Shown here one piece after another: positions 1 to 64,000 of a stretch of 64,000 nucleotides of DNA. Made by a program: the position numbers and the translations under genes. Under the pieces are notes generated by a model. It was not told the DNA's origin. It did not search any database and saw nothing but the letters and a program-made list of their open reading frames with translations. The DNA comes from Physcia stellaris (taxonomy: Eukaryota; Ascomycota; Lecanoromycetes; Caliciales; Physciaceae): positions 434,001-498,000 of the forward strand of contig JABSSW010000037.1 of assembly GCA_018902385.1 (NCBI GenBank), read 5' to 3'. Position 1 is the stretch's first letter. Every line of letters starts with the position of its first letter.

Positions 1-110
1 ATAATAATAATAAAACGATCAAAAAAACGATAAATAAAAAATAAAAAATGAATAAAACGAAACGATTTTAATGCGTCAAAATGAAACGACTAATTACATC
101 AAGTCTAATA
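1..110. repeat. Edge of an AT-rich, CpY-depleted block
   Basis: The first ~100 bases consist almost only of A/T plus CG- and CA-containing words, with no CpT, CpC, ApG or GpG until about position 104. This is the same composition as the large block at 25.2-57.65 kb, so the window probably starts at the right-hand end of a second mutated repeat block. No coding potential is visible. Confidence 0.5.
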
Positions 111-159
111 TTCTAGAAAGCAATTAAATTTTCGCAAATGACAACCGTCATTTAACGAG

Positions 160-375
160 CTCTACGAGGTCTAATAGATCGATAGACTAACGAGATTAAC
201 GAGGTCGAAAAAAAGTTACTGTGAAGACCCCTATATTATTAGCTAACGAGATCTACGAGTACTCGTAGACCTCGTAGACCTCGTGGGGGTTGTGTTTCAG
301 ATCCCTGCTTACGAGGTCTACGAGGTCTGCGAGGTCGAAAAAGTTACTGTGAAGCACTGAAGACCCCTATTATTG
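160..375. repeat. Short repeat cluster built on ACGAGGTCTACGAGGTC
   Basis: Variants of ACGAGRTCTACGAG recur in both orientations. A longer unit, a GAGGTCGAAAA core followed by GTTACTGTGAAG and ACCCCTAT-TATT, occurs at about 200-240 and again at about 330-375, the second copy with a small insertion. A perfect 16-bp palindrome lies at 253-268. It looks like a degenerate minisatellite or MITE-like relic at the border between AT-rich and gene-rich DNA. No gene is seen between here and position 669. Confidence 0.6.
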
Positions 376-669
376 GCCATGGATGTCGCTAGCGGTACCG
401 TTGCACTGCCCTGGATTCATTATTGGCGACTTGGGCGCTTGCCTGCTTGCTGTACTTAAAGGAGGATGCTCCGGTATTATACGCGAGTTTAAAGTAGCTT
501 TGCGTCACTGTAACGTGGAGATCTACGTACAGGGTTTACCTGTGCGCCGCACAATCTTGCCAGTCGTACGCACCGTTCAAGACGACCATCGGTGGAATCT
601 TAGAGCGCTCACATCTGACCTTGCTCTCTGAAGCTATCCGATAGCGAACCTTCGCATTCTGTCTTGTCC

Positions 670-3600
670 ATGTCGAAGAACAACGTCGCTGCCGACGATG
701 GCTACTTCAACGACCTCTCCAGGCAGCCGGATTCTAACCCAGCCGACATAGAAAGTTCATCAAGCAAGCCTACGATTAATCTGCTTCGTGATGAATCCGG
801 CGTGCCTAAGCAGAAGAGAGTGGCCTGTGTCATATGCAGGAAGAGAAAACTCAAATGTACTCGTGCCCTCTTGAACCTCAATGATCGTGCTAAGGCCCAG
901 TTTTACAGGTGATGGATGTCGGCCATCTTGCGGTACTTGCTCAAGACTCGGCCACAACTGCGCATACGATGAAGTACGACGTAAGAGCGGTCCTAAGCGG
1001 GGATATGTCAAGGAGCTGGAAGCTCGCTTGGGTACGGCTCATCCTTCGAGAAATATAGAAGTCTATGTAGGCTGATTCGTATTGGGCTACAGCGCAAGTT
1101 GAGACGCAGCTCAAAACGAAAGATACTACTAGCCCGCCTGCCGTAGAGTCCAACAACCCACCGCCAAGTACAACGCAGAATAGTAATTCTTACACAAATT
1201 TCGACCCAGGAGCTATGAATATAGACATGTCTGCCCCCATAAATGGACTGTTGAACACGGGCAACTTCGAGGCCTCGCCTCCAGCAAATATCGTACCGGA
1301 CATCGATCTTGCTATCGACGAGAACTTCTCGTGGGAAATGATTGGTTTGGGTCTCGAGGAACCTCTACCTTCTCAAGATGCGATCGATGAGCTGTAAGTT
1401 TCGTGCGTCTATTACTGTTTCAACGCTGAGAGCTGCGTAGAACCCGAATGTACTTTGACAAAATCCATCCATCAATACCGATAATACACAAATATCGCTA
1501 TTTCGCCGGAATGAATTTATCTCCACACATGAGGCCACTGGTTTGTCTTCGGTATGCAATGTGGTGCATGGCCGCGTCAGTCTCTGACACCTTTTGTGGC
1601 CATCAAGATATCTTGTATCGCCGAGCAAGGAAGTACGTCGAGCTTGACGAGATGAGAGGGCAAGGCGAGGGTATTGTCAGTGTTGGTCACGCCCAGACAT
1701 GGTCTCTTCTCAGCATGTATGAGTTCAAGATGATGTACTTTCCACGTGCCTGGATGAGCGTCGCTCGAGCTTGCCGTCTGGCGCTCATGATGGGCTTGAA
1801 TAGAATGGATGGTGTTGGTATAGATGTCAAGCAATGCTTGCTTCCACCAAAAGACTGGACAGAGCGCGAAGAGAGAAGGCGAGCCTTTTGGATGGCATAT
1901 TGCTGCGACCGCTTCGCCAGTGTCGGAACAGGATGGCCGATGATCGTAGACGAACGAGACGTAAGGATTGGCACAGTGCCCTCTGAGTAGTGGCTTTCGC
2001 CTAGATCATTAACTGACATGGGTCTCTAGGTCATGACTAATTTGCCTGCGAGCGAAGAAGCATATCAAACCAGTACCCCTCAGTCGACCCAATCCCTCAT
2101 GGCATGCATGACACCTCAAGGAGCAATGTCCATAAGTTCGTTCGCAGGCGTGGTTTTCATAGCCCACTTCTTTGGCAAGAATTTGCATCATCTACATCGG
2201 CCTGGGCCCGATGAGCGCGAGGACGACCTTCAAGGAGAATACTGGAAAAGACATCGCAGCCTTGATAATATTCTACTCCAGAAGTCTTTATCTCTTCCAC
2301 CTCATTTGCGACTGCCTTCTGCAATTCGGGATTGCAGTGCTATTTTCATTAACATGGCCATCCATACGTCCACGATCACCCTGCACCAAGCAGCCATTTT
2401 CAAAGCCGAGAAGAATGATCTGCCAGCTACTTTGATTGAACAAAGTCAAACTCGCTGTACGCTAGCTGCTACGGAAATTACGAACATTTTAAAACTCATC
2501 AGTCACCTTGACACCGATTCGGTAGGATTATTGCCATAGGTCAAAGTTATTTCAATCAATTATGCTGATTTGATCCAGATGCACCCTTACCTACCGTTTT
2601 GTCTTTACGTCGCCGCTCGTGTCTTCGTTCAATTTCTAAGGAGAGTATCGGAAGACTCAGAAATGAGAGCGTCACTTGACTTTCTTCTGGCTGCCATGGA
2701 ATGGTTGAAGAGGCATAACCCGTTATCGGAGTCCTTTCTTATTCAGCTCAAGCTCGATATTCGTGGCAGTGGCTTAGATATCTTCTTTCATAATCCTGAT
2801 TTGACCTCCTCCAAAGGCGAGGTAAGCCCCCTTAGAAAACTAAGAGATTCTTTGACTGCACATTGCTAAAGCAGCTCAGTGCGGACTGAACAACGTGGAG
2901 CAAATGTACTGTGCTCTCAACTTAGACCAAAACCAAAGCGGCGAGATTCTGATGTCGGGAGGACCCGGGTTGCCGGAGCCTGGCGTGTGCTTTCCTGCAG
3001 ATTCCAAGGACAACATATTGCAGCCTCCAGCTACGTTTGGAGTCTTTCCGGGTGAGAAGAGGAGCGGCAACTTTAGAGGACCGCCTGGTGGTTTCACTGG
3101 AGGTTGGCACATTGATGATACACAGCCGGGTCCTCGTGAAGATCCAAGCCCACCTTCGAATCCTACACCATCAAATCTTACGCCCGGCGAGTCTCAACAA
3201 GATTCATCTGCCACATCGTACTCTCCAAGACTAGAAGATGATCGTAAGACGCGCCAATTCGTCAACTCAATATCACCAACTGGGTATGGCGCTTTTCCTG
3301 GTAGCCAAGAGAGCATGTATATAGGGCATTCTTCGAGTACGTCGAATCGTGACGATAGTAGCAATACCTCCTTTCCAGCGCCAAGAGATCAGCACAGCAA
3401 CACCGAAGCCTATGATTTCCCACCAAGCAACTGGGACTTTGGCAGTGGAACTACGCCGCTACCGTCTGGCATGAGTCCACCTGCAGATGGACACTGGTCA
3501 AACACCAGCGTGCCGCCTCTACCTGCTTGGAGCAGCCATTCATCCACAGAAGATAAGGGCAACGTGAATTGGAAAGCCAATCAGCGGGATTCACCGAAGT

Positions 3601-3719
3601 ACGGATACAAGTCGGGATTCCTGATGGACACCAGCGTGCCGTCCCTGAATGGAAAGGATCCCTTCCAGATAGATTTTTACCACGACACCGAAACAGTGAA
3701 CCAGGATCAACGGCGCTAG
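670..3719 (+). CDS. Zn2Cys6 fungal transcription factor
   Basis: Nuclear DNA-binding regulator; its target genes cannot be read from the sequence. Seven exons give an open 903-residue protein: 670-862, 909-1031, 1093-1393, 1441-1960, 2030-2521, 2579-2821 and 2880-3719. The first intron splits the zinc cluster; once removed the spacing is C53-x2-C56-x6-C63-x8-C72-x2-C75-x6-C82, followed by a basic stretch and a short coiled-coil-like segment (ELEARLAQVETQL). Residues ~205-400 match the fungal-specific transcription factor (middle homology) region, with the EREERRRAFW motif and DERDVMTNLPASEEAY across intron 4. The last ~280 residues are Ser/Pro/Gly/Asn-rich and probably disordered or activating. 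The start is the first ATG in frame (the frame opens at 664 with TTG). All donors are GT and acceptors AG; intron 1 is only 46 bp. It faces eIF3h tail to tail. Confidence 0.9.
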
Positions 3720-4134
3720 ACTCGTGTCACTGGCTTCAGCCTCGATATATACCAACAAGGTCCATTTTTGCGTTGGACCACATCCTTATCGGTGGCAGTG
3801 TACATAGATTTATCAATGTGGAAGGGAGGGCCTCGCTACTTTTGTGAGCTACCAACAGATAAGCCATTTTATTCCTGGCGGATCTATCTTTGTGCATATC
3901 AATACCAAGCGGAAGAAGATACCATGTCGTTACTCCGCTTAGTACCCAATATCTTCAACGTAGCAGACAGCAGACAGTGGTGACATTTGGGGGATCCAGT
4001 TAATCTGTCGGCGTCAATCCGCTTCATTCAGGCTTTTACATTTGCTGTACCATGTATATGAATGCCAGATATAGGAAACGCAGAAGCTCCATGATTCGCA
4101 CATTCAAGGTCATCCCGTAGCCCTTTTTGGATCC
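3720..4134. other. Convergent intergenic region
   Basis: This stretch lies between the 3' ends of the transcription factor (+) and eIF3h (-). It should hold both 3' UTRs and polyadenylation signals; no coding or structured element is recognised. Confidence 0.5.
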
Positions 4135-5337
4135 TCATCTCTCCTCATTTCCAATCCCTGGCAACAAGTTTCCTCGCACAGCAAACATTTTTGCACTAAC
4201 TCCAGCTGTGAATCCATCCACCTGCCTTGCATACTGCTCCACCTGTCTGCTATTCAAGAGGCTCTCTAGCCGACCAGGCTCGGTTGGCAGCTTGAATAGC
4301 CGAGTCCATTCGTCCTCCGGCAATGGTGTCTGCTTAGCCAGCGCTCTCGATGCATTTTCGGCTTTCCGTTTCTGCTGCCATGCTGTAATCTTGGCTTGTT
4401 CCCGTGCTAGTTGTCGCTGGTAGTATTGGTGGTTGTTGAGCTCCGTGTGGTGTGCTTCGATGGATTCAAGAAGGAGATCGGAGGTTTGGCTGAGAAATGG
4501 ATCGATTGTCAAAGTGAGGGAGCTCGTGAGATTTGGAGTTAGTGGGAGAGGCCGTTTGCTCAGTGTCGAGAGCGAAGGGGGTTGTGTTGCTTGAGAAGGG
4601 GATGCTGGGAGAGTATGGAGGAAGGAGGTCAAGAGATGTGAATTATGGATCGTAAGAGGAAGCTCCTGAAGAATGTCTTGGTAGCGTAGACCAGACTTTT
4701 GAAGGGATTCGGTAGTGAATTTTCCTTCTTTGTAGGCCGTCATGAAGGACGGGGAGAGACGGAAGGCCCGGAGTGAGAGGGAACCTTGCGATGAGCGAGA
4801 GACATCGTGAACCAAGGCAACGGTTCGCTCGTTGAGTTCCTTTTGGTAAGAATATTGATTTTCAATCATGTTAAGGTTGACGAAGTTGCCTAGGTTGGCT
4901 GAACTGTACCACCCGACATTGTTGGCGTCGACGTTTACTTCGCGTAGTTTACGGATCATCTCTGCTTGATATGCTGCGTTTGCTTTTGCCCGTGGTGCGG
5001 CTGCAGCAAGGTTTGAGGCAGCGTTGCTATCGTGGTGGCTGTCGGTTTGAGGGACGTCAACGGTAGGAAAAGGAAAGGAGTTTGTTATTTGGAGTTGGCT
5101 GGACACATCCATGCCGACAATGAAACCGGTCGCCGTCGTTGGAAACGTTTGTGAGCAATGTTTTATTATTTTCATCACCACCTTCTGAACATTAGCATTC
5201 CATACAGCTTGGTAGACGGCCAAATGCCTCACCAACGCCTCGACCTGGACGGTCTTGAGCGGGTTATCTTTACTACTGCATATCAGCTAGAGGGCCAAAT
5301 GATCGTGAGAGCGGTCTTACAGCAGGTCAGAAGCCAT
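4135..5337 (-). CDS. eif3h: Translation initiation factor eIF3 subunit H (MPN domain)
   Basis: A component of the eIF3 complex that helps recruit mRNA to the 40S ribosome; a non-catalytic MPN-domain subunit. Three exons on the minus strand: 5337-5321 (17 nt), 5275-5233 and 5184-4135. They encode about 369 residues beginning [20 protein letters not shown] and then [19 protein letters not shown], the family's conserved N-terminus. The tiny first exon and two short introns (45 and 48 bp) are typical of the fungal gene. The intron-2 acceptor may be CAG (adds a Lys) or the next AG three bases on (VEALVVMKI, closer to the family). The MPN core covers ~15-150, including [11 protein letters not shown]; no JAMM metalloprotease motif is evident, as expected. 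The C-terminal third contains the [18 protein letters not shown] helix. The frame is intact. Confidence 0.95.
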
Positions 5338-7445
5338 GATGAGGATTGAAGGCAGTTTCGGTTGGCAGGTATTGGACCTTGCGCTGGAATGTCTTTCTCT
5401 ACGGAGGTACAAGTTTAACCCCCGATCTCTCAGCGTGTGAATCTCTTATTTCCGTCTCGCTTACTACTACTATGTATTCTACACGTAAGGTACATGTAAA
5501 GTATTTTAGATCCTTTGGGTATGCTTGTCCCACCCTCGCCACCCAGGATTAGGTTTCGGCCGTCGGCTTATCTTTCTTCCCTCGCTCTAATGATTGCATT
5601 ACTAATGTAGGTATTAGGCATGTAACAGGACCCTCGGATTTGTCAAACCTTCGACTATAGACCGAGCGGACTGGACTTTATGATTCGCCGGACAATGCAG
5701 CAGTCAATGCTACGTATTCGATTCCCTGCGATCCCTGTCCTAGATTTCGAATGTCATGCACGATTCGGACTTATTGCTTTGAGGTGAACCCGGTGCCTCC
5801 CAAGGCTGTAGGTAGTTCCGGACTTTATCACTGACAATAATGACAACCGGTGTTACCTGCTATTTATCCCGCAGGCAACGGCCTTTGCTACATGAGCGCT
5901 TGTTGAAACTGATGCCATGCCAGGAATACGAGTACAAGTACACCCTGCCGTCCCGGCATTTACTCCATCGATATCGTTATTAATATCCAAGGCCTTCTTT
6001 ACAGTTGAACCGTACGAGCCCGTTCTCTTCAGCCAAGATGTATTCCGACATTATACTGCGAACGTTCGACTCTATTCAAAGTGAAGAGTCGAACTCTATC
6101 AACCATCATGTTGGTAAGAATCATGTCTTTAAACCGTGTCAATCGAGGTACGCAAGATGTATGAGCGAATTGGTTTTTTGGTGCTAAATCTCCCCAGAAA
6201 AGGGTTCCTTCACCTGGCGAACCATGGCCACTTGATCACAATTCAACCGCCGTCACCTCCCAGTGTAGAACTAAAAGACCAATCGCATGGCGCCCCCCGC
6301 TCTTCGAAGATCAGACTTGCAAGCTGAGGCTTTGTCATTGAGCTGGCTGTTTCCCTGGTGAGAGTATTTGCGAATGGCGGGTCTACGACTTTGGACCTTC
6401 CGAGACTGATGTCAACAATGCCAGGATTATTCATATCGGATTTACCAGGCCACATTTCAAGGCCACGATGGTATCTTCAACATGGATCCCAACTATGGCG
6501 CTGTAAAGATGCAACTCTACCGCTAATCATAAAGGGAGATCTACTTATTCTCGGACTTGTTATTCCACCTGCTTCCGCTTTACTCGACGTCTTGTCACCC
6601 GGAAACTAAGTGATCGAACGGAAAGCCTTACGCCAGCCTGCGGTGATGGCAGCATGTGGACCGGTACCCCAACACCTCCAACTCTCTGGAGGATGCCGTG
6701 TTTGCTTGGGGATACCGCTACTACCAAGGTGACACGTAAGAGTGAGCGTGCACGTAGCTGGGTAGATCACGCATTAAGATAGCAGCTCAAAGTATGGCGG
6801 CTTTTGATGGGAAGCTCGGTATATAGTTGAGCGCACGTCAACAGCGTTGGTGTTTACCGTCCATTATCATTTACAGTGATCTCACACGTGCTACAATCGA
6901 CATCTAAGGTCAATCGCTGTCCACTTGTCCCAAGACTTGCATCAATCACAGAGGCCTTCATCCACGGAACACTGCAGCACAAACAACTAGCTCATAAGTG
7001 CTTGTTGCGGATCTGTACTTGTAGGTACACGTACTTGAAGCAGTTCCGTCCTGCTTTATTATTATCCTGCTCGAGGTATATTTTATTCTTCATCTATTTA
7101 TAGGCCAGCTCTGAAGCGCCTCTGGCTAGTGCACCGGAAGAATAATCAAGGTACTAAGTAAGTACGGATACTCGAGTGCTTCCAGTTCTATGTGAATCTG
7201 CATGCCACCACTTGTCCCAATATGCAAATCCGCAACAAAATAATCACAGTCTTCTTCAAAGTAACAAAAGATTCATTCCATGACATTGAACAAGATTCCT
7301 TGTGACGAGGCTTCACAGGTTACAAGAACTCGTAGTGGTATGGGAGGAGCCTGTGATAAGACACAATAATCGATGCTCTCATATTCTGCCTGTTCCTGCA
7401 ACTGTTCTTACTCATCCTTGCCGCCAATTTTTGCTGAATCCCACG
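5338..7445. other. Long intergenic region
   Basis: About 2.1 kb between the divergent starts of eIF3h (-) and TRM11 (+), so it holds both promoters. Several short open frames exist (for example 6005-6187 and 6358-6609), but none has recognisable domains, splice-consistent extensions or codon bias. A perfect 10-bp inverted repeat lies at 6064-6094. No tRNA-like fold was recognised. Confidence 0.45.
6064..6094. repeat. 10-bp perfect inverted repeat
   Basis: GTTCGACTCT at 6064-6073 and its exact reverse complement at 6085-6094 are separated by 11 bases. It could form a hairpin in RNA or be a palindromic binding site; no function is implied by context. Confidence 0.5.
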
Positions 7446-9006
7446 ATGCCGCTTGATTATCTAGTACGGTTTGTGCAGGCTCATGAGACATTCCGCAAGC
7501 CAGAACTCGCGGCATTAGCGGCTCTGGCTGAGATCGATCTGGAGTTTCTCTTTTACAGCGAGTATGTACGTTCTGGTCCACAACAATGATCCCTTCATAC
7601 GCTTTGTCCATCATATCAAATGCTTAAACAGTAGTTTACTGATCATATGTAGTCCCCATTTTGTATTGTCAGACTTTGTAATGAGGTAGCCGCGAGGACT
7701 CTCATACATCGAAGCATCTTGAGCAAGGGTATCTACGAGCTTTGGGCCCATGCTGCTACCTATGAAGAGCTCCATTCAAGAATCAAGCCCGAAAAGTTGC
7801 CTCAATGGTCTCAATATGCATCGTCGTCATTCCGATTCGACATAGATGTATATCAAGGGAGCTACTCATCTTCCGAGCAGAGAAAATTAATTGATTCATT
7901 CAAGTACCTCGGGTTTACGGGACCGATCCATATGAAGGGACCTGACCAAATCTATTGCGTTTTCGAGCACTATGACTGCGGCTCCTCAATCCCCAGTCAG
8001 ATATATTTTGGCAGATGGATAGCTGGAAGCGAGCGAGACGCAATCAATACATATAGTTTGAAAATGAGACAATATCTTAGCACCACTTCGATGGACTCGG
8101 AGTTGTCTCTCATCACGGCAAACTTGACGCTTGCAGCACCGGGAAAGCTGTTCTATGATCCTTTCGTGGGGACCGGTAGCTTCCTTGTTGCGAGTTCCCA
8201 TTTCGGCGCAGTGACAATGGGTTCGGATATAGATGGACGTGCAGTACGAGGCAAGCAGGGACGGAACATCGTCACTAATTTCCAGCAGTATGGGTTACTA
8301 AATCTTTACTTGGACGGCTTTATTTCAGATTTAATACATTGCCCATTGAAAGTGGGTAGGATCTTCGATGGGATCTTGTGTGACCCACCCTACGGTGTCC
8401 GGGAAGGTCTGAAAGTACTGGGGACAAAAGATGGAAGCGGAAAGGAGGCTGTTTTCATCAACGGTGAACCGTCTCACATGTGAGGTCAGACACTCTTCCT
8501 TCCTGAATGATTCGTGACGGGGATAGGCAAGATAGGTATATCCCTCCCAAAAAGCCATACAGCTTTGAAGCTATGCTTGGCGACATACTCGAATTTGGAG
8601 CATTGCATCTGGTTGACAATGCCCGACTTTCGTTGTGGATGCCTACCGCAAACGATGAAGCGGTTGAGCTAGGCATACCAACGCACCCTTGTCTAGAGAT
8701 CGTCAGCGTTTGTGTGCAGCCGTTCAATAAATGTGGGCTTACTCTATGCTCGTAGGTTATTCAGACCAGGGACTTATGCTCACACCATCAACTTCTAGGG
8801 TCGAGACGGTTACTCACCTATCGAAGAATACCTAATCCCGAGATCAATGCACATTGCCAGCCAAGATCTCCAACGGTTGTTGAGGGCTATAAGGCAGACG
8901 ATCTAAATGCATTCCGCAAAAGGGTAGGTTTCCTCCAGCAAGTGCTGCGAGAAATGTACCATCGCACTAATCTTCCTCACAGTATTTCCAGGGCTTCAGA
9001 ACCTAA
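7446..9006 (+). CDS. TRM11: tRNA (guanine-N2)-methyltransferase Trm11
   Basis: Catalytic subunit that, with Trm112, makes m2G at position 10 of tRNAs in the cytoplasm. Five exons (7446-7565, 7653-8479, 8527-8732, 8799-8923, 8983-9006) give 433 residues. The N-terminus MPLDYLVRFVQAHETFRKPEL and the join YSEY/SPFCIVRL match the family. The THUMP-like N-terminal half ends before the SAM-binding motif YDPFVGTGSFLVASSHFG; the catalytic DPPYGVREG motif follows, then YIPPKKPYSFEAMLGDI. Across the last introns the frame reads FNKWSRRLLTYRRIP, again family-typical. The introns are 87, 47, 66 and 59 bp. The final exon is only 24 nt. Total length is close to that usual for the fungal protein. The frame is intact. 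Confidence 0.93.
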
Positions 9007-9158
9007 GGGGAGGCTGTAAGGCATCCCGGGAGAATTCAAGCTGGCGGTCTAGCTTCAGTTGAGGCATGCCACCCTCTTTCTGAAACAGCTTCGCCATCAC
9101 TAAGTCTGATTGCCAAATAGAACATGTAATTCATCACGCCCTTGGTAGCCCATCGTCA

Positions 9159-10076
9159 TTATAGCTTGTTCATTTTGCCACTTGTCGATACCTCTCTACC
9201 AAGCAGTAGTCGCATAGCTTCTTCCCCTTCCCTCCATCTCACCCTGTCCACCTCCTCACTGAGTGCTGTTCTCATCCTCCCCAGTAATACCTCTGCATCA
9301 CATTCGTCCAGATCCTCCCTCTGCCCTTTCCCAAATACTGTCCAACTCCGAGCTTTCACCTCCGGAACGTCTCCAACCCTCGGTATCTAAAGGCAGATTC
9401 CGAAGTCAGCATCTCGATTATCGTTTTGGCGTTGAATAGCAAAGCAATCGTCAGCTCCCGGAGGACCCCAGGTTAGAAACAAAACGGCTCCGAGTACGGC
9501 TCCGAATACCTACTATATGGAAATGGACATGGGGGACCACTTGAGCTGCGCGTGCACCTGAGATCTGCTGGTCAGCAGCGTATCCAGGGGCATGGTCTCT
9601 AATGGAAGGCCATCTGTATAACGGTGCTGTAACTGACCGTTGTTTTGCACGACATTCCAATCCCCCACATTTTCCTCGCCGGTTGCATCGTTGGCTTCAC
9701 GACCCACACCACTGTTTACCCTATCATTTGCAGCCGCCATGACAGCGCGGCTTACGACACCCAACCATTTGCCCAACGCCATTCCCTCCGAAATACTGAC
9801 ATCACTCAACTTTTCTCTGTGGTCCCTTGTTGCAACAAGGACATGACCTCTCGAGATCGGTGCATGATCTAGGAAGGCGATCAGTTGCCGAGTTGAAAGA
9901 AGAATATGGGCTAGTCGGGGAGATGGCGGGTTTGGGGCTGAGGACGTTAACTGGGGAGACGAAGAAAGGGCCTGAGACGGTGCTGTGGATGGAAAGAGCT
10001 CTGCGGGTGTGGAGGGCGGGCATGCAGCGGCAATGGCACAGAAGGGGCAATCTGCACAAGGGCTTGAGACGCTCAT
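9159..10076 (-). CDS. HIT-domain nucleotide hydrolase
   Basis: Histidine-triad family protein (nucleotidyl hydrolase/transferase). Three exons on the minus strand: 10076-9638, 9557-9514 and 9386-9159, giving 236 residues. The N-terminal CADCPFCAIAA is a typical HIT start with a possible zinc-binding Cys set; FLDHAPISRGHVLVATRDH follows, then DWNVVQNNG joined across intron 1 to ARAAQVVPHVHFHI, which contains the HxHxH triad, and then IPR. The 44-nt exon 2 carries the active site. The C-terminal exon (KARSWTVFGKGQREDLDE...) matches fungal homologues in style. Introns are 80 and 127 bp. It is convergent with TRM11, the ends 152 bp apart. The natural substrate cannot be assigned. Confidence 0.9.
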
Positions 10077-10343
10077 GTGAGATGATGAGGGCGAGGCTCC
10101 GATATGAGACTTTAAGATGATTTAGATGGGAAGATTCATGTGAGGATGGTACTCTCCACGATGCTCCTTGAACCAGGCCAAAAGTAATCGTACTTGACTT
10201 GTTCAAGACCGACGTCATATTTGTGGATTACCTGATGTATTATGCATCCGAATGTCATCTTTACCTCCCTGTATAACAACCTACAAACTTCTTCACCCTC
10301 TTACATCTACACTGATATATTCACCATTGACCAAATTACAAGA

Positions 10344-11360
10344 TCATGGCAAACCTCGGCCTTCATTTACCGCGGTCGCAAGCTGACTGGTGTTTGGCCG
10401 ATTCTCTATATAACCTGTCAACGAGGATCCCAACAGCGGAGCTCTAGCAGTGGAAGACTCACCCGCATATCTTTCATAGCTATCCAGATAGAGGTCATCA
10501 GCACTGGTTGTCGCCCTCACACCTGGGTCCTTTTCAATGGCGTCTACCCAGGACGCCCAACGACTACCCGGCTCCGGGTCTGGCCAACCGCGGTAGGGTT
10601 TCAACACTTTCCGCATCCGAATAACCCATGGCGCCATTTGGATATCAACGAACGATATTTGAAGGCCAAGAAAAAACGGTCCAGATGGATGTGCAGCAGC
10701 CACAAGCTTAGCAATCTCGGCCCTTAGCTCCGCCGCCCCGTCCATCTGCTTCTGGTCTTCCTGGGCTTGTAGATAATGGTAGAAAGCTGGAACGATGTGA
10801 CGGTTGACCTAGATTTGATGTTGTGAGCATACACAACATGACCTTACCCGATGAGGATCAATCTTACATGATCAGTCCATAGGCGAGAATGTGCGCGACC
10901 CCGAGCATCTGGCGGCAACAGTGAACTACCCTGCCCCAAATCCTCGAGCTACTACAGTCAGCATCACGGATGATTGCGCTTTTGACGTTTCCTTCTTACA
11001 TATTCCATTAGCACGGTACTCTCGTAACATGTCCAGTCTCCATGCCTCAGTGCTGGCACTAAGCCTCGCGGATTGATGTCAAGGAGCCAGTCGGGCTTTT
11101 TGTAAGGATCGACCTCAATGTATTGATAGCTCAAGTCCTTGATCTCGAGTGATATCCAAACCCTCTGGACAAAGGGACTGGTGGACAAAAGTGGTCAGTC
11201 CCACCAACGAGACTTTATAGACGGGCGGGTCATCTTACCAAAAGCAGCTACCGATCAATTTCAGATCATTGTCTTTTGCGTGCTTTTTGACAGTAGCCAG
11301 TGCTGGCCCTGTCGCCCTCTTATGGTATGTTTTCTGTTTGGAAACAGGGCTGTCAGACAT
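10344..11360 (-). CDS. Glutathione S-transferase, omega-like
   Basis: Glutathione-dependent transferase or thiol reductase. Five exons on the minus strand (11360-11239, 11177-11000, 10948-10868, 10808-10463, 10414-10344) encode 265 residues. The joined exon 1/2 reads GSCFCPFVQRVWISLE, with the omega-type active-site Cys in FCPF. It continues INPRGLVPALRHGDWTCYES (cis-Pro GSH-binding loop) and MEYLEDLGQGSSLLPP. The helical C-terminal domain holds the segment PSGPFFLGLQISFVDIQMAPW and ends RPNTSQLATAVNEGRGLP. The last intron (48 bp) is in frame; without it the protein gains 16 residues. The ATG at 11360 is the first available, but the sequence just after it (KTYHKRATGPALATVKKHA) can also be spliced in frame to the upstream gene at 11599, so this may be the C-terminal half of a longer fused protein. 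Confidence 0.88.
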
Positions 11361-11523
11361 GTCTTCTGAATAACACTGGTGAAATTGAGACGACAAAGAA
11401 ATTGTTAAACATCGTCAAGCGAGATGGTGGCATTTTCAAGTAGTTTTGTAGCTCCACACATTCATTGTGTAACTTCGGGGCTGTCATACCTCCAATGACG
11501 GTTGTGACGCGTGACATGCATGC

Positions 11524-12878
11524 TTACGTAGTGTCTTGCTGCTTTGAGCGGAAATGCAAAGTGCTGACGAGGCCGCCCAAAACAGATTGTTCACTCACTT
11601 GTGACTTTTTCCTGACCTTTGCTTCTTTCAGAAAATGGCGTTGAATGCTATTCTTCTTCACCTTATCGCTATCTTCTAGAGAATGCTTATGAGCTCCAGC
11701 AACTCCGTCAGTCTTGCCATTAGCTCCATTGCCATTGACTCGTTGGATAGTGTAGAACCGGGACCCATCACTACCAGGCGGATCTGATCGGTAATTGGCA
11801 TCATTGCTTATTGCAGGAAATGTTTGTGCTTGCCCGGAATTATGGATCATGGCTCCAGGTTGCCCAGGCGCGAAGTAATTGTTCTCATTGCCGGTAGTGT
11901 CCATGCTGGATTCGACGAGTTCGCTACCTAGCTGTGCCCGGGCGCCAGGAAAATATTCAGTAATCTTAATTTTGACGTCGCACAAATCGCGCTCCCTTGC
12001 CTGGCGCTTACGTTTCTTTTTGTTCGGATCGTCTGATTTTGGTGTTCCGGGAGGCCGTCCTTTCAATCTACAGTCCCAATAATGGGAGACGAACGGCTTG
12101 CGTTTGTACTTTTGCGTGGACCGGTGGGAATAGATATTGTCTACATGGGGGAAGTAAGTCAGAAATCTGGATAAATAGCCATTAGCGTTCTGCCCAAAGA
12201 CCCGAGAGAAACGGTCACTTGGTAATAATAGAGTACCCAGTGTCAACTTGCCGGTGATACCAGCAATTGGAAAATACGAGATCAGGAGTCCTCGATTGGT
12301 CAAACCGTGAAAGACTCTTAGAAAAATCAGACGCCTTACTCTTCCTCTGTCAGCTCAATCACGTTATCGACATTGAAAAGCCTTTCTCGCCAAGCGTCCA
12401 AATTCGGAGGATCTGGTATCATCTTGAGGTTACTGAAATGACCACCTGCTGATTCTCCCGCTGTTTCCGTAACCGGCCTGGCTTCAAAATCGTTATGCAA
12501 TCGTCCAAATGCTTCATGATGTGCTTGGGGTTGGCGTGGCACCGATCGGTGGGGTGTAAGAATGCCAAACTGTCCCCCATGAGCGGGGGTTGGGTTTTTG
12601 GCACCGGCTCGTGAGGGTGCATGCTGAGGAAGCTGGGATATATGGGACTGTATGTCAGGATAACGAGGTTCGTGGTCGAGCTGTGGATCCAGGACATTTC
12701 GTGCTTGAAGGTGTGACAGTGGACTTGGGGCATCGAACTGCGCGTTAAATTGGAAGGGATCTGAAGGGTCAAGGTCCAGCTGGGAAACAAGAGTGTGGTG
12801 ATGGGGTGGCGGCTGGAAAAGGCTGTTGGGGTCGTGAATTTGCTGGTGTTGAAAATGGGAAGGGAGGGGGGCCTCCAT
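11524..12878 (-). CDS. Conserved fungal protein of unknown function, possibly fused to the GST
   Basis: Two exons: 12878-12340, then 12166-11524 if read to its own stop (393 residues). The start is taken as the ATG at 12878 (MEAPLPSHF); the frame is open further upstream, but that part looks non-conserved. The N-terminal ~160 residues are His/Pro/Gln-rich. The conserved core joins WRERLFNVDNVIELTEEE to FLTYFPHVDNIYSHRSTQ and then VSHYWDCRLKGRPPGTPKSD, followed by a basic KKKRKRQARERDLCDVKIKI stretch that could be a nuclear localisation or DNA-contacting segment. The intron is 173 bp. A strong GTGAGT donor at 11598 and a CAG acceptor ending at 11334 would join KVRKKSQ in frame to KTYHKRATGPA of the GST, giving about 625 residues. 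The family resemblance is from memory; function is unknown. Confidence 0.7.
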
Positions 12879-13853
12879 GTCTTTGAACAAACGATCGTGG
12901 TAACAACAAACTCCTCGCCGCTTTTCACATTGATGAACACTCGGAACAATGAAAACGTGACGGAAGAGACGGAGCGCAAGGCGCGCACATGGGGAAGCTG
13001 GAAACGGACTAGGGCGAGGCCGGCACTTTGGACGGATGTTTACAGAGTAGTACGTATCACTATCAGGATCATACTTAAGTATTAATGGAATGTTGCTCCT
13101 CGTGAAAATTTGGTTGAAGAAGGCGGGATGATTGATATCCATCCATTCGGCCAGCTGAATGCTCCATATTATCTACCACTCTCCCCCTAGCCCTCTCTTC
13201 TACTTATCTATCCTCGTTCTGACGATGTCAACATCTCTACTGAAAATGTATGGCATCATCGGGGTTAGCAAGAGCGACGAGCTTCTTTCGACCGCTGGCC
13301 GTGAGCCCTTTATGATCAAGACTTACCCTTGTTGTAAACTTCGTTTTGTACTGCAAACTCCTTGGAACGTGCTTATGGCGCGAAGGCACGCTGTTGGTGG
13401 CGTGCTATCGTCGAGAAATCTCATCATTCTTCTTGCATCTGCTTCCTCTCGCGTGCATCAACTTCCTCTTAAAATTCAAAAATTTTCACTACTAGCTGTA
13501 GGGCGTCAACCTCAGGTATCGAAGATCTTCTACTGCAGCCTCTTTCATCGCCCATTTGAGGCACCATGTCGTTTAACACACCATAGTATAGTATAACCTC
13601 AGAAAACTGCGCGCTCTCTTATGATCTATCAAGGATCGGCGACCCCTCTGGCCTCGAGCGACGATAGTTTATCGCCAAAGGTGTTTCTCGTTGCCCTACG
13701 TGCCCGTAAGTCAATTCGATGTTGACAATTCTTAGTGTGTATCCATCTACTAAAGTCCTGTCGAATCGAAGTGGCAGTTGATCTGAAAGAGGAGAATAGA
13801 ACAATCACCGTTTCGAGAAACCTGGACTCTTGCGAGAAATCAACCCATTAGTT
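12879..13853. other. Divergent intergenic region
   Basis: This is upstream of both the unknown gene (-) and the UPF0643 gene (+). An open frame at 13159-13596 (+) has no recognisable motif and no homologue-like pattern, so it is not called. The region probably contains two promoters and 5' UTRs. Confidence 0.45.
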
Positions 13854-14714
13854 ATGCCTTTCCTTGAGGACAAGCGAAATGTCAGCATAGACACTGCTGA
13901 AGCTATATCTGCTCCCAAAGAAGCGTCACTGGAGTCGACTTCGTATAGTCCGCTCAACACCGACTCGGAGCAACTGCTTATTGTTTCCCCTTATACGGAA
14001 GAGGCTCATCGTCTTGATCTCAAGGCAACTGAGCTTGCTCAAGGTCTGATGGCGAAAGCACTGACACGGATGGAACCCACTCGCATTGACTATGCAACCG
14101 CTTCTTACTGCGAGAGTTTCAATTGGGGCGAGGTAGTGCAAGCATTGAAAGGTATTGTAGCTCTTACAGACTTGCACTGGAGTCCGCGTACATTCTTTAT
14201 CGTCGGTACGTCCTTCCGGAGTTTTTCCCTTTTCTAAGTTTTCTCTCGGGCTGTAAGAAAAGTATCATCAGCGGTTCGCTTTGAGAGTCAAGTCTAGCGA
14301 GATGACGCTTGCGTTGGGCTGGCAATGCTAACTCGGAAACCTCGAAACAGTCTTCAGGTCTCAGGTGAAATGTACGACAAATCGCTCTCATCTTGGCGAA
14401 CTCGATCGGAGATCTCACATGGAAGCCATGAGCAGTGGAGGCCTGCTTAAATACTGGTTCGGAGTACCCGACGAGAATGGCAGAAACCTTGCAACCTGTA
14501 AACGTGCCGTTGGCCTCGATTGTGGTCATTGACTGACGGTTACATAGGTGTCTGGAACAAGGTCGAGGATGCTCAACGTGGTGGCAGAGGAGAGGGCCAC
14601 CGTGAAGCTGCCAAAGCAACTGCGAATATGTATCTGGAATGGAAGGTAGAGCGGCTTGAACTCGAAATCGGAGAAAATGCGGATCACTGGAGCATCATAG
14701 AGTGGGAACTATGA
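13854..14714 (+). CDS. UPF0643 family protein
   Basis: Small uncharacterised fungal protein family (fission yeast PB2B2.08-like). Three exons, 13854-14205, 14351-14497 and 14548-14714, give 221 residues. Splicing restores the conserved run FFIVVFRSQVKCTTNRSHLG, then MSSGGLLKYWFGVPDENGRN joined to VWNKVEDAQRGGRGEGHREA and the C-terminal WKVERLELEIGENADHWSIIEW. The middle of the protein resembles a GNAT-like fold in its alternation of strands and the GRGEGHREA segment, but this is inference. Introns are 145 and 50 bp. The start is the first in-frame ATG; the N-terminal 45 residues are not conserved in style and an upstream exon cannot be excluded. Confidence 0.85.
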
Positions 14715-15210
14715 GGCAGTGGGATCCTTTAGACGGTGGGAGCACTGAGTCATTTGACCACGGATAGAGCAATGTGCTTCGAGCAAAGGGGCTTTGCTTG
14801 AAACCGAATTACTAGATGAGCTACGAATTCACATTGAAACAATACGTCTGCTTCATAGATAAGTAGCATGTCATGAATCAGCACTTAAGAACTTCGCTAC
14901 TACTTTACCTTCCTCTGGCACGGAGTGTTCGGTCGAGGTCCTCGAAATAGGTACCGTACTCTCGGTACTACGTGCCATCTACAATATTAATTTAGCTGTG
15001 CCGAGACGGAATAATGAATGTCCGGTGCCAAGTAAGTTGGGGTCTTCTCAGGCACTCAGGGTCCCTGCAGAATCAAAGGTCGAAAGTCTCCATTTCTCTC
15101 TTGTGCTGATCATCCACTTCCATCTATAACTTACCTGATAACCGACTACTTGGAACGACTACTACTCTCTCTTCTATCGCCTTTTTTATACCTCAAGAAC
15201 TTTACCCATT
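14715..15210. promoter_or_regulatory. Upstream region of the S-adenosylhomocysteinase gene
   Basis: The last ~130 bases before the ATG at 15211 are rich in pyrimidine tracts (TCTCTCTTG, CTACTACTCTCTCTTC, CCTTTTTTATACC), a common arrangement around transcription starts of highly expressed filamentous-fungal genes. No specific operator was recognised. Confidence 0.4.
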
Positions 15211-16844
<1,634 letters not shown>

Positions 16845-17414
16845 ATTTGGGGTTTTGCATAGCATTGTTCAACACGGAGTTACGACGAGATGATATCCAA
16901 AAGCGCGCCCTTCAACGGCTGTATTGTTTTCACATGCCTAGGTCAACAGCTCAACAGTTGGTCTAGCTCTCGCACAGGTCGAGATAGAATCTTCAACAAA
17001 AGTATCCGCGGAATCTGGGATACGTGTTAAGTAGAGGGTACATTAGTCCAAAGTCGATAGATGTTTAGGTTGATGTGACACTACGTAACCACATTTTACT
17101 ACTGCCCGTCAGATACGCTCTACACGGCTCTAGATGCATCCAAGTCGCCGTCTACCCTTGTGGAGGTCTATCCACATTCACAGACCGGCTCGCTCACAGA
17201 GCGCTCGTAGCCGTAAGTCGAAGTTCGGCCGGTCAGTAGCTGTAAATGAAAACCTCACTCGAAGGAATCATCCGGTAGCGAGAAACAAGTGATTCCGCCG
17301 CTTAAATCCGCACAAGAGGTCCGCGGGAGGGGTCCCATTCGCATCATCTCTTCCTCTCGAACACGTTCGGTCGCACTTGCCTGAAGCCCCGGAACAACAC
17401 CAGGCTTCGTGGAA
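16845..17414. other. Intergenic region, 3' of SAH1 and 5' of the aldo-keto reductase
   Basis: No coding potential was recognised. The CT-rich stretch near 17345-17370 precedes the next gene's start and may mark its promoter and transcription start. Confidence 0.4.
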
Positions 17415-18776
17415 ATGCCCACTTTAGTCGGGAAGGAGGTGGGAGCTACAGGCTATGGCCTTATGGGTAAGCCTTTGGAGACAGACTCGTGTTTCTTTCG
17501 ATCCCTGCCCACTTACAGATCGTCCTCAGGCTTTACATGGCGACCAAACCCTTGCCCCACCGAGCAAGCTATCCAAGCCATGCAAACTGCGCTTGCGCAT
17601 GGGGCCAATTTTTGGAACGGAGGGGAGTTCTATGGCACCCCCGACTATAACTCCATGCACCTCCTCAAACGCTACTTCACCGAGAACCCAACGGATGCCG
17701 AGAGAGTCGTGAGTAGATTTTGGAGTTTTCGTCTCGCCTTCTGTCCCTCGCGATGATGGGAAGACTTTTTCTGGCAGTACACCAGAACGTTCACATCCCA
17801 AAACATATCTTAACTTCTCAGACACCTCTAGACATTGCTAACTCCGAGCTTTTTCTAGGTAATTAGCATCAAAGGTGGTATCAGGCTACCTGAGATGCGG
17901 CCTGATGGCAGCGAAGAGGGGGTGCGTCACAGCGTTGACGCATGCATTGACGGGTTAGGCGGTACCAAATTTTTGGATCTCTTCGAATGTGCCAGAGTAG
18001 ATCCGATTACGCCGATTGAAACAACTATTGTATGTACATCTCGGAGTCTTTCCTTCCTCTTTCCACGGCCGTCTTACTCACCAATTTGGTTTCATGATTA
18101 TCGGCAGATCTTAGCGTCTAGCATGTGTCTTGCAGTTTGAATAATACTTCCAAGTAAGGTAATACTGATTTCGAGATCTCTGCAGTCGGCATTGGCGAAA
18201 TACGTCGAGGCGGGCAAACTTGGTGGAATCAGCTTGAGCGAAGTAAAGGCCGACACAATCCGTAGGGCCGCCAAGGTCCACCCAATTGCGGCAGTAGAGG
18301 TCGAATTCAGTCTTTGGGCCACTGACATCCTTGAAAACGGCGTTGCGACTGCGTGCGCCGACTTAAACATCCCCGTAATTGCATATAGCCCGCTGGGACG
18401 TGGATTCCTCACGGGAGAAATAAGAAAGCCGGAGGATATCCCAGAAGACGATAGGAGGAAGCATCTACCCCGGTTTCAACCGGATGTCTTTACCCGGAAT
18501 CTTGAGCTAGTCACAGAATTAGAGAATCTGGCCCAAAGGAAAGGATGTACACCAGCGCAGTTGGCGCTGGCTTGGGTTAAGCAATGCAGCGGAAGAAACG
18601 GCTTGCCTGTCATCATCCCCATTCCGGGAGCAACGACTGAGAAGAGAGTCACGGAGAACATGAAAGAAGTGATATTGACAGATGCTGAATTCATTGAGAT
18701 TGATGGGATCCTCAAGAAGTCGCCCATCATTGGAAATCGCTATGGAGAGCAACAGACGGCGTTGTTATGGGGCTGA
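17415..18776 (+). CDS. Aldo-keto reductase, pyridoxal reductase-like
   Basis: NADPH-dependent (beta/alpha)8 oxidoreductase resembling fission yeast Plr1, which reduces pyridoxal to pyridoxine in vitamin B6 salvage. Four exons, 17415-17466, 17530-17708, 17859-18029 and 18186-18776, give 330 residues. The N-terminus reads VGKEVGATGYGLMG and joins GFTWRPNPCPTEQA. The AKR tyrosine region is FWNGGEFYG, with Asn in place of the usual AKR Asp, as in Plr1-type proteins; the catalytic Lys is in VISIKGGI. The usual His motif is replaced by FECARVDP, again Plr1-like. The C-terminal cofactor loop is IPIPGATTEKRVTEN. Introns are 63, 150 and 156 bp. The start is the ATG six bases inside the open frame. The substrate is assigned only by family likeness. 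Confidence 0.88.
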
Positions 18777-19274
18777 GAGCGCTGAGGAAATCACTGAAAG
18801 CTCGCCGAGATAGTCCCGATCTGCTTCTGATCAGCTATCGTGGTCTCTAGCGTGATACAAAACCGTGGTGATTGAGAAATGAAGTACTTCAACAGTATCT
18901 TCGGTCAGATCAAGTGTAGTTTTCGTGCGTCGACTTTAGGCTTCATCCGTGGGCAGAACCTTCCGAATTGCAGAATTCTCGAGCTTGTTCATCATGTAAG
19001 GAAACAGCGGGGCCAAATGTACGCCCAGCTAACACTCACCTGAAAACCAATTGCAGTTTCAAGATAGAATACTTCAAAGACAAGGCTGAATCCCACTTGC
19101 CTTGCCTGCCTTTGTGTGGTGTTCGGCTATGCCACATCAGAGGGCGAGTGCGAATTTCGGCGTCGAACATATGGCTCTAGAATATATTCCAGCAATTAAC
19201 ATCCAAGCAGAGAGCGTGCTTCTCATAGAATGAGGTTACTAACATTATCTGCGAGCACATGAATGTCGTCAGAA
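18777..19274. other. Convergent intergenic region
   Basis: Between the 3' ends of the aldo-keto reductase (+) and the small hypothetical gene (-). Nothing coding or structured was recognised. Confidence 0.4.
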
Positions 19275-19565
19275 TTAAGTCTTAGAGCTCGTCTTTTCAG
19301 CAGCGCTCTTTTGGCTTTCGTTTTCAACACCGAGGTCTTCGAATGCTGTGAGCATGTCTTCTGGTGCAAAATCGGGAATCCATCCGAGATTAGACATCGC
19401 TTGAGCAGTCCTTTTCACAGGCCTTTTCTGACGCTCAGGTTTGGGGTCGCGATGCGTCTTTGTCTCATGGCTCATTGACTTCTCTAGTACCTCGGCATAG
19501 CGTTCTTGAACCTCATAGTATTTGTTGACCTCTGCGATGAATTGTTCACCTACACTGGAAGCCAT
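19275..19565 (-). CDS. Small hypothetical protein
   Basis: A single-exon open frame of 96 residues starting MASSVGEQFIAEVNKYYEVQ. It is charged and probably largely helical at the N-terminus (EVNKYYEVQERYAEVLEKS), with a Lys/Arg/Pro-rich middle and a tryptophan-containing segment MSNLGWIPDFAPEDMLTAFE. No family is recognised. It is divergent from the C2H2 gene with only 233 bp between starts, which supports a real gene with a shared promoter region. Splicing to a longer product cannot be excluded. Confidence 0.5.
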   Translation of the reverse strand: MASSVGEQFIAEVNKYYEVQERYAEVLEKSMSHETKTHRDPKPERQKRPVKRTAQAMSNLGWIPDFAPEDMLTAFEDLGVENESQKSAAEKTSSKT

Positions 19566-19798
19566 ATCAAAGGTGCCTCGCAGACAAGCGGCTGTTATTT
19601 GCTGTGGTCGAGGTGTACAAGTAAGGTAGGTATCTTGGTGAGCCCGGGCTCGAAGCCTTCACCCGGACCTAGCGCCGGATTAGCTCCCGAGATGCCGTCT
19701 AGAACCTATCCCCTTGCATCCCTCGACTACTGTCAAAATGACATCCGTGCTACTCGTACGCTTTGTGCCTCCGTGCCTGGCGGAATCTTTCCAGGATT
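19566..19798. promoter_or_regulatory. Short bidirectional promoter region
   Basis: 233 bp separate the divergent ATGs at 19565 (-) and 19799 (+). It contains GC-rich direct segments (CCCGGGCTCGAAG, CACCCGGACCTAG) but no motif that can be named with confidence. Confidence 0.4.
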
Positions 19799-20989
19799 AT
19801 GGATCTCAAAGACCTCGATATGTCAGACTCACCTTCTCCGCTTTCTTCCCATGGATCGAGTGAGTTTGGCGAGGACATTCGAACAGAGGAGCACTTGGCC
19901 GGTGAAGATGTGGAAGAACATCCGGATGCGCCAGACATGCCTCCAACAAAGCGCCAACGGACCGGTCAATTCTCTTATCGAGCAACTCCGGTAGGAACCT
20001 CGAGCTACGATCCTGGAGAGATTTCATCCGACTCCGAGGGCAGCATACCAACATCACCGTGGTCGTCCGGCTTGGTGCAGGAAGACGATCGCGAGGTTCA
20101 GGAGCAGATAACAGTTTGCAGATGGCTTTCGTGTCATGCTGGCGATTTGGGTAACATGGACGCTCTAGTTCAACATCTCCACGACGACCATATCGGTATA
20201 AGACAAAAGAATTACAGATGTGAATGGGAGGGATGTCAGAGGATAGGCCTGAATCATGCTAGCGGTTATGCTCTGAGAGCTCATATGCGAAGCCACACAA
20301 GAGAGAAGCCCTTCTTTTGCACGCTCCCGGGTAAGCACGCCAGTGACGTCTTTGAAGTCAAGGGACAATACTGAGACCAGCCAGAATGCGACAAATCTTT
20401 TACTAGGTCTGATGCACTTGCCAAGCACATGCGAACGGTCCATGAAACGGAATCACTTCGACCTTCTGATCCAGTGCCTAGAAACCACTCCGCAGCTGGC
20501 ACAAAGCCTCAACGACTCAAATTGATAGTAAACGCAAAGCCTCCTGAATCCGAGCACAGTAATGAAGAGGCAGACATTGACGACGATGCCACAATAGCTT
20601 CGAACGACGGATCTGGTCCGGGATCGCCTCTTGCTCCTTTCACATACCCTGCAGACATTGAGTTCACCGAGGACGAGCTTGCAATGCCGGTAGATCGACT
20701 CTACACACTTCTTCGGCGGCATATTCGTTGGGCTGAGGAAGTGAGCGGGGACCTTAAAGCAGAGGTTACTGTACTGGAAGGTAAGCAGAAGGAAGAATGG
20801 CAGGCCAAAGAGTTGGTACTGGCAAACCTGGCGGAAGCTGAGCTGGCGAACGCGGTGGATAAGAATGATACGGACAGACTTGATTTGCTTTCCGGAGATC
20901 TACCGCAGCCTATGCTGCCCATGAAAGGTCTGTCGCCCTGGTATCGCGAGCCGGCAGTCTCAGAAAGCACCGAGCAAGCCATTGGCTAA
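19799..20989 (+). CDS. C2H2 zinc-finger protein, Iec1/Gli3-like
   Basis: Nuclear zinc-finger protein resembling the fungal 'Gli3' group and fission yeast Iec1, a YY1-like subunit of the INO80 chromatin remodeller. Two exons, 19799-20330 and 20385-20989, give 378 residues. Three fingers are visible: CRWLSCHAGDLGNMDALVQH (first), CEWEGCQRIGLNHASGYALR with AHMRSH (second), and TLPECDKSFTRSDALAKHMR with TVH (third). The 54-bp intron falls inside the third finger, and removing it restores its first Cys spacing. An acidic Ser-rich N-terminus precedes the fingers. C-terminal parts include VDRLYTLLRRHIRWAEEVSG and a coiled-coil-like stretch, then PWYREP. The start could also be the second Met (MSDSPSP, 21 bases on). 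Confidence 0.88.
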
Positions 20990-22387
20990 ACCGATCAAAG
21001 GCTTAGCTCCTTATTTGTCGCTGTTGCTAGTATTAAATGAACAACTGATCACCTCACGAGCTGTGGTACACTGTAAAGTCTATCATTCTTCCATGCCAGC
21101 AGATGGCCAGACAACATTCTGGTTCGGCTACTGATAGGACACATGTTCATGTGCTCTACAGTCGGGTGGCAAGACGTTACTGCACGGTTGCTTAATCCAA
21201 GGTAGCAATGATCATCTACTTATGGGGAAAGATTTTGGTTCCGTATCCCCTCCTTTGGCTTGTCGACTCCCCTGCGCTTTCGGAAAAGGATTGCCCGTTG
21301 ATCCTTTTCCGAATCTGAAGTCTCCCGTAGTCCTAATGCTACAACAACAGATGAAGTTATCATCTAGCATAATTTTATATCAGAATTGTATTCGATTCAA
21401 TGAATTGGAAACCACGAAAGAATCACATGTACTCGTTATGATTCAAGCAATCGAGTCTCATGCTTGGGAATTAACAATTGAACTTGCCGCTTAGAGCTCC
21501 ACGCAAAGCTCTGCTATACGACTTCTATGTCGACTTTCGAAGGTGTGTCTGTGAAACTCGTTGTCTTCTCACACGTCAGAACACAATTAGTGGTAGGCCA
21601 TAACTCTGTTCGGTCATTGGATTCGTGTCAACTGTCCGACGGAACTGTCATAAATTTGATAAGATCATGAATATCCCGTCAAGGCCAAACCCGTGCTACC
21701 ACTAACTAATGTCAATCGCGCTTTCAGTCGAACAATGGCCCATATAGCGAGCGGCTGTGCGGAGCTTTGCCTCGTCGAGCTTCACAGTCCTAATGTAAGC
21801 TGTATGGCAGGTCTGCTACAACCAGCCAATGCTGCAGCTGAACCCTCGGCAACTATGATACGCCTCGACAGCAGGTCTAATACATAACATTATCAAAGGA
21901 ATGCCCTCCTATCCAGTTCATAGGTTCCCGCTGTGTTTACAAAAGATGCTTGATCATCCGTATCTTAGGTGGTGATCATTGAGCCTCTCCGGGTGAGAAC
22001 GCTGTGTTATTGACGGTGGTATAATGGACCTAAACAAAATAATCATTACCCGCTGCATGATCATAGGTGGAGGAACGACAACATTATCTGATAACCCTGG
22101 TAAAGTAGGATGAGGCAAAATTACAACAGAGTAGGGCTTGATTGTAATCTTGCGCACGCTACGCTGCCTGAACATAAGACATACCAACTCGTACAATGGA
22201 GCAGAGAATGCCTTGGGTTATACACGTTGAAGGCACTGGTGCCTCGAAAGCACGCAAGTGTAACCAGTTACTAGTACTAATAAGCCACTTCAAGCTCTTC
22301 ATGCCTCATCAGCGATCTCTACCATTTGGGAGAGCAGTACCAAGCACACGGGTTGACCCGTGGGTCCCAGCATATTAACAACCTGTA
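20990..22387. other. Convergent intergenic region with a hairpin
   Basis: About 1.4 kb between the 3' ends of the C2H2 gene (+) and TRL1 (-). Short open frames (21222-21494, 21693-21887) have no motif. The only clear structure is the inverted repeat at 21279-21313. Confidence 0.45.
21279..21313. repeat. 13-bp perfect inverted repeat (hairpin)
   Basis: TTCGGAAAAGGAT at 21279-21291 and its exact reverse complement at 21301-21313 flank a 9-base loop. A perfect 13-bp stem is unlikely by chance in 1.4 kb. It could be the remnant of a small inverted-repeat element or an RNA structure. Confidence 0.6.
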
Positions 22388-24822
22388 TCACCGCCGCTGC
22401 TGCATCACTGCTCTCACAGAACCGTCCAATATTGTCCCCTCCGCAATTCTCATTTCTTGAATCCCCGTCTCGGTGTTTGCCCCTTTTTCTATATACCGCT
22501 GCAACAAATCGTTGCTTTCTTTAGGTTTGATGTCTGCTGAAGCTGTTCCGATAGTGATATGTGCGTGTGTGTTCGCCGTCTTCCAGTCATCCAACAATCG
22601 TACCATGACGCACATGATCCGTGAATCCCAAACGACGCGCTCAAGCTCAACGATACATGTGCCTAATAATGGGTCAGGATATGCTGAGTTCTTATTTTCT
22701 TGGTTGTTGAGAGCGTTAGAGTAGAGAGTCAAGAGATGAGACCAAAGGCCAGGATGCGATTGCTGCGAGGAACGGTGTATGAGTGTAACATGGAAGGCGG
22801 TCTGTATACGGCGGAGGTGGCCCAGCTGGCGGTAGAAGATGGCGACATGATTAGGGGTGCAGTCAAAACCTTTATTCAAAATGGAAATGACCTCGTCTGG
22901 ATGAACCCGAACGCAGAAATACTCGAGTGAAGGAGGTTTGGCGGAGACGCTATGGCTTTGGATGGCGCCATTCTGTTGGGAGCTACCGCCGTCAGCCTTT
23001 TTGCCGCTTTTCTTGTTGCTTTTGAAGCTAAGGTCGTGCTTGATTTCAGGCTGATAATCATTCAGAGCTGCATTTATGGCCAGGTCCATATCTCCAGATG
23101 TCGGTGGCTCTGGGATGAGCTTGGGAAACGCGGCCGCGAGAGCATTAACGACTGTCGCAAGGTTTTCGCGAGAGGATACTGTTATGTCAAGGTCGATGAC
23201 TTCGTCAAAGGCGTCGTCAGGGCTTTTGTTGACATTGACCGCCTCAAATCGCTTGAGAAAGCCCTCCATGATCTCAATAATTTCACCCTGAGCTTTGGAG
23301 CCAGCTTGAATGGTTTGATGATTGTCTCCTCGACTCAAAACACGATCACGTGTGACCTTACGGATAGCAGGGAGCATGCCTGGTTTTGGCTCATGGACAT
23401 ATTGAAGGGCGACGAACTTCGCATCCGGGATGACCTTGGAAACATCGCTAATGATCTGCTCCCTTTCTCGCCGTTGATGGTTGTTTCTATCAGCTATCAT
23501 CACCGGATGTGCCGCCAAAGCGTTACAAACTTGTATGGCAAATTGCTTTGGACGGCCAGACTTCCCAGTGATGTTGTCATTCTGAACGTGGCCCCATTCG
23601 AAGAGCTTTGTAAGCGCCACTGCGACAGTGGTCTTTCCGCAACCGATACTAGCAACAGGAACGAGCACAATGTTACGGACAACGTCCTTGGATGGACCAT
23701 TTCCGCCACCTTCTATCTCCTGCCTAATGATGTCTGAACCCTTCAAACCTCGTGATTTTAAGGAAATTGTCCCGCATTGTGATGATGCCATGATTGTTCA
23801 TGTAGGCTTTGCCCAGCTTTGGATCCTTGGCAAGTTGTTGCCGTGCGAATAGAAGATACTCCTCTGTGATCTTTTGGTGTTTCTTATATTTGGGAGTCCT
23901 ACCAGCAATGACAGCTTTAGTAGCTGCACGCCATTGGCGGTACATTAGATAGGGTTCTTCGAACTTGAACTTGTAGAACCAATCTTGAAAACTGCCCTTG
24001 TCACCTTGCTCTCTCCTCCGACATCGTATGACAAACCCTTCAGTGTCTCGCCCATTGTATGAGCCAGTCTCGGCACAATGGTGAAGAAATTTCTGGACCG
24101 TCTCCATGTCATCCTTCATGAGGAAGTCGGCTTTTTTGAAATTCCATTCATCGGCAAATTGATGAACAAGATCACCCGGATAAGTTGCAAAATCTGCTAG
24201 GTTGAGATTCATGCCATGTAGGTAAAGGCCAGCCGACTTCTCATCATAGGCAAGGACATGCTCTTCAAACGAGTCATCACACAGCTCAGCGACGGCTGTA
24301 ACGTTTCTTTTTCGCAACTCTCTTGCAAGATCTGCCCGCGTCTTGCCGATAGACTCCAATTGCAAGTCTACCCACTTCACCCCAGCGATGGCATGACTTA
24401 CATCGGTATCCTGACGTACTCCGGTTGAGTGCTTACTGCATACGAGGAGATGATCGCCTTCTAGGCCTCCTATGAAGATAATGCACCCATTTTCTTTGAC
24501 ACTGTAAATATTCGAACTTTTAGGACAATTTGGTTTATTTTTCGACATTCTCCAATCTGGTCTCATTACTTCATTGATTGATAAAATTTGTCGACAACCC
24601 CTGAAAAGTTTTCTCAGGCGTGATTCATTCTTTTGACGTAAAGGTAAACAAATAACGAGCGTAAGTAGGTAAATCACGGCGTTTGTAATCCCAGTCTTGA
24701 AATTTCCAGGAATCAACTTTAACGCCATCAGTATCTGCAACGACAAAAGTATTCTTCTTGCCGTCGTTTCTTGCCAAAACAAATTTTGTTGTTTTTGAAT
24801 TGATTTCGTGGAAAACATTCAC
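22388..24822 (-). pseudogene. TRL1: tRNA ligase Trl1, reading frame interrupted
   Basis: Fungal three-domain tRNA ligase that heals and seals tRNA halves after intron removal (also HAC1 mRNA in the unfolded-protein response). From the 5' end: a WKFQDWDYKRRDLPTYAR block (~24.7 kb), ligase nucleotide-binding motif SVKENGCIIFIGG (~24.48-24.52 kb), VAELCDDSFEEHVLAY, EGFVIRCRRRE; then kinase P-loop VPVASIGCGKTTVA and CPDase motifs FHVTLIHR and HAHITIGTA. The catalytic motifs look sound, but the frame changes at least twice. Between 24.62 and 24.66 kb the DLPTYAR frame ends and the rest continues in another. Near 23.75 kb, between MRDNFL and SRGLKGSDIIR, there is one extra base in an A run with no possible intron. 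No convincing start codon is found upstream, where AT-rich DNA begins. Trl1 is normally essential, so this is either a decayed copy or contains sequence errors. Confidence 0.85.
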
Positions 24823-25199
24823 GGGATTTTGAGCATTTTGAAATTCGTGGTCGTCGACGTAATATCAATTCGACTACGTAAAATTTCTACTTCGACCACA
24901 AGAAATGGACTTGTAATCGATAATTGTATCGAAATTGTCTAATATGATCTATCGAATTTTCGATTCAAACATTTCGAAATTTTGAAGATTTTGAAAAATC
25001 ATATAATGTTGTTTTTCAACATTTTTAAAATTTTTTTAAAATCAGAAATAAAAAACCTCTGAATCACTTATCGTCGCAATTTCAAGGTGATAAACGAGTT
25101 TTTTCAAGATCATTTTGTAGAATTCCGTTTTTGTCGGAGATCCAATTTGTTCTGACTGAACGAATCCTTTTTATATACGACGATTTCACTCAAAAATAA
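24823..25199. other. Transition into the AT-rich block
   Basis: AT content rises here, but CpT, CpC, ApG and GpG are still present (for example around 25081-25190). From about 25200 they nearly vanish. The stretch would hold the 5' end and promoter of TRL1 if the gene were complete. Confidence 0.55.
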
Positions 25200-26429
25200 T
25201 TTTTATTTCAAATTTATCAAAACTTATAAATTTGTTATTGAATAATATTTTTTGTTTTCAATAATGAAAATTTTGACGTATTCGAATAAAAAATTTTTTT
25301 TCAACAATGAATTCGTTTTGTTTAAAATCAAAAAACGTTTAACAAAAACGATTTCGTAATCATTTAAATAATAATTCAAAAATAATTCGAAAATCTTTCA
25401 AATTTTTATTTATAAAAAAGTCAATTTGATGATCGTTGAAACATATTGTCAACGAATTTCATTCGAAAATATTTATTCAATCAATTCAATCGTTTTGACG
25501 ATAATTGCAATCAAACGCAATCGAATTTCGATATTTTGATTTCGTTCGTTCGATTTGATATCGATTTCAAATTGAAAACAATGAACAATTTACATTTGAT
25601 TTTTAATCGTTTACAAATGCGTTTTTTCAAATATCGATTTTTGAATTGATCATTTTTTGAAATGTTTCGCAATAAAAATTCGTTAAATTTGAATACGAAA
25701 TATAATGAAACAATATTTTGAAATTTGAAAAATTTGAATTGTTAAATTATCGTCATTCGTAAATCGTTCAAAAAACGTAATGACGTTTTTGATTAAACGA
25801 TCGATAATAATACAAATAACATTATTGTTTTTGAAATCAAATAATTCAATTAAAAAATTGAAAATCGATATATCAATTTATCGTTGATTAAAAATCGACA
25901 ATGAAATTTGACAATTTTATTATTATCATTTGAAAATTTCGATCGTTAACATTTGTAACAATTACGAATATAACGTTTGATGAATAATTGTTTAACAAAT
26001 TTTGAATCAAAAATTTTTTTTTTGTTTTTTTATATAGAACACATTTTATAAAAAAATGTTCAAAAATTATCGATCGAAAAAATGTCGAATTTTTGTTTTC
26101 GTATTTTTTAAAATCGATAAATTCAATTAATATTTAATTTACGTTTTCAATGCAATAAATCATCAAATTTTTTTCGTTCAATTATCAAAATTGTTGCGCT
26201 TTTGCAATTGTTGTATTTTTTGCATCGTAATCATCATCAACGTCAATATTTAATACAATTGACGAAATTTGTAAATCGTTTTTGCGCTTTTCAAAACGCG
26301 AAAATTAATTGAATCGATTTATGTATTGTCGATGTTATTGTCACGATTTTGAATTTCGAAATTTTGTTTTTTTTATCAAACGCGAATTTTGTCAAATTTA
26401 TCGAAATGCAAATCACAACAATCGATACA

Positions 26430-26484
26430 TTTTTTATTTTTTATTTTTTATTTTTTATTTTTTATTTTTTATTTTTTATTTTTA
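26430..26484 (+). repeat. (TTTTTTA)n microsatellite
   Basis: About 7.5 near-perfect copies of the 7-base unit TTTTTTA in tandem. Confidence 0.9.
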
Positions 26485-26849
26485 CATTCATTTTTTCTTT
26501 TCAATTTGTTTTTGTCAATGAATTTCAAAACAATTTTTTTTTCAAATCGTCAATCGTGTTCAAATCAATCAAATGTTTCAAAATTTTTTCGAATTCATCA
26601 TTTCGTTCGTTCGAAAATAACGCGTTTGATTTCGATGTGAACGATTTTTAGAAAATCATCATTTTGATATTTTTCATTTTGCAAAAAAATTCAACGAGAA
26701 CAACGTTTAAACGATTCGAAAAAACGTCGATAAAATTGTTAATTGTCGTTTTCGTTGTTTTCAAAATCGAAAATGTTTAAAAAAATCGAATATCGAAAAA
26801 ATCAATCGATCATTTGAAATCAATTTCAGAATTTTTTACAATTTTATTT

Positions 26850-29800
26850 TTTTGAATTTGTTAATTTACGTTTTCGTCAAAAAATACGTCAATTTGCGCG
26901 TTTCGTTCGAATCGTGTTCTTTTTTCAATCGTTTTTCAAAAAAAAACGATGACGATGATTTCGACGATTTTTTTTTTATACGATCATACGCAAATTTCGT
27001 CGATCACGAATCGAATCACGAAGTCAAAACACGTTTCAAATAACGAGAACGAAAAAAAAAAATCACGTCTGTTTAATAAAAAAATAAAAAAACATACGCA
27101 AAAAAATCGTCAAACAACGCGTTCGAATTCGAAAAATTGATTTCAAAACTCGACGTGACGACAAAAGTTTGAATTTTGATTATATGATCGTTCGCAAAAA
27201 AACGTAATATTTGATAAATATGTATTGTCGAAATTTCAAATAAAAAAAAACGCGTGTTTTTTTTGCGATGTTTATCAATACGACGAAAAATGTCATCGCA
27301 AATTCATCGACGATAAATATTGATATTGTTGCGTCAACGACAAAATCTCATCGAACATGATGATTTCTGAAACAAATTTTGATGTTGTAACGAAATTGCT
27401 CGACGATTTCGAAAAAAACGCAACTTTACAACGTGACGCGAATTTTAAATATTTAAATCATTTTTTGTACGAAATGCGATTTACAGACGATTTCAACAAT
27501 CGCAAACGATTGAACAAACGATACAAAAAATTTCAGAAAATGATCATTACATTCAACAACGTTTTGTCATTTATCAGTGAAAGCGCGAAAATGCATGAAA
27601 AATACAGCGTTTGAATTACGTTTCGCATCATGAAATCAATTTATCACATGTTGAATGTTTTTTTTGTCGATTCAAATGATCGTCGTCGCTTTTGTCAAAT
27701 ATATTCGTTCGATTTTTCGCAAAAAATTTTGTTGAAACGTCTGATTCACGATGAACAATTGTTTGAAAAAAAATTTCATCAATTACAGAAATTGATGATC
27801 AAATACAATTCGTACGTTCAGTCGTTCAAAAATTGTGATGATCGTTTGAAAAATGACGATTCTGAAATCAAAATCGTTTTGAAACAACATGATTTCAAAC
27901 GAATATTAAAAAATACGCACAACAAATTCATTTCTGACGAAATTGTTGTTGTTTTGAACGTTTTCGAAATGTTTGATTCGAATAAATCAATCGAGAAAAA
28001 TATCGTGATGCAAATTTACGACGATGATTTCATTCGAATGTTTTATTGACATTTTTGTTACATAACGTTTCGATATTCTTTTTTGTTTTCTTGCGAAAAA
28101 CAAAATTGAATGTTTATTTTTTTTTTTTCGATCACGAAAACAGTCGTAATTTACGTGTTCGCAAAACTCTTTTCGATGTAACGTTTCGATTTATTCAAAA
28201 ACACGATTTGAAATTTCACGACGACGAAAACGAAAAATTTGCACGCGACGAAAACGAGAAAAACGACGACAACGATATTCGAATTGAAAAAAAAATCGAA
28301 ACGAATGATTCAAAAAAATTCTATTCGTACATCATTCAAATATGTCGTTTTTTGCATTTTTCGCATTGAAATACGTTTTCTATTTCGATTAACTTTTTTT
28401 TTACGTAGATTTTGTCAAATGCTTCGTTTTCTGCACATTGAAAAAAGAAGAAAATTATTACGAAAATCATTTTTTTATTAATAGAATTTTTCATTCGTCA
28501 AATCGTGAAATTTTCAATGACGATAAGCAATTATTCGTGTTTTGAATTTCAACAACGTATTTTTGACACGATTCAACGCGTTATTGAAATTTTCATCACG
28601 ATATAAATTTCGCATACGTTTAGCGAATCGATCGATTGATGCAAAAAAAATACGATGAATTTGTTATTTTTGTTGCGCTCGATCAATGTATTAATATAAA
28701 AATTTCGTTTTTTTTTTCGTTCAATGTATTAGTGTCAAAATCACGTTTTTTTGATGTTATATATACAAAATCGTCAAAAAAAATTCAATCGTGTATTGCA
28801 TTCGAAACGATTGTTTCAACATTTTTTGATGAATGCGTTTGTTTGCGTGAAATTCAACAATTTCAATTTCGTTCGTTTCAATCAGCAATTTTTGCGAGTT
28901 GAATTTTATCGAGATTTGATGAATCGATTGAGTCAAAATTATGAACTCAATGATATTGATCAAAAAATGACGATATTGTCGTCGAATCATATTGAATTTT
29001 TTCGATACATGAAAATCAAAAAGCAAAACGTTTTCGTTTTGATTCGAAAATTCAATAAATTCATTTTTTTCATCATTTTTATTTGCAATTCACGTTGAAA
29101 GAAATTTACGCGAAATTTGTTTGACGTCGTTGATATCGTGAATCGTTTCGATTTGATGATTAAAATGTTTCAATTGAAATTCAAAAAAGTTTTTGCGCGA
29201 TTTTATTGAACGTTATGTCATAAAAATAATGATCGCGCACATTTACGTTATCGAATTTCAAAAAAAAAATTTGTCACACGTTCATATTTTTTTCATTGCA
29301 AATTTTCGAAATGAATTCGATGAAAACAACATTGACGACGTCGTTCATGCAATCATATTTTTCAAAAAAACGTTTGAATTCAACGTTGAACGCAAAATTT
29401 TTACGAATTGATAATTGATCAAATGATTCACAAAAATTGCAAAAAAATCAAAAAAATTTTTGTCATGATTTCGAAAATAAATGCATCAAATGATTTTCGA
29501 AGAAAAAATTAATGATAACGAATTTGTGTCATCATTCGAATTTTCGCGATATCGTCGTTTTTCGTGCGAATCTATCGAAAAAAAATATTGAAACAACAAA
29601 TGAATGATTTTTTACAATTTTTGATTGTTGTAAAAATATGAAATTCATATCAACGTTGAAATTTGCATCAATGCGAAATTCGTGAAATATTTGTACAAAT
29701 ATATTTTCAAAAAAAGCGATCACGTCGATGTATTTTTCAATTTTATTACAATTCGTCGAATCAATGAATTTCATGCGAATCGTCAAAACAATGATGAATT

Positions 29801-32470
29801 CGTTGACGAAATCAAAATTTTCACGACGCGCGTTGAATAAAATTTTGCGAAATCGTTTGACGTATTTTCGATTTTTTTTTCGACGAAATTAAGTTCGCGA
29901 TTATTCGATTTCAATTGCATTTGAAAAATCAAAATCGAATAATCATTAATTCGAACGATAAAAAGATTTCAAATCAATTGATTGAAAACGAAAATTTTCG
30001 CACGATTCAATTGATCGAATATTTCGAATTGAATCGCAAAATTCACGAAATCGAACGCAATAACGAATTTTTTTTCTTTGTCATTCGCAAAAAAAATCGC
30101 GAAATCGTTGTGAATTCACGAAATCATTTTTATCAAAATATTTTCGAATTCTTTGTATGAAATAAAATCAAAAAAATTTGAACGATGCGAAAATTGAACA
30201 AATGCGTAAATCAAATGTATTTCATAAATTTCAAATCAAACGACGTTTTTTATTTACGTTTGTTGCTCGTCAATCGAAAAAAATGCATTTTTTTTGACGA
30301 TTTAAAAATCGTGAATGTGCAAATTGAAAAAACGTTTGATGAAAAAATCGTTTTTCAATTTTTGAATTACAAACAAATTTGCGTTGAATTCGATTTAATT
30401 GACGACGATAACGAATGAAATGCAATTATGATCGAAATCATCGAATTCGATATTGCGACGATATTGAAAAAATTATTCGTGACGATTTTGATCGAATATG
30501 ATTTTGCGAAATTTTTGAAATTGTGAACGAAACACAAAAAAATGTAAATCAATTTCGATTTTTTTCGAATTTTGAAATGTTCGAAATGATTTCGAATATA
30601 CAAAAATTTTGTATGATAATGTTGAATTTTTTAAAATTTTTATTGATCGAAAATGAAATGACACGTGCACGTTTTCAAATGTTTTTTGATTTTTGTTTCG
30701 ATTTTTATTTTTTGCGATCGCATTTTCGATTTTCGTGCATTTTCATTAATTTCATTGCAAATTTTTTTTCGATTGCAAAAATATAATAACTCGCGATTAT
30801 TTTTTATTGCAAAAATTCACGTTGAAAAATTTTATTGAAATCGATTTGAATGCATTGCATCATCAAAAAAAACAATTGACATTGTTTTTGTTGTTTGATT
30901 TGTTGAATAAAATTGTTGACGACGAAATTTCAAATTTTTTTCATTACAATTTGTTCGAATTTTTTATTGATTTCGATCAATACGTTCAAATCAAAAATCG
31001 ATTGATTCGCGAAAAAATGATTTTGATTGATTTTTCAATTTTCGTTGTCGCGAATTGAAACAAATTCAATGCAAATCAATTGCATGCGATCAATACAATC
31101 GTCGAAACGATCAAAAAAAATGAAAATTCGTGAAATTAAAATCAATTTTTCTTTTTTGACGAATTTGAAAACACGAAAAAAATTTTCGTTCAAAACATTG
31201 TCATGATCAAATTGCGCGCGAAAAATGTTATCGTTTTTGCGATGATTTTTTCAAACATTGCGATCACGTTTTTGAAAAACGATTTATTGTTCATTTCAAA
31301 TTCAAAATTTTTTTAAATTCGAAAAATGAAAACATTTGTTCAATTAAAAAAAATATCGATCGTGCGAAATTTATTAAAACTGTCAAATTAATTTTTTGAA
31401 ACGAAATTTTTATGTAACGAAAATATGATTTCATGATCGTTAATCGTATTTTTTCTGATTTTTGCGATGTTGACGAAATTGTTTTTTTTGAAAAAAAAAT
31501 CGTATGTTTTTGCGAAAATTTCAAACAATGTTTTTTTGTTGTTTTTAGAAAATTTCGAAATATTATCGTCAATATGTGTTTGCAAAAATTGTTTTTTTGA
31601 AATGACGTCAAATTTTTTTTTTTATTATCAATATGCGTTTTCAAAATTTTTCGTTTATCGAAAAAAATCGTCAGAAAATTGCTGCTTTCGCTAAAAACGT
31701 TTTAAATATTGACGATACGATAAATATCGACGAAATTACTAATTTCGCATCGTGACATCATGAATATTTATTTAAAACGAATTCTTTGCAAAAACTCATT
31801 AATATCATTTATTTTGATTTGAATTTTCGTTTTTTTAACAATCAATATTTCAATGAACGAATCATTTTTGCGATGACTAACATCGACGTTCAAAAAATCA
31901 ACGAAATTTGCGTCGATAAATTTCGTGAAAACGTGATTTTCAAACACAATTTCAATATTTTCGTGAATTCTGAGTTGAAAAATGAATTCGACGACGAATG
32001 TTTTCATTATTACAACGAAATTTCGTTTTTTTCATACTTTGCGTTTGAAAATCGATATGTTTATCATAATATTTCGAAATTTGAAATTTTTCGTCAAATG
32101 CAATGAAATCAAAACTCGAATTATTCGCATAAATGAACGAATTATCGAAATCGAAATCATTGACGATAAACGAAACGATATCAAAATCGTTATATTTCGC
32201 ATATCGTTGCAATTCAAAAATAACGAAAACAATAAAAATCGTCAAGCGAATGTGTTTTGTCAATTTACTAAACGACAATATTTTATTCGATCGATTTTCG
32301 CGATAATCGTCAACAAATTTCAAAATCAATCGTTGCGATATGTAGAACATTGATATCAAAATGCGATATTGTTTCATTCATGATCAATTTTATGTGATCG
32401 TGTTTAAAATCACGAATAAGCATAATTTTCATTATCGTTATATTTGAATTGAATGTGTTGTCAAACGATT
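26850..32470 (+). mobile_element. Helitron (rolling-circle DNA transposon), decayed Rep-helicase gene
   Basis: Translations in shifting + frames follow the order of a Helitron Rep/helicase protein. Helitron-like N region: IVMQIYDDDFIRMF (~28.0 kb), RFNQQFLRVEFYRDL (~28.9 kb), ILSSNHIEFFRYM and LIRKFNKFIFFIIFICN (~29.0 kb). Rep two-His motif: VIEFQKKNLSHVHIFFI, with HVH at 29277-29285. Then MYFINFKSNDVFYLRLLLVN (~30.2 kb). Pif1-type helicase: an NEIFM relic of WDEAPM (~31.4 kb), ENFKQCFFVV (~31.5 kb), IIFAMTNIDVQKIN (~31.87 kb), HTLRLKIDMFIIIFRN (~32.05 kb), QYFIRSIFAIIVNKFQNQSL (~32.3 kb) and HDQFYVIVFK (~32.38 kb). Several conserved Trp positions are now TGA, for example after CNSR (~29.1 kb) and after DDDNE (~30.42 kb). 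The termini (5' TC, 3' CTRR hairpin) could not be identified, so the ends are approximate. Confidence 0.85.
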
Positions 32471-33899
32471 TTTCGCGAAAAATTATTAATCATCAGTGAA
32501 AAAAAATTCTATTAAATTGAATTAAATTCAATTAAAATTCATGTTATTTTTCGAAATCGATGTCAATTGATTGCGTTTCACGAAATCTGATCATTTCGCT
32601 ATTTATTTAGCAATTTTTACTTATTCAATTTTTTGTTTTTTTATCGTTTTTATTTCGCAACGTGTTCTTATTGCATTCACTTTTTTTATTCGTTCGATTT
32701 TTCGCATTCTTCAAGTTTTTTGCAACATTTTCAGATTGTTTCGTCGTTGTTTGATCGTTTTCAATGTCTGTTTTTCAATTCATTTTGCGAAAATTCGTAT
32801 CAACTAATCAATTCTACGATACGTACTGAATACGAATCTAGTTCGTTTGAAATTTTCTTGAATTGTTTCGTCGAATTTCTATAACAAAATTCAAAAATTT
32901 TCATTTTAACAAGTTTCGTTTTTCGAAACTTATGTTCAACAATCAATGTTACGAAACTATTTTAGTTTTTGAACGTATTACGTTTAATCAAATCAAATAT
33001 ACGAGACATGCGCAATCAGAATCAAAAAACAAATATTCGAAATGATTGAAAAGCGATCAAACAATTTGAAATTGTTGCAAAAAATCGAAAATTCGATTAT
33101 TTGATCGAAATGTTGTTTTGTGACTTATTCTTTTATATGAAAAATACATGTATGTGATGATTAACGTCGATATGTCATAAATAATTTGTAATTGACGTGT
33201 GATGATTGTCGTCATCGTCGATAAAATCGAATTTGTTGAAACTTTGTCATTTTCGCAAAAAAATTTTTTGTTCGAAAATTGATTTGTGCGACATTTTTGT
33301 TTAATTGAAGTCAAATTCAAAATTTCAATTTTTCGTTTTTTCATTTTTGCAAAAAAATGCAATTTGAATCAAATGTCACGATTATGCGCATTATTCGAAT
33401 TCGACTGTAATAAAATTTACGATTGCAATTATTCGTACGTTGTAAAATTTTCAAAAAATAATGACGTATTGCTCGAAAAAATGATTGAATACGAAATATT
33501 GATTGTTCGATTGTTGAAATTTCGAATCTCAATGAAAAAAAAATTTCGACATTCGATTTCAAAAATTTCGAAAAACATTTGTTTTATGCATCACACATTT
33601 TTATGCGCAAACGATTTACGATCGCGAAATTCACGCACATGCATGATTATAATCGTACAATTAAACAGTTTTAAAAAATAATAATTGCAAACGTTGTAAA
33701 ATTACTAATATTGATCGTCGAAATCGTTTTCGTGAAAATTTTCGAATGCTGTTAAAATTTAAAATTACACAATTTTTTTTTTAAAAAAAAATCACGAGCA
33801 AACTTGTAATTTCATATTAAATCAATAATAATAACGTTTAATGAATTTCTCAATACGATTCATGTTCGAATGTGCACAAAAAAATTGATCGTGAACGTC

Positions 33900-36800
33900 A
33901 CGAATTATTTCAATCATCAAATTTAATTGATTCGACATTCATAAATTTTCGTTTTTAAAAAAAATTTCGTTTCGATCGAAACAATTTTGCAAATTTATTT
34001 TTTCGTTAATGATTTGTTCATCGATCAAAATTTGACGATGATTAATACAATTTTCGTTTTTTCGATTGATTTGCATGACGTGTTCGTATAAATCGTTTTG
34101 AACGTCAATCGAACATAATTGCAATCGAAAAAATGACAACAAAATTTGTTTTTTATAAAATTCACGTTCGTCGTTTTCGACGAAACGAAATTCAAACATT
34201 TTAATCAAAACGTTCGTTTTGACGTTTTTGATTTCGAATTGATATTGAATTTTGATGTTGTAATTCGTTAAAATTTCGATTTAACGTATTTGACGAAAAA
34301 TGAATTTTTTGTTTGTCATAAAAATTTTCAAATTTTTGTGATCGATGTAAATTTCGATTGATTCGTCAATATTTTCGAATTCGAATTTTTAATGTTTTAA
34401 ACATCGAATAACGATCAAAAGTTTTTTGTTATATATTTCGTAATTGCATTCGACAAAAATCATTTTTTTGCTGAAAAAAATCATTGAATGAAAAATTTCG
34501 TCGTCGTCGTATTGAAATAAAATTTCATTTAAACATCAATTTGAAAAATCGATTTTCAAAATAGTTTTACGATTGCGATCGTAATGTCGAAAAATTGAAA
34601 TTTCGATTATTTGTTTTTTCAAAATTTCGAATGTCTCGTTAGCGAAATCAATTCATTCGAAATCAATTTTTTTTTTGATCATTCGAATTAAAAATTTGAC
34701 GAATTTCGAAAACGTTTTAATAAAACGTCGATAAAAATTGCAAAAATTCACAAACGTTTGAATTTTTTTGATACACGTTGAGCGAATTCAATTGACGATA
34801 TTTTGTATTTTTTTGAAATTTATGCGTAAATTTTTCGTCGATAATATGATTTTTAAAAATGAAATTTTCGTTTGAAAAAATTCGCATTTTTTGATATCGA
34901 TTTGAAAATCAATTTTTTTCAATTTTTGAAAAATTTGAATAAAATGTCGTTCATGTTGTTTTCGAATTTTATTGTAAATGAAAATGTCATTCAAATACAT
35001 TTGACAAAAATGATTAATGTATTCAAACAACAAATCATTCATGTAATGTTGTCAATTGATTGAATTATTGATAAAATCAAAAAACAACACATGATATTTG
35101 TAAATGTTTAACGAATATATAAAAATAATAAAATTTTTTTTTGTGAAAATTCGAAATTTATTGAAAATCGATATAATATTCAATTTGAACAAAAATTTGC
35201 AATCGATAATTTTACGAAAATTTTTCAATTAGCGAAATAAAATAATTATTACGTTTGATTATGACGTTCAATTTTCGATAATCGACACACAAACGAAATT
35301 TCGTTCGATTTGACGACGAATAAAATGAATAAAACATAAAACGTTTTGTTTGAATTGATAAATTTTTTTTTGAAAATTATCGTGTAAATATTTTGAAAAA
35401 TTTCGAATTTTTTAAACGACGATAAAAAATAAATTCGATTTCGAAATAATTGATTCGAATTTTTCGTCAATTCGATTTTGTGATCGTAAAATTTATGAAA
35501 AAATAATTTATCGATTTTTTTCGAATTGAATACATTTTCGAATCGTTTAAAAAAATCAAAAATTTTACGTTTCAATTTTTCGACGATTGTTTTCATGATT
35601 TTAAATTTTTTTTTGAAATTCAAATCAAAATCAATTTTTATTTTTGATAATTTTTTTTGACGTTGTCAATAATTTCGTTCAATTTTTCATGATTAATGAA
35701 AATGTTTTTTTTTTTTTTTTTTAATTCGATCAGCGATTGAAAAATCGTCGCGTCAATAAAAACGACATTCAACGATGTATCGAAATCGAAATTTTGTTCG
35801 TCATTTTTCATTTCGAAAATTGTAATTTTGAATCGTCGATTAAATCGACGCGTAAATTTTTTGATTATGTCGAATTTTTTTATTGATGCGTTGATCAAAA
35901 TCGATTTTTGAATTTCGCGTATAATTTTCAATTTTCGTTTTTTTTTGAAAAATTTACTTGAAAAATAATTCTTGTTTATTTTTTCAATGACATATTTGAA
36001 ATTTGAAATCAAAATTTTTTTATTGATTGTTCGTTTTTCTTCGAGTTTTTCACAATAAAACGAAAAAAATTATTCGAAAAAATGTCGAAGATTGAACGTT
36101 TTTGCAATATTTGATATTTTTTGAACGTTTGTCGACAAAAAACGACGTTAAAAATCGTTCAAAAAATGAAAATAAAACGTTTTATTCGATCGCTTGTTCG
36201 AATCAAATAATTTTGAAATATAAACGAACGTAATAATCAAAAAAAAATTTCAACGTGATCACAATGATTTGAAATAAAATAACATTCGTCGTTGATTATA
36301 TTGAACATCATTTTATGTTTGTTCATTTAAGATTTTTTTAAAATCAACGAATGTTGTTTTATTTTTGATGATGAACAAAAAAAAACGAAAATTTTTGAAA
36401 TTTTTAATTTATAAACAATTTTGTATCGTCATTTTGAACAATATTTGATGAATAATAAATTTGATTTTCGTTTTTTCGAAATTAAAAACTTTTTTAAATC
36501 GAAATAAAAAAATTGAAATTAATTTTAATTTATGACATATTTTTTGCGCAATTTCTTCATTAATGAAAACGTATTCAAAAATATCGATATCAATTAAATT
36601 ATAAATCATGATTTTTTTATCATTCGAAAACAAATTTATTTTTTTAATTAAAAATTTACAATGAAATTCGTTAAAAATGCTATGCTGAAAATTTCGTAAA
36701 CAAATTCTGATAATTTTTTTCGCGTTTTCGAAAAAAATTGTTAATTTTTCGATTCAACGTCGAATGTGATTGAAACATCGAAATTTATATTATCGTCGTC

Positions 36801-37300
36801 GATATTTGAAAAATTATCGTTGATCGAAAAAAATGATTTGCAAATTAAACATTTTTTGTTTGATCAAATTGTCGATTCAATTATCAAATAATTTGTCAAA
36901 AATGCAATTTTTTTATCAATGATTTTTTTATTACATTTTCGACATTTTTTTTCAATTTAAACAGATTAAAACGAACAATGACAATTTTATACGTTTTTTT
37001 TTATTAAGAAAATCGTATATTTAATTTTCAAATTTTTTATGTATTGTTCATTGCGACGAATTCGAAAACTTAATTGATTGATCGATGATTTGTTTCTAAT
37101 AAAAAAAATATTGATTTTAACATCGTTGTTTTTGATACGACGATGTTTGTTATTCATAATTTGAAATTTGCGAAAATAATCGTCAAAAATTTCATAATCG
37201 TTCAAAACAACGTCGACATGTTGAAATTTCGTTGTGATTTTTTTTTCGAAATCGTGAATTTTGTTCGTTTCATTTTTTTTGAACAATTGATTGATTAAAA
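33900..37300 (-). mobile_element. Gypsy-type LTR retrotransposon fragment
   Basis: Minus-strand translations resemble a Gypsy Pol in the expected order from high to low coordinate: a protease-like segment (~36.6-36.4 kb), the linker to RT (~36.0-35.25 kb, with a KFYDHKIEL-type segment) and the RT catalytic region with YLNDIFIY (~35.0 kb), then RNase H/integrase-side remnants to ~33.9 kb. No LTR pair was found around it. It is an old, thoroughly broken fossil, probably truncated at the integrase side. Boundaries are approximate. Confidence 0.7.
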
Positions 37301-37658
37301 AAAAAATTCGAAATAAAATTCGTTGAAAAATTCAATAAATTTCATTTTCAAATCATCGTATTGACGACGAACGTTTCGAAAATGATCAACATCGATATAA
37401 ATTTAATTTCGTTCAAATTTTTTGGAGAATTTTGAAAATTTTATCAATTGATTCGAAAAAATTGCGTTTAATTTCGCGTCGAATATCGATATGTTTCGCA
37501 AATTTTTTTTGTTCAATTAATAATTGCAAAATTTTTTTGAATTTATCGACGTATCAATCGAAATTGATTTTCAATTTATCAATGCATTTATTTTTTCAAA
37601 TATTATAACGAATGTATTCGAACGTATTGAGATTTTTGTGTTCAAAAAAAAAAAAAAA

Positions 37659-37766
37659 TCAAAATGTTTGAACGAACGCGTTTTAAAATCAAAACGAAAT
37701 TTTTTAACAAAAAAATCAAATTGTTTGAACGAACGCTTTTTAAATTCAAAACGAAATTTTTTTTCG
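37659..37766 (+). repeat. 57-bp tandem duplication
   Basis: Two imperfect head-to-tail copies of a unit beginning TCAAAWTGTTTGAACGAACG, offset by 57 bases. Confidence 0.7.
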
Positions 37767-40351
37767 AAATTGAAAAATTTTTCAAATTTTGATAATTTAA
37801 CAGTTTTTTTTCGTTGTTTATTTTTGTTTTTCGAACAAATTCAATTTTGAAATTTCATTAATTGAATTTGAACAGCAAAAATTTCGATTTTGACGACACG
37901 CAAAATCTCGTTAATTTCATTTTTTTTATTATGATTCGAAACGAAAAAAATTTTCATTTTTTTTATTTGAAAATTTCAAACTCGAATGACGATCATTTTT
38001 CGATTTCGATCTCGTCGAAAAATTTCGAAAATAATTGTTTTTAATTCGTCGAAATAATTGACGATCATTAATTGAAATTGTTTTTCGAAAAATGTTTATC
38101 GAATTAACGATTTTGAACGATTTATTTTTCAAATCATCGTCATTCTGATTAAAATTTAAAACAAAAAAAATGTCGATGATATGTAAAATTTCGAAATTTG
38201 TGATTATTCGATCAAAAAATACACGTTCAATTGTGTGATTTCGTTAAACAATAATCGATTTTTCAAATTGATTTCGAAAAAAAACTTGAAAAAAATCATA
38301 ATTGTGAATTGAAATCGAAAATTGTTGAAACAAAAAAAAAAGAAAAAATGAACAAAAAATGATTTAAATAAATTTTGATAATTGAATTTCATTTAAAATA
38401 CGACAAATTGATGTGATGTTGAATGAAATTTCTAAATGTTTGTTTATGATAAAGCAAATGAATTTTGAATAAAATGTTTGTTTGTTGATGTTTTTTTTTA
38501 TTTGATTATTTTTATTTTGAAAAACGAATGTTTCGTCAAAAATGATAAAAAAAAAATTTGTTTATTGTGAATCGAAATTATCGAAAATTCGTCTGTTTTG
38601 AACGTTTTTAAAACAAAACAAACGAATTTATTATGTTTTGTTTTTTCAATTGATAACGAAATTTATTATGTTTCGTTGTTTTTTTGAATGATCAAAAAAT
38701 CAAATTGAATCTATTATGTTTTTATTCGTTAAACATTGAATTTAATTGTAAAAAGTTTTGTTTATTTGAATGTTCGCGTAAATGAACAAACATGAAAAAA
38801 AAAATTTCGATATAATGTGAAATGTTATGCAATGATATAATATTATTACATAATTTACGAAAATATCGAAATGAAAAGCAAATACATGAAAACATTTTTT
38901 CTGTAAAAACGATAATGTAAAAGATCGATGATTTCTTGAAAAATTGTTTCGAATTCGAAATTTTAAAAATTCGACGTGTATAAAATAACATTTTGTTAAT
39001 TCGAAAAATTTTTAAATGTTTGCAAATCGAGCATTTGTTTTCTGAATCGAAATATTAATTAATATCAAATTTTCGAATTTTGCATTAAAGAAATCGATAT
39101 CGATTCGAAAAAAACATAAACAATTTTTCAAAATTTTGTTTCAAATTAAAACGATATTCAATTTCATTCGAATTTTTGAAAATATTCGAAAATGTTTTTT
39201 CAGTTTGAACTTAACAAATCGATTTTGATTTTCAGTTTTTGCGAAAATTCAAATCGAAAATTCGAAAAATGAAACGTTTATTTTTCAAGAACTTTTCAAC
39301 ATTTTAAACAAAAAAAAAATCAATTCAAAAAACGTATAAAATTTTTTTCAAAAAATTATTTTTTTCTTTTTCGATCGTCAAACGAATATTTCAGAATCAA
39401 TCAAAATTTTCGAAAATTCAAACAATTTTTCGAAATCGTTTCATTTAATCTGTTTTTCAAAAAAAAAAGTTGAAATCAACAAAATCGAAAATTTGTCAAA
39501 ATCGTACAAAAAAATTACGAAAAATCGTTTTGAATTACGTAATTTTTAAAATGTTTGTTCAAAAAAAAATTCGAAAAAAAAATTCGATATTTAAACAACA
39601 TGTAAAAACATACAAATGAAAAAAAATCGAATTTGAAAAATTTGTTTGTTCGATTTTCACGATTATTTATTTATGTTGTTCAAAAAATCAAAAGAAATTA
39701 AATGTTGAAAAAAATTTTTTCGAAATTCGATTGTTTTAATCGAATCAAAAAATTAAACATTCAAATCAAAAATAAAAATTGAAAAAAGTTGCAAAAAAAA
39801 AACATCAAATTTTAAAAAAATATTCGATATTTTAAATTCAGCGTTCTTAATTGCGAAAATCGACGATTCGATCGAAAAAAAATTCAAAATCGATTTTCGT
39901 ATTGTTTAAAGTCGATAATTTTCTGTATTGAAAATTAAAATTTTCAATGTTGATAAATTATCAAAATTTTTTTTGAAATTCTGTTGCGTTTCGTATTTGA
40001 TTTGATATCGTTTGTAGACAATTTTGAAATCAACGTGTAATTTGAACAATTTTTGAAATTTTAAAAACGTCGATTTGCGAATTTTTAAAATTCGACAAAA
40101 TCAAAATTTCGAACATGATTTTGATGTTATCGTTTGTTGAATTTTCAAAAATTGTTTTTTTCATTAAACGCGATTTTTGTCAAGTTTAATTAAATGTCGC
40201 AATCAAACATGCGAAAAAATCGATAACAGTTATTTTTTATCAATCAAATTTTTATATTCGCTTTTTTTTTATTTTATTTGCAGTTTTTTGATTCGATTCG
40301 TTCAATTTGCAAAAATTTTGAATTTTTTCGAACAATCACGAAAATCGTTGA

Positions 40352-40743
40352 TGTAATACGTTCGCGTTATCGAACAGTTAATTCATGCGTTAATTCTGAA
40401 TACGCGTTTGCGTAACGCAAATGCTTGACATTAATAATGAATGTAATTCAGATGTAACATAATTATAAACGCACGTCTAATAGAAACGTCATGAATTGAT
40501 ATCATAATCATGACGTTAATCAAAACGTCATAACTATTACGTCAAATACGAATATAAATAGATTGTTCATTTTTTTTTCGTTGAATTTCAACGATTAATT
40601 TTACATTTACAATATTCATACGATGTTGATAATTAATAATTGAAATTTATTAAATTTCACGTTTTTCAATAATTCGATGCGTTATCGTAAAAGTTAATAC
40701 ATTATTGAAATTTGCTTTACGTCAACGCGTTTAAATTTTTACA
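40352..40743 (+). repeat. 5' LTR of the Gypsy-type element
   Basis: 392 bp, beginning TGTAATACGTTCGCG and ending TTTTTACA. It aligns along its full length with 47284-47675. The first ~200 bases keep more CpT/ApG than the second half. Confidence 0.9.
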
Positions 40744-43700
40744 ATTTTAATCGTTTCATTTTTCGAAAAAAAAAGTTCGAAATTTATTAGCATCATGATT
40801 GAATCAAATATCAACATTTCAGATTTTAAAATAAAAAATTTGATGATGTTTCAAATATTTCAAATAATTTTATTTTTTCGAATTGAAACGACGTGAATCA
40901 AATTCAACAAAACATTTTTATTATCGACAATGCGACGACGCAAAACATTTTGAAACAAATGACAATTGCTTTTCGAAAATTTAACGATGAAATCGTTCAA
41001 TTGCGAATTCAAATTCGAACAAATCAAAACGCAACGCAATTCGTTATCGCATCGCAAACGCAATCAATATCAATTGTATTTATCGTTCATTTCAAAAACG
41101 AAAATTCAAAAAACAATTTTTTTATAAAAACGAAAACGAAAATGAACATATTCGTTGATTTCGCGAAATCGAACTCGAATTTCTGACGTGTTTTAATTAT
41201 TTTATGAATGATCGATCGAAAATTTTTTGATGCATGTCATCGTTGCGAAAAAATTTTCAATTTCAATAATTCAATCGCATCGACAACGATAAAAATTTGA
41301 AAAATATTTTTTACGATTATTACAAATTTTTTTTTGAATTTGATAACAAATTCAATGAATCGTCGATTCGTCGTTTACGAAAATTGAAAACGAATTCGTC
41401 AACGTGCGAATCAAAAAATGTTTAATTTCAAAAATGAATTCGAAAAATACGAAATTCATTTGTCGTTTTTTGATGAAATTCATTCGATCAATTTTCTTTT
41501 GTAAATTATTGTCATCGTTGAAAAAAAAATTGTTAAATATCGAAAAAATATCGATAAATAAAAAAATTTGTTTGCGAAAATCGTCATGTTGAAAAAAATT
41601 TTTGAACGCGAACGACGAACAGATTCGCGTGTTCAAAATAATCAAAACATTTTCAAACAAAAAAAAAACAAAAACAAAAATAAAAAACAATTTCAACAAC
41701 AAAATCAACAGCAAAATCAATCGCAAAATCGTTTCAATCAAAACATTTTTCACGATTTTGAACGCAATACGCATGCGAAAAACAAACGAAAACGCAATGA
41801 AAATGATCAAAATACAAAATCAACGTGTTATCGATGTCATCGCAAAAATCATTATGTTTTCGATTGTAAAATTGATATAAATGAATCGAATAATCAATAT
41901 ATTATCGTTGTCGTCAACGTCATATTTGAATTAAAAAAAAATCAAATTTCGCGAACGTTTCGCAAACGAAACAAAAAAAATCAATAAAAATTCGAAATTT
42001 TATCGTGATTCAAAATTGAATCAAATTTTTGAAAAATAAACGACTTGTTCGCGCGTTCGTAAATTTTGAAATCAAAATCAATTTTATCAATCAAGTTTTT
42101 GTCATTCAATGAAAAATGCAATCGATAAACGAAACTATTTTATCGTTATCGAATTTTTTGAATGAACAAAGTCGTTATTGTTATGAAACGCATGAATTCA
42201 TTTACAACATAATAGATTCGTGAAATCAACATCGTCAATGCAAAATTTTGTTTTATGCAATTGACTATATTGAATCGAATTTTATTTTGAATATGTTTAT
42301 GTTAATTGTCGAAAACATATTAATGAATTCGGCAAAAAACAATTGACGTTTCAAAATCAAATTCAAAAAATTTCAAATTGATACGTTTAAACAATTTGCA
42401 AAAAGTTTAAAAAATCACGAACAAATATTCGCGTTGATATGTGCAAAAATCGAAAAACAATCGAAAAAACAAAAATTTAAAATTACGAAAATGTCGAAAC
42501 AATTAAAGAATTTAAAAAATCAATTTGACGACACGAAAACAAATATTTTATTCGAATTAAATAAAAATGATCATGTTATTGATTTGAAAAAAAACGAAAA
42601 ATCGTCGTTTATGTCGCTGTATAATTTATCACAAAATGAATTAGCGAAATTTCGACGTTACATCGAAAATGTTTTGATCAAAAAATGAATTAAACATTCA
42701 ATTTTTTTCGTTGACGCGTCGATACTTTTTGTATCGAAAAAAAATGAAAATTTTCGTTTTTGTGTGAATTATCGAAATTTAAATGCGATGATTATCAAAA
42801 ATCGTCATTCATTATTTTTAATCACAAAAATTTTGAATCGTTTTAATGATGTCAAAAAATTCATCAAAATCGATTTGAAAAATGTTTATCATCGAATTCG
42901 CATCAAGCAAAACGACGAATAAAAAACGACGTTTCGCACGCGATACGAACATTTCGAATATCAAATTATGTTTTTTGAATTAATCAATGTTTCAACAATT
43001 TTTCAAATTTATATCAATAAAATTTTGCGAAAATTTGTCGACGTCATTTGTGTGATTTATTTGAACGATATTTTGATATATAATAACGATTCGACGCAAC
43101 ATTGACGACATGTGCGTTTTGTGTTTAGCGATTGAAACAATACGAATTGTATGTCAATTTAAAAAAATGCGAATTTGTCATCGATCAAATCGAATTTTTA
43201 AATTTATTGTGTTCATTGAAAATGTACAAATGAATTCAAAAAAATTCGAATCATTGAAAAATGATCGCAATTTAAAAGTTATCGCGAATTACAAATATTT
43301 TTAAATTTCGTCAATTATTATCGTCGTTTTATTCATGATTATTCAAAATTAATTGCATCATTTATTGATTTATTGAAAAACAATAAACAAAACAAAAAAT
43401 TTGAATTTTTTGTTTGAAAAAAAAGTCGAAATTGACGTTTCGTCAATTGCGCGATATTTTTACATCGATTTTCATTTTTTATCATTATGATTTTGTCAAG
43501 AAAATCAAAATGAAAATCGATGTTTCGAATTTCGAAATTTCAAATATTTTTAATCAATTTGATGAACAAAATCATTGACGTTCGATCGCGTTTTGATCGC
43601 GAAAAATGATATCGACGAAAATGAATTACGAAATTCATGATCAGAAATTATTAATTATAATTATGATTTTTCAACAATGACGACATTATTTCGAAAACGT

Positions 43701-45989
43701 TGCGCACGCGATGAAAATGTGATTTGATCACAATAATTTAAAAAAATTTATGAAACAAAAAAAATTTAATTCAAAACAAATCAAATGAATTTTTAAATTA
43801 ATTGTTTATGATTTCGAAATTTTTCATCGTGCAAACAAAATCAATTCGACAAATGAATCATCGAAACGTTCGAATTACGAAAAAACATCGTCATTTAATA
43901 TCAAATTTTTGTTCACGTTGCAAAATAAATTTGCGTTATCGTCAAAAAAACGAATCGATTTTGAAAATCAAAATTTTGTTTCGAATATCGCAACAAATAT
44001 TCAATTATTCAAAAACAATGCGCGCACGAAAAACAAACGCGAAATATTAAAAAATTTAAATTCATTGTTTCAGTTAATTGATGTACAAATTGTCATTTTA
44101 AAAAAAAAATGCGAAATTTATTTGAGAAATTTTACGAAAAATCGCAGAAATCAATGAAATTTTTGATTAAAAAATTTCAAATTATCGACAAAACGATTAA
44201 GAAATTTGTTGAAAAAAACAAAAAGTCATTTCGTCGTCGACGCAACAAATTTTATTGAAAAATGAATTTCGAAAATTTTTTTAAATTCAAAATCGTTTTT
44301 ATGTATTTGAAAATGCAACAATAAAAAAAAAGTTCATAAACAAAAATCACGATGATTTTTTGACAAAACATTTTGATGTTGATAAAATTGTGAATTTAAT
44401 TCAACGAAAATTTTATTGATTCGTTTGCGCGAAACAAATTCGTTCATATGTCAAAATTTGTGACATATGTTAACGTATCAAAATTTATCGACATAAATTT
44501 TATGAAAAATTCAAATTTTTATTTGTTTCGAATATTTTTTGAAAAAAAATTATCATGAATTTTATCATCGATTTGTTTTTCAACAAACGTCGCGATGTCG
44601 TTTATGATTCGATTTTAATGATAATGAATCGTTGTATCAAAATGATCAAATACATTTCGATTACGATCAAAATCGATGTCGTTGCATTAACGAAAATTTT
44701 TATGAAAAAATTGTTTTTCGATTTGACGTTTCGAATGATATAATGAATGACAAAATTTTGTTTTCACGAATGTTTTTGATTTTCGATGTGTTATCACGTT
44801 CGCGCATTAAACGACGATTAAACATTGTTTTTCATTTTCAAACGAATGATTTAATCGAACGTCAAAATCAAATTTTTGAAACGTATTTGCGTACATTCGT
44901 CGACGCGAAGCAGACGAAATGAACAAATATATTTTCAATGATTGAATTTGCTTATAATAACGTTACGCATTTTTTGCAAATGTTTCGTTTTTTTATTTTA
45001 TGTATGATTATCATTCAGAAATTTATTATGTGATCGAGAACGATTTCAATGAAAAAAAAATATTCATTGCAAAAAAAAAAATCAAACATTTGAATGAAAT
45101 AAAAAAAACGTTGATAAAACGTTTAAAATTCGTTGTCGCAAAACAAACGAAATATTACAATCAAAATCACGAATCAAAAAAATTCAATGTGAATGATTTA
45201 GTAATGTTCAATATCAAAAATTTTAAACAACGACGTTTTAACAAAAAAATGTCGCACAAATTTGTTGAATTTTTTCGTGTGAAAAATAAAATCGATGCGC
45301 AAACGTATCGTTTTATTTTATTCAATATTTATCGCATTCATAATATTTTTCATGTTTCGTTATTGGAAAAATATCATCATAGAGCAAACGATAAGCATGC
45401 GAAACAGTTTATGCAAATTTCAGAACTCATTGATGACGAAAAACAATGAAAAATTGAAAAAATTCTTGACAAAATGAATGACAAAAAAAATATTTGATAC
45501 AAAATCAAATGATTTGATTGAAATTCGAAATATAATCAATGATTACATGAAAATGAATTTAAAAATGTTTCAAATTTGATGAAAAAATACAATGAACGCG
45601 CGTCGCGCAAACGCAAACGACGTCATTGATTAATTCAAAATAATTTATTTTGTTTCAGTGTCAACAATGATTTGATTTTTTCGTTTTATCGTTTAAAACG
45701 ATAAAGACGATGAAATCGTTCAACATCAACATATAATTACGAACAAAAAAAAATAAACAAACGTCAAACGTCAAACAAAAAAAATTTATGAACAAAAAAA
45801 AATCGTTTATTTATCGCATATTTATTTCGAATCGAAATCAAATTCGTTCGAAATGAACGAATCGAAACTCGACGAATTCGAAAAATTCGAAATGTTCGAA
45901 AAATTCGTTTCATCGAAATTCATTTCGTCGATCGAAATCGCAAAAAAATTTTTTCGAAATTTTTGATTTTTGAATCATCATTTTTTGAA

Positions 45990-46640
45990 TGAAATTTTTG
46001 TATTCAATTAATGCGAAAATGAAAATAAAAAATGTTTCGTTTGTTTATCGTCAATTGCGCATCTTTTTTCATCAGAAAATTCATCAATTTTTTTTTTTTT
46101 TTCAATTTTTTCACTTTTTTCGTCAACATCATTTTTTTCGTTTTTTTTTTCTCAGTTTCATTCTGCAAATCAAAAATTTGTTTTTTCGTTTTCGTTAATC
46201 GTTCGTCAAATTGATTCGTCAAAATCGTGACACGATTGATCGTTGACTGTGCGCGATTTGCAATAATCGAAATGTATTCATGATTGCGACGTCATTGTTT
46301 CAAATCAACAATCGTATTTTTTTTTCGTTTTTCGATGCGAACGAAAATGAATTGATCGCGACGTTCGATTTTTGCGAATTCGCGCACGATTTTTTTCATT
46401 TATTTTCGAAATCGTTTTGAAAATTGTGATTTGTTAACGTCGTCGCATCGTTTGCGCAAGCAAATACATATCGAATGACAAAAATTTGAATCGTGATGTT
46501 GAAAACGACATTTTTCGCAAATTTTCAAAACATCGCGAACGCACGCATGACGATCAAAACACGTCATACATGCGAAATTTTCGCAAATTATGACATGTTA
46601 ATTTGTTGTTGTTGTTTGCGTTCGTGACGCGTGCGTTTCA
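45990..46640 (-). other. Antisense open-frame region between Pol and the 3' LTR
   Basis: Inside the LTR-bounded element, the minus strand of this stretch keeps long frames that look protein-like: a Cys/His-rich part (~46.6-46.4 kb) followed by a long charged, coiled-coil-like part (for example LTKTKKQIFDLQNE, ~46.18 kb). It is not part of the standard Gypsy Gag-Pol. It could be an extra antisense gene carried by the family or an unrelated insertion. No family is recognised. Confidence 0.4.
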
Positions 46641-47283
46641 AAATATTTACGTCGATTTTTTTGAAAATCGATCATAATTTGAAAGTAAATAAATTTTCGT
46701 ATTGATGATTATATACATAAACAAACGTTGCGCAAACGTTGAAAAATATCTTGCGCGAAAAAAATTGTGATAAAAAATAAAAAAAAAAAAAATGCGAACA
46801 AAAAAATTGTTGATAAACAACATCGTGAAATTATCGACACGTTGTTTTCGCAATCGACGAAATTTCATGTTTATCAACAAAAAAATTCGCGTCGACGTTT
46901 CGATAAAATTGAATTTGAATTTCGTCATTCAAATTTTGATATTGACATTTTGATTATCAATATTGAATTATTGCGATTTCAAATTTGCATTGAAAACATG
47001 TTTTACGATTGCGCAATGATATTGAAAATTTTTTTTCAAAACAAAAATTTGAAAAATTTTTAACGAGTTTTTGAACAAACGATACATGAACGCATTGTGA
47101 TATCGCACATGATATTTTTGAAAATTTTTTTTTTCGTTTGTTTTCGAAATTTTGAAAGTTTTTTGATATTGATTTCAATGAATTTTTTGAAATTTTACAA
47201 TCAAGACATTTACATGTTGTTTTTATTTATTGCATTGATATTGTTTTTATGCATTGAAAATCAACGCATTAAAAAAAAACAAT

Positions 47284-47675
47284 TGTAATACGTTCGCGTT
47301 ATCGAACAATTAATTCATGCGTTAATTTTGAATACGCGTTTGCGTAACGCAAATGTTTGACATTAATAATGAATGTAATTCAAATGTAATTTAATTATAA
47401 ACGCACGTTTAATAAAAACGTCATGAATTGATGTCATAATCATGACGTTAATCAAAACGTCATAATTATTACGTCAAATACGAATATAAATAGATTGTTC
47501 ACTTTCTTTTTCGTTGAATTTCAACGATTAGTTTTACATTTACAGTACTCATACGATGTTGATAGTTAATAATTGAAATTTATTAAATTTCACGTTTTTC
47601 AATAGCTCGGTGCGCTATCGTAGAATTAATACACTATAGAAATCTGCTTTACGTCAGCGCGTTTAAGTCCTTACA
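47284..47675 (+). repeat. 3' LTR of the Gypsy-type element
   Basis: 392 bp, beginning TGTAATACGTTCGCG and ending TCCTTACA. The last ~180 bases keep clearly more CpT/ApG/CpC than its partner, the mirror image of the 5' LTR. Confidence 0.9.
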
Positions 47676-50000
47676 ATATCGAAATCTGAAATAATTGTCG
47701 AAACGATTATTTTATCAACGAGTTCGATTTTCACGATTGCGACAATCAATAATGCTTTACAATCGATGAAAAACGATTCAATTCAATGTTTTTTCGTTTC
47801 GTGAATTTCATTTTCAACGCTTCAATCAGAATATCAGAAAATATTTGTTCGAAAATTTGCAACATTTAATCATATATTCGAATTTGCATCAATTTTCGAA
47901 TCAGTCATTTCATCAAAATGTTCAAATTTTTCGTTTTTTACATTTGAATACATATTCGAATCGACAAAAAATGCATTTATTCAACGTTTTCTTGATTTAT
48001 CAAAATTGCAAATTTCTATTGCAACATTAAAGCAAATATCTGAATCAACATTGATTTTCGAAACAGTCATTTTATCGAAAATCTCGCATTTTTCATTTAA
48101 TACATCAGATACTGTATCAAAGTCGATGAAAAACACGTCAATTTAATATTTATTTATTTCGTCGAAATCATCATCTTTTCAAACGATCGAATCAGAATTT
48201 CAAAAAATTTCTGTTTGAAAATTTTCAGAATTTTGTTCATTTTTTTCAATCGATACAGTCAAATCAATATGTGAAAACAAAAAAAATTCAATTGTTATTT
48301 GTTCGTCTGTTTCGTTTGTTTCGCAAATATCATTTATTTATTTATTTTTTCAATTTTCAAAAAGCGTTGTTACAAATGTCGAATTAATATTTTGTCAATT
48401 CAAAAACATTATTTCGAATTTCATTCGTTTGATAAAACATTACGTTATCGATTAAAACAACAATTCGTTTGTCGTTTTTTGCACATCAACAAAAAAAAAA
48501 ATTCAAAAACAAATAGAAATTGAAAAAATTATTAATCGATCATTTTCATCAATTTGTTTGAATTTTTCGATTGCGATATTCGAAATCAAATCGAAATCAA
48601 CGAAAAAATCAACAATATGTCGACATTGCAACAAAATATTCAATTTCAATAACAAATTTCACAAAGCATATACAGAAATTGAACATTATGTTCGAAAATT
48701 CGTCAAGAATTTGAATTTTCGAAAATTCACATCAAAATTCACATACAAAATTATTGAAAAATCAACAGACATTTGTTCGTTTGTTTCGTTTATTTCGCAA
48801 AAATCATTTATTTTTTTTGCAACATTAAAAAATCAAAAATTTTGATTTTCAACAATTTTCGAATCAGTCATCGCATCGACGCGTTCGAATTTCTCGATTG
48901 CATCATACAAAATCAATTCAAAATCGATGAAAAACGCAATCGTCAATTGTTCATTCATTTTTTCATTTATTTTATCGTATATATCAGTTCGAAAACATCA
49001 AAAATTTCACATTCAAAATTTTTATTTGATTATGAATGATTTGCATCGCATGTTTGTTGAAAAATTTATATCATTTGATTTGCAATAACATCAAAATCGT
49101 TGTCGTTTTTCGCAAAATTTTGATTTTTGTCAATTCGATCGATCACGTTCAATTTTTTCCAAAAAAATTTATTTCACGATCGAAAATTTGTTCGAAATGT
49201 TCGATGAGAAATTCAAAAAAAAAAATCTGTTTTCAAATTAAAATAACGTTTTTTTTCGAGAATTTTTCTCAAAACAATTGCAAATGACGATTTATTTCAA
49301 ATTTACAATCATTCAAAAATCGTCGATTAATCAAAATTCAAAAAATTCAAAATCGAAAAATTTGAATCAACACATGTTTGCGAAATCAATTCGCGCTGTT
49401 TTCAATCAAAATTTGTTTGAAAAAGCGATCAATTTATCATACAAAATATCGAATGTTTTTTGCATCAATTTGAAATTTTTTGTCGAAATTTCTTTTTTTA
49501 TTTTCATATTTTTTCGTTTTTTTTCGATTTTTTTCTTGTTTTCGTATTCGTTTCGATCGTTTCAATTACAAAAATGAATTGCATTAACGTTTACGAACAA
49601 ATCGTTTCGATCATTAATCGTGTTATTCAATAAAAATAATGAATTTGTCGTTTCGAAACGAAATTGAAAAAAAACGAAAAATAAAACGTTTACATTAATG
49701 CGAAACATTTTCAAAAAAGATTTATTGCATACACGTTTTGTTGAATGCAATGAACACATCAATTATCGCATGTGCGTAAATATCGATGCGTTAATCGTTG
49801 TTGCGTTGATTTTATTAACATGACGAAATTGTTCGTTTCATCGTATAATCGATTTGAAATTGCAAAAATTCAACGTTTACATTAATGTTTTCATTACATT
49901 CAAAAATTCGAATTTTCAATCTTTTACATTCTAAATTACGTATTAGATTTTGAAAAAGCAAATTCTCGATCGTTTGTTTATTTCATTATTTACGTTATCG
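47676..50000 (+). other. Unassigned repeat-derived stretch with Gag-like zinc-finger remnants
   Basis: Plus-strand translations include a CRHCNKIFNFNNKFHKAYTE segment (~48.62-48.68 kb) like the single-finger modules seen in some fungal retroelement-associated proteins. A related DNA segment beginning TTTGTTCGTYTGTTTCGTTT occurs at ~48.30 and ~48.77 kb. It probably belongs to another retroelement-derived gene; it is a fossil with many breaks, and its ends are unclear. Confidence 0.4.
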
Positions 50001-50499
50001 TTTGCATTTTTTGCGAATTGATTGTAAATCAGCATTTTTATCAACTGAAATGATTTCGATTTCAAATATTTCGCATAAATTTACATTCGTCATCAAAATA
50101 CAAATATTTTTATTCACATCGAAAGTTTGATAAAAACGAATCGCTATTTTGATCAAAAATTCAAAACATTGAACAATTTTCTCGTTTCGATCAATTTGTT
50201 TCGAAATTTTCGAATGTCAAATATTTTCAAATGATTTATCATGTCATTTATTCGCGAATATTTTGATTCATGTTTCGCTGTCAAATTTCGAATTTGAATT
50301 CGAAAACGTTTTCATTTTTTCTATTTTGTATTTGTATTAATCATTAATGAATATCGCATGCATGTTTCAATTGTTTAAACGATTTTCGCACATACAAAAT
50401 CGCATAATTTGCAAAAAAAAAATTCGTCGTTTTCGTCGTTTTCATTTCAAATTTTTGTACGATTTCATGATTGTCGCGTTCGTTATGAATTTCACATAT

Positions 50500-53400
50500 T
50501 TACGAACAAATTATCAAGATCACGTATTTTGTCGATCGATGAAAAAAAAAAAACAATAAATTAATTTTTTCGAAACGAAGTTGAAATAATTTTGATGTTT
50601 GTAATCAATCAAAAAACATCACGTCAAATCAAACTCGTGATACATTCATTTTTATGATTTTTTCACAATTTTCTGTTTCGACGTTACAATTTTTGCGTTA
50701 TTTACAGTCAGAATTTACGACGCATGAAAAACTGAATCGTGTCAAAAACATTTTCAGAAATTGTTGTTCGATTTTATTGAATTGCGAAAAAATAACAAAA
50801 TATTGAAAAGATTTGAAATTCGAATGCATACATACAAATGAATCAATATTTATGATTTTCGTCAAAATTTTCAACAAAATTTTTAATTGCTTATTAATGA
50901 TCGACGAAATTATCTGTTAAATTTTTAGAAACAAATTATTTTTCAAAAAGTTTATTACATACACATTTTGCTGAATAAAACGTATATATCAATTGTCGTA
51001 TATGCGCAAATATTAACGCGTTAATCGTTGCGACATTGATTTTATTAACATGACGAAATTGTTTGTTTCATGATATAATCGATTTGATGTTTTGAACGAA
51101 TTTTCGACGAATTCATTTCGCAAACGAAATTCACTTCGCAAAATTTTACATTTACATATTTTTTTGTTTCAACGATTATTCAATTAAACGTCATTTCACA
51201 AACGCATTTAAATCGCACAAAATGTTCATCAAAAAAAAATTTATTAGTCGTTTCGAAACGAAATTGAAAAAAAACGAAAAGTAATGTGACGAACGTGTAT
51301 CGAATTCAACATTTGACAAAATTAACATTTTTATTTTATCACATCGAATGACAAAATCGAAATTCGTTTATGATCAAATTTTTTACATATGTTTTTGCAA
51401 ATTTTCATGTATTTGCTTTTCACTTCGATATTTTCGTGTAATTATGTATTAATATCATATCAATGCATGACATTTTACAAACGTCGCAAAATTTCGATTT
51501 TTAAATTTGTTTCATTTGATACATATACAACATATCAATATCGTAAAATATTGTTCGAATTTAACGTTCAATTTTTAAATTTTTTGTCGTTTCGTATGAA
51601 CGCGCGACGTTTTACGTATTTATTATCGAACATTTATAATTTTTCAATTTTATTGAAAAATTTTTGAAATGAATTTTCGTACGAATTTTTTTTGTCACAC
51701 GTTTTAACAATTTTTTTTCGACGCATTGTTTGTCATATCGCGATAATTTCGTTTTAAAAAAAATTTTTTAAAAATTTTTTGTTAAAAATTTTTTCGCATT
51801 GTTCAAATTTCGTTAAAAACGCGATATTGACAATTGCGATATTTCGAAATTTGTTTTGCAACATGAATAAACAAATATTATCGTTTTCGTTTTCGTTTTC
51901 GTAATTTGAACGTCGAAATGATTCGTTTGTCGAATTAAAATTTTTATTTTTGTATTTGATTTCGAAATCATATTTATTTAACAATAAAATTCATTTGATT
52001 TGTCGTTGATTCAAAAACGTGATAAACATGAAATATTTCAAATTATTATGATTCGACATTACGATAATCGTAAATTGATTATTTTTTAAATAATGACGTT
52101 ATTGTTTGAAAAATTTCACGATAATAAACAATTTTTGATCGTGCGTTGAATATTTGATTTCGATAAATATTATTTTTTTTGAATAAAAAACGACGAAATG
52201 TCATTACGTTTGATTTTCGATATCGAAATTTTTTATCAATTGCAAAATCATTGTTGCGATAACGAATTTTGAAACATCGATTTCAATCATTGTTTGATTG
52301 TTAAAATCGAAATGTATTAACATAAACGTTTCGATAAACATACAAATGAATTTTTTGAAAATTTTCATTATTTCGTCGTTTCAAATGAATTCGTCGATTT
52401 GTTTTTCGTTTTTGTTATTTTTTAATAATTCGAAAAATGAACGCGACATTTTCGCGTATTTTACGATGAATTTTCGATAAAAATTCGCGAATTTCAAAAA
52501 AATTTGCAATTTTTTCAAATTGTCAAAAATCGATCATGATTTAATCGAATTTATTTTTTTCATGTTCATAAATATTTTTTTGTTATTGATAATATATTTT
52601 AAAAATTCGATAAATTTTTACATAAATCGACATTTGATCAAATTGACGAAAAAATTGAATTTTCGAAAACGTTTAAATATCGTTTTTACGTAACGTCAAT
52701 GTTTTTTTTTTCGTTCGAAAATAAATCAAAATGTCGTTTAAAAATAATATATACAATTTGTTTATCAATTTTGCAAACATTTTGTTTATAAACGATTGAA
52801 AAATTGTCGACACGTTAATAAAATCGAAAAACATCACGATATATTCGAAAAAATCGTATCGTATTCGAAATACGATTTTTCATTCATTATTCGTTTTGAT
52901 TTTTATACGATAATACGCGTTTTTTAAATTTAATTTGATAAAATACACGACGTTCATTAAACGATTCAATATTTCATCAATTAACGATAATAAAATTTTG
53001 TTTTTGATCGTAATCGCATTCAAATTTCTGTAATTCACGCAAAATTTTAAATTTTCATTTTTTTGAAAATAAACAATATCGACGTATCAATATCGACAAT
53101 CGAATGTTTGATACGATTCAACGCAAAATTTTCGCAAATATATTTTTGAAAAATTTTTAATTTTTTTTAAAATATATTGTACAAAAATTCGAAAAACGAA
53201 AATTTGTTCGACATTAAATTAATAACATGATCGTGTTTGTCGTGCGAAAAAAACGTGATCGTTAATTTAAAAAAAATACATTTTCGAATATTTACAATTC
53301 GTTCGAAATTTCGATCGACGTTTCGTTATTTTTTCGTATAATGTATATCAACGCGTATATTGAAATAATATTATCGTTCAACATTGTCGTGAAATTTTCG

Positions 53401-55100
53401 AAAATGTTTAATTTCAATCGATTTTTTTGATTGTGTAACGTCACGTTATCGTAAATCAATGTACGTGTGAATTGTTTTAAATCATTTATGAAAAATTCAT
53501 TATCAAAAAATATATCAAATTTTGAAACGAATAAAATTTTTGTATTGAAATGAAAAAAATTTATTTTTGTCATTACGAACATTCATTTTCATTTAATACG
53601 TATTAATGAAAAATTTGTTTTCGACATCGAAATTATTCATTTTCGTGAACGTTTCGTCGATATTTTGCAAATTTTATTTTTCGTCAACGATTTCGAAATG
53701 CAATTTATATCAATAATCGAATTCATGAAATTTATTTGCGATTGTTATTTTTCAAAAATATTGACGTTAACGCGAATGAATATATCATTTGATTGAATTT
53801 TTGTGTGAATTCAAAACGACAACGACAATTATTGTAATAAATTTTTTCAATCTTTCGAATCGTTTTTGATTTCGATAAATTTTGAAAATATTTTGTTTTT
53901 ATTTTTGCGAATCGCATTGACGTCGACGATTTTTTTTTTTGAATAAAAACAATATTTTTTTATGTTTCGATTTATCGCAATTGTAACAATTTCGATTTTT
54001 TTTTTCGTCGACGAATCGACGTCGTTTTTTGTTTTTGTTAAATTGATTTTTCGTTTTATCAAATTGCGCAAAAAAAAAATTTTTGACGATTTTTTATTTT
54101 TTTGACGTTCACGATTATCGAACGACGAAATTTGCGAAAATCGAAAACGTTTTGAAAATTTTTGATAAAATGACGATCGTTTCGCATTAACGATTTTGAT
54201 CAAAATTTTTTGACGAATCGTCGACGAAATTGCGTCGAATATGATAATTTTTCGTAAAATATCGTTCAAATCATAAAAAAATTTGTTTCGTTTGATATTT
54301 TCGATGACATTCAATTTTGTTTTTAACAATTCGAAATGCGTTGCGAATTCGTTTATCGTTTTTTTTGTTTAATATTATTGTATTTTTGATTCACATCAAA
54401 ACGACGAATTTCAAAAAATTCGACATTGTTGTGAAAAAATTTCGAAAAATACGATCACGTTCTCATCAATTTTTTTCGATATTGATTGATTTTTTCATGC
54501 GATTTTCATAATTCGATTGAAATCGTATCAAAAAATTGTTGCGTTCAATCGATTTTGATACGACGTTTGAAAAAATAATTAAAATTTGTATCGAAAATTC
54601 ACACGACGTTTCGAATTCACGATTGAAATTTTTTAATATTTTTGACGTTGTAAATGAATAAATTTTTGAATTTGAATTCGATAATTCGTCGAAAACGCGA
54701 ACGTTTTGAAATAAATTTATTACGAAATTTTTCGTTGTCGTCATTGTCATTGTCGTTTTCGTTATTAAAAAACGTTTGTGAACGTTTTCGTTTTTTCTCA
54801 ACAACGCGAATTGAATTAATTTTATTTTTTCGAAATGACGTTGTATCGAAACGTTTGATTTTTTTCAAAAACAATTTATATTCACGTTTGTTTTTCGTTT
54901 TTTTTTCAATTATCGTTTGAATTGTTTGCAATTGTGCGTAATTAATTTGATTATCGAATTTGAAATCGTCGATATTCGTTGAAACGACGATAATATGTCG
55001 AAACAACACGCGAAAAACAACAACAATGCGTTCGTCGTTTGATAAATTTTCATAAATTGAAATCAATTCGTTTCATTGATCGATTTCAAATTAAAACGAT
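50500..55100 (-). mobile_element. Gypsy-type LTR retrotransposon, minus strand
   Basis: From high to low coordinate: a Gag-like region (~55.07-53.85 kb), a protease-side segment (~53.6-53.3 kb), RT-like blocks (~53.0-52.6 kb) and the RNase H end with a LNKYDFEIKYKNKNFNSTNE segment (~51.98-51.75 kb). The order and orientation are consistent with one Gypsy element. LTRs were not found. It is an old fossil with many breaks; boundaries are approximate. Confidence 0.65.
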
Positions 55101-55246
55101 TTCACGATCGTGTTGTCGAATAATAATTGTTGAAACGAAATGACGATATTGTTTCGAATTACGAACGCAATGACAACAAATATTTTCGAAATTTTAAATG
55201 ATATTGTTTGATCGAACAATCATTACGAAAATTTAAACGATTCAAA

Positions 55247-55457
55247 ATTGTAAAAAAATATACGATTAAATGATCAAATGATTACAAACAAACGTAATGT
55301 TTACGAAACAATAATAAATCATCGTGATGATATTGTAAATAATGATAAAATTAAATCGTGAAAACGAAAAAAAATGAAAATTTTCGAAATGTTATATTTT
55401 ATCGATCAAGACGTTAAATTCGATCAGATTAACGTGCTTGATTTTTTGACATGACAT
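55247..55457 (+). repeat. Left terminal inverted repeat
   Basis: Pairs with 57470-57680 in inverted orientation. It is more heavily AT-shifted than the right arm, the differences again being mostly loss of CpT/ApG. Confidence 0.75.
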
Positions 55458-56718
55458 AACAATTACGATTTGTTCGATTTTGATAAAATTAATGTTCAAA
55501 AACGATTATCACGTTTATTCAACGTTATCGTCGTCGAAATTAATAATTTTAACATCAATCGAAATTTGATTTTTTTTTTTTCATTCGAAAAATTCGCAAA
55601 ACGCATAATTGAAAAATTTTCATTGACGCGAAACGAATCGATCATAAAACGTAAAATTTGATTGATATCGACGAATCGAAATTTCAAACGTAACAACAAA
55701 TTTTCAATGAAACGATATTGATTTGATTTTTTTTGTTATATAAAATGTTATTGAATTTTCACAATTGTATTTTTCAAACGCAATTGCAAATTGAATATTA
55801 AATAATCGCGTTTGTATTTAATTGCAAACGTCAAAATCATCAAATGTTATTAAATTCGACGAATATATTTAAAAAAAATTGATATGCAAAATTTGCGAAT
55901 CGACATGCACGTAAAACATTTATCGTCGTAAAACGATTGAAAACATTGCGCAAATCAACGCGATCAATTGAAAATACAAAATACATATTTCATGTTTAAC
56001 ATCGTTAAATTTGCGTTTGACGCATTTCATACAACATTTTACACGAAACGTGTTCACAACACGTTTAAAAAATTACAAAAATTAATACACAAAATCACGA
56101 AATTAAATCAAATTTACAGTTTTGATTTTGACGTCACACGAAATCATTACGTGTTTCAATGATGACAAAAAAACAATAAATTTATTGTTGACAATTTTGA
56201 TATTGTACAAATTGTCAACGTCAACGAAACACAATTTAAACGCGAAAAACATTTTTATCAAATTGTTTCAAAATAATATTAAAAAAAAAAATGAAAAAAT
56301 GATCGTAATGAATTTTTGTGTACGCGTCAAAACGTTAATCAAATGTTCAACACATTTATCAAAACAAACGACGAACGCGATGAATCGCAAATGAAACGAA
56401 AAAAAATCGTACAACGAACGCGACAATACGTTTGTTCAACGACGACAATTAATGTCGATTCGAACAATTGAAAATCAATTTTTTTCATTTCACATTGAAA
56501 ACGTAATAATGAATAAAATCGTCGTCACGTCATCGATTCATGAATTACAATAAACATTTTATCATTTGAATTACAATGAACATTTGTCATTGATAATGAA
56601 AATAAATCATGTAAAAATAAAAATGAATAAAAATCAAAACAAATTTATTTATATTTGAAATGACGCAAAAAAATCGTTATCAAAACACAAATCGAAAAAT
56701 AAAAAAATAAAAAAACGA

Positions 56719-57025
56719 TGTTCAAACGTCGATTCGAACGACAATTTCAAAAATCAAAAAATTTTGATTTTTGCGTTTTATCATTAAATTATTTGAACGA
56801 TAACAAATAAAAAATCAAATTGAAATTTATGTTTTATTTTGACACGAATAAATTATCACGCGTAAAATCAAATGACACGAATAAAACGTGAAAAAATCGT
56901 CATTAAAACAAAAAAAAACGAAACAAAAAGCAAAAAAACATTGTTCAAAAATCGATTTGAACGATTATTTTTGAAATCAAAAAATTTTGATTTCAACGTT
57001 TTATTGTTAAATTATTTGAATTATA
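56719..57025 (+). repeat. Direct repeat of ~84 bp, two copies
   Basis: Copy one at about 56719-56802 and copy two at about 56942-57025 share a TGTTCAAA start, an AAATCAAAAAATTTTGATTT centre and a TTAAATTATTTGAA end. They lie inside the inverted-repeat element. Confidence 0.6.
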
Positions 57026-57469
57026 CAAAAATTGATTTAAATCGTTTATTTCAATATCAAAAAACAAAACGTGCTCGAAAATCAAAAATTACGTTCAAAA
57101 AAAATTGAATTCGCGAAAAACAAACGTCGCAAAAACGTTTGTTTTCGTTTGTTCAACAAAAATAACAATGTATTGATAATTCGAGCAAATATTGATTTGA
57201 ACATATTCGTGTCGTATATTATGAATATCGTGATACATCGCAAATAACAATATTACGATTAACAAAAAAATTATCGTATGATCGCGAACATCAACATTGA
57301 AAATTACAAATAAATTTTAATTGAAAATCGCGCAAACAAAAATTGACGTCAAATAAAAAATTATTTTCACGAGATTTTTTTAAACGAAAAAAATTGAAAA
57401 ATCGAATGAATTATACGCAAAAAAACATCGACGATTCGATTTTGAAAATCAAAAAAAAAAAAAACAATT

Positions 57470-57680
57470 GTCATGTTAAAATCGTCAAACACGTTAATTT
57501 GATCGAATTTAACGTTTTGATCGATAAAATATAACATTTCGAAAATTTTCATTTTTTTTTTCGTTTTCACGATTCAATTTTATCATTATTCACAATGTTA
57601 TCACGATGATTATTATCGTTTCGTAAACATGCGTTTGTTTGTAATCGTTTGATCACTCAGTCGTATATTTTCTTACAGTG
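57470..57680 (-). repeat. Right terminal inverted repeat
   Basis: Reverse-complement partner of 55247-55457; its outer 40 bases retain CTC, CAG and CTT words, marking the end of the heavily mutated block. Confidence 0.75.
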
Positions 57681-59361
57681 AATTATCGTCATTGCTAATT
57701 GAAAAAAAATTGCGTTGAAAACGTTATCGTCGCAAATTAATCGATTTTGTTTTTATTCGCAAATCGTTTGCGAATGTGAAATTTTTATCGTTCGTCACGA
57801 TAAAAATCAAATATAATATCAGAAATCGTGTCTGACTAGAAAATAAACAAATAGCAAAACGAGAATATTTGATTTAGAAAGCAAATCTGTACACGAAAAA
57901 TCGAAATGTCTGAAATACGTTGTGCGTCAAGTCTAGATCACGCTAATTTTTATAAGAATTTTCGCTAATAAGATAAATTTCCAATCAAGATTTCAAACAT
58001 GTTCGTAACACAATTCAAATTTTCAAACATGTTTGTAACATTCATTAACATATTTTGAAAACGTACGAAATAATATAATATAATGATTTCAAGAATTGCT
58101 TTATAAAATGCTCGTAAAAAATGATAATATATATAAATTGCATATTTTACATAATGTTTTATCAATATTTCTTTGTTATGTTAATAGAATTTAATTTTGT
58201 CGATTTTAGCGTTTCGTTGCTCGATCATTTTCGCACTTCTTTTCGTCAACAAATACATTCAAGTTTTCGCGGAAGTGTTCTATCACTAGTGCTACGAGCC
58301 CCGCCAAAAATTTCAACCAATGAGAGAACTCCGGCTACACGGATTAAAGGTCGTCCGCTACTCTCGATCGGTAAATAATCGACCTCATGGAACAACAACG
58401 GAGAGGCTCAACCACCGAAATTCATACATCACGAACGGGCAGTAATCGGACGCTCTGTTGACTGTTGCGTCACTTTACCTTTGACTTTGGATACGCGACG
58501 TGATGAGATCAGAAAGTCGCAAGCCCGAACAGCAACTGACTTTCTCATCTTCTTCTTCCCTTCGGCCTTCTGTTTCTCTATATGACAATTATACAAAGTC
58601 TTTCAGCGATATTAGCTTTCCAAGAACTTGAACGAGCCTGAGGACAGTGAATAGCATTACGTTGATGGCTGAAAAAAGCTGAAGGAAGACGGTCAAAGCA
58701 GAGAAATGCTGTGGGAGTTTTATGCACCTCTTGGGCCTCGATATGGAATGAAGAGAGACGAAGAGAGAAACCGAATGACGTCCAAGGCGTTGAAGAAATT
58801 GGAGCTTTCTTGGCCTGTGTGCTAGCTAAGCTGAACCTTCTAAGCTGCTTTGACCTTAGCATTATGACTGGTACCTCTAGACTGTTTGAGCACAGCACAG
58901 ACTAGCGTCGCTTTCTGTATTGTTACTTACTTACAGCAGCGTCCCATTATGTGGTGCAACAGTGCTCAGCATGTTCTCCTGAAGTGTTGTAATTGTGGGA
59001 GTGCCATTTTCTATATAGACTCCCATCTTTCCCTCTTCATACATAGGTATTAATTGATCTGACATTGCGCCAAGATCTCTGGTAAGCAAACAATACCTTC
59101 TTCCGACGATTCAACGGCCATACTGACGTCGACTACGAGTCTAGAGCATGAGAAGGAACTTTTGTTAAACAGCGCTTAATAGCCTACGCACCATTTTTCA
59201 GGTACTCCAAGCGGGCTTAAGAGTCTTGCCATAGCTAACTCTTCACGGCGCAGACTCGGTAAAGGGAGATCAACTCGATTAACTGGTGTCCTTGGAGGTG
59301 CCAGTTCATTGTAATTAGAAACGCCTTAAGGTTATACACTATGGATAACATTGCGGACACA
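57681..59361. other. Transition from AT-rich block to gene-rich DNA
   Basis: Composition recovers stepwise: still AT-rich to ~58230, normal afterwards. An imperfect tandem of TTTCAAACATGTTYGTAACA lies at about 57990-58040. An open frame at 58578-58898 (-) has no recognisable domain, and no gene is called. The end of the stretch should contain the promoter of the D-serine dehydratase gene. Confidence 0.45.
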
Positions 59362-60818
59362 ATGTCGTCGACGCTGACGGGCATCATTTCTCTACCCTTC
59401 GCCCTCTGATGCCGCGCTCAAGCTTGCGTTCGTTAACAAGGATATTAATTCCGTGCAAGCACCCGCGGCCATCGTCGATTCTGCCGTTATTAAAAGAAAT
59501 TGCAGGTTGACGCTTGAAGCGGCGCACAAGCTCGGCGTAGACTTTCGTGCTCATGTTAAGACACACAAGGTAGGCAGCCGCCGATAAAATTTGGCTAATG
59601 CCACTAATGCCGGCCGCAGACAACGCAAAGAACGAAGCTGCAAGCTGGCCAAGACTCCAAATCCGTTAAACTCATAGCATCAACTATCTCTCAGATTGAG
59701 AATCTCCTACCCTGGCTCTTAGAATGTAAAGCTGAAGGTAAAGAGTTAAGCGTCCTTTACGGCGTACCCTTCTCGCACTCTTCGATCCCACGTTTAGCAG
59801 CAGTATCCCGAATACTCGGGCCAGGGACCATAGGCCTTTTCGTCGACCATCCCTTGCATATCAAAATCCTCGACCAGATCAGCGAACAAATATGGCCAAG
59901 CAGGATACCAGTCTTCGTCATTATCGACGTTGGACACCATCGCGAAGGGTATCTGCTCACTCGAAGCAGTTGGCAGATATCGCTTACGCCCTCTCTTCTT
60001 CCGACAGAACGTACTTGGCAGGCCTTTATACGCATATGGGCCAGTCAAAAGGCGTGAACAGTCCCGATGAGGCCCTGAAATGTATGTCTACTGAGCTCGA
60101 AGGTCTGCAGGAAGGCGCGATTGAATTCTTGAAATGTGCTGGAGCGCAGGAGTCCAAGGATCCAAAGGTAGCTAAGAAAGTTGTCTTATCACTAGGCGCT
60201 ACGCCAACCGTCACTGCTGTCCAGAACCTCTTCGACAATACAGAAGGGGCACAGCGTTATCGTGTCATGATTGACCAAATCAACCAATCCTTCACCGTGG
60301 AGCTGCATGCGGGCGTGTACATGGTATTGGACATGGAACAACTTGCCACACGAGCCCGGCCATCTGTATCTCCAACCGACCCAACCAAATCCCTGCTTTC
60401 CTTCTCTGATCTGGGCATGCGGATGCTTGTAGAGGTCGTAAGCCTGTATCCAGATCGCAGCGAAAGGCCCGAAGCCCTCATTGCAGCTGGCTCAATAGTG
60501 CTTGGCCGAGAACCTTGCAAGTCGTACCCAGGCTGGGGTGTTATTTCGCCATGGCCTGCTGCTCATGGTCCACGTTACGACCCTGAGAGGAACAGAGCCG
60601 GCTGGATCGTTGGACGCGTGAGTCAAGAGCACGGGGTTCTCACTTGGGAGGGATCCAAGGATGAAACACGAGAATTAGGAGTGGGTCAAAAGCTACTCAT
60701 TTGGCCAAACCACGCTTGCATTGCTGGAGTCAATTTTGGTTGGTATCTGGTTGTTGATTCGGATACAACGGAGCCAGACAAGATCGTTGATGTTTGGACA
60801 CGATGGCGCGGTTGGTGA
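59362..60818 (+). pseudogene. DSD1: D-serine dehydratase (DSD1-like), reading frame interrupted
   Basis: PLP- and zinc-dependent enzyme of the alanine-racemase-fold D-threonine aldolase/D-serine dehydratase family, converting D-serine to pyruvate and ammonia. The PLP-lysine segment FRAHVKTHK lies before a 50-bp intron (59570-59619) and joins TTQRTKLQAGQ. Then come VLYGVPFSHSSIPRLAA, VFVIIDVGHHREG, LAGLYTHMGQSKG, LSLGATPTVTAVQN and VELHAGVYMVLDMEQLA. WPNHACIAG supplies the His and Cys zinc ligands. Two apparent single-base frame changes are seen: one near 59395 (CCC run), needed to link the ATG at 59362 to the conserved PSDAALKLAFVNKDI frame, and one near 59947 (GGG run) after GHHREG. The rest is intact and ends at a TGA. 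It is either a recently inactivated gene or carries homopolymer sequence errors. Confidence 0.82.
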
Positions 60819-61633
60819 TGGGCTGAGCTCTGCGGGTGTCTTGCCTATCACATCTGAGGACCAGATTGGGAAAAACCGGATTCTTCAAAAGTCTCACAAG
60901 ACATGGCTTACGTAGACGGGTGGAGCAACTCTTTCCACCTTCTCCTCCTGCAAAATCTCCAGAACCTGTTCCTCGGTTGCGCGCGGGCGAGCAAAGTACC
61001 AGTAATAGATCAAAGTCATCGCGGGCTGCTATTATCGCCTTTGGCTTTTGCTACGCCTTCTGATATGTCAGGCCTCATGTGCATCTTACATCCGCGTTTT
61101 GGGAATTTGAGACTGTTGTGCAACACGTGCATGGTGCGCAAAATGCAGATCTAAAGCCGTGATTTATCATTTGCGAAATTCTGAGAATTGGTTTGATTCA
61201 CATTATTGTGAGGTTTGATTCCTAATGGCGTTTGTCCCTTGTGGATTATGGGTTACTTGTGCCCGACATGGTCTTGCGATGAGTTGTCTTCTAATCTATG
61301 TGGCCCCTTGGGCACCTACAGGAGCCAGCGGAGCATATGCTACCTAGTGCGACCGCCTGAGTAAGGCATAGTTCAGCAAGCCTCACTATTCACATACGTG
61401 GTAGCTCCCCACGCGGCCGGCCACGCGCCATTTATGAATCGGCTAGGACAACCCCAAGACCTCGACTGTCTTGACTTAGCTTGATAGCCTGACAGTTGCT
61501 CGAGATATACATCCCTTGAGAAAGTGGTGTTCAGCGTTGGTTCTAAGATATTCACGACACGATTACAGTTGCATTAAAACAATAAACAGCAAGAGTTGTC
61601 AGTACCACCTTCACCCCAACGAGATCATTAACA
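60819..61633. other. Intergenic region
   Basis: Between the D-serine dehydratase and the S9 peptidase, both on +. Short frames only; a GC-rich patch (CGCGGCCGGCCACGCG, near 61415) stands out. Nothing coding was recognised. Confidence 0.4.
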
Positions 61634-63644
61634 ATGGTAGTCCAACGGCTAGACCGACAAATAGGGCAGTGCCATTGGGTGTTGATGCCGACAGCCCCGA
61701 AGCAGCAGTCGACGCTTTTGAGGAGCGGCCAGCTGTGCTTACTCCGGAAGCCTTGGCAGATCAGGAGGTCCCGGAAGGCGTCCAAATTTCTCCATCGGGG
61801 AAGCAAATTGTGTACTATCTAAGGCCAGCCTCGAGGAGAGGTGATAACGAGAAAAGTGCTCTGTGGTTAGCTGAAATCGGGAAAGAGTTTTCAGCCATGC
61901 GATTAACTTCCGGTCACTTTCATGATGAAATTCCTCAATGGTCTCCTGACGGGACCAGCATTGCGTTTGTTTCGGACAGAGCCCATCAAGGACGTTCCTC
62001 GGCCATATATCTTCTTCCCTGCTCGAATCCACTACCTTGTCCAATCACTGTTCCTGAGAATCAGAAAAAAATCACGATGTTCAAATGGAGCCCGGACGGG
62101 CAGCATATAGCATTCCTTAGCCCAGATGAGGACGCTGCCGCAAATGGATCCAAACGTGCGCAGAAGGACGATGCTATTGTCTATGGTGCGCATTGGGATT
62201 TTAATCGGTTGCGATGTGCCCATTTACATACTAGAACAATTATGACACTCTTTGAGAAAGCCGTTCACGTCAATGAATTCGTATGGAACGCGAAGTCGGA
62301 TCAGCTCATATACGCGTCTCAGCGAACGCCGGAGCTCAAAGATCCTGCTCTGGAGCATGGAGTCAGCTTCGGGCGGCTGTCCCTAGAATCAAAGATCGAA
62401 ACACATCGATGGACCTTCCCAGGTCCTGTAAGTCATCTCTCATGGTTAGGGGAGCACCTGTATTTCCTCGGTGCCGTCGTCCCAGACAAGAACAACTCTG
62501 CGAGCATGATATATAGAGTATCACAGGATGGACACGGGCTAGCGCCTTTTGCATATGGAGCCAACGATTGCGCTAAACAATTGCGCTATGGAGCCGACTT
62601 CCTAGCTGTGCAGGTCCAGAAAGGCCCTACGGACCAGATCCTTCTCATATCCGACTCCAAGCCGTCGCTCATTTACGGCGACACGTACGCTATTACGACC
62701 TGGGATATCCGGGATACCGGCAATGGTCAGATAGTGCTGTCGATAGGACGAGGCTCACCAAACAAGCCAACCGACCTTTATTCAATCCAAGACCAGGGTT
62801 TGTGTCAGCTCTCGCAACACGGCGATGGTATTGCAAATCTCGATATAGCAGAGTACGAAATCCTTTATGCCAAGGCAAGGGACAACACTGCGCTTGATGG
62901 TCTGCTATTGAAACCAAAGAGGGCGATTGAGCAGCCATGGCCAACTATCGTATTGCCTCATGGAGGACCACTTGACAGAGTTACCATGGCCTTTGATGTT
63001 CCTGTATTTCACTGGGGACCTTGGCTTGCAGCAGCGGGCTATGCGGTGTTGTGTCCGAATTATCGAGGAGTAGTTCTCGAGGCGAGAACTTCGCTAGCTA
63101 CGGCAGAGGGAGCGTCGGCACCAAGGATTACAGCGATATAATTGATATGATCAAGTTTGGCATCGAGCGCACTTTGTTCGATCCTGAACGTATAGCGATT
63201 GGTGGATGGTCTCAAGGAGGGTTCTTGAGCTATCTCTCTGTGACTCGGCAGGAATTCCTCTTCAAGGCTGCTGTTTGCGGAGGTGGAATTACGGACTGGG
63301 ACATGTTGGTCATGTCTTCCGATATCTCGGCGGTTGAAGCAGAAATGGCTGGCGGTGCCCCGTGGACGATGGACGCCGATGACCTACGGACCCGACATGC
63401 CAGTGCTGTCTGGCATGTTGCAACTGGTGTGGGTACCAAAACTCCAGTGTTGATCCTACATTCCGAGCGCGATGAAAGAGTCCCTTTGTCTCAAGCCATT
63501 GCTTTCCACCGCGCGTGTCTTCATCAAGACATCCCCTGTCAACTGGTTATTTATCCGAGAGAGCCGCATATGATGACTGAAAGACTACATCGAATCGACA
63601 TGTTGAAAAGAATCAAGCAATTTTATGATTTACACTTGCGATGA
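61634..63644 (+). pseudogene. S9 prolyl-oligopeptidase-family serine peptidase, reading frame interrupted
   Basis: Acylaminoacyl-peptidase/dipeptidyl-peptidase-like enzyme: an N-terminal beta-propeller (repeats such as QWSPDGTSIAFVSDRA and KWSPDGQHIAFLSPDE) and a C-terminal alpha/beta-hydrolase domain. The catalytic triad is visible: Ser in GGWSQGGF (~63.21 kb), Asp in SERDERVPLSQA (~63.47 kb) and His in YPREPHMM (~63.56 kb). The frame is continuous from the conserved SPEAAVDAFEERPAVLTPEA (~61.69 kb) to LCPNYRG (~63.07 kb), where one base appears to be missing. The protein then continues in another frame as SSRGENFASYGRGSVGTKDY and runs to the stop at 63644. No in-frame ATG precedes the conserved start; the nearest ATG (61634) is in a different frame, so a first exon or a further error is likely. 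Confidence 0.82.
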
Positions 63645-64000
63645 TGTATTTATAAATAAAAAACGGCGCATTTAAATTTGAAATAATCGACAGTATAGAT
63701 AATTGTTCTTTCGAGACGCGAATGTCTTGAAAACGCGCTTTTTTTGAAGACTCCTTGATATCGAAATGCAGTGATGTTTTTCACAGTGTGATTAATCATG
63801 GTTACCAGTACAAAGACCCTTCATTAAATGAACTCCCGTGTTCGATAAATGAACCCCTAGTATCTGAAAGAGCCTTCGGGACTGCTCCCAGGATCGCCCT
63901 CGCTTCCGGAAAGTCTTCCGTTTCGCTTTCCCGCGTCGCGGTCAAGACTCAAAAATAATTCGGGCACTAGTAACCCTCTGTGTTTTCGCAAGCTTGATGA
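63645..64000. other. Downstream region, no gene seen
   Basis: AT-rich for the first ~100 bases after the S9 gene, then of ordinary composition to the end of the window. The open frame 63755-63958 has no recognisable motif. Confidence 0.4.

Follow-up and report, generated by a model that had tools for sequence, protein, structure and literature searches.

Known Context Preferences

RIP takes place in the sexual phase, before meiosis. In Neurospora crassa, it is reported to prefer its targets in the order CpA>CpT>CpG>CpC (PMC5496416) and to require partners that match at 80% or more over 400 bp or more (PMC3017866). Two other papers note that CpT is raised in a subset of the repeats of this fungus. 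RIP-like defences are described as sharing the CpA preference in a 2025 analysis of more than 1000 fungal genomes (PMC12543289). Surveys rely on the RIP product, substrate and composite indices (PMC7882544), and the index definitions are built on TpA and CpA (PMC5496416; PMC2621366).

CpT-biased RIP is described for Magnaporthe oryzae, Botrytis cinerea and Sclerotinia sclerotiorum, fungi with one or two class-I RID/Masc1 genes (PMC4352252), and a CpT signature also for Anisogramma (PMC10998396). The locus described here shares this signature, but in those fungi CpT accompanies CpA and no CpC signature is among those listed, whereas CpC is the leading context here and CpA is spared. In Trichoderma reesei, RIP has been shown experimentally and its preference is likewise unlike that of N. 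crassa, but there CpA and CpG lead and CpC comes last (PMC5496416).

The nearest precedents for CpC are a remark on Monilinia (PMC8959702) and a table on Rhizoctonia solani AG8 (PMC4014442). CpC is among the mutated sites of Monilinia RIP regions as a CpC>TpT double change, although the main pattern expected there is the classical CpA>TpA (PMC8959702). R. solani AG8 and other basidiomycetes show C>T hypermutation with a bias in the 3′ neighbour, and the average SNP spacing in Table 2 of that report is shortest for CpC (214 bp), followed by CpG (370 bp), CpA (422 bp) and CpT (491 bp). However, the authors report a CpG bias, with heterozygous SNPs spread across both genes and repeats, and give TpCpG as the context in Pucciniomycotina (PMC4014442); mutation at the locus studied here hardly affects CpG and spares the genes. 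CpC is also given as overrepresented in PMC12774611, and the string "CPC" in PMC5602860, PMC4234444 and PMC11105155 denotes a strain code, a program or author initials and not the dinucleotide. A search of the open-access literature, with subscription journals mostly outside its reach, yielded no fungus with CpC-led repeat mutation and spared CpA.

The window analyzed here is a stretch of 64,000 nt from contig JABSSW010000037.1 of Physcia stellaris. It contains a block at positions 25200-57650, which resembles the products of N. crassa RIP in its C:G>T:A changes in repeats and on both strands, in forming an AT-rich island and in the presence of RID-class and DIM-2-class methyltransferase genes in the genome. 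It differs in the order of targets: CpA, which comes first in the textbook order, is spared, and CpC, which comes last there, leads. With a probability of roughly 85%, we interpret it as the result of a RIP-like, repeat-directed hypermutation with the near-inverted preference CpC>CpT>>CpA~CpG. MIP, in which DNA is methylated and its sequence unchanged, does not describe the locus, since the copies are mutated.

Composition of the Block

The block (32,451 nt) has a GC content of 24.9% compared to 48.9% in the unmutated genic flank at 670-22387, which served as composition control. An earlier note, made from the letters of the sequence, had described CpT, CpC, ApG and GpG as nearly absent for about 32 kb and CpA and CpG as still common, and the counts bear this out. 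CC and GG occur 2 and 4 times (observed/expected 0.00 and 0.01) and CT and AG 178 and 189 times (0.12 and 0.13), compared to 1882 and 1847 occurrences of CA and TG (1.25 and 1.21) and 1989 of CG (3.95). CpT and CpC together thus lie far below CpA, and the six CC and GG contrast with a minimum of 917 over 200 mononucleotide shuffles. The rank inside CpY, with CpC first and CpT second, had been missed by the note.

Conversion of all CpY to TpY in the flank reproduces the block closely, giving a GC content of 0.244 (0.249 in the real block) and a summed difference of 0.08 over the 16 dinucleotides. The corresponding differences for CpA conversion (0.80) and for uniform C>T (0.39) rule out both as the source of this composition. 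TpC shows no loss (6.79% in the block, 7.11% in the flank). TpA occurs 1847 times (observed/expected 0.40), and its plain frequency of 5.69% is not below the 4.75% of the flank, as a CpY-only process predicts. The TpA scarcity noted earlier is therefore exact in its local count (3 TpA against 10 ApT in 25501-25560) and holds only relative to the high A+T content. A further suggestion, that CTG/CAG is partly protected, fails: survival of CpY sites relative to the flank is 0.098 for CTG, 0.111 for CTT, 0.087 for CTA and 0.047 for CTC, and at aligned CpT sites the mutated fraction is 0.80, 0.79, 0.76 and 0.75 with G, T, A and C at the +2 position.

Standard RIP indices had been expected to score the block as free of RIP, and rightly so: none of 128 overlapping 500-nt windows passes the classical thresholds, with TpA/ApT at 0.43 and (CpA+TpG)/(ApC+GpT) at 1.38. 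The index (CpC+GpG)/(TpC+GpA), already defined in RIPCAL (PMC2621366), drops to 0.001 in the block compared to 0.80 in the flank. CpY depletion is confirmed as real, stronger than first stated and not local to the window: 20 other places in the genome gave 688 overlapping windows, of which 659 are depleted and none is positive by the classical indices. These places are not a random genome sample, as each was fetched because it holds a copy of the repeat at 25200. A coding or viral genome of odd composition was ruled out for the block, because its sequence leaves almost no room for glycine (GGN) or proline (CCN) codons and a retrotransposon-type remnant was recognized.

Repeat Families and Borders

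The block is non-coding and consists of nested retrotransposon-like repeats, and C>T change at CpY has reached saturation on both of its strands. Other copies exist in the genome for at least 29,565 of its 32,451 nt; for 2,087 queried nt no second copy was found among the matches listed. The inner part of a terminal repeat of family D (25200-25989) is saturated and has 38 other places among the best 40 of 436 candidates; 20 copies other than that of the window are 91-98% identical to one another. The internal part of family D (33807-39020) has at least 35 further places with 83-95% identity for its first 2.2 kb. Family C, of about 5.8 kb (28000-33807), is present in at least three other long copies with 87-90% identity and in one of 3.2 kb with 92%. 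The family A element (40339-47703) carries terminal direct repeats at 40352-40692 and 47284-47625 and a Tf2-1-like SH3 remnant at 45000-45449, and it has at least 11 further long copies, with 94-97% identity over the first half. Family B, of about 4 kb (51480-55493), has at least nine further long copies (91-93%). Finally, a stretch at 55249-57677 has inverted arms, in three pieces, at 55249-55441 and 57485-57677 and at least two further copies of its inner part.

CpY is saturated over tens of kilobases, CpR is mostly intact, and the adjoining single-copy genes are spared. The genic flanks have a normal composition, and the composition borders fall at element ends, with graded edges. On the left, the repeat starts near 24743, and the outer part of the family D terminal repeat (24743-25199) is partly mutated, with 30.6 CC+GG and 56.9 CT+AG per kb; in five other copies examined this outer part has 0 and 2-18 per kb, respectively. 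On the right, the partly mutated zone runs to about 58250, and in the 600 nt at 57651-58250 CpC is gone and CpT partly left (1 CC+GG, 32 CT+AG). The tRNA ligase gene next to the block (22388-24742, minus strand) has a normal CpY content to 24499 and a reduced one at 24500-24742, with 65.8 CC+GG per kb there compared to 108.6 further in. Positions 24503-24612 have a weak (72%) collinear match at C40; no second copy of 22388-24502 is among the matches listed. RIP can leak into single-copy DNA beside a repeat, which may account for the reduction at this one edge, but given the C40 match 24503-24742 may be other than single-copy.

Substitutions in Aligned Copies

Existing near-identical unmutated copies served as reference, without any reconstruction. 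Five graded integrase copies were taken near the top of the list from the 38 others among the best 40 of 86 candidates and were compared to an unmutated 288-nt relative. Eleven positions were dropped where two reference copies disagree; at one of these, a GGG, four of the five copies show G>A. The change is almost only C:G>T:A (232 of 235 substitutions, 3 other), and the -1 and +2 bases matter little. Mutated were 169 of 202 CpC, 52 of 120 CpT, 8 of 190 CpA and 3 of 205 CpG sites, so that 221 of the 235 changes are CpY>TpY. CpC differs from CpA with p 5e-65 and from CpT with p 1e-13, values that refer to pooled, non-independent rows. These alignments support the earlier proposal that cytosines on both strands are turned into thymines preferentially where a pyrimidine follows. 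The main mutated context is thus other than CpA, and the CpA preference and TpA gain of N. crassa RIP are lacking here.

A second family, with 18 copies of 1.4-2.4 kb among 51 matches listed, shows the order of loss. CC+GG is at most 3.4 per kb in every copy (flank 113.5), and CT+AG spans 71.2 down to 2.5 per kb. CG remains at 57-68 per kb, and CA+TG at 116-135 per kb in 17 copies and 96 in the most mutated one. Per copy, 47-98% of CpT, 9-22% of CpA and 9-14% of CpG cells are mutated. For these rates, columns with bases beyond C and T were dropped, and sites preceding a column mixed for A and G, of which 19-38% are mutated, were left out as a separate class x; CpC loss is underestimated in them, because sites where each copy lost its C are invisible. 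The low-rate mutation of CpA and CpG in older copies indicates that CpR is slow rather than immune. Among 351 windows of 500 nt, there are 23 in which CpC is down while CpT still exceeds 25% of the flank, and none shows the reverse.

The target is the 5′ C of CC, and the 3′ C is mostly spared: at 21 CCR sites the cells read TC 257, CC 29, TT 14 and CT 9 times, all nine CT at a single site. Most copies were mutated independently: for 11 copies, 53 of the 55 pairwise correlations of mutated states lie between -0.04 and 0.19. Both strands are hit in sum. L056, which has the fewest mutations of the five integrase copies, was hit on one strand, with 1 of 27 sites mutated on the plus strand and 28 of 39 on the minus strand (p 1e-8). 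Strand bias is absent in the other four, more mutated copies, which have both strands hit, and in six of nine partly mutated 2.4-kb copies; the bias in L038 and L040 was scored as one event because of their shared history (correlation 0.84).

RIP in general acts on repeated DNA and spares single-copy DNA, and location in repeats suggests a dependence on homology here as well, although some repeats are unmutated. Two integrase copies, 96% identical to each other, are multi-copy yet unmutated or barely touched. A 2.3-kb element at L026, an island of 48-54% GC, is nearly untouched and is nested with sharp borders in a fully saturated repeat. It was rejected as a spared single-copy gene and was not used as a single-copy control, because it is itself a repeat. 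Nor is it fully intact: six C:G>T:A changes set its left terminal repeat apart from the right one (CpC 4/36, CpG 2/11), and in comparison to L020 it shows changes at CpC 7/73, CpT 1/46, CpA 0/44 and CpG 3/47. A recent arrival could also explain its near-intact state.

Candidate Enzymes and Alternative Explanations

A search for RID- and DIM-2-type methyltransferases, as proposed in the earlier note, gave three genes with PF00145, which were read with introns placed by hand and each contain motifs of the methyltransferase family. By these features, two RID/Masc1-class genes (C6:791.6k and C5:499k) and one DIM-2-class gene are present as candidates. In a Pfam scan, RID-A (515 aa) and RID-B (residues 220-935) match PF00145 only, without BAH or RFD, as given for class I, where PS00094 is absent in 18 of 19 (PMC4352252). 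PS00094 is present in RID-A and, as is usual for the class, absent from RID-B. Class II (DIM-2) has PS00094, a larger catalytic domain and BAH; the DIM-2-like protein contains PS00094 and PF00145 at 610-1001, and its BAH match of 18.9 bits is under the cut-off of 30.8 bits.

The RIP-like character is supported by the near-exclusive C:G>T:A change, the repeats as its site, the mostly independent hits, the one-strand hit and the two RID/Masc1-class genes. In the proposed mechanism, duplicated DNA would be the substrate of a DNA cytosine methyltransferase, either of the RID/Masc1 class, with its two paralogues, or of the DIM-2 class, and the reaction would probably occur near the sexual cycle, as it does in Neurospora. 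C would be changed to T in front of a pyrimidine, with CpC converted first and nearly in full, CpT more slowly and CpA and CpG hardly. One strand would be converted at a time, and repeated rounds on either strand would lead to saturation. We lean towards an enzyme of the RID/Masc1 class, or two paralogues of which one serves CpC and the other CpT, re-specified to a 3′ pyrimidine and acting on one strand per hit, with a preference that would mirror Neurospora RIP.

A division of the work between two processes, with one RID paralogue writing CpC and the other, or DIM-2, writing CpT, is a tentative possibility. CpC is lost before CpT in the families read, the class-I enzymes are just 40% identical in their catalytic part, and CpT signatures have been tied to a class-I motif in fungi with one or two class-I genes (PMC4352252). 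However, 22 of 26 CpC and 6 of 13 CpT sites were hit together within 288 nt on the one mutated strand of L056, and a single graded enzyme is the simpler explanation.

It is unlikely that CpY methylated in silent repeats, e.g., by a DIM-2-like enzyme, deaminated spontaneously and slowly in heterochromatin with no active mutator. The genome has a DIM-2-class gene, and Neurospora DIM-2 is reported to methylate with a CpT preference in a review (PMC13297926). Yet the 221 CpY>TpY changes among 235 in the graded copies, with only 3 outside C:G>T:A, mean that CpY change far outpaced ordinary mutation. The one-strand hit in L056 also stands against slow deamination, as does the near-untouched L026 element with its sharp borders, which a recent arrival would equally account for.

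Editing of single-stranded retroelement cDNA or DNA by a cytidine deaminase of the AID/APOBEC kind is very improbable. Strand-coordinated C>T would fit, as would the retroelement targets and 11 matches to general cytidine/tRNA deaminase domains in the genome. AID/APOBEC enzymes, however, read the 5′ neighbour, whereas the context here is 3′: at CpC the -1 base has little weight (A 35/41, C 34/41, G 73/90 and T 27/30 mutated), CC is changed at its 5′ C (TC 257, CT 9), and in the more mutated copies the hits fall on both strands. The deaminase that the earlier note had also put forward for a search was not found, as APOBEC_N (PF08210) gave no match in the genome with a profile whose control matched in 1 of 14 genomes, below cut-off.

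UV damage, for which CpC and CpT are at least dipyrimidines, or a sequencing or assembly artefact can practically be dismissed: the 5′ C of CC is targeted whatever the upstream base, which disfavours UV as well as AID/APOBEC, its 3′ C is mostly spared and TpC is kept, genic flanks are normal with composition borders at element ends, and graded states occur in copies on many contigs.

Significance

Repeats in this genome have undergone an extreme saturation mutagenesis for which the standard indices point the wrong way. If the RIP-like reading is true, fungi with such a system are scored RIP-negative in index surveys, and (CpC+GpG)/(TpC+GpA) would find others of the kind. The copies form a natural ladder for a stepwise study, from unmutated through one strand hit, CpC gone and CpT half gone to saturated, and the two diverged RID-class paralogues are candidates for mapping context recognition. 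With CpR largely left alone and CpY conversion running to saturation, mutated copies would converge in sequence and remain recognizable as repeats, contrary to what is expected for classical RIP. Such a system would mean that repeat-directed mutation can exchange its sequence context almost entirely.

Composition of the mutated block

The genome comprises 43.97 Mb in 147 contigs, with the window at positions 434001-498000 of contig C37. A Fungal_trans transcription factor domain was present in the Pfam scan, and a fungal tRNA ligase gene was identified within the window. Together with the shortness of the introns in the methyltransferase genes, these show that the DNA comes from a fungus. From the unmutated genic flank (670-22387), used as composition control, to the block at 25200-57650, GC falls from 48.9% to 24.9%. 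The near absence of CpT, CpC, ApG and GpG described in an earlier note was borne out by the block counts (CC 2, GG 4, CT 178, AG 189). Per kb, CC+GG amounts to 0.18 against 113.5 in the flank, and CT+AG to 11.3 against 131.7. CpA and CpG are still common, as the same note had stated, since CA, TG and CG stay close to the flank's per-base frequency (CA+TG 114.9 against 139.9 per kb, CG 61.3 against 51.8).

When all CpC and CpT (together CpY) of the flank were converted to TpC and TpT on both strands, the simulated GC was 0.244 and the dinucleotides resembled those of the block, with a summed absolute difference of 0.081. The unchanged flank gave 0.68. Conversion of CpA (0.80) and a uniform 50% C>T change (0.39) fitted more poorly than CpY conversion and were ruled out as sources of the block composition.

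The block has a TpA/ApT ratio of 0.43 and a (CpA+TpG)/(ApC+GpT) ratio of 1.38. Standard indices of repeat-induced point mutation (RIP) indeed miss it, as anticipated, with 0 of 128 block windows passing the classical thresholds. The same holds for 0 of 688 windows at 20 other genomic places, picked as carriers of the window's 25200 repeat; 659 of these 688 are depleted in CpY. An ARAGORN call of tRNA-Phe(aaa) inside the block (56719-56798, minus strand) is probably spurious.

Context and order of mutation in repeat copies

The genome was searched with the window pieces 25200-27200, 28000-36000, 36000-44000 and 44000-57650. The block consists of nested repeat families, each having from a few to more than 30 further copies among the matches listed. 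At least 29,565 of its 32,451 nt have another copy elsewhere, a coverage that excludes 799 nt outside the queried pieces; for 2,087 queried nt there was no second copy among the matches listed. Statements on the mutational state of other copies refer to the fetched loci (L numbers). Because of direct terminal repeats at 40352-40692 and 47284-47625 and a Tf2-1-like SH3 remnant, at least one family is marked as a gypsy-like LTR element.

The integrase piece L054 (contig C12) is unmutated, with a GC of 0.53. The second reference copy, L055 (contig C5), is 96% identical to it, and none of the 11 differences, which are of mixed kinds, is a C>T change at CpY in the direction from L054 to L055. Both are multi-copy elements not yet reached by the mutation. 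They carry long open frames of 1151 and 457 aa, respectively. Of 86 candidates the best 40 were scored, which gave at least 38 further copies with identities from 89% down to 74%. The copies L056 to L060 (89, 84, 82, 80 and 79%) were read at positions where both references agree, both strands pooled. The C>T changes by next base were CC 23/42, CT 6/24, CA 1/39 and CG 1/41 in L056; CC 34/40, CT 6/24, CA 1/38 and CG 1/41 in L057; CC 37/40, CT 10/24, CA 1/38 and CG 0/41 in L058; CC 36/40, CT 15/24, CA 2/38 and CG 0/41 in L059; and CC 39/40, CT 15/24, CA 3/38 and CG 1/41 in L060. Thus, the proposed C-to-T change with a following-pyrimidine preference is seen directly, CC and CT far exceeding CA and CG. 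The bases at -1 and +2 have little effect. Across the five copies 232 of 235 substitutions are C:G>T:A, and CpY change has therefore far outpaced ordinary mutation.

A second family was traced via a copy of intermediate state at the beginning of contig C8, and 18 copies, of at least 51 matches, were aligned. CC+GG is at most 3.4 per kb in every one of them, CT+AG runs from 71.2 to 2.5, CA+TG from 135 to 96 (the latter in the copy with the most mutations), while CG lies at 57-68. Mutated cells per copy amount to 47-98% for CpT, 9-22% for CpA and 9-14% for CpG, and to 19-38% for sites whose next column contains both A and G. At the 21 CCR sites intact in some copy, the states were TC 257, CC 29, TT 14 and CT 9, all CT states coming from one site; the first C of CC is therefore the target. 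CpC is mutated ahead of CpT. In 500-nt windows of the loci L009-L028, 23 of 351 had lost CpC yet kept more than 25% of CpT, and the reverse was seen in 0 of 351.

In the third family, that of the window's 25200 repeat, the 21 copies compared are saturated. Their variation is mostly C/T at CpA (66 columns, T being the rarer state) and CpG (28 columns), and this change is a slower second phase. The 20 copies of 25200-25989 outside the window are 91-98% identical to each other and 84-87% to the window's own copy; the differences left among these 20 are mostly C/T at CpA and CpG.

Strand bias and independence of events

In L056, 28 of 39 CpY sites are mutated on one strand and 1 of 27 on the other (p 1e-8), the hit strand showing CpC 22/26 and CpT 6/13 over 288 nt. 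No strand bias was found in the other four, more mutated integrase copies (p 0.19 to 1.0). In the second family, L038 and L040, a pair sharing its history, are strongly biased (p 5e-8 and 3e-7) and L039 weakly (p 0.008), with no bias in the remaining 6 of 9 copies tested. Of the 55 pairs formed by 11 copies, 53 have uncorrelated mutated states (-0.04 to 0.19). Therefore, most copies were mutated separately, rather than derived from a mutated master copy that multiplied. Two pairs depart from this, L038/L040 (0.84) and L044/L045 (0.80); each has a shared history and most mutated sites in common, which suggests that duplication or gene conversion followed the mutation.

A lightly mutated 2.33-kb element (L026:5616-7946), whose terminal repeats measure about 183 nt and are 96% identical, is nested in a saturated copy of family D, the repeat family at the block's left edge, and the composition switches at the element's ends. 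It has many relatives (65-96% identity; letters read for one piece, in L020). Compared with the right terminal repeat, the left one shows six C:G>T:A changes (CpC 4/36, CpG 2/11), which may be the earliest stage of mutation. Such a near-intact repeat inside a saturated island fits episodic action or a recent arrival, and it shows that being repeated is insufficient at any one moment.

The block edge and the tRNA ligase gene

The tRNA ligase gene (22388-24818) is overlain at its 5′ end by a transposon terminal repeat from about 24743. Among the matches listed, its other matches are of two kinds. One covers its first 44 nt, which are part of the family-D repeat; the other is a 110-nt piece (24503-24612) with 72% identity on contig C40. 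At C40:90205-90537, a family-D edge piece with the 44-nt match is followed by the collinear 72% match; this points either to a longer repeat at that place or to a copied, mutated fragment of the ligase gene. CpY content in the gene is normal to 24499 and lowered at 24500-24742, a stretch that, given the C40 match, may or may not be single-copy. The repeat's outer 457 nt are only partly mutated here; in five other copies examined, this part has 0 CC+GG per kb. Leakage or an edge effect may account for the pattern. Upstream of the catalytic motif, shifting frames and stops were read in the unspliced sequence, and the gene may have been damaged by insertion and edge mutation.

Candidate machinery

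The earlier note had suggested looking for RID- and DIM-2-type methyltransferases, and a PF00145 profile search of the genome recovered candidates of both types in three genes, with short introns (predicted 54, 60 and 80 nt). RID-A (C6:791557, 515 aa as read) and RID-B (C5:499307, up to 935 aa as read) are putative RID/Masc1-class genes; they are only 40% identical in the catalytic region (307 residues compared) and 34% identical in an N-terminal section of 149 residues. BAH and RFD matches were not found in their scanned parts. They have EET or EQT, a mark of the RID class, where the third gene, on contig C3, has ENV. The latter (at least 1,118 aa) combines a large PF00145 catalytic domain with DUF7893, a sub-threshold BAH and the PS00094 pattern, and is predicted to be DIM-2-like. 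All three are candidate mutators. As to the AID/APOBEC-like deaminases also suggested, APOBEC_N had no match in the genome; the general deaminase family had 11.

Comparison with known systems

In PMC4352252, RID/Masc1 genes are a class confined to Ascomycota, and the two candidates of this class suggest that the present fungus is an ascomycete. RIP is reported to prefer CpA>CpT>CpG>CpC in N. crassa, and CpA and CpG to lead with CpC last in T. reesei (PMC5496416). CpT signatures alongside CpA are reported for Magnaporthe, Botrytis and Sclerotinia (PMC4352252) and Anisogramma (PMC10998396), raised CpT for some N. crassa repeats (PMC2621366; PMC5555474), and CpA plus CpC>TpT double changes for Monilinia (PMC8959702). 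For Rhizoctonia solani AG8 a CpG bias is reported, yet CpC SNPs have the shortest spacing in Table 2 of that source; in contrast to the present case, the SNPs are heterozygous and affect genes as well as repeats (PMC4014442). In the passages compared, no description was found of repeats being mutated foremost at CpC while CpA is spared.

The working mechanism is RIP-like. The CpA preference that belongs to RIP is lacking here, and homology dependence and timing as in RIP are putative; the CpC-led, CpA-sparing C-to-T change in repeats is therefore classed as a variant of RIP-like mutation rather than a standard member of RIP.
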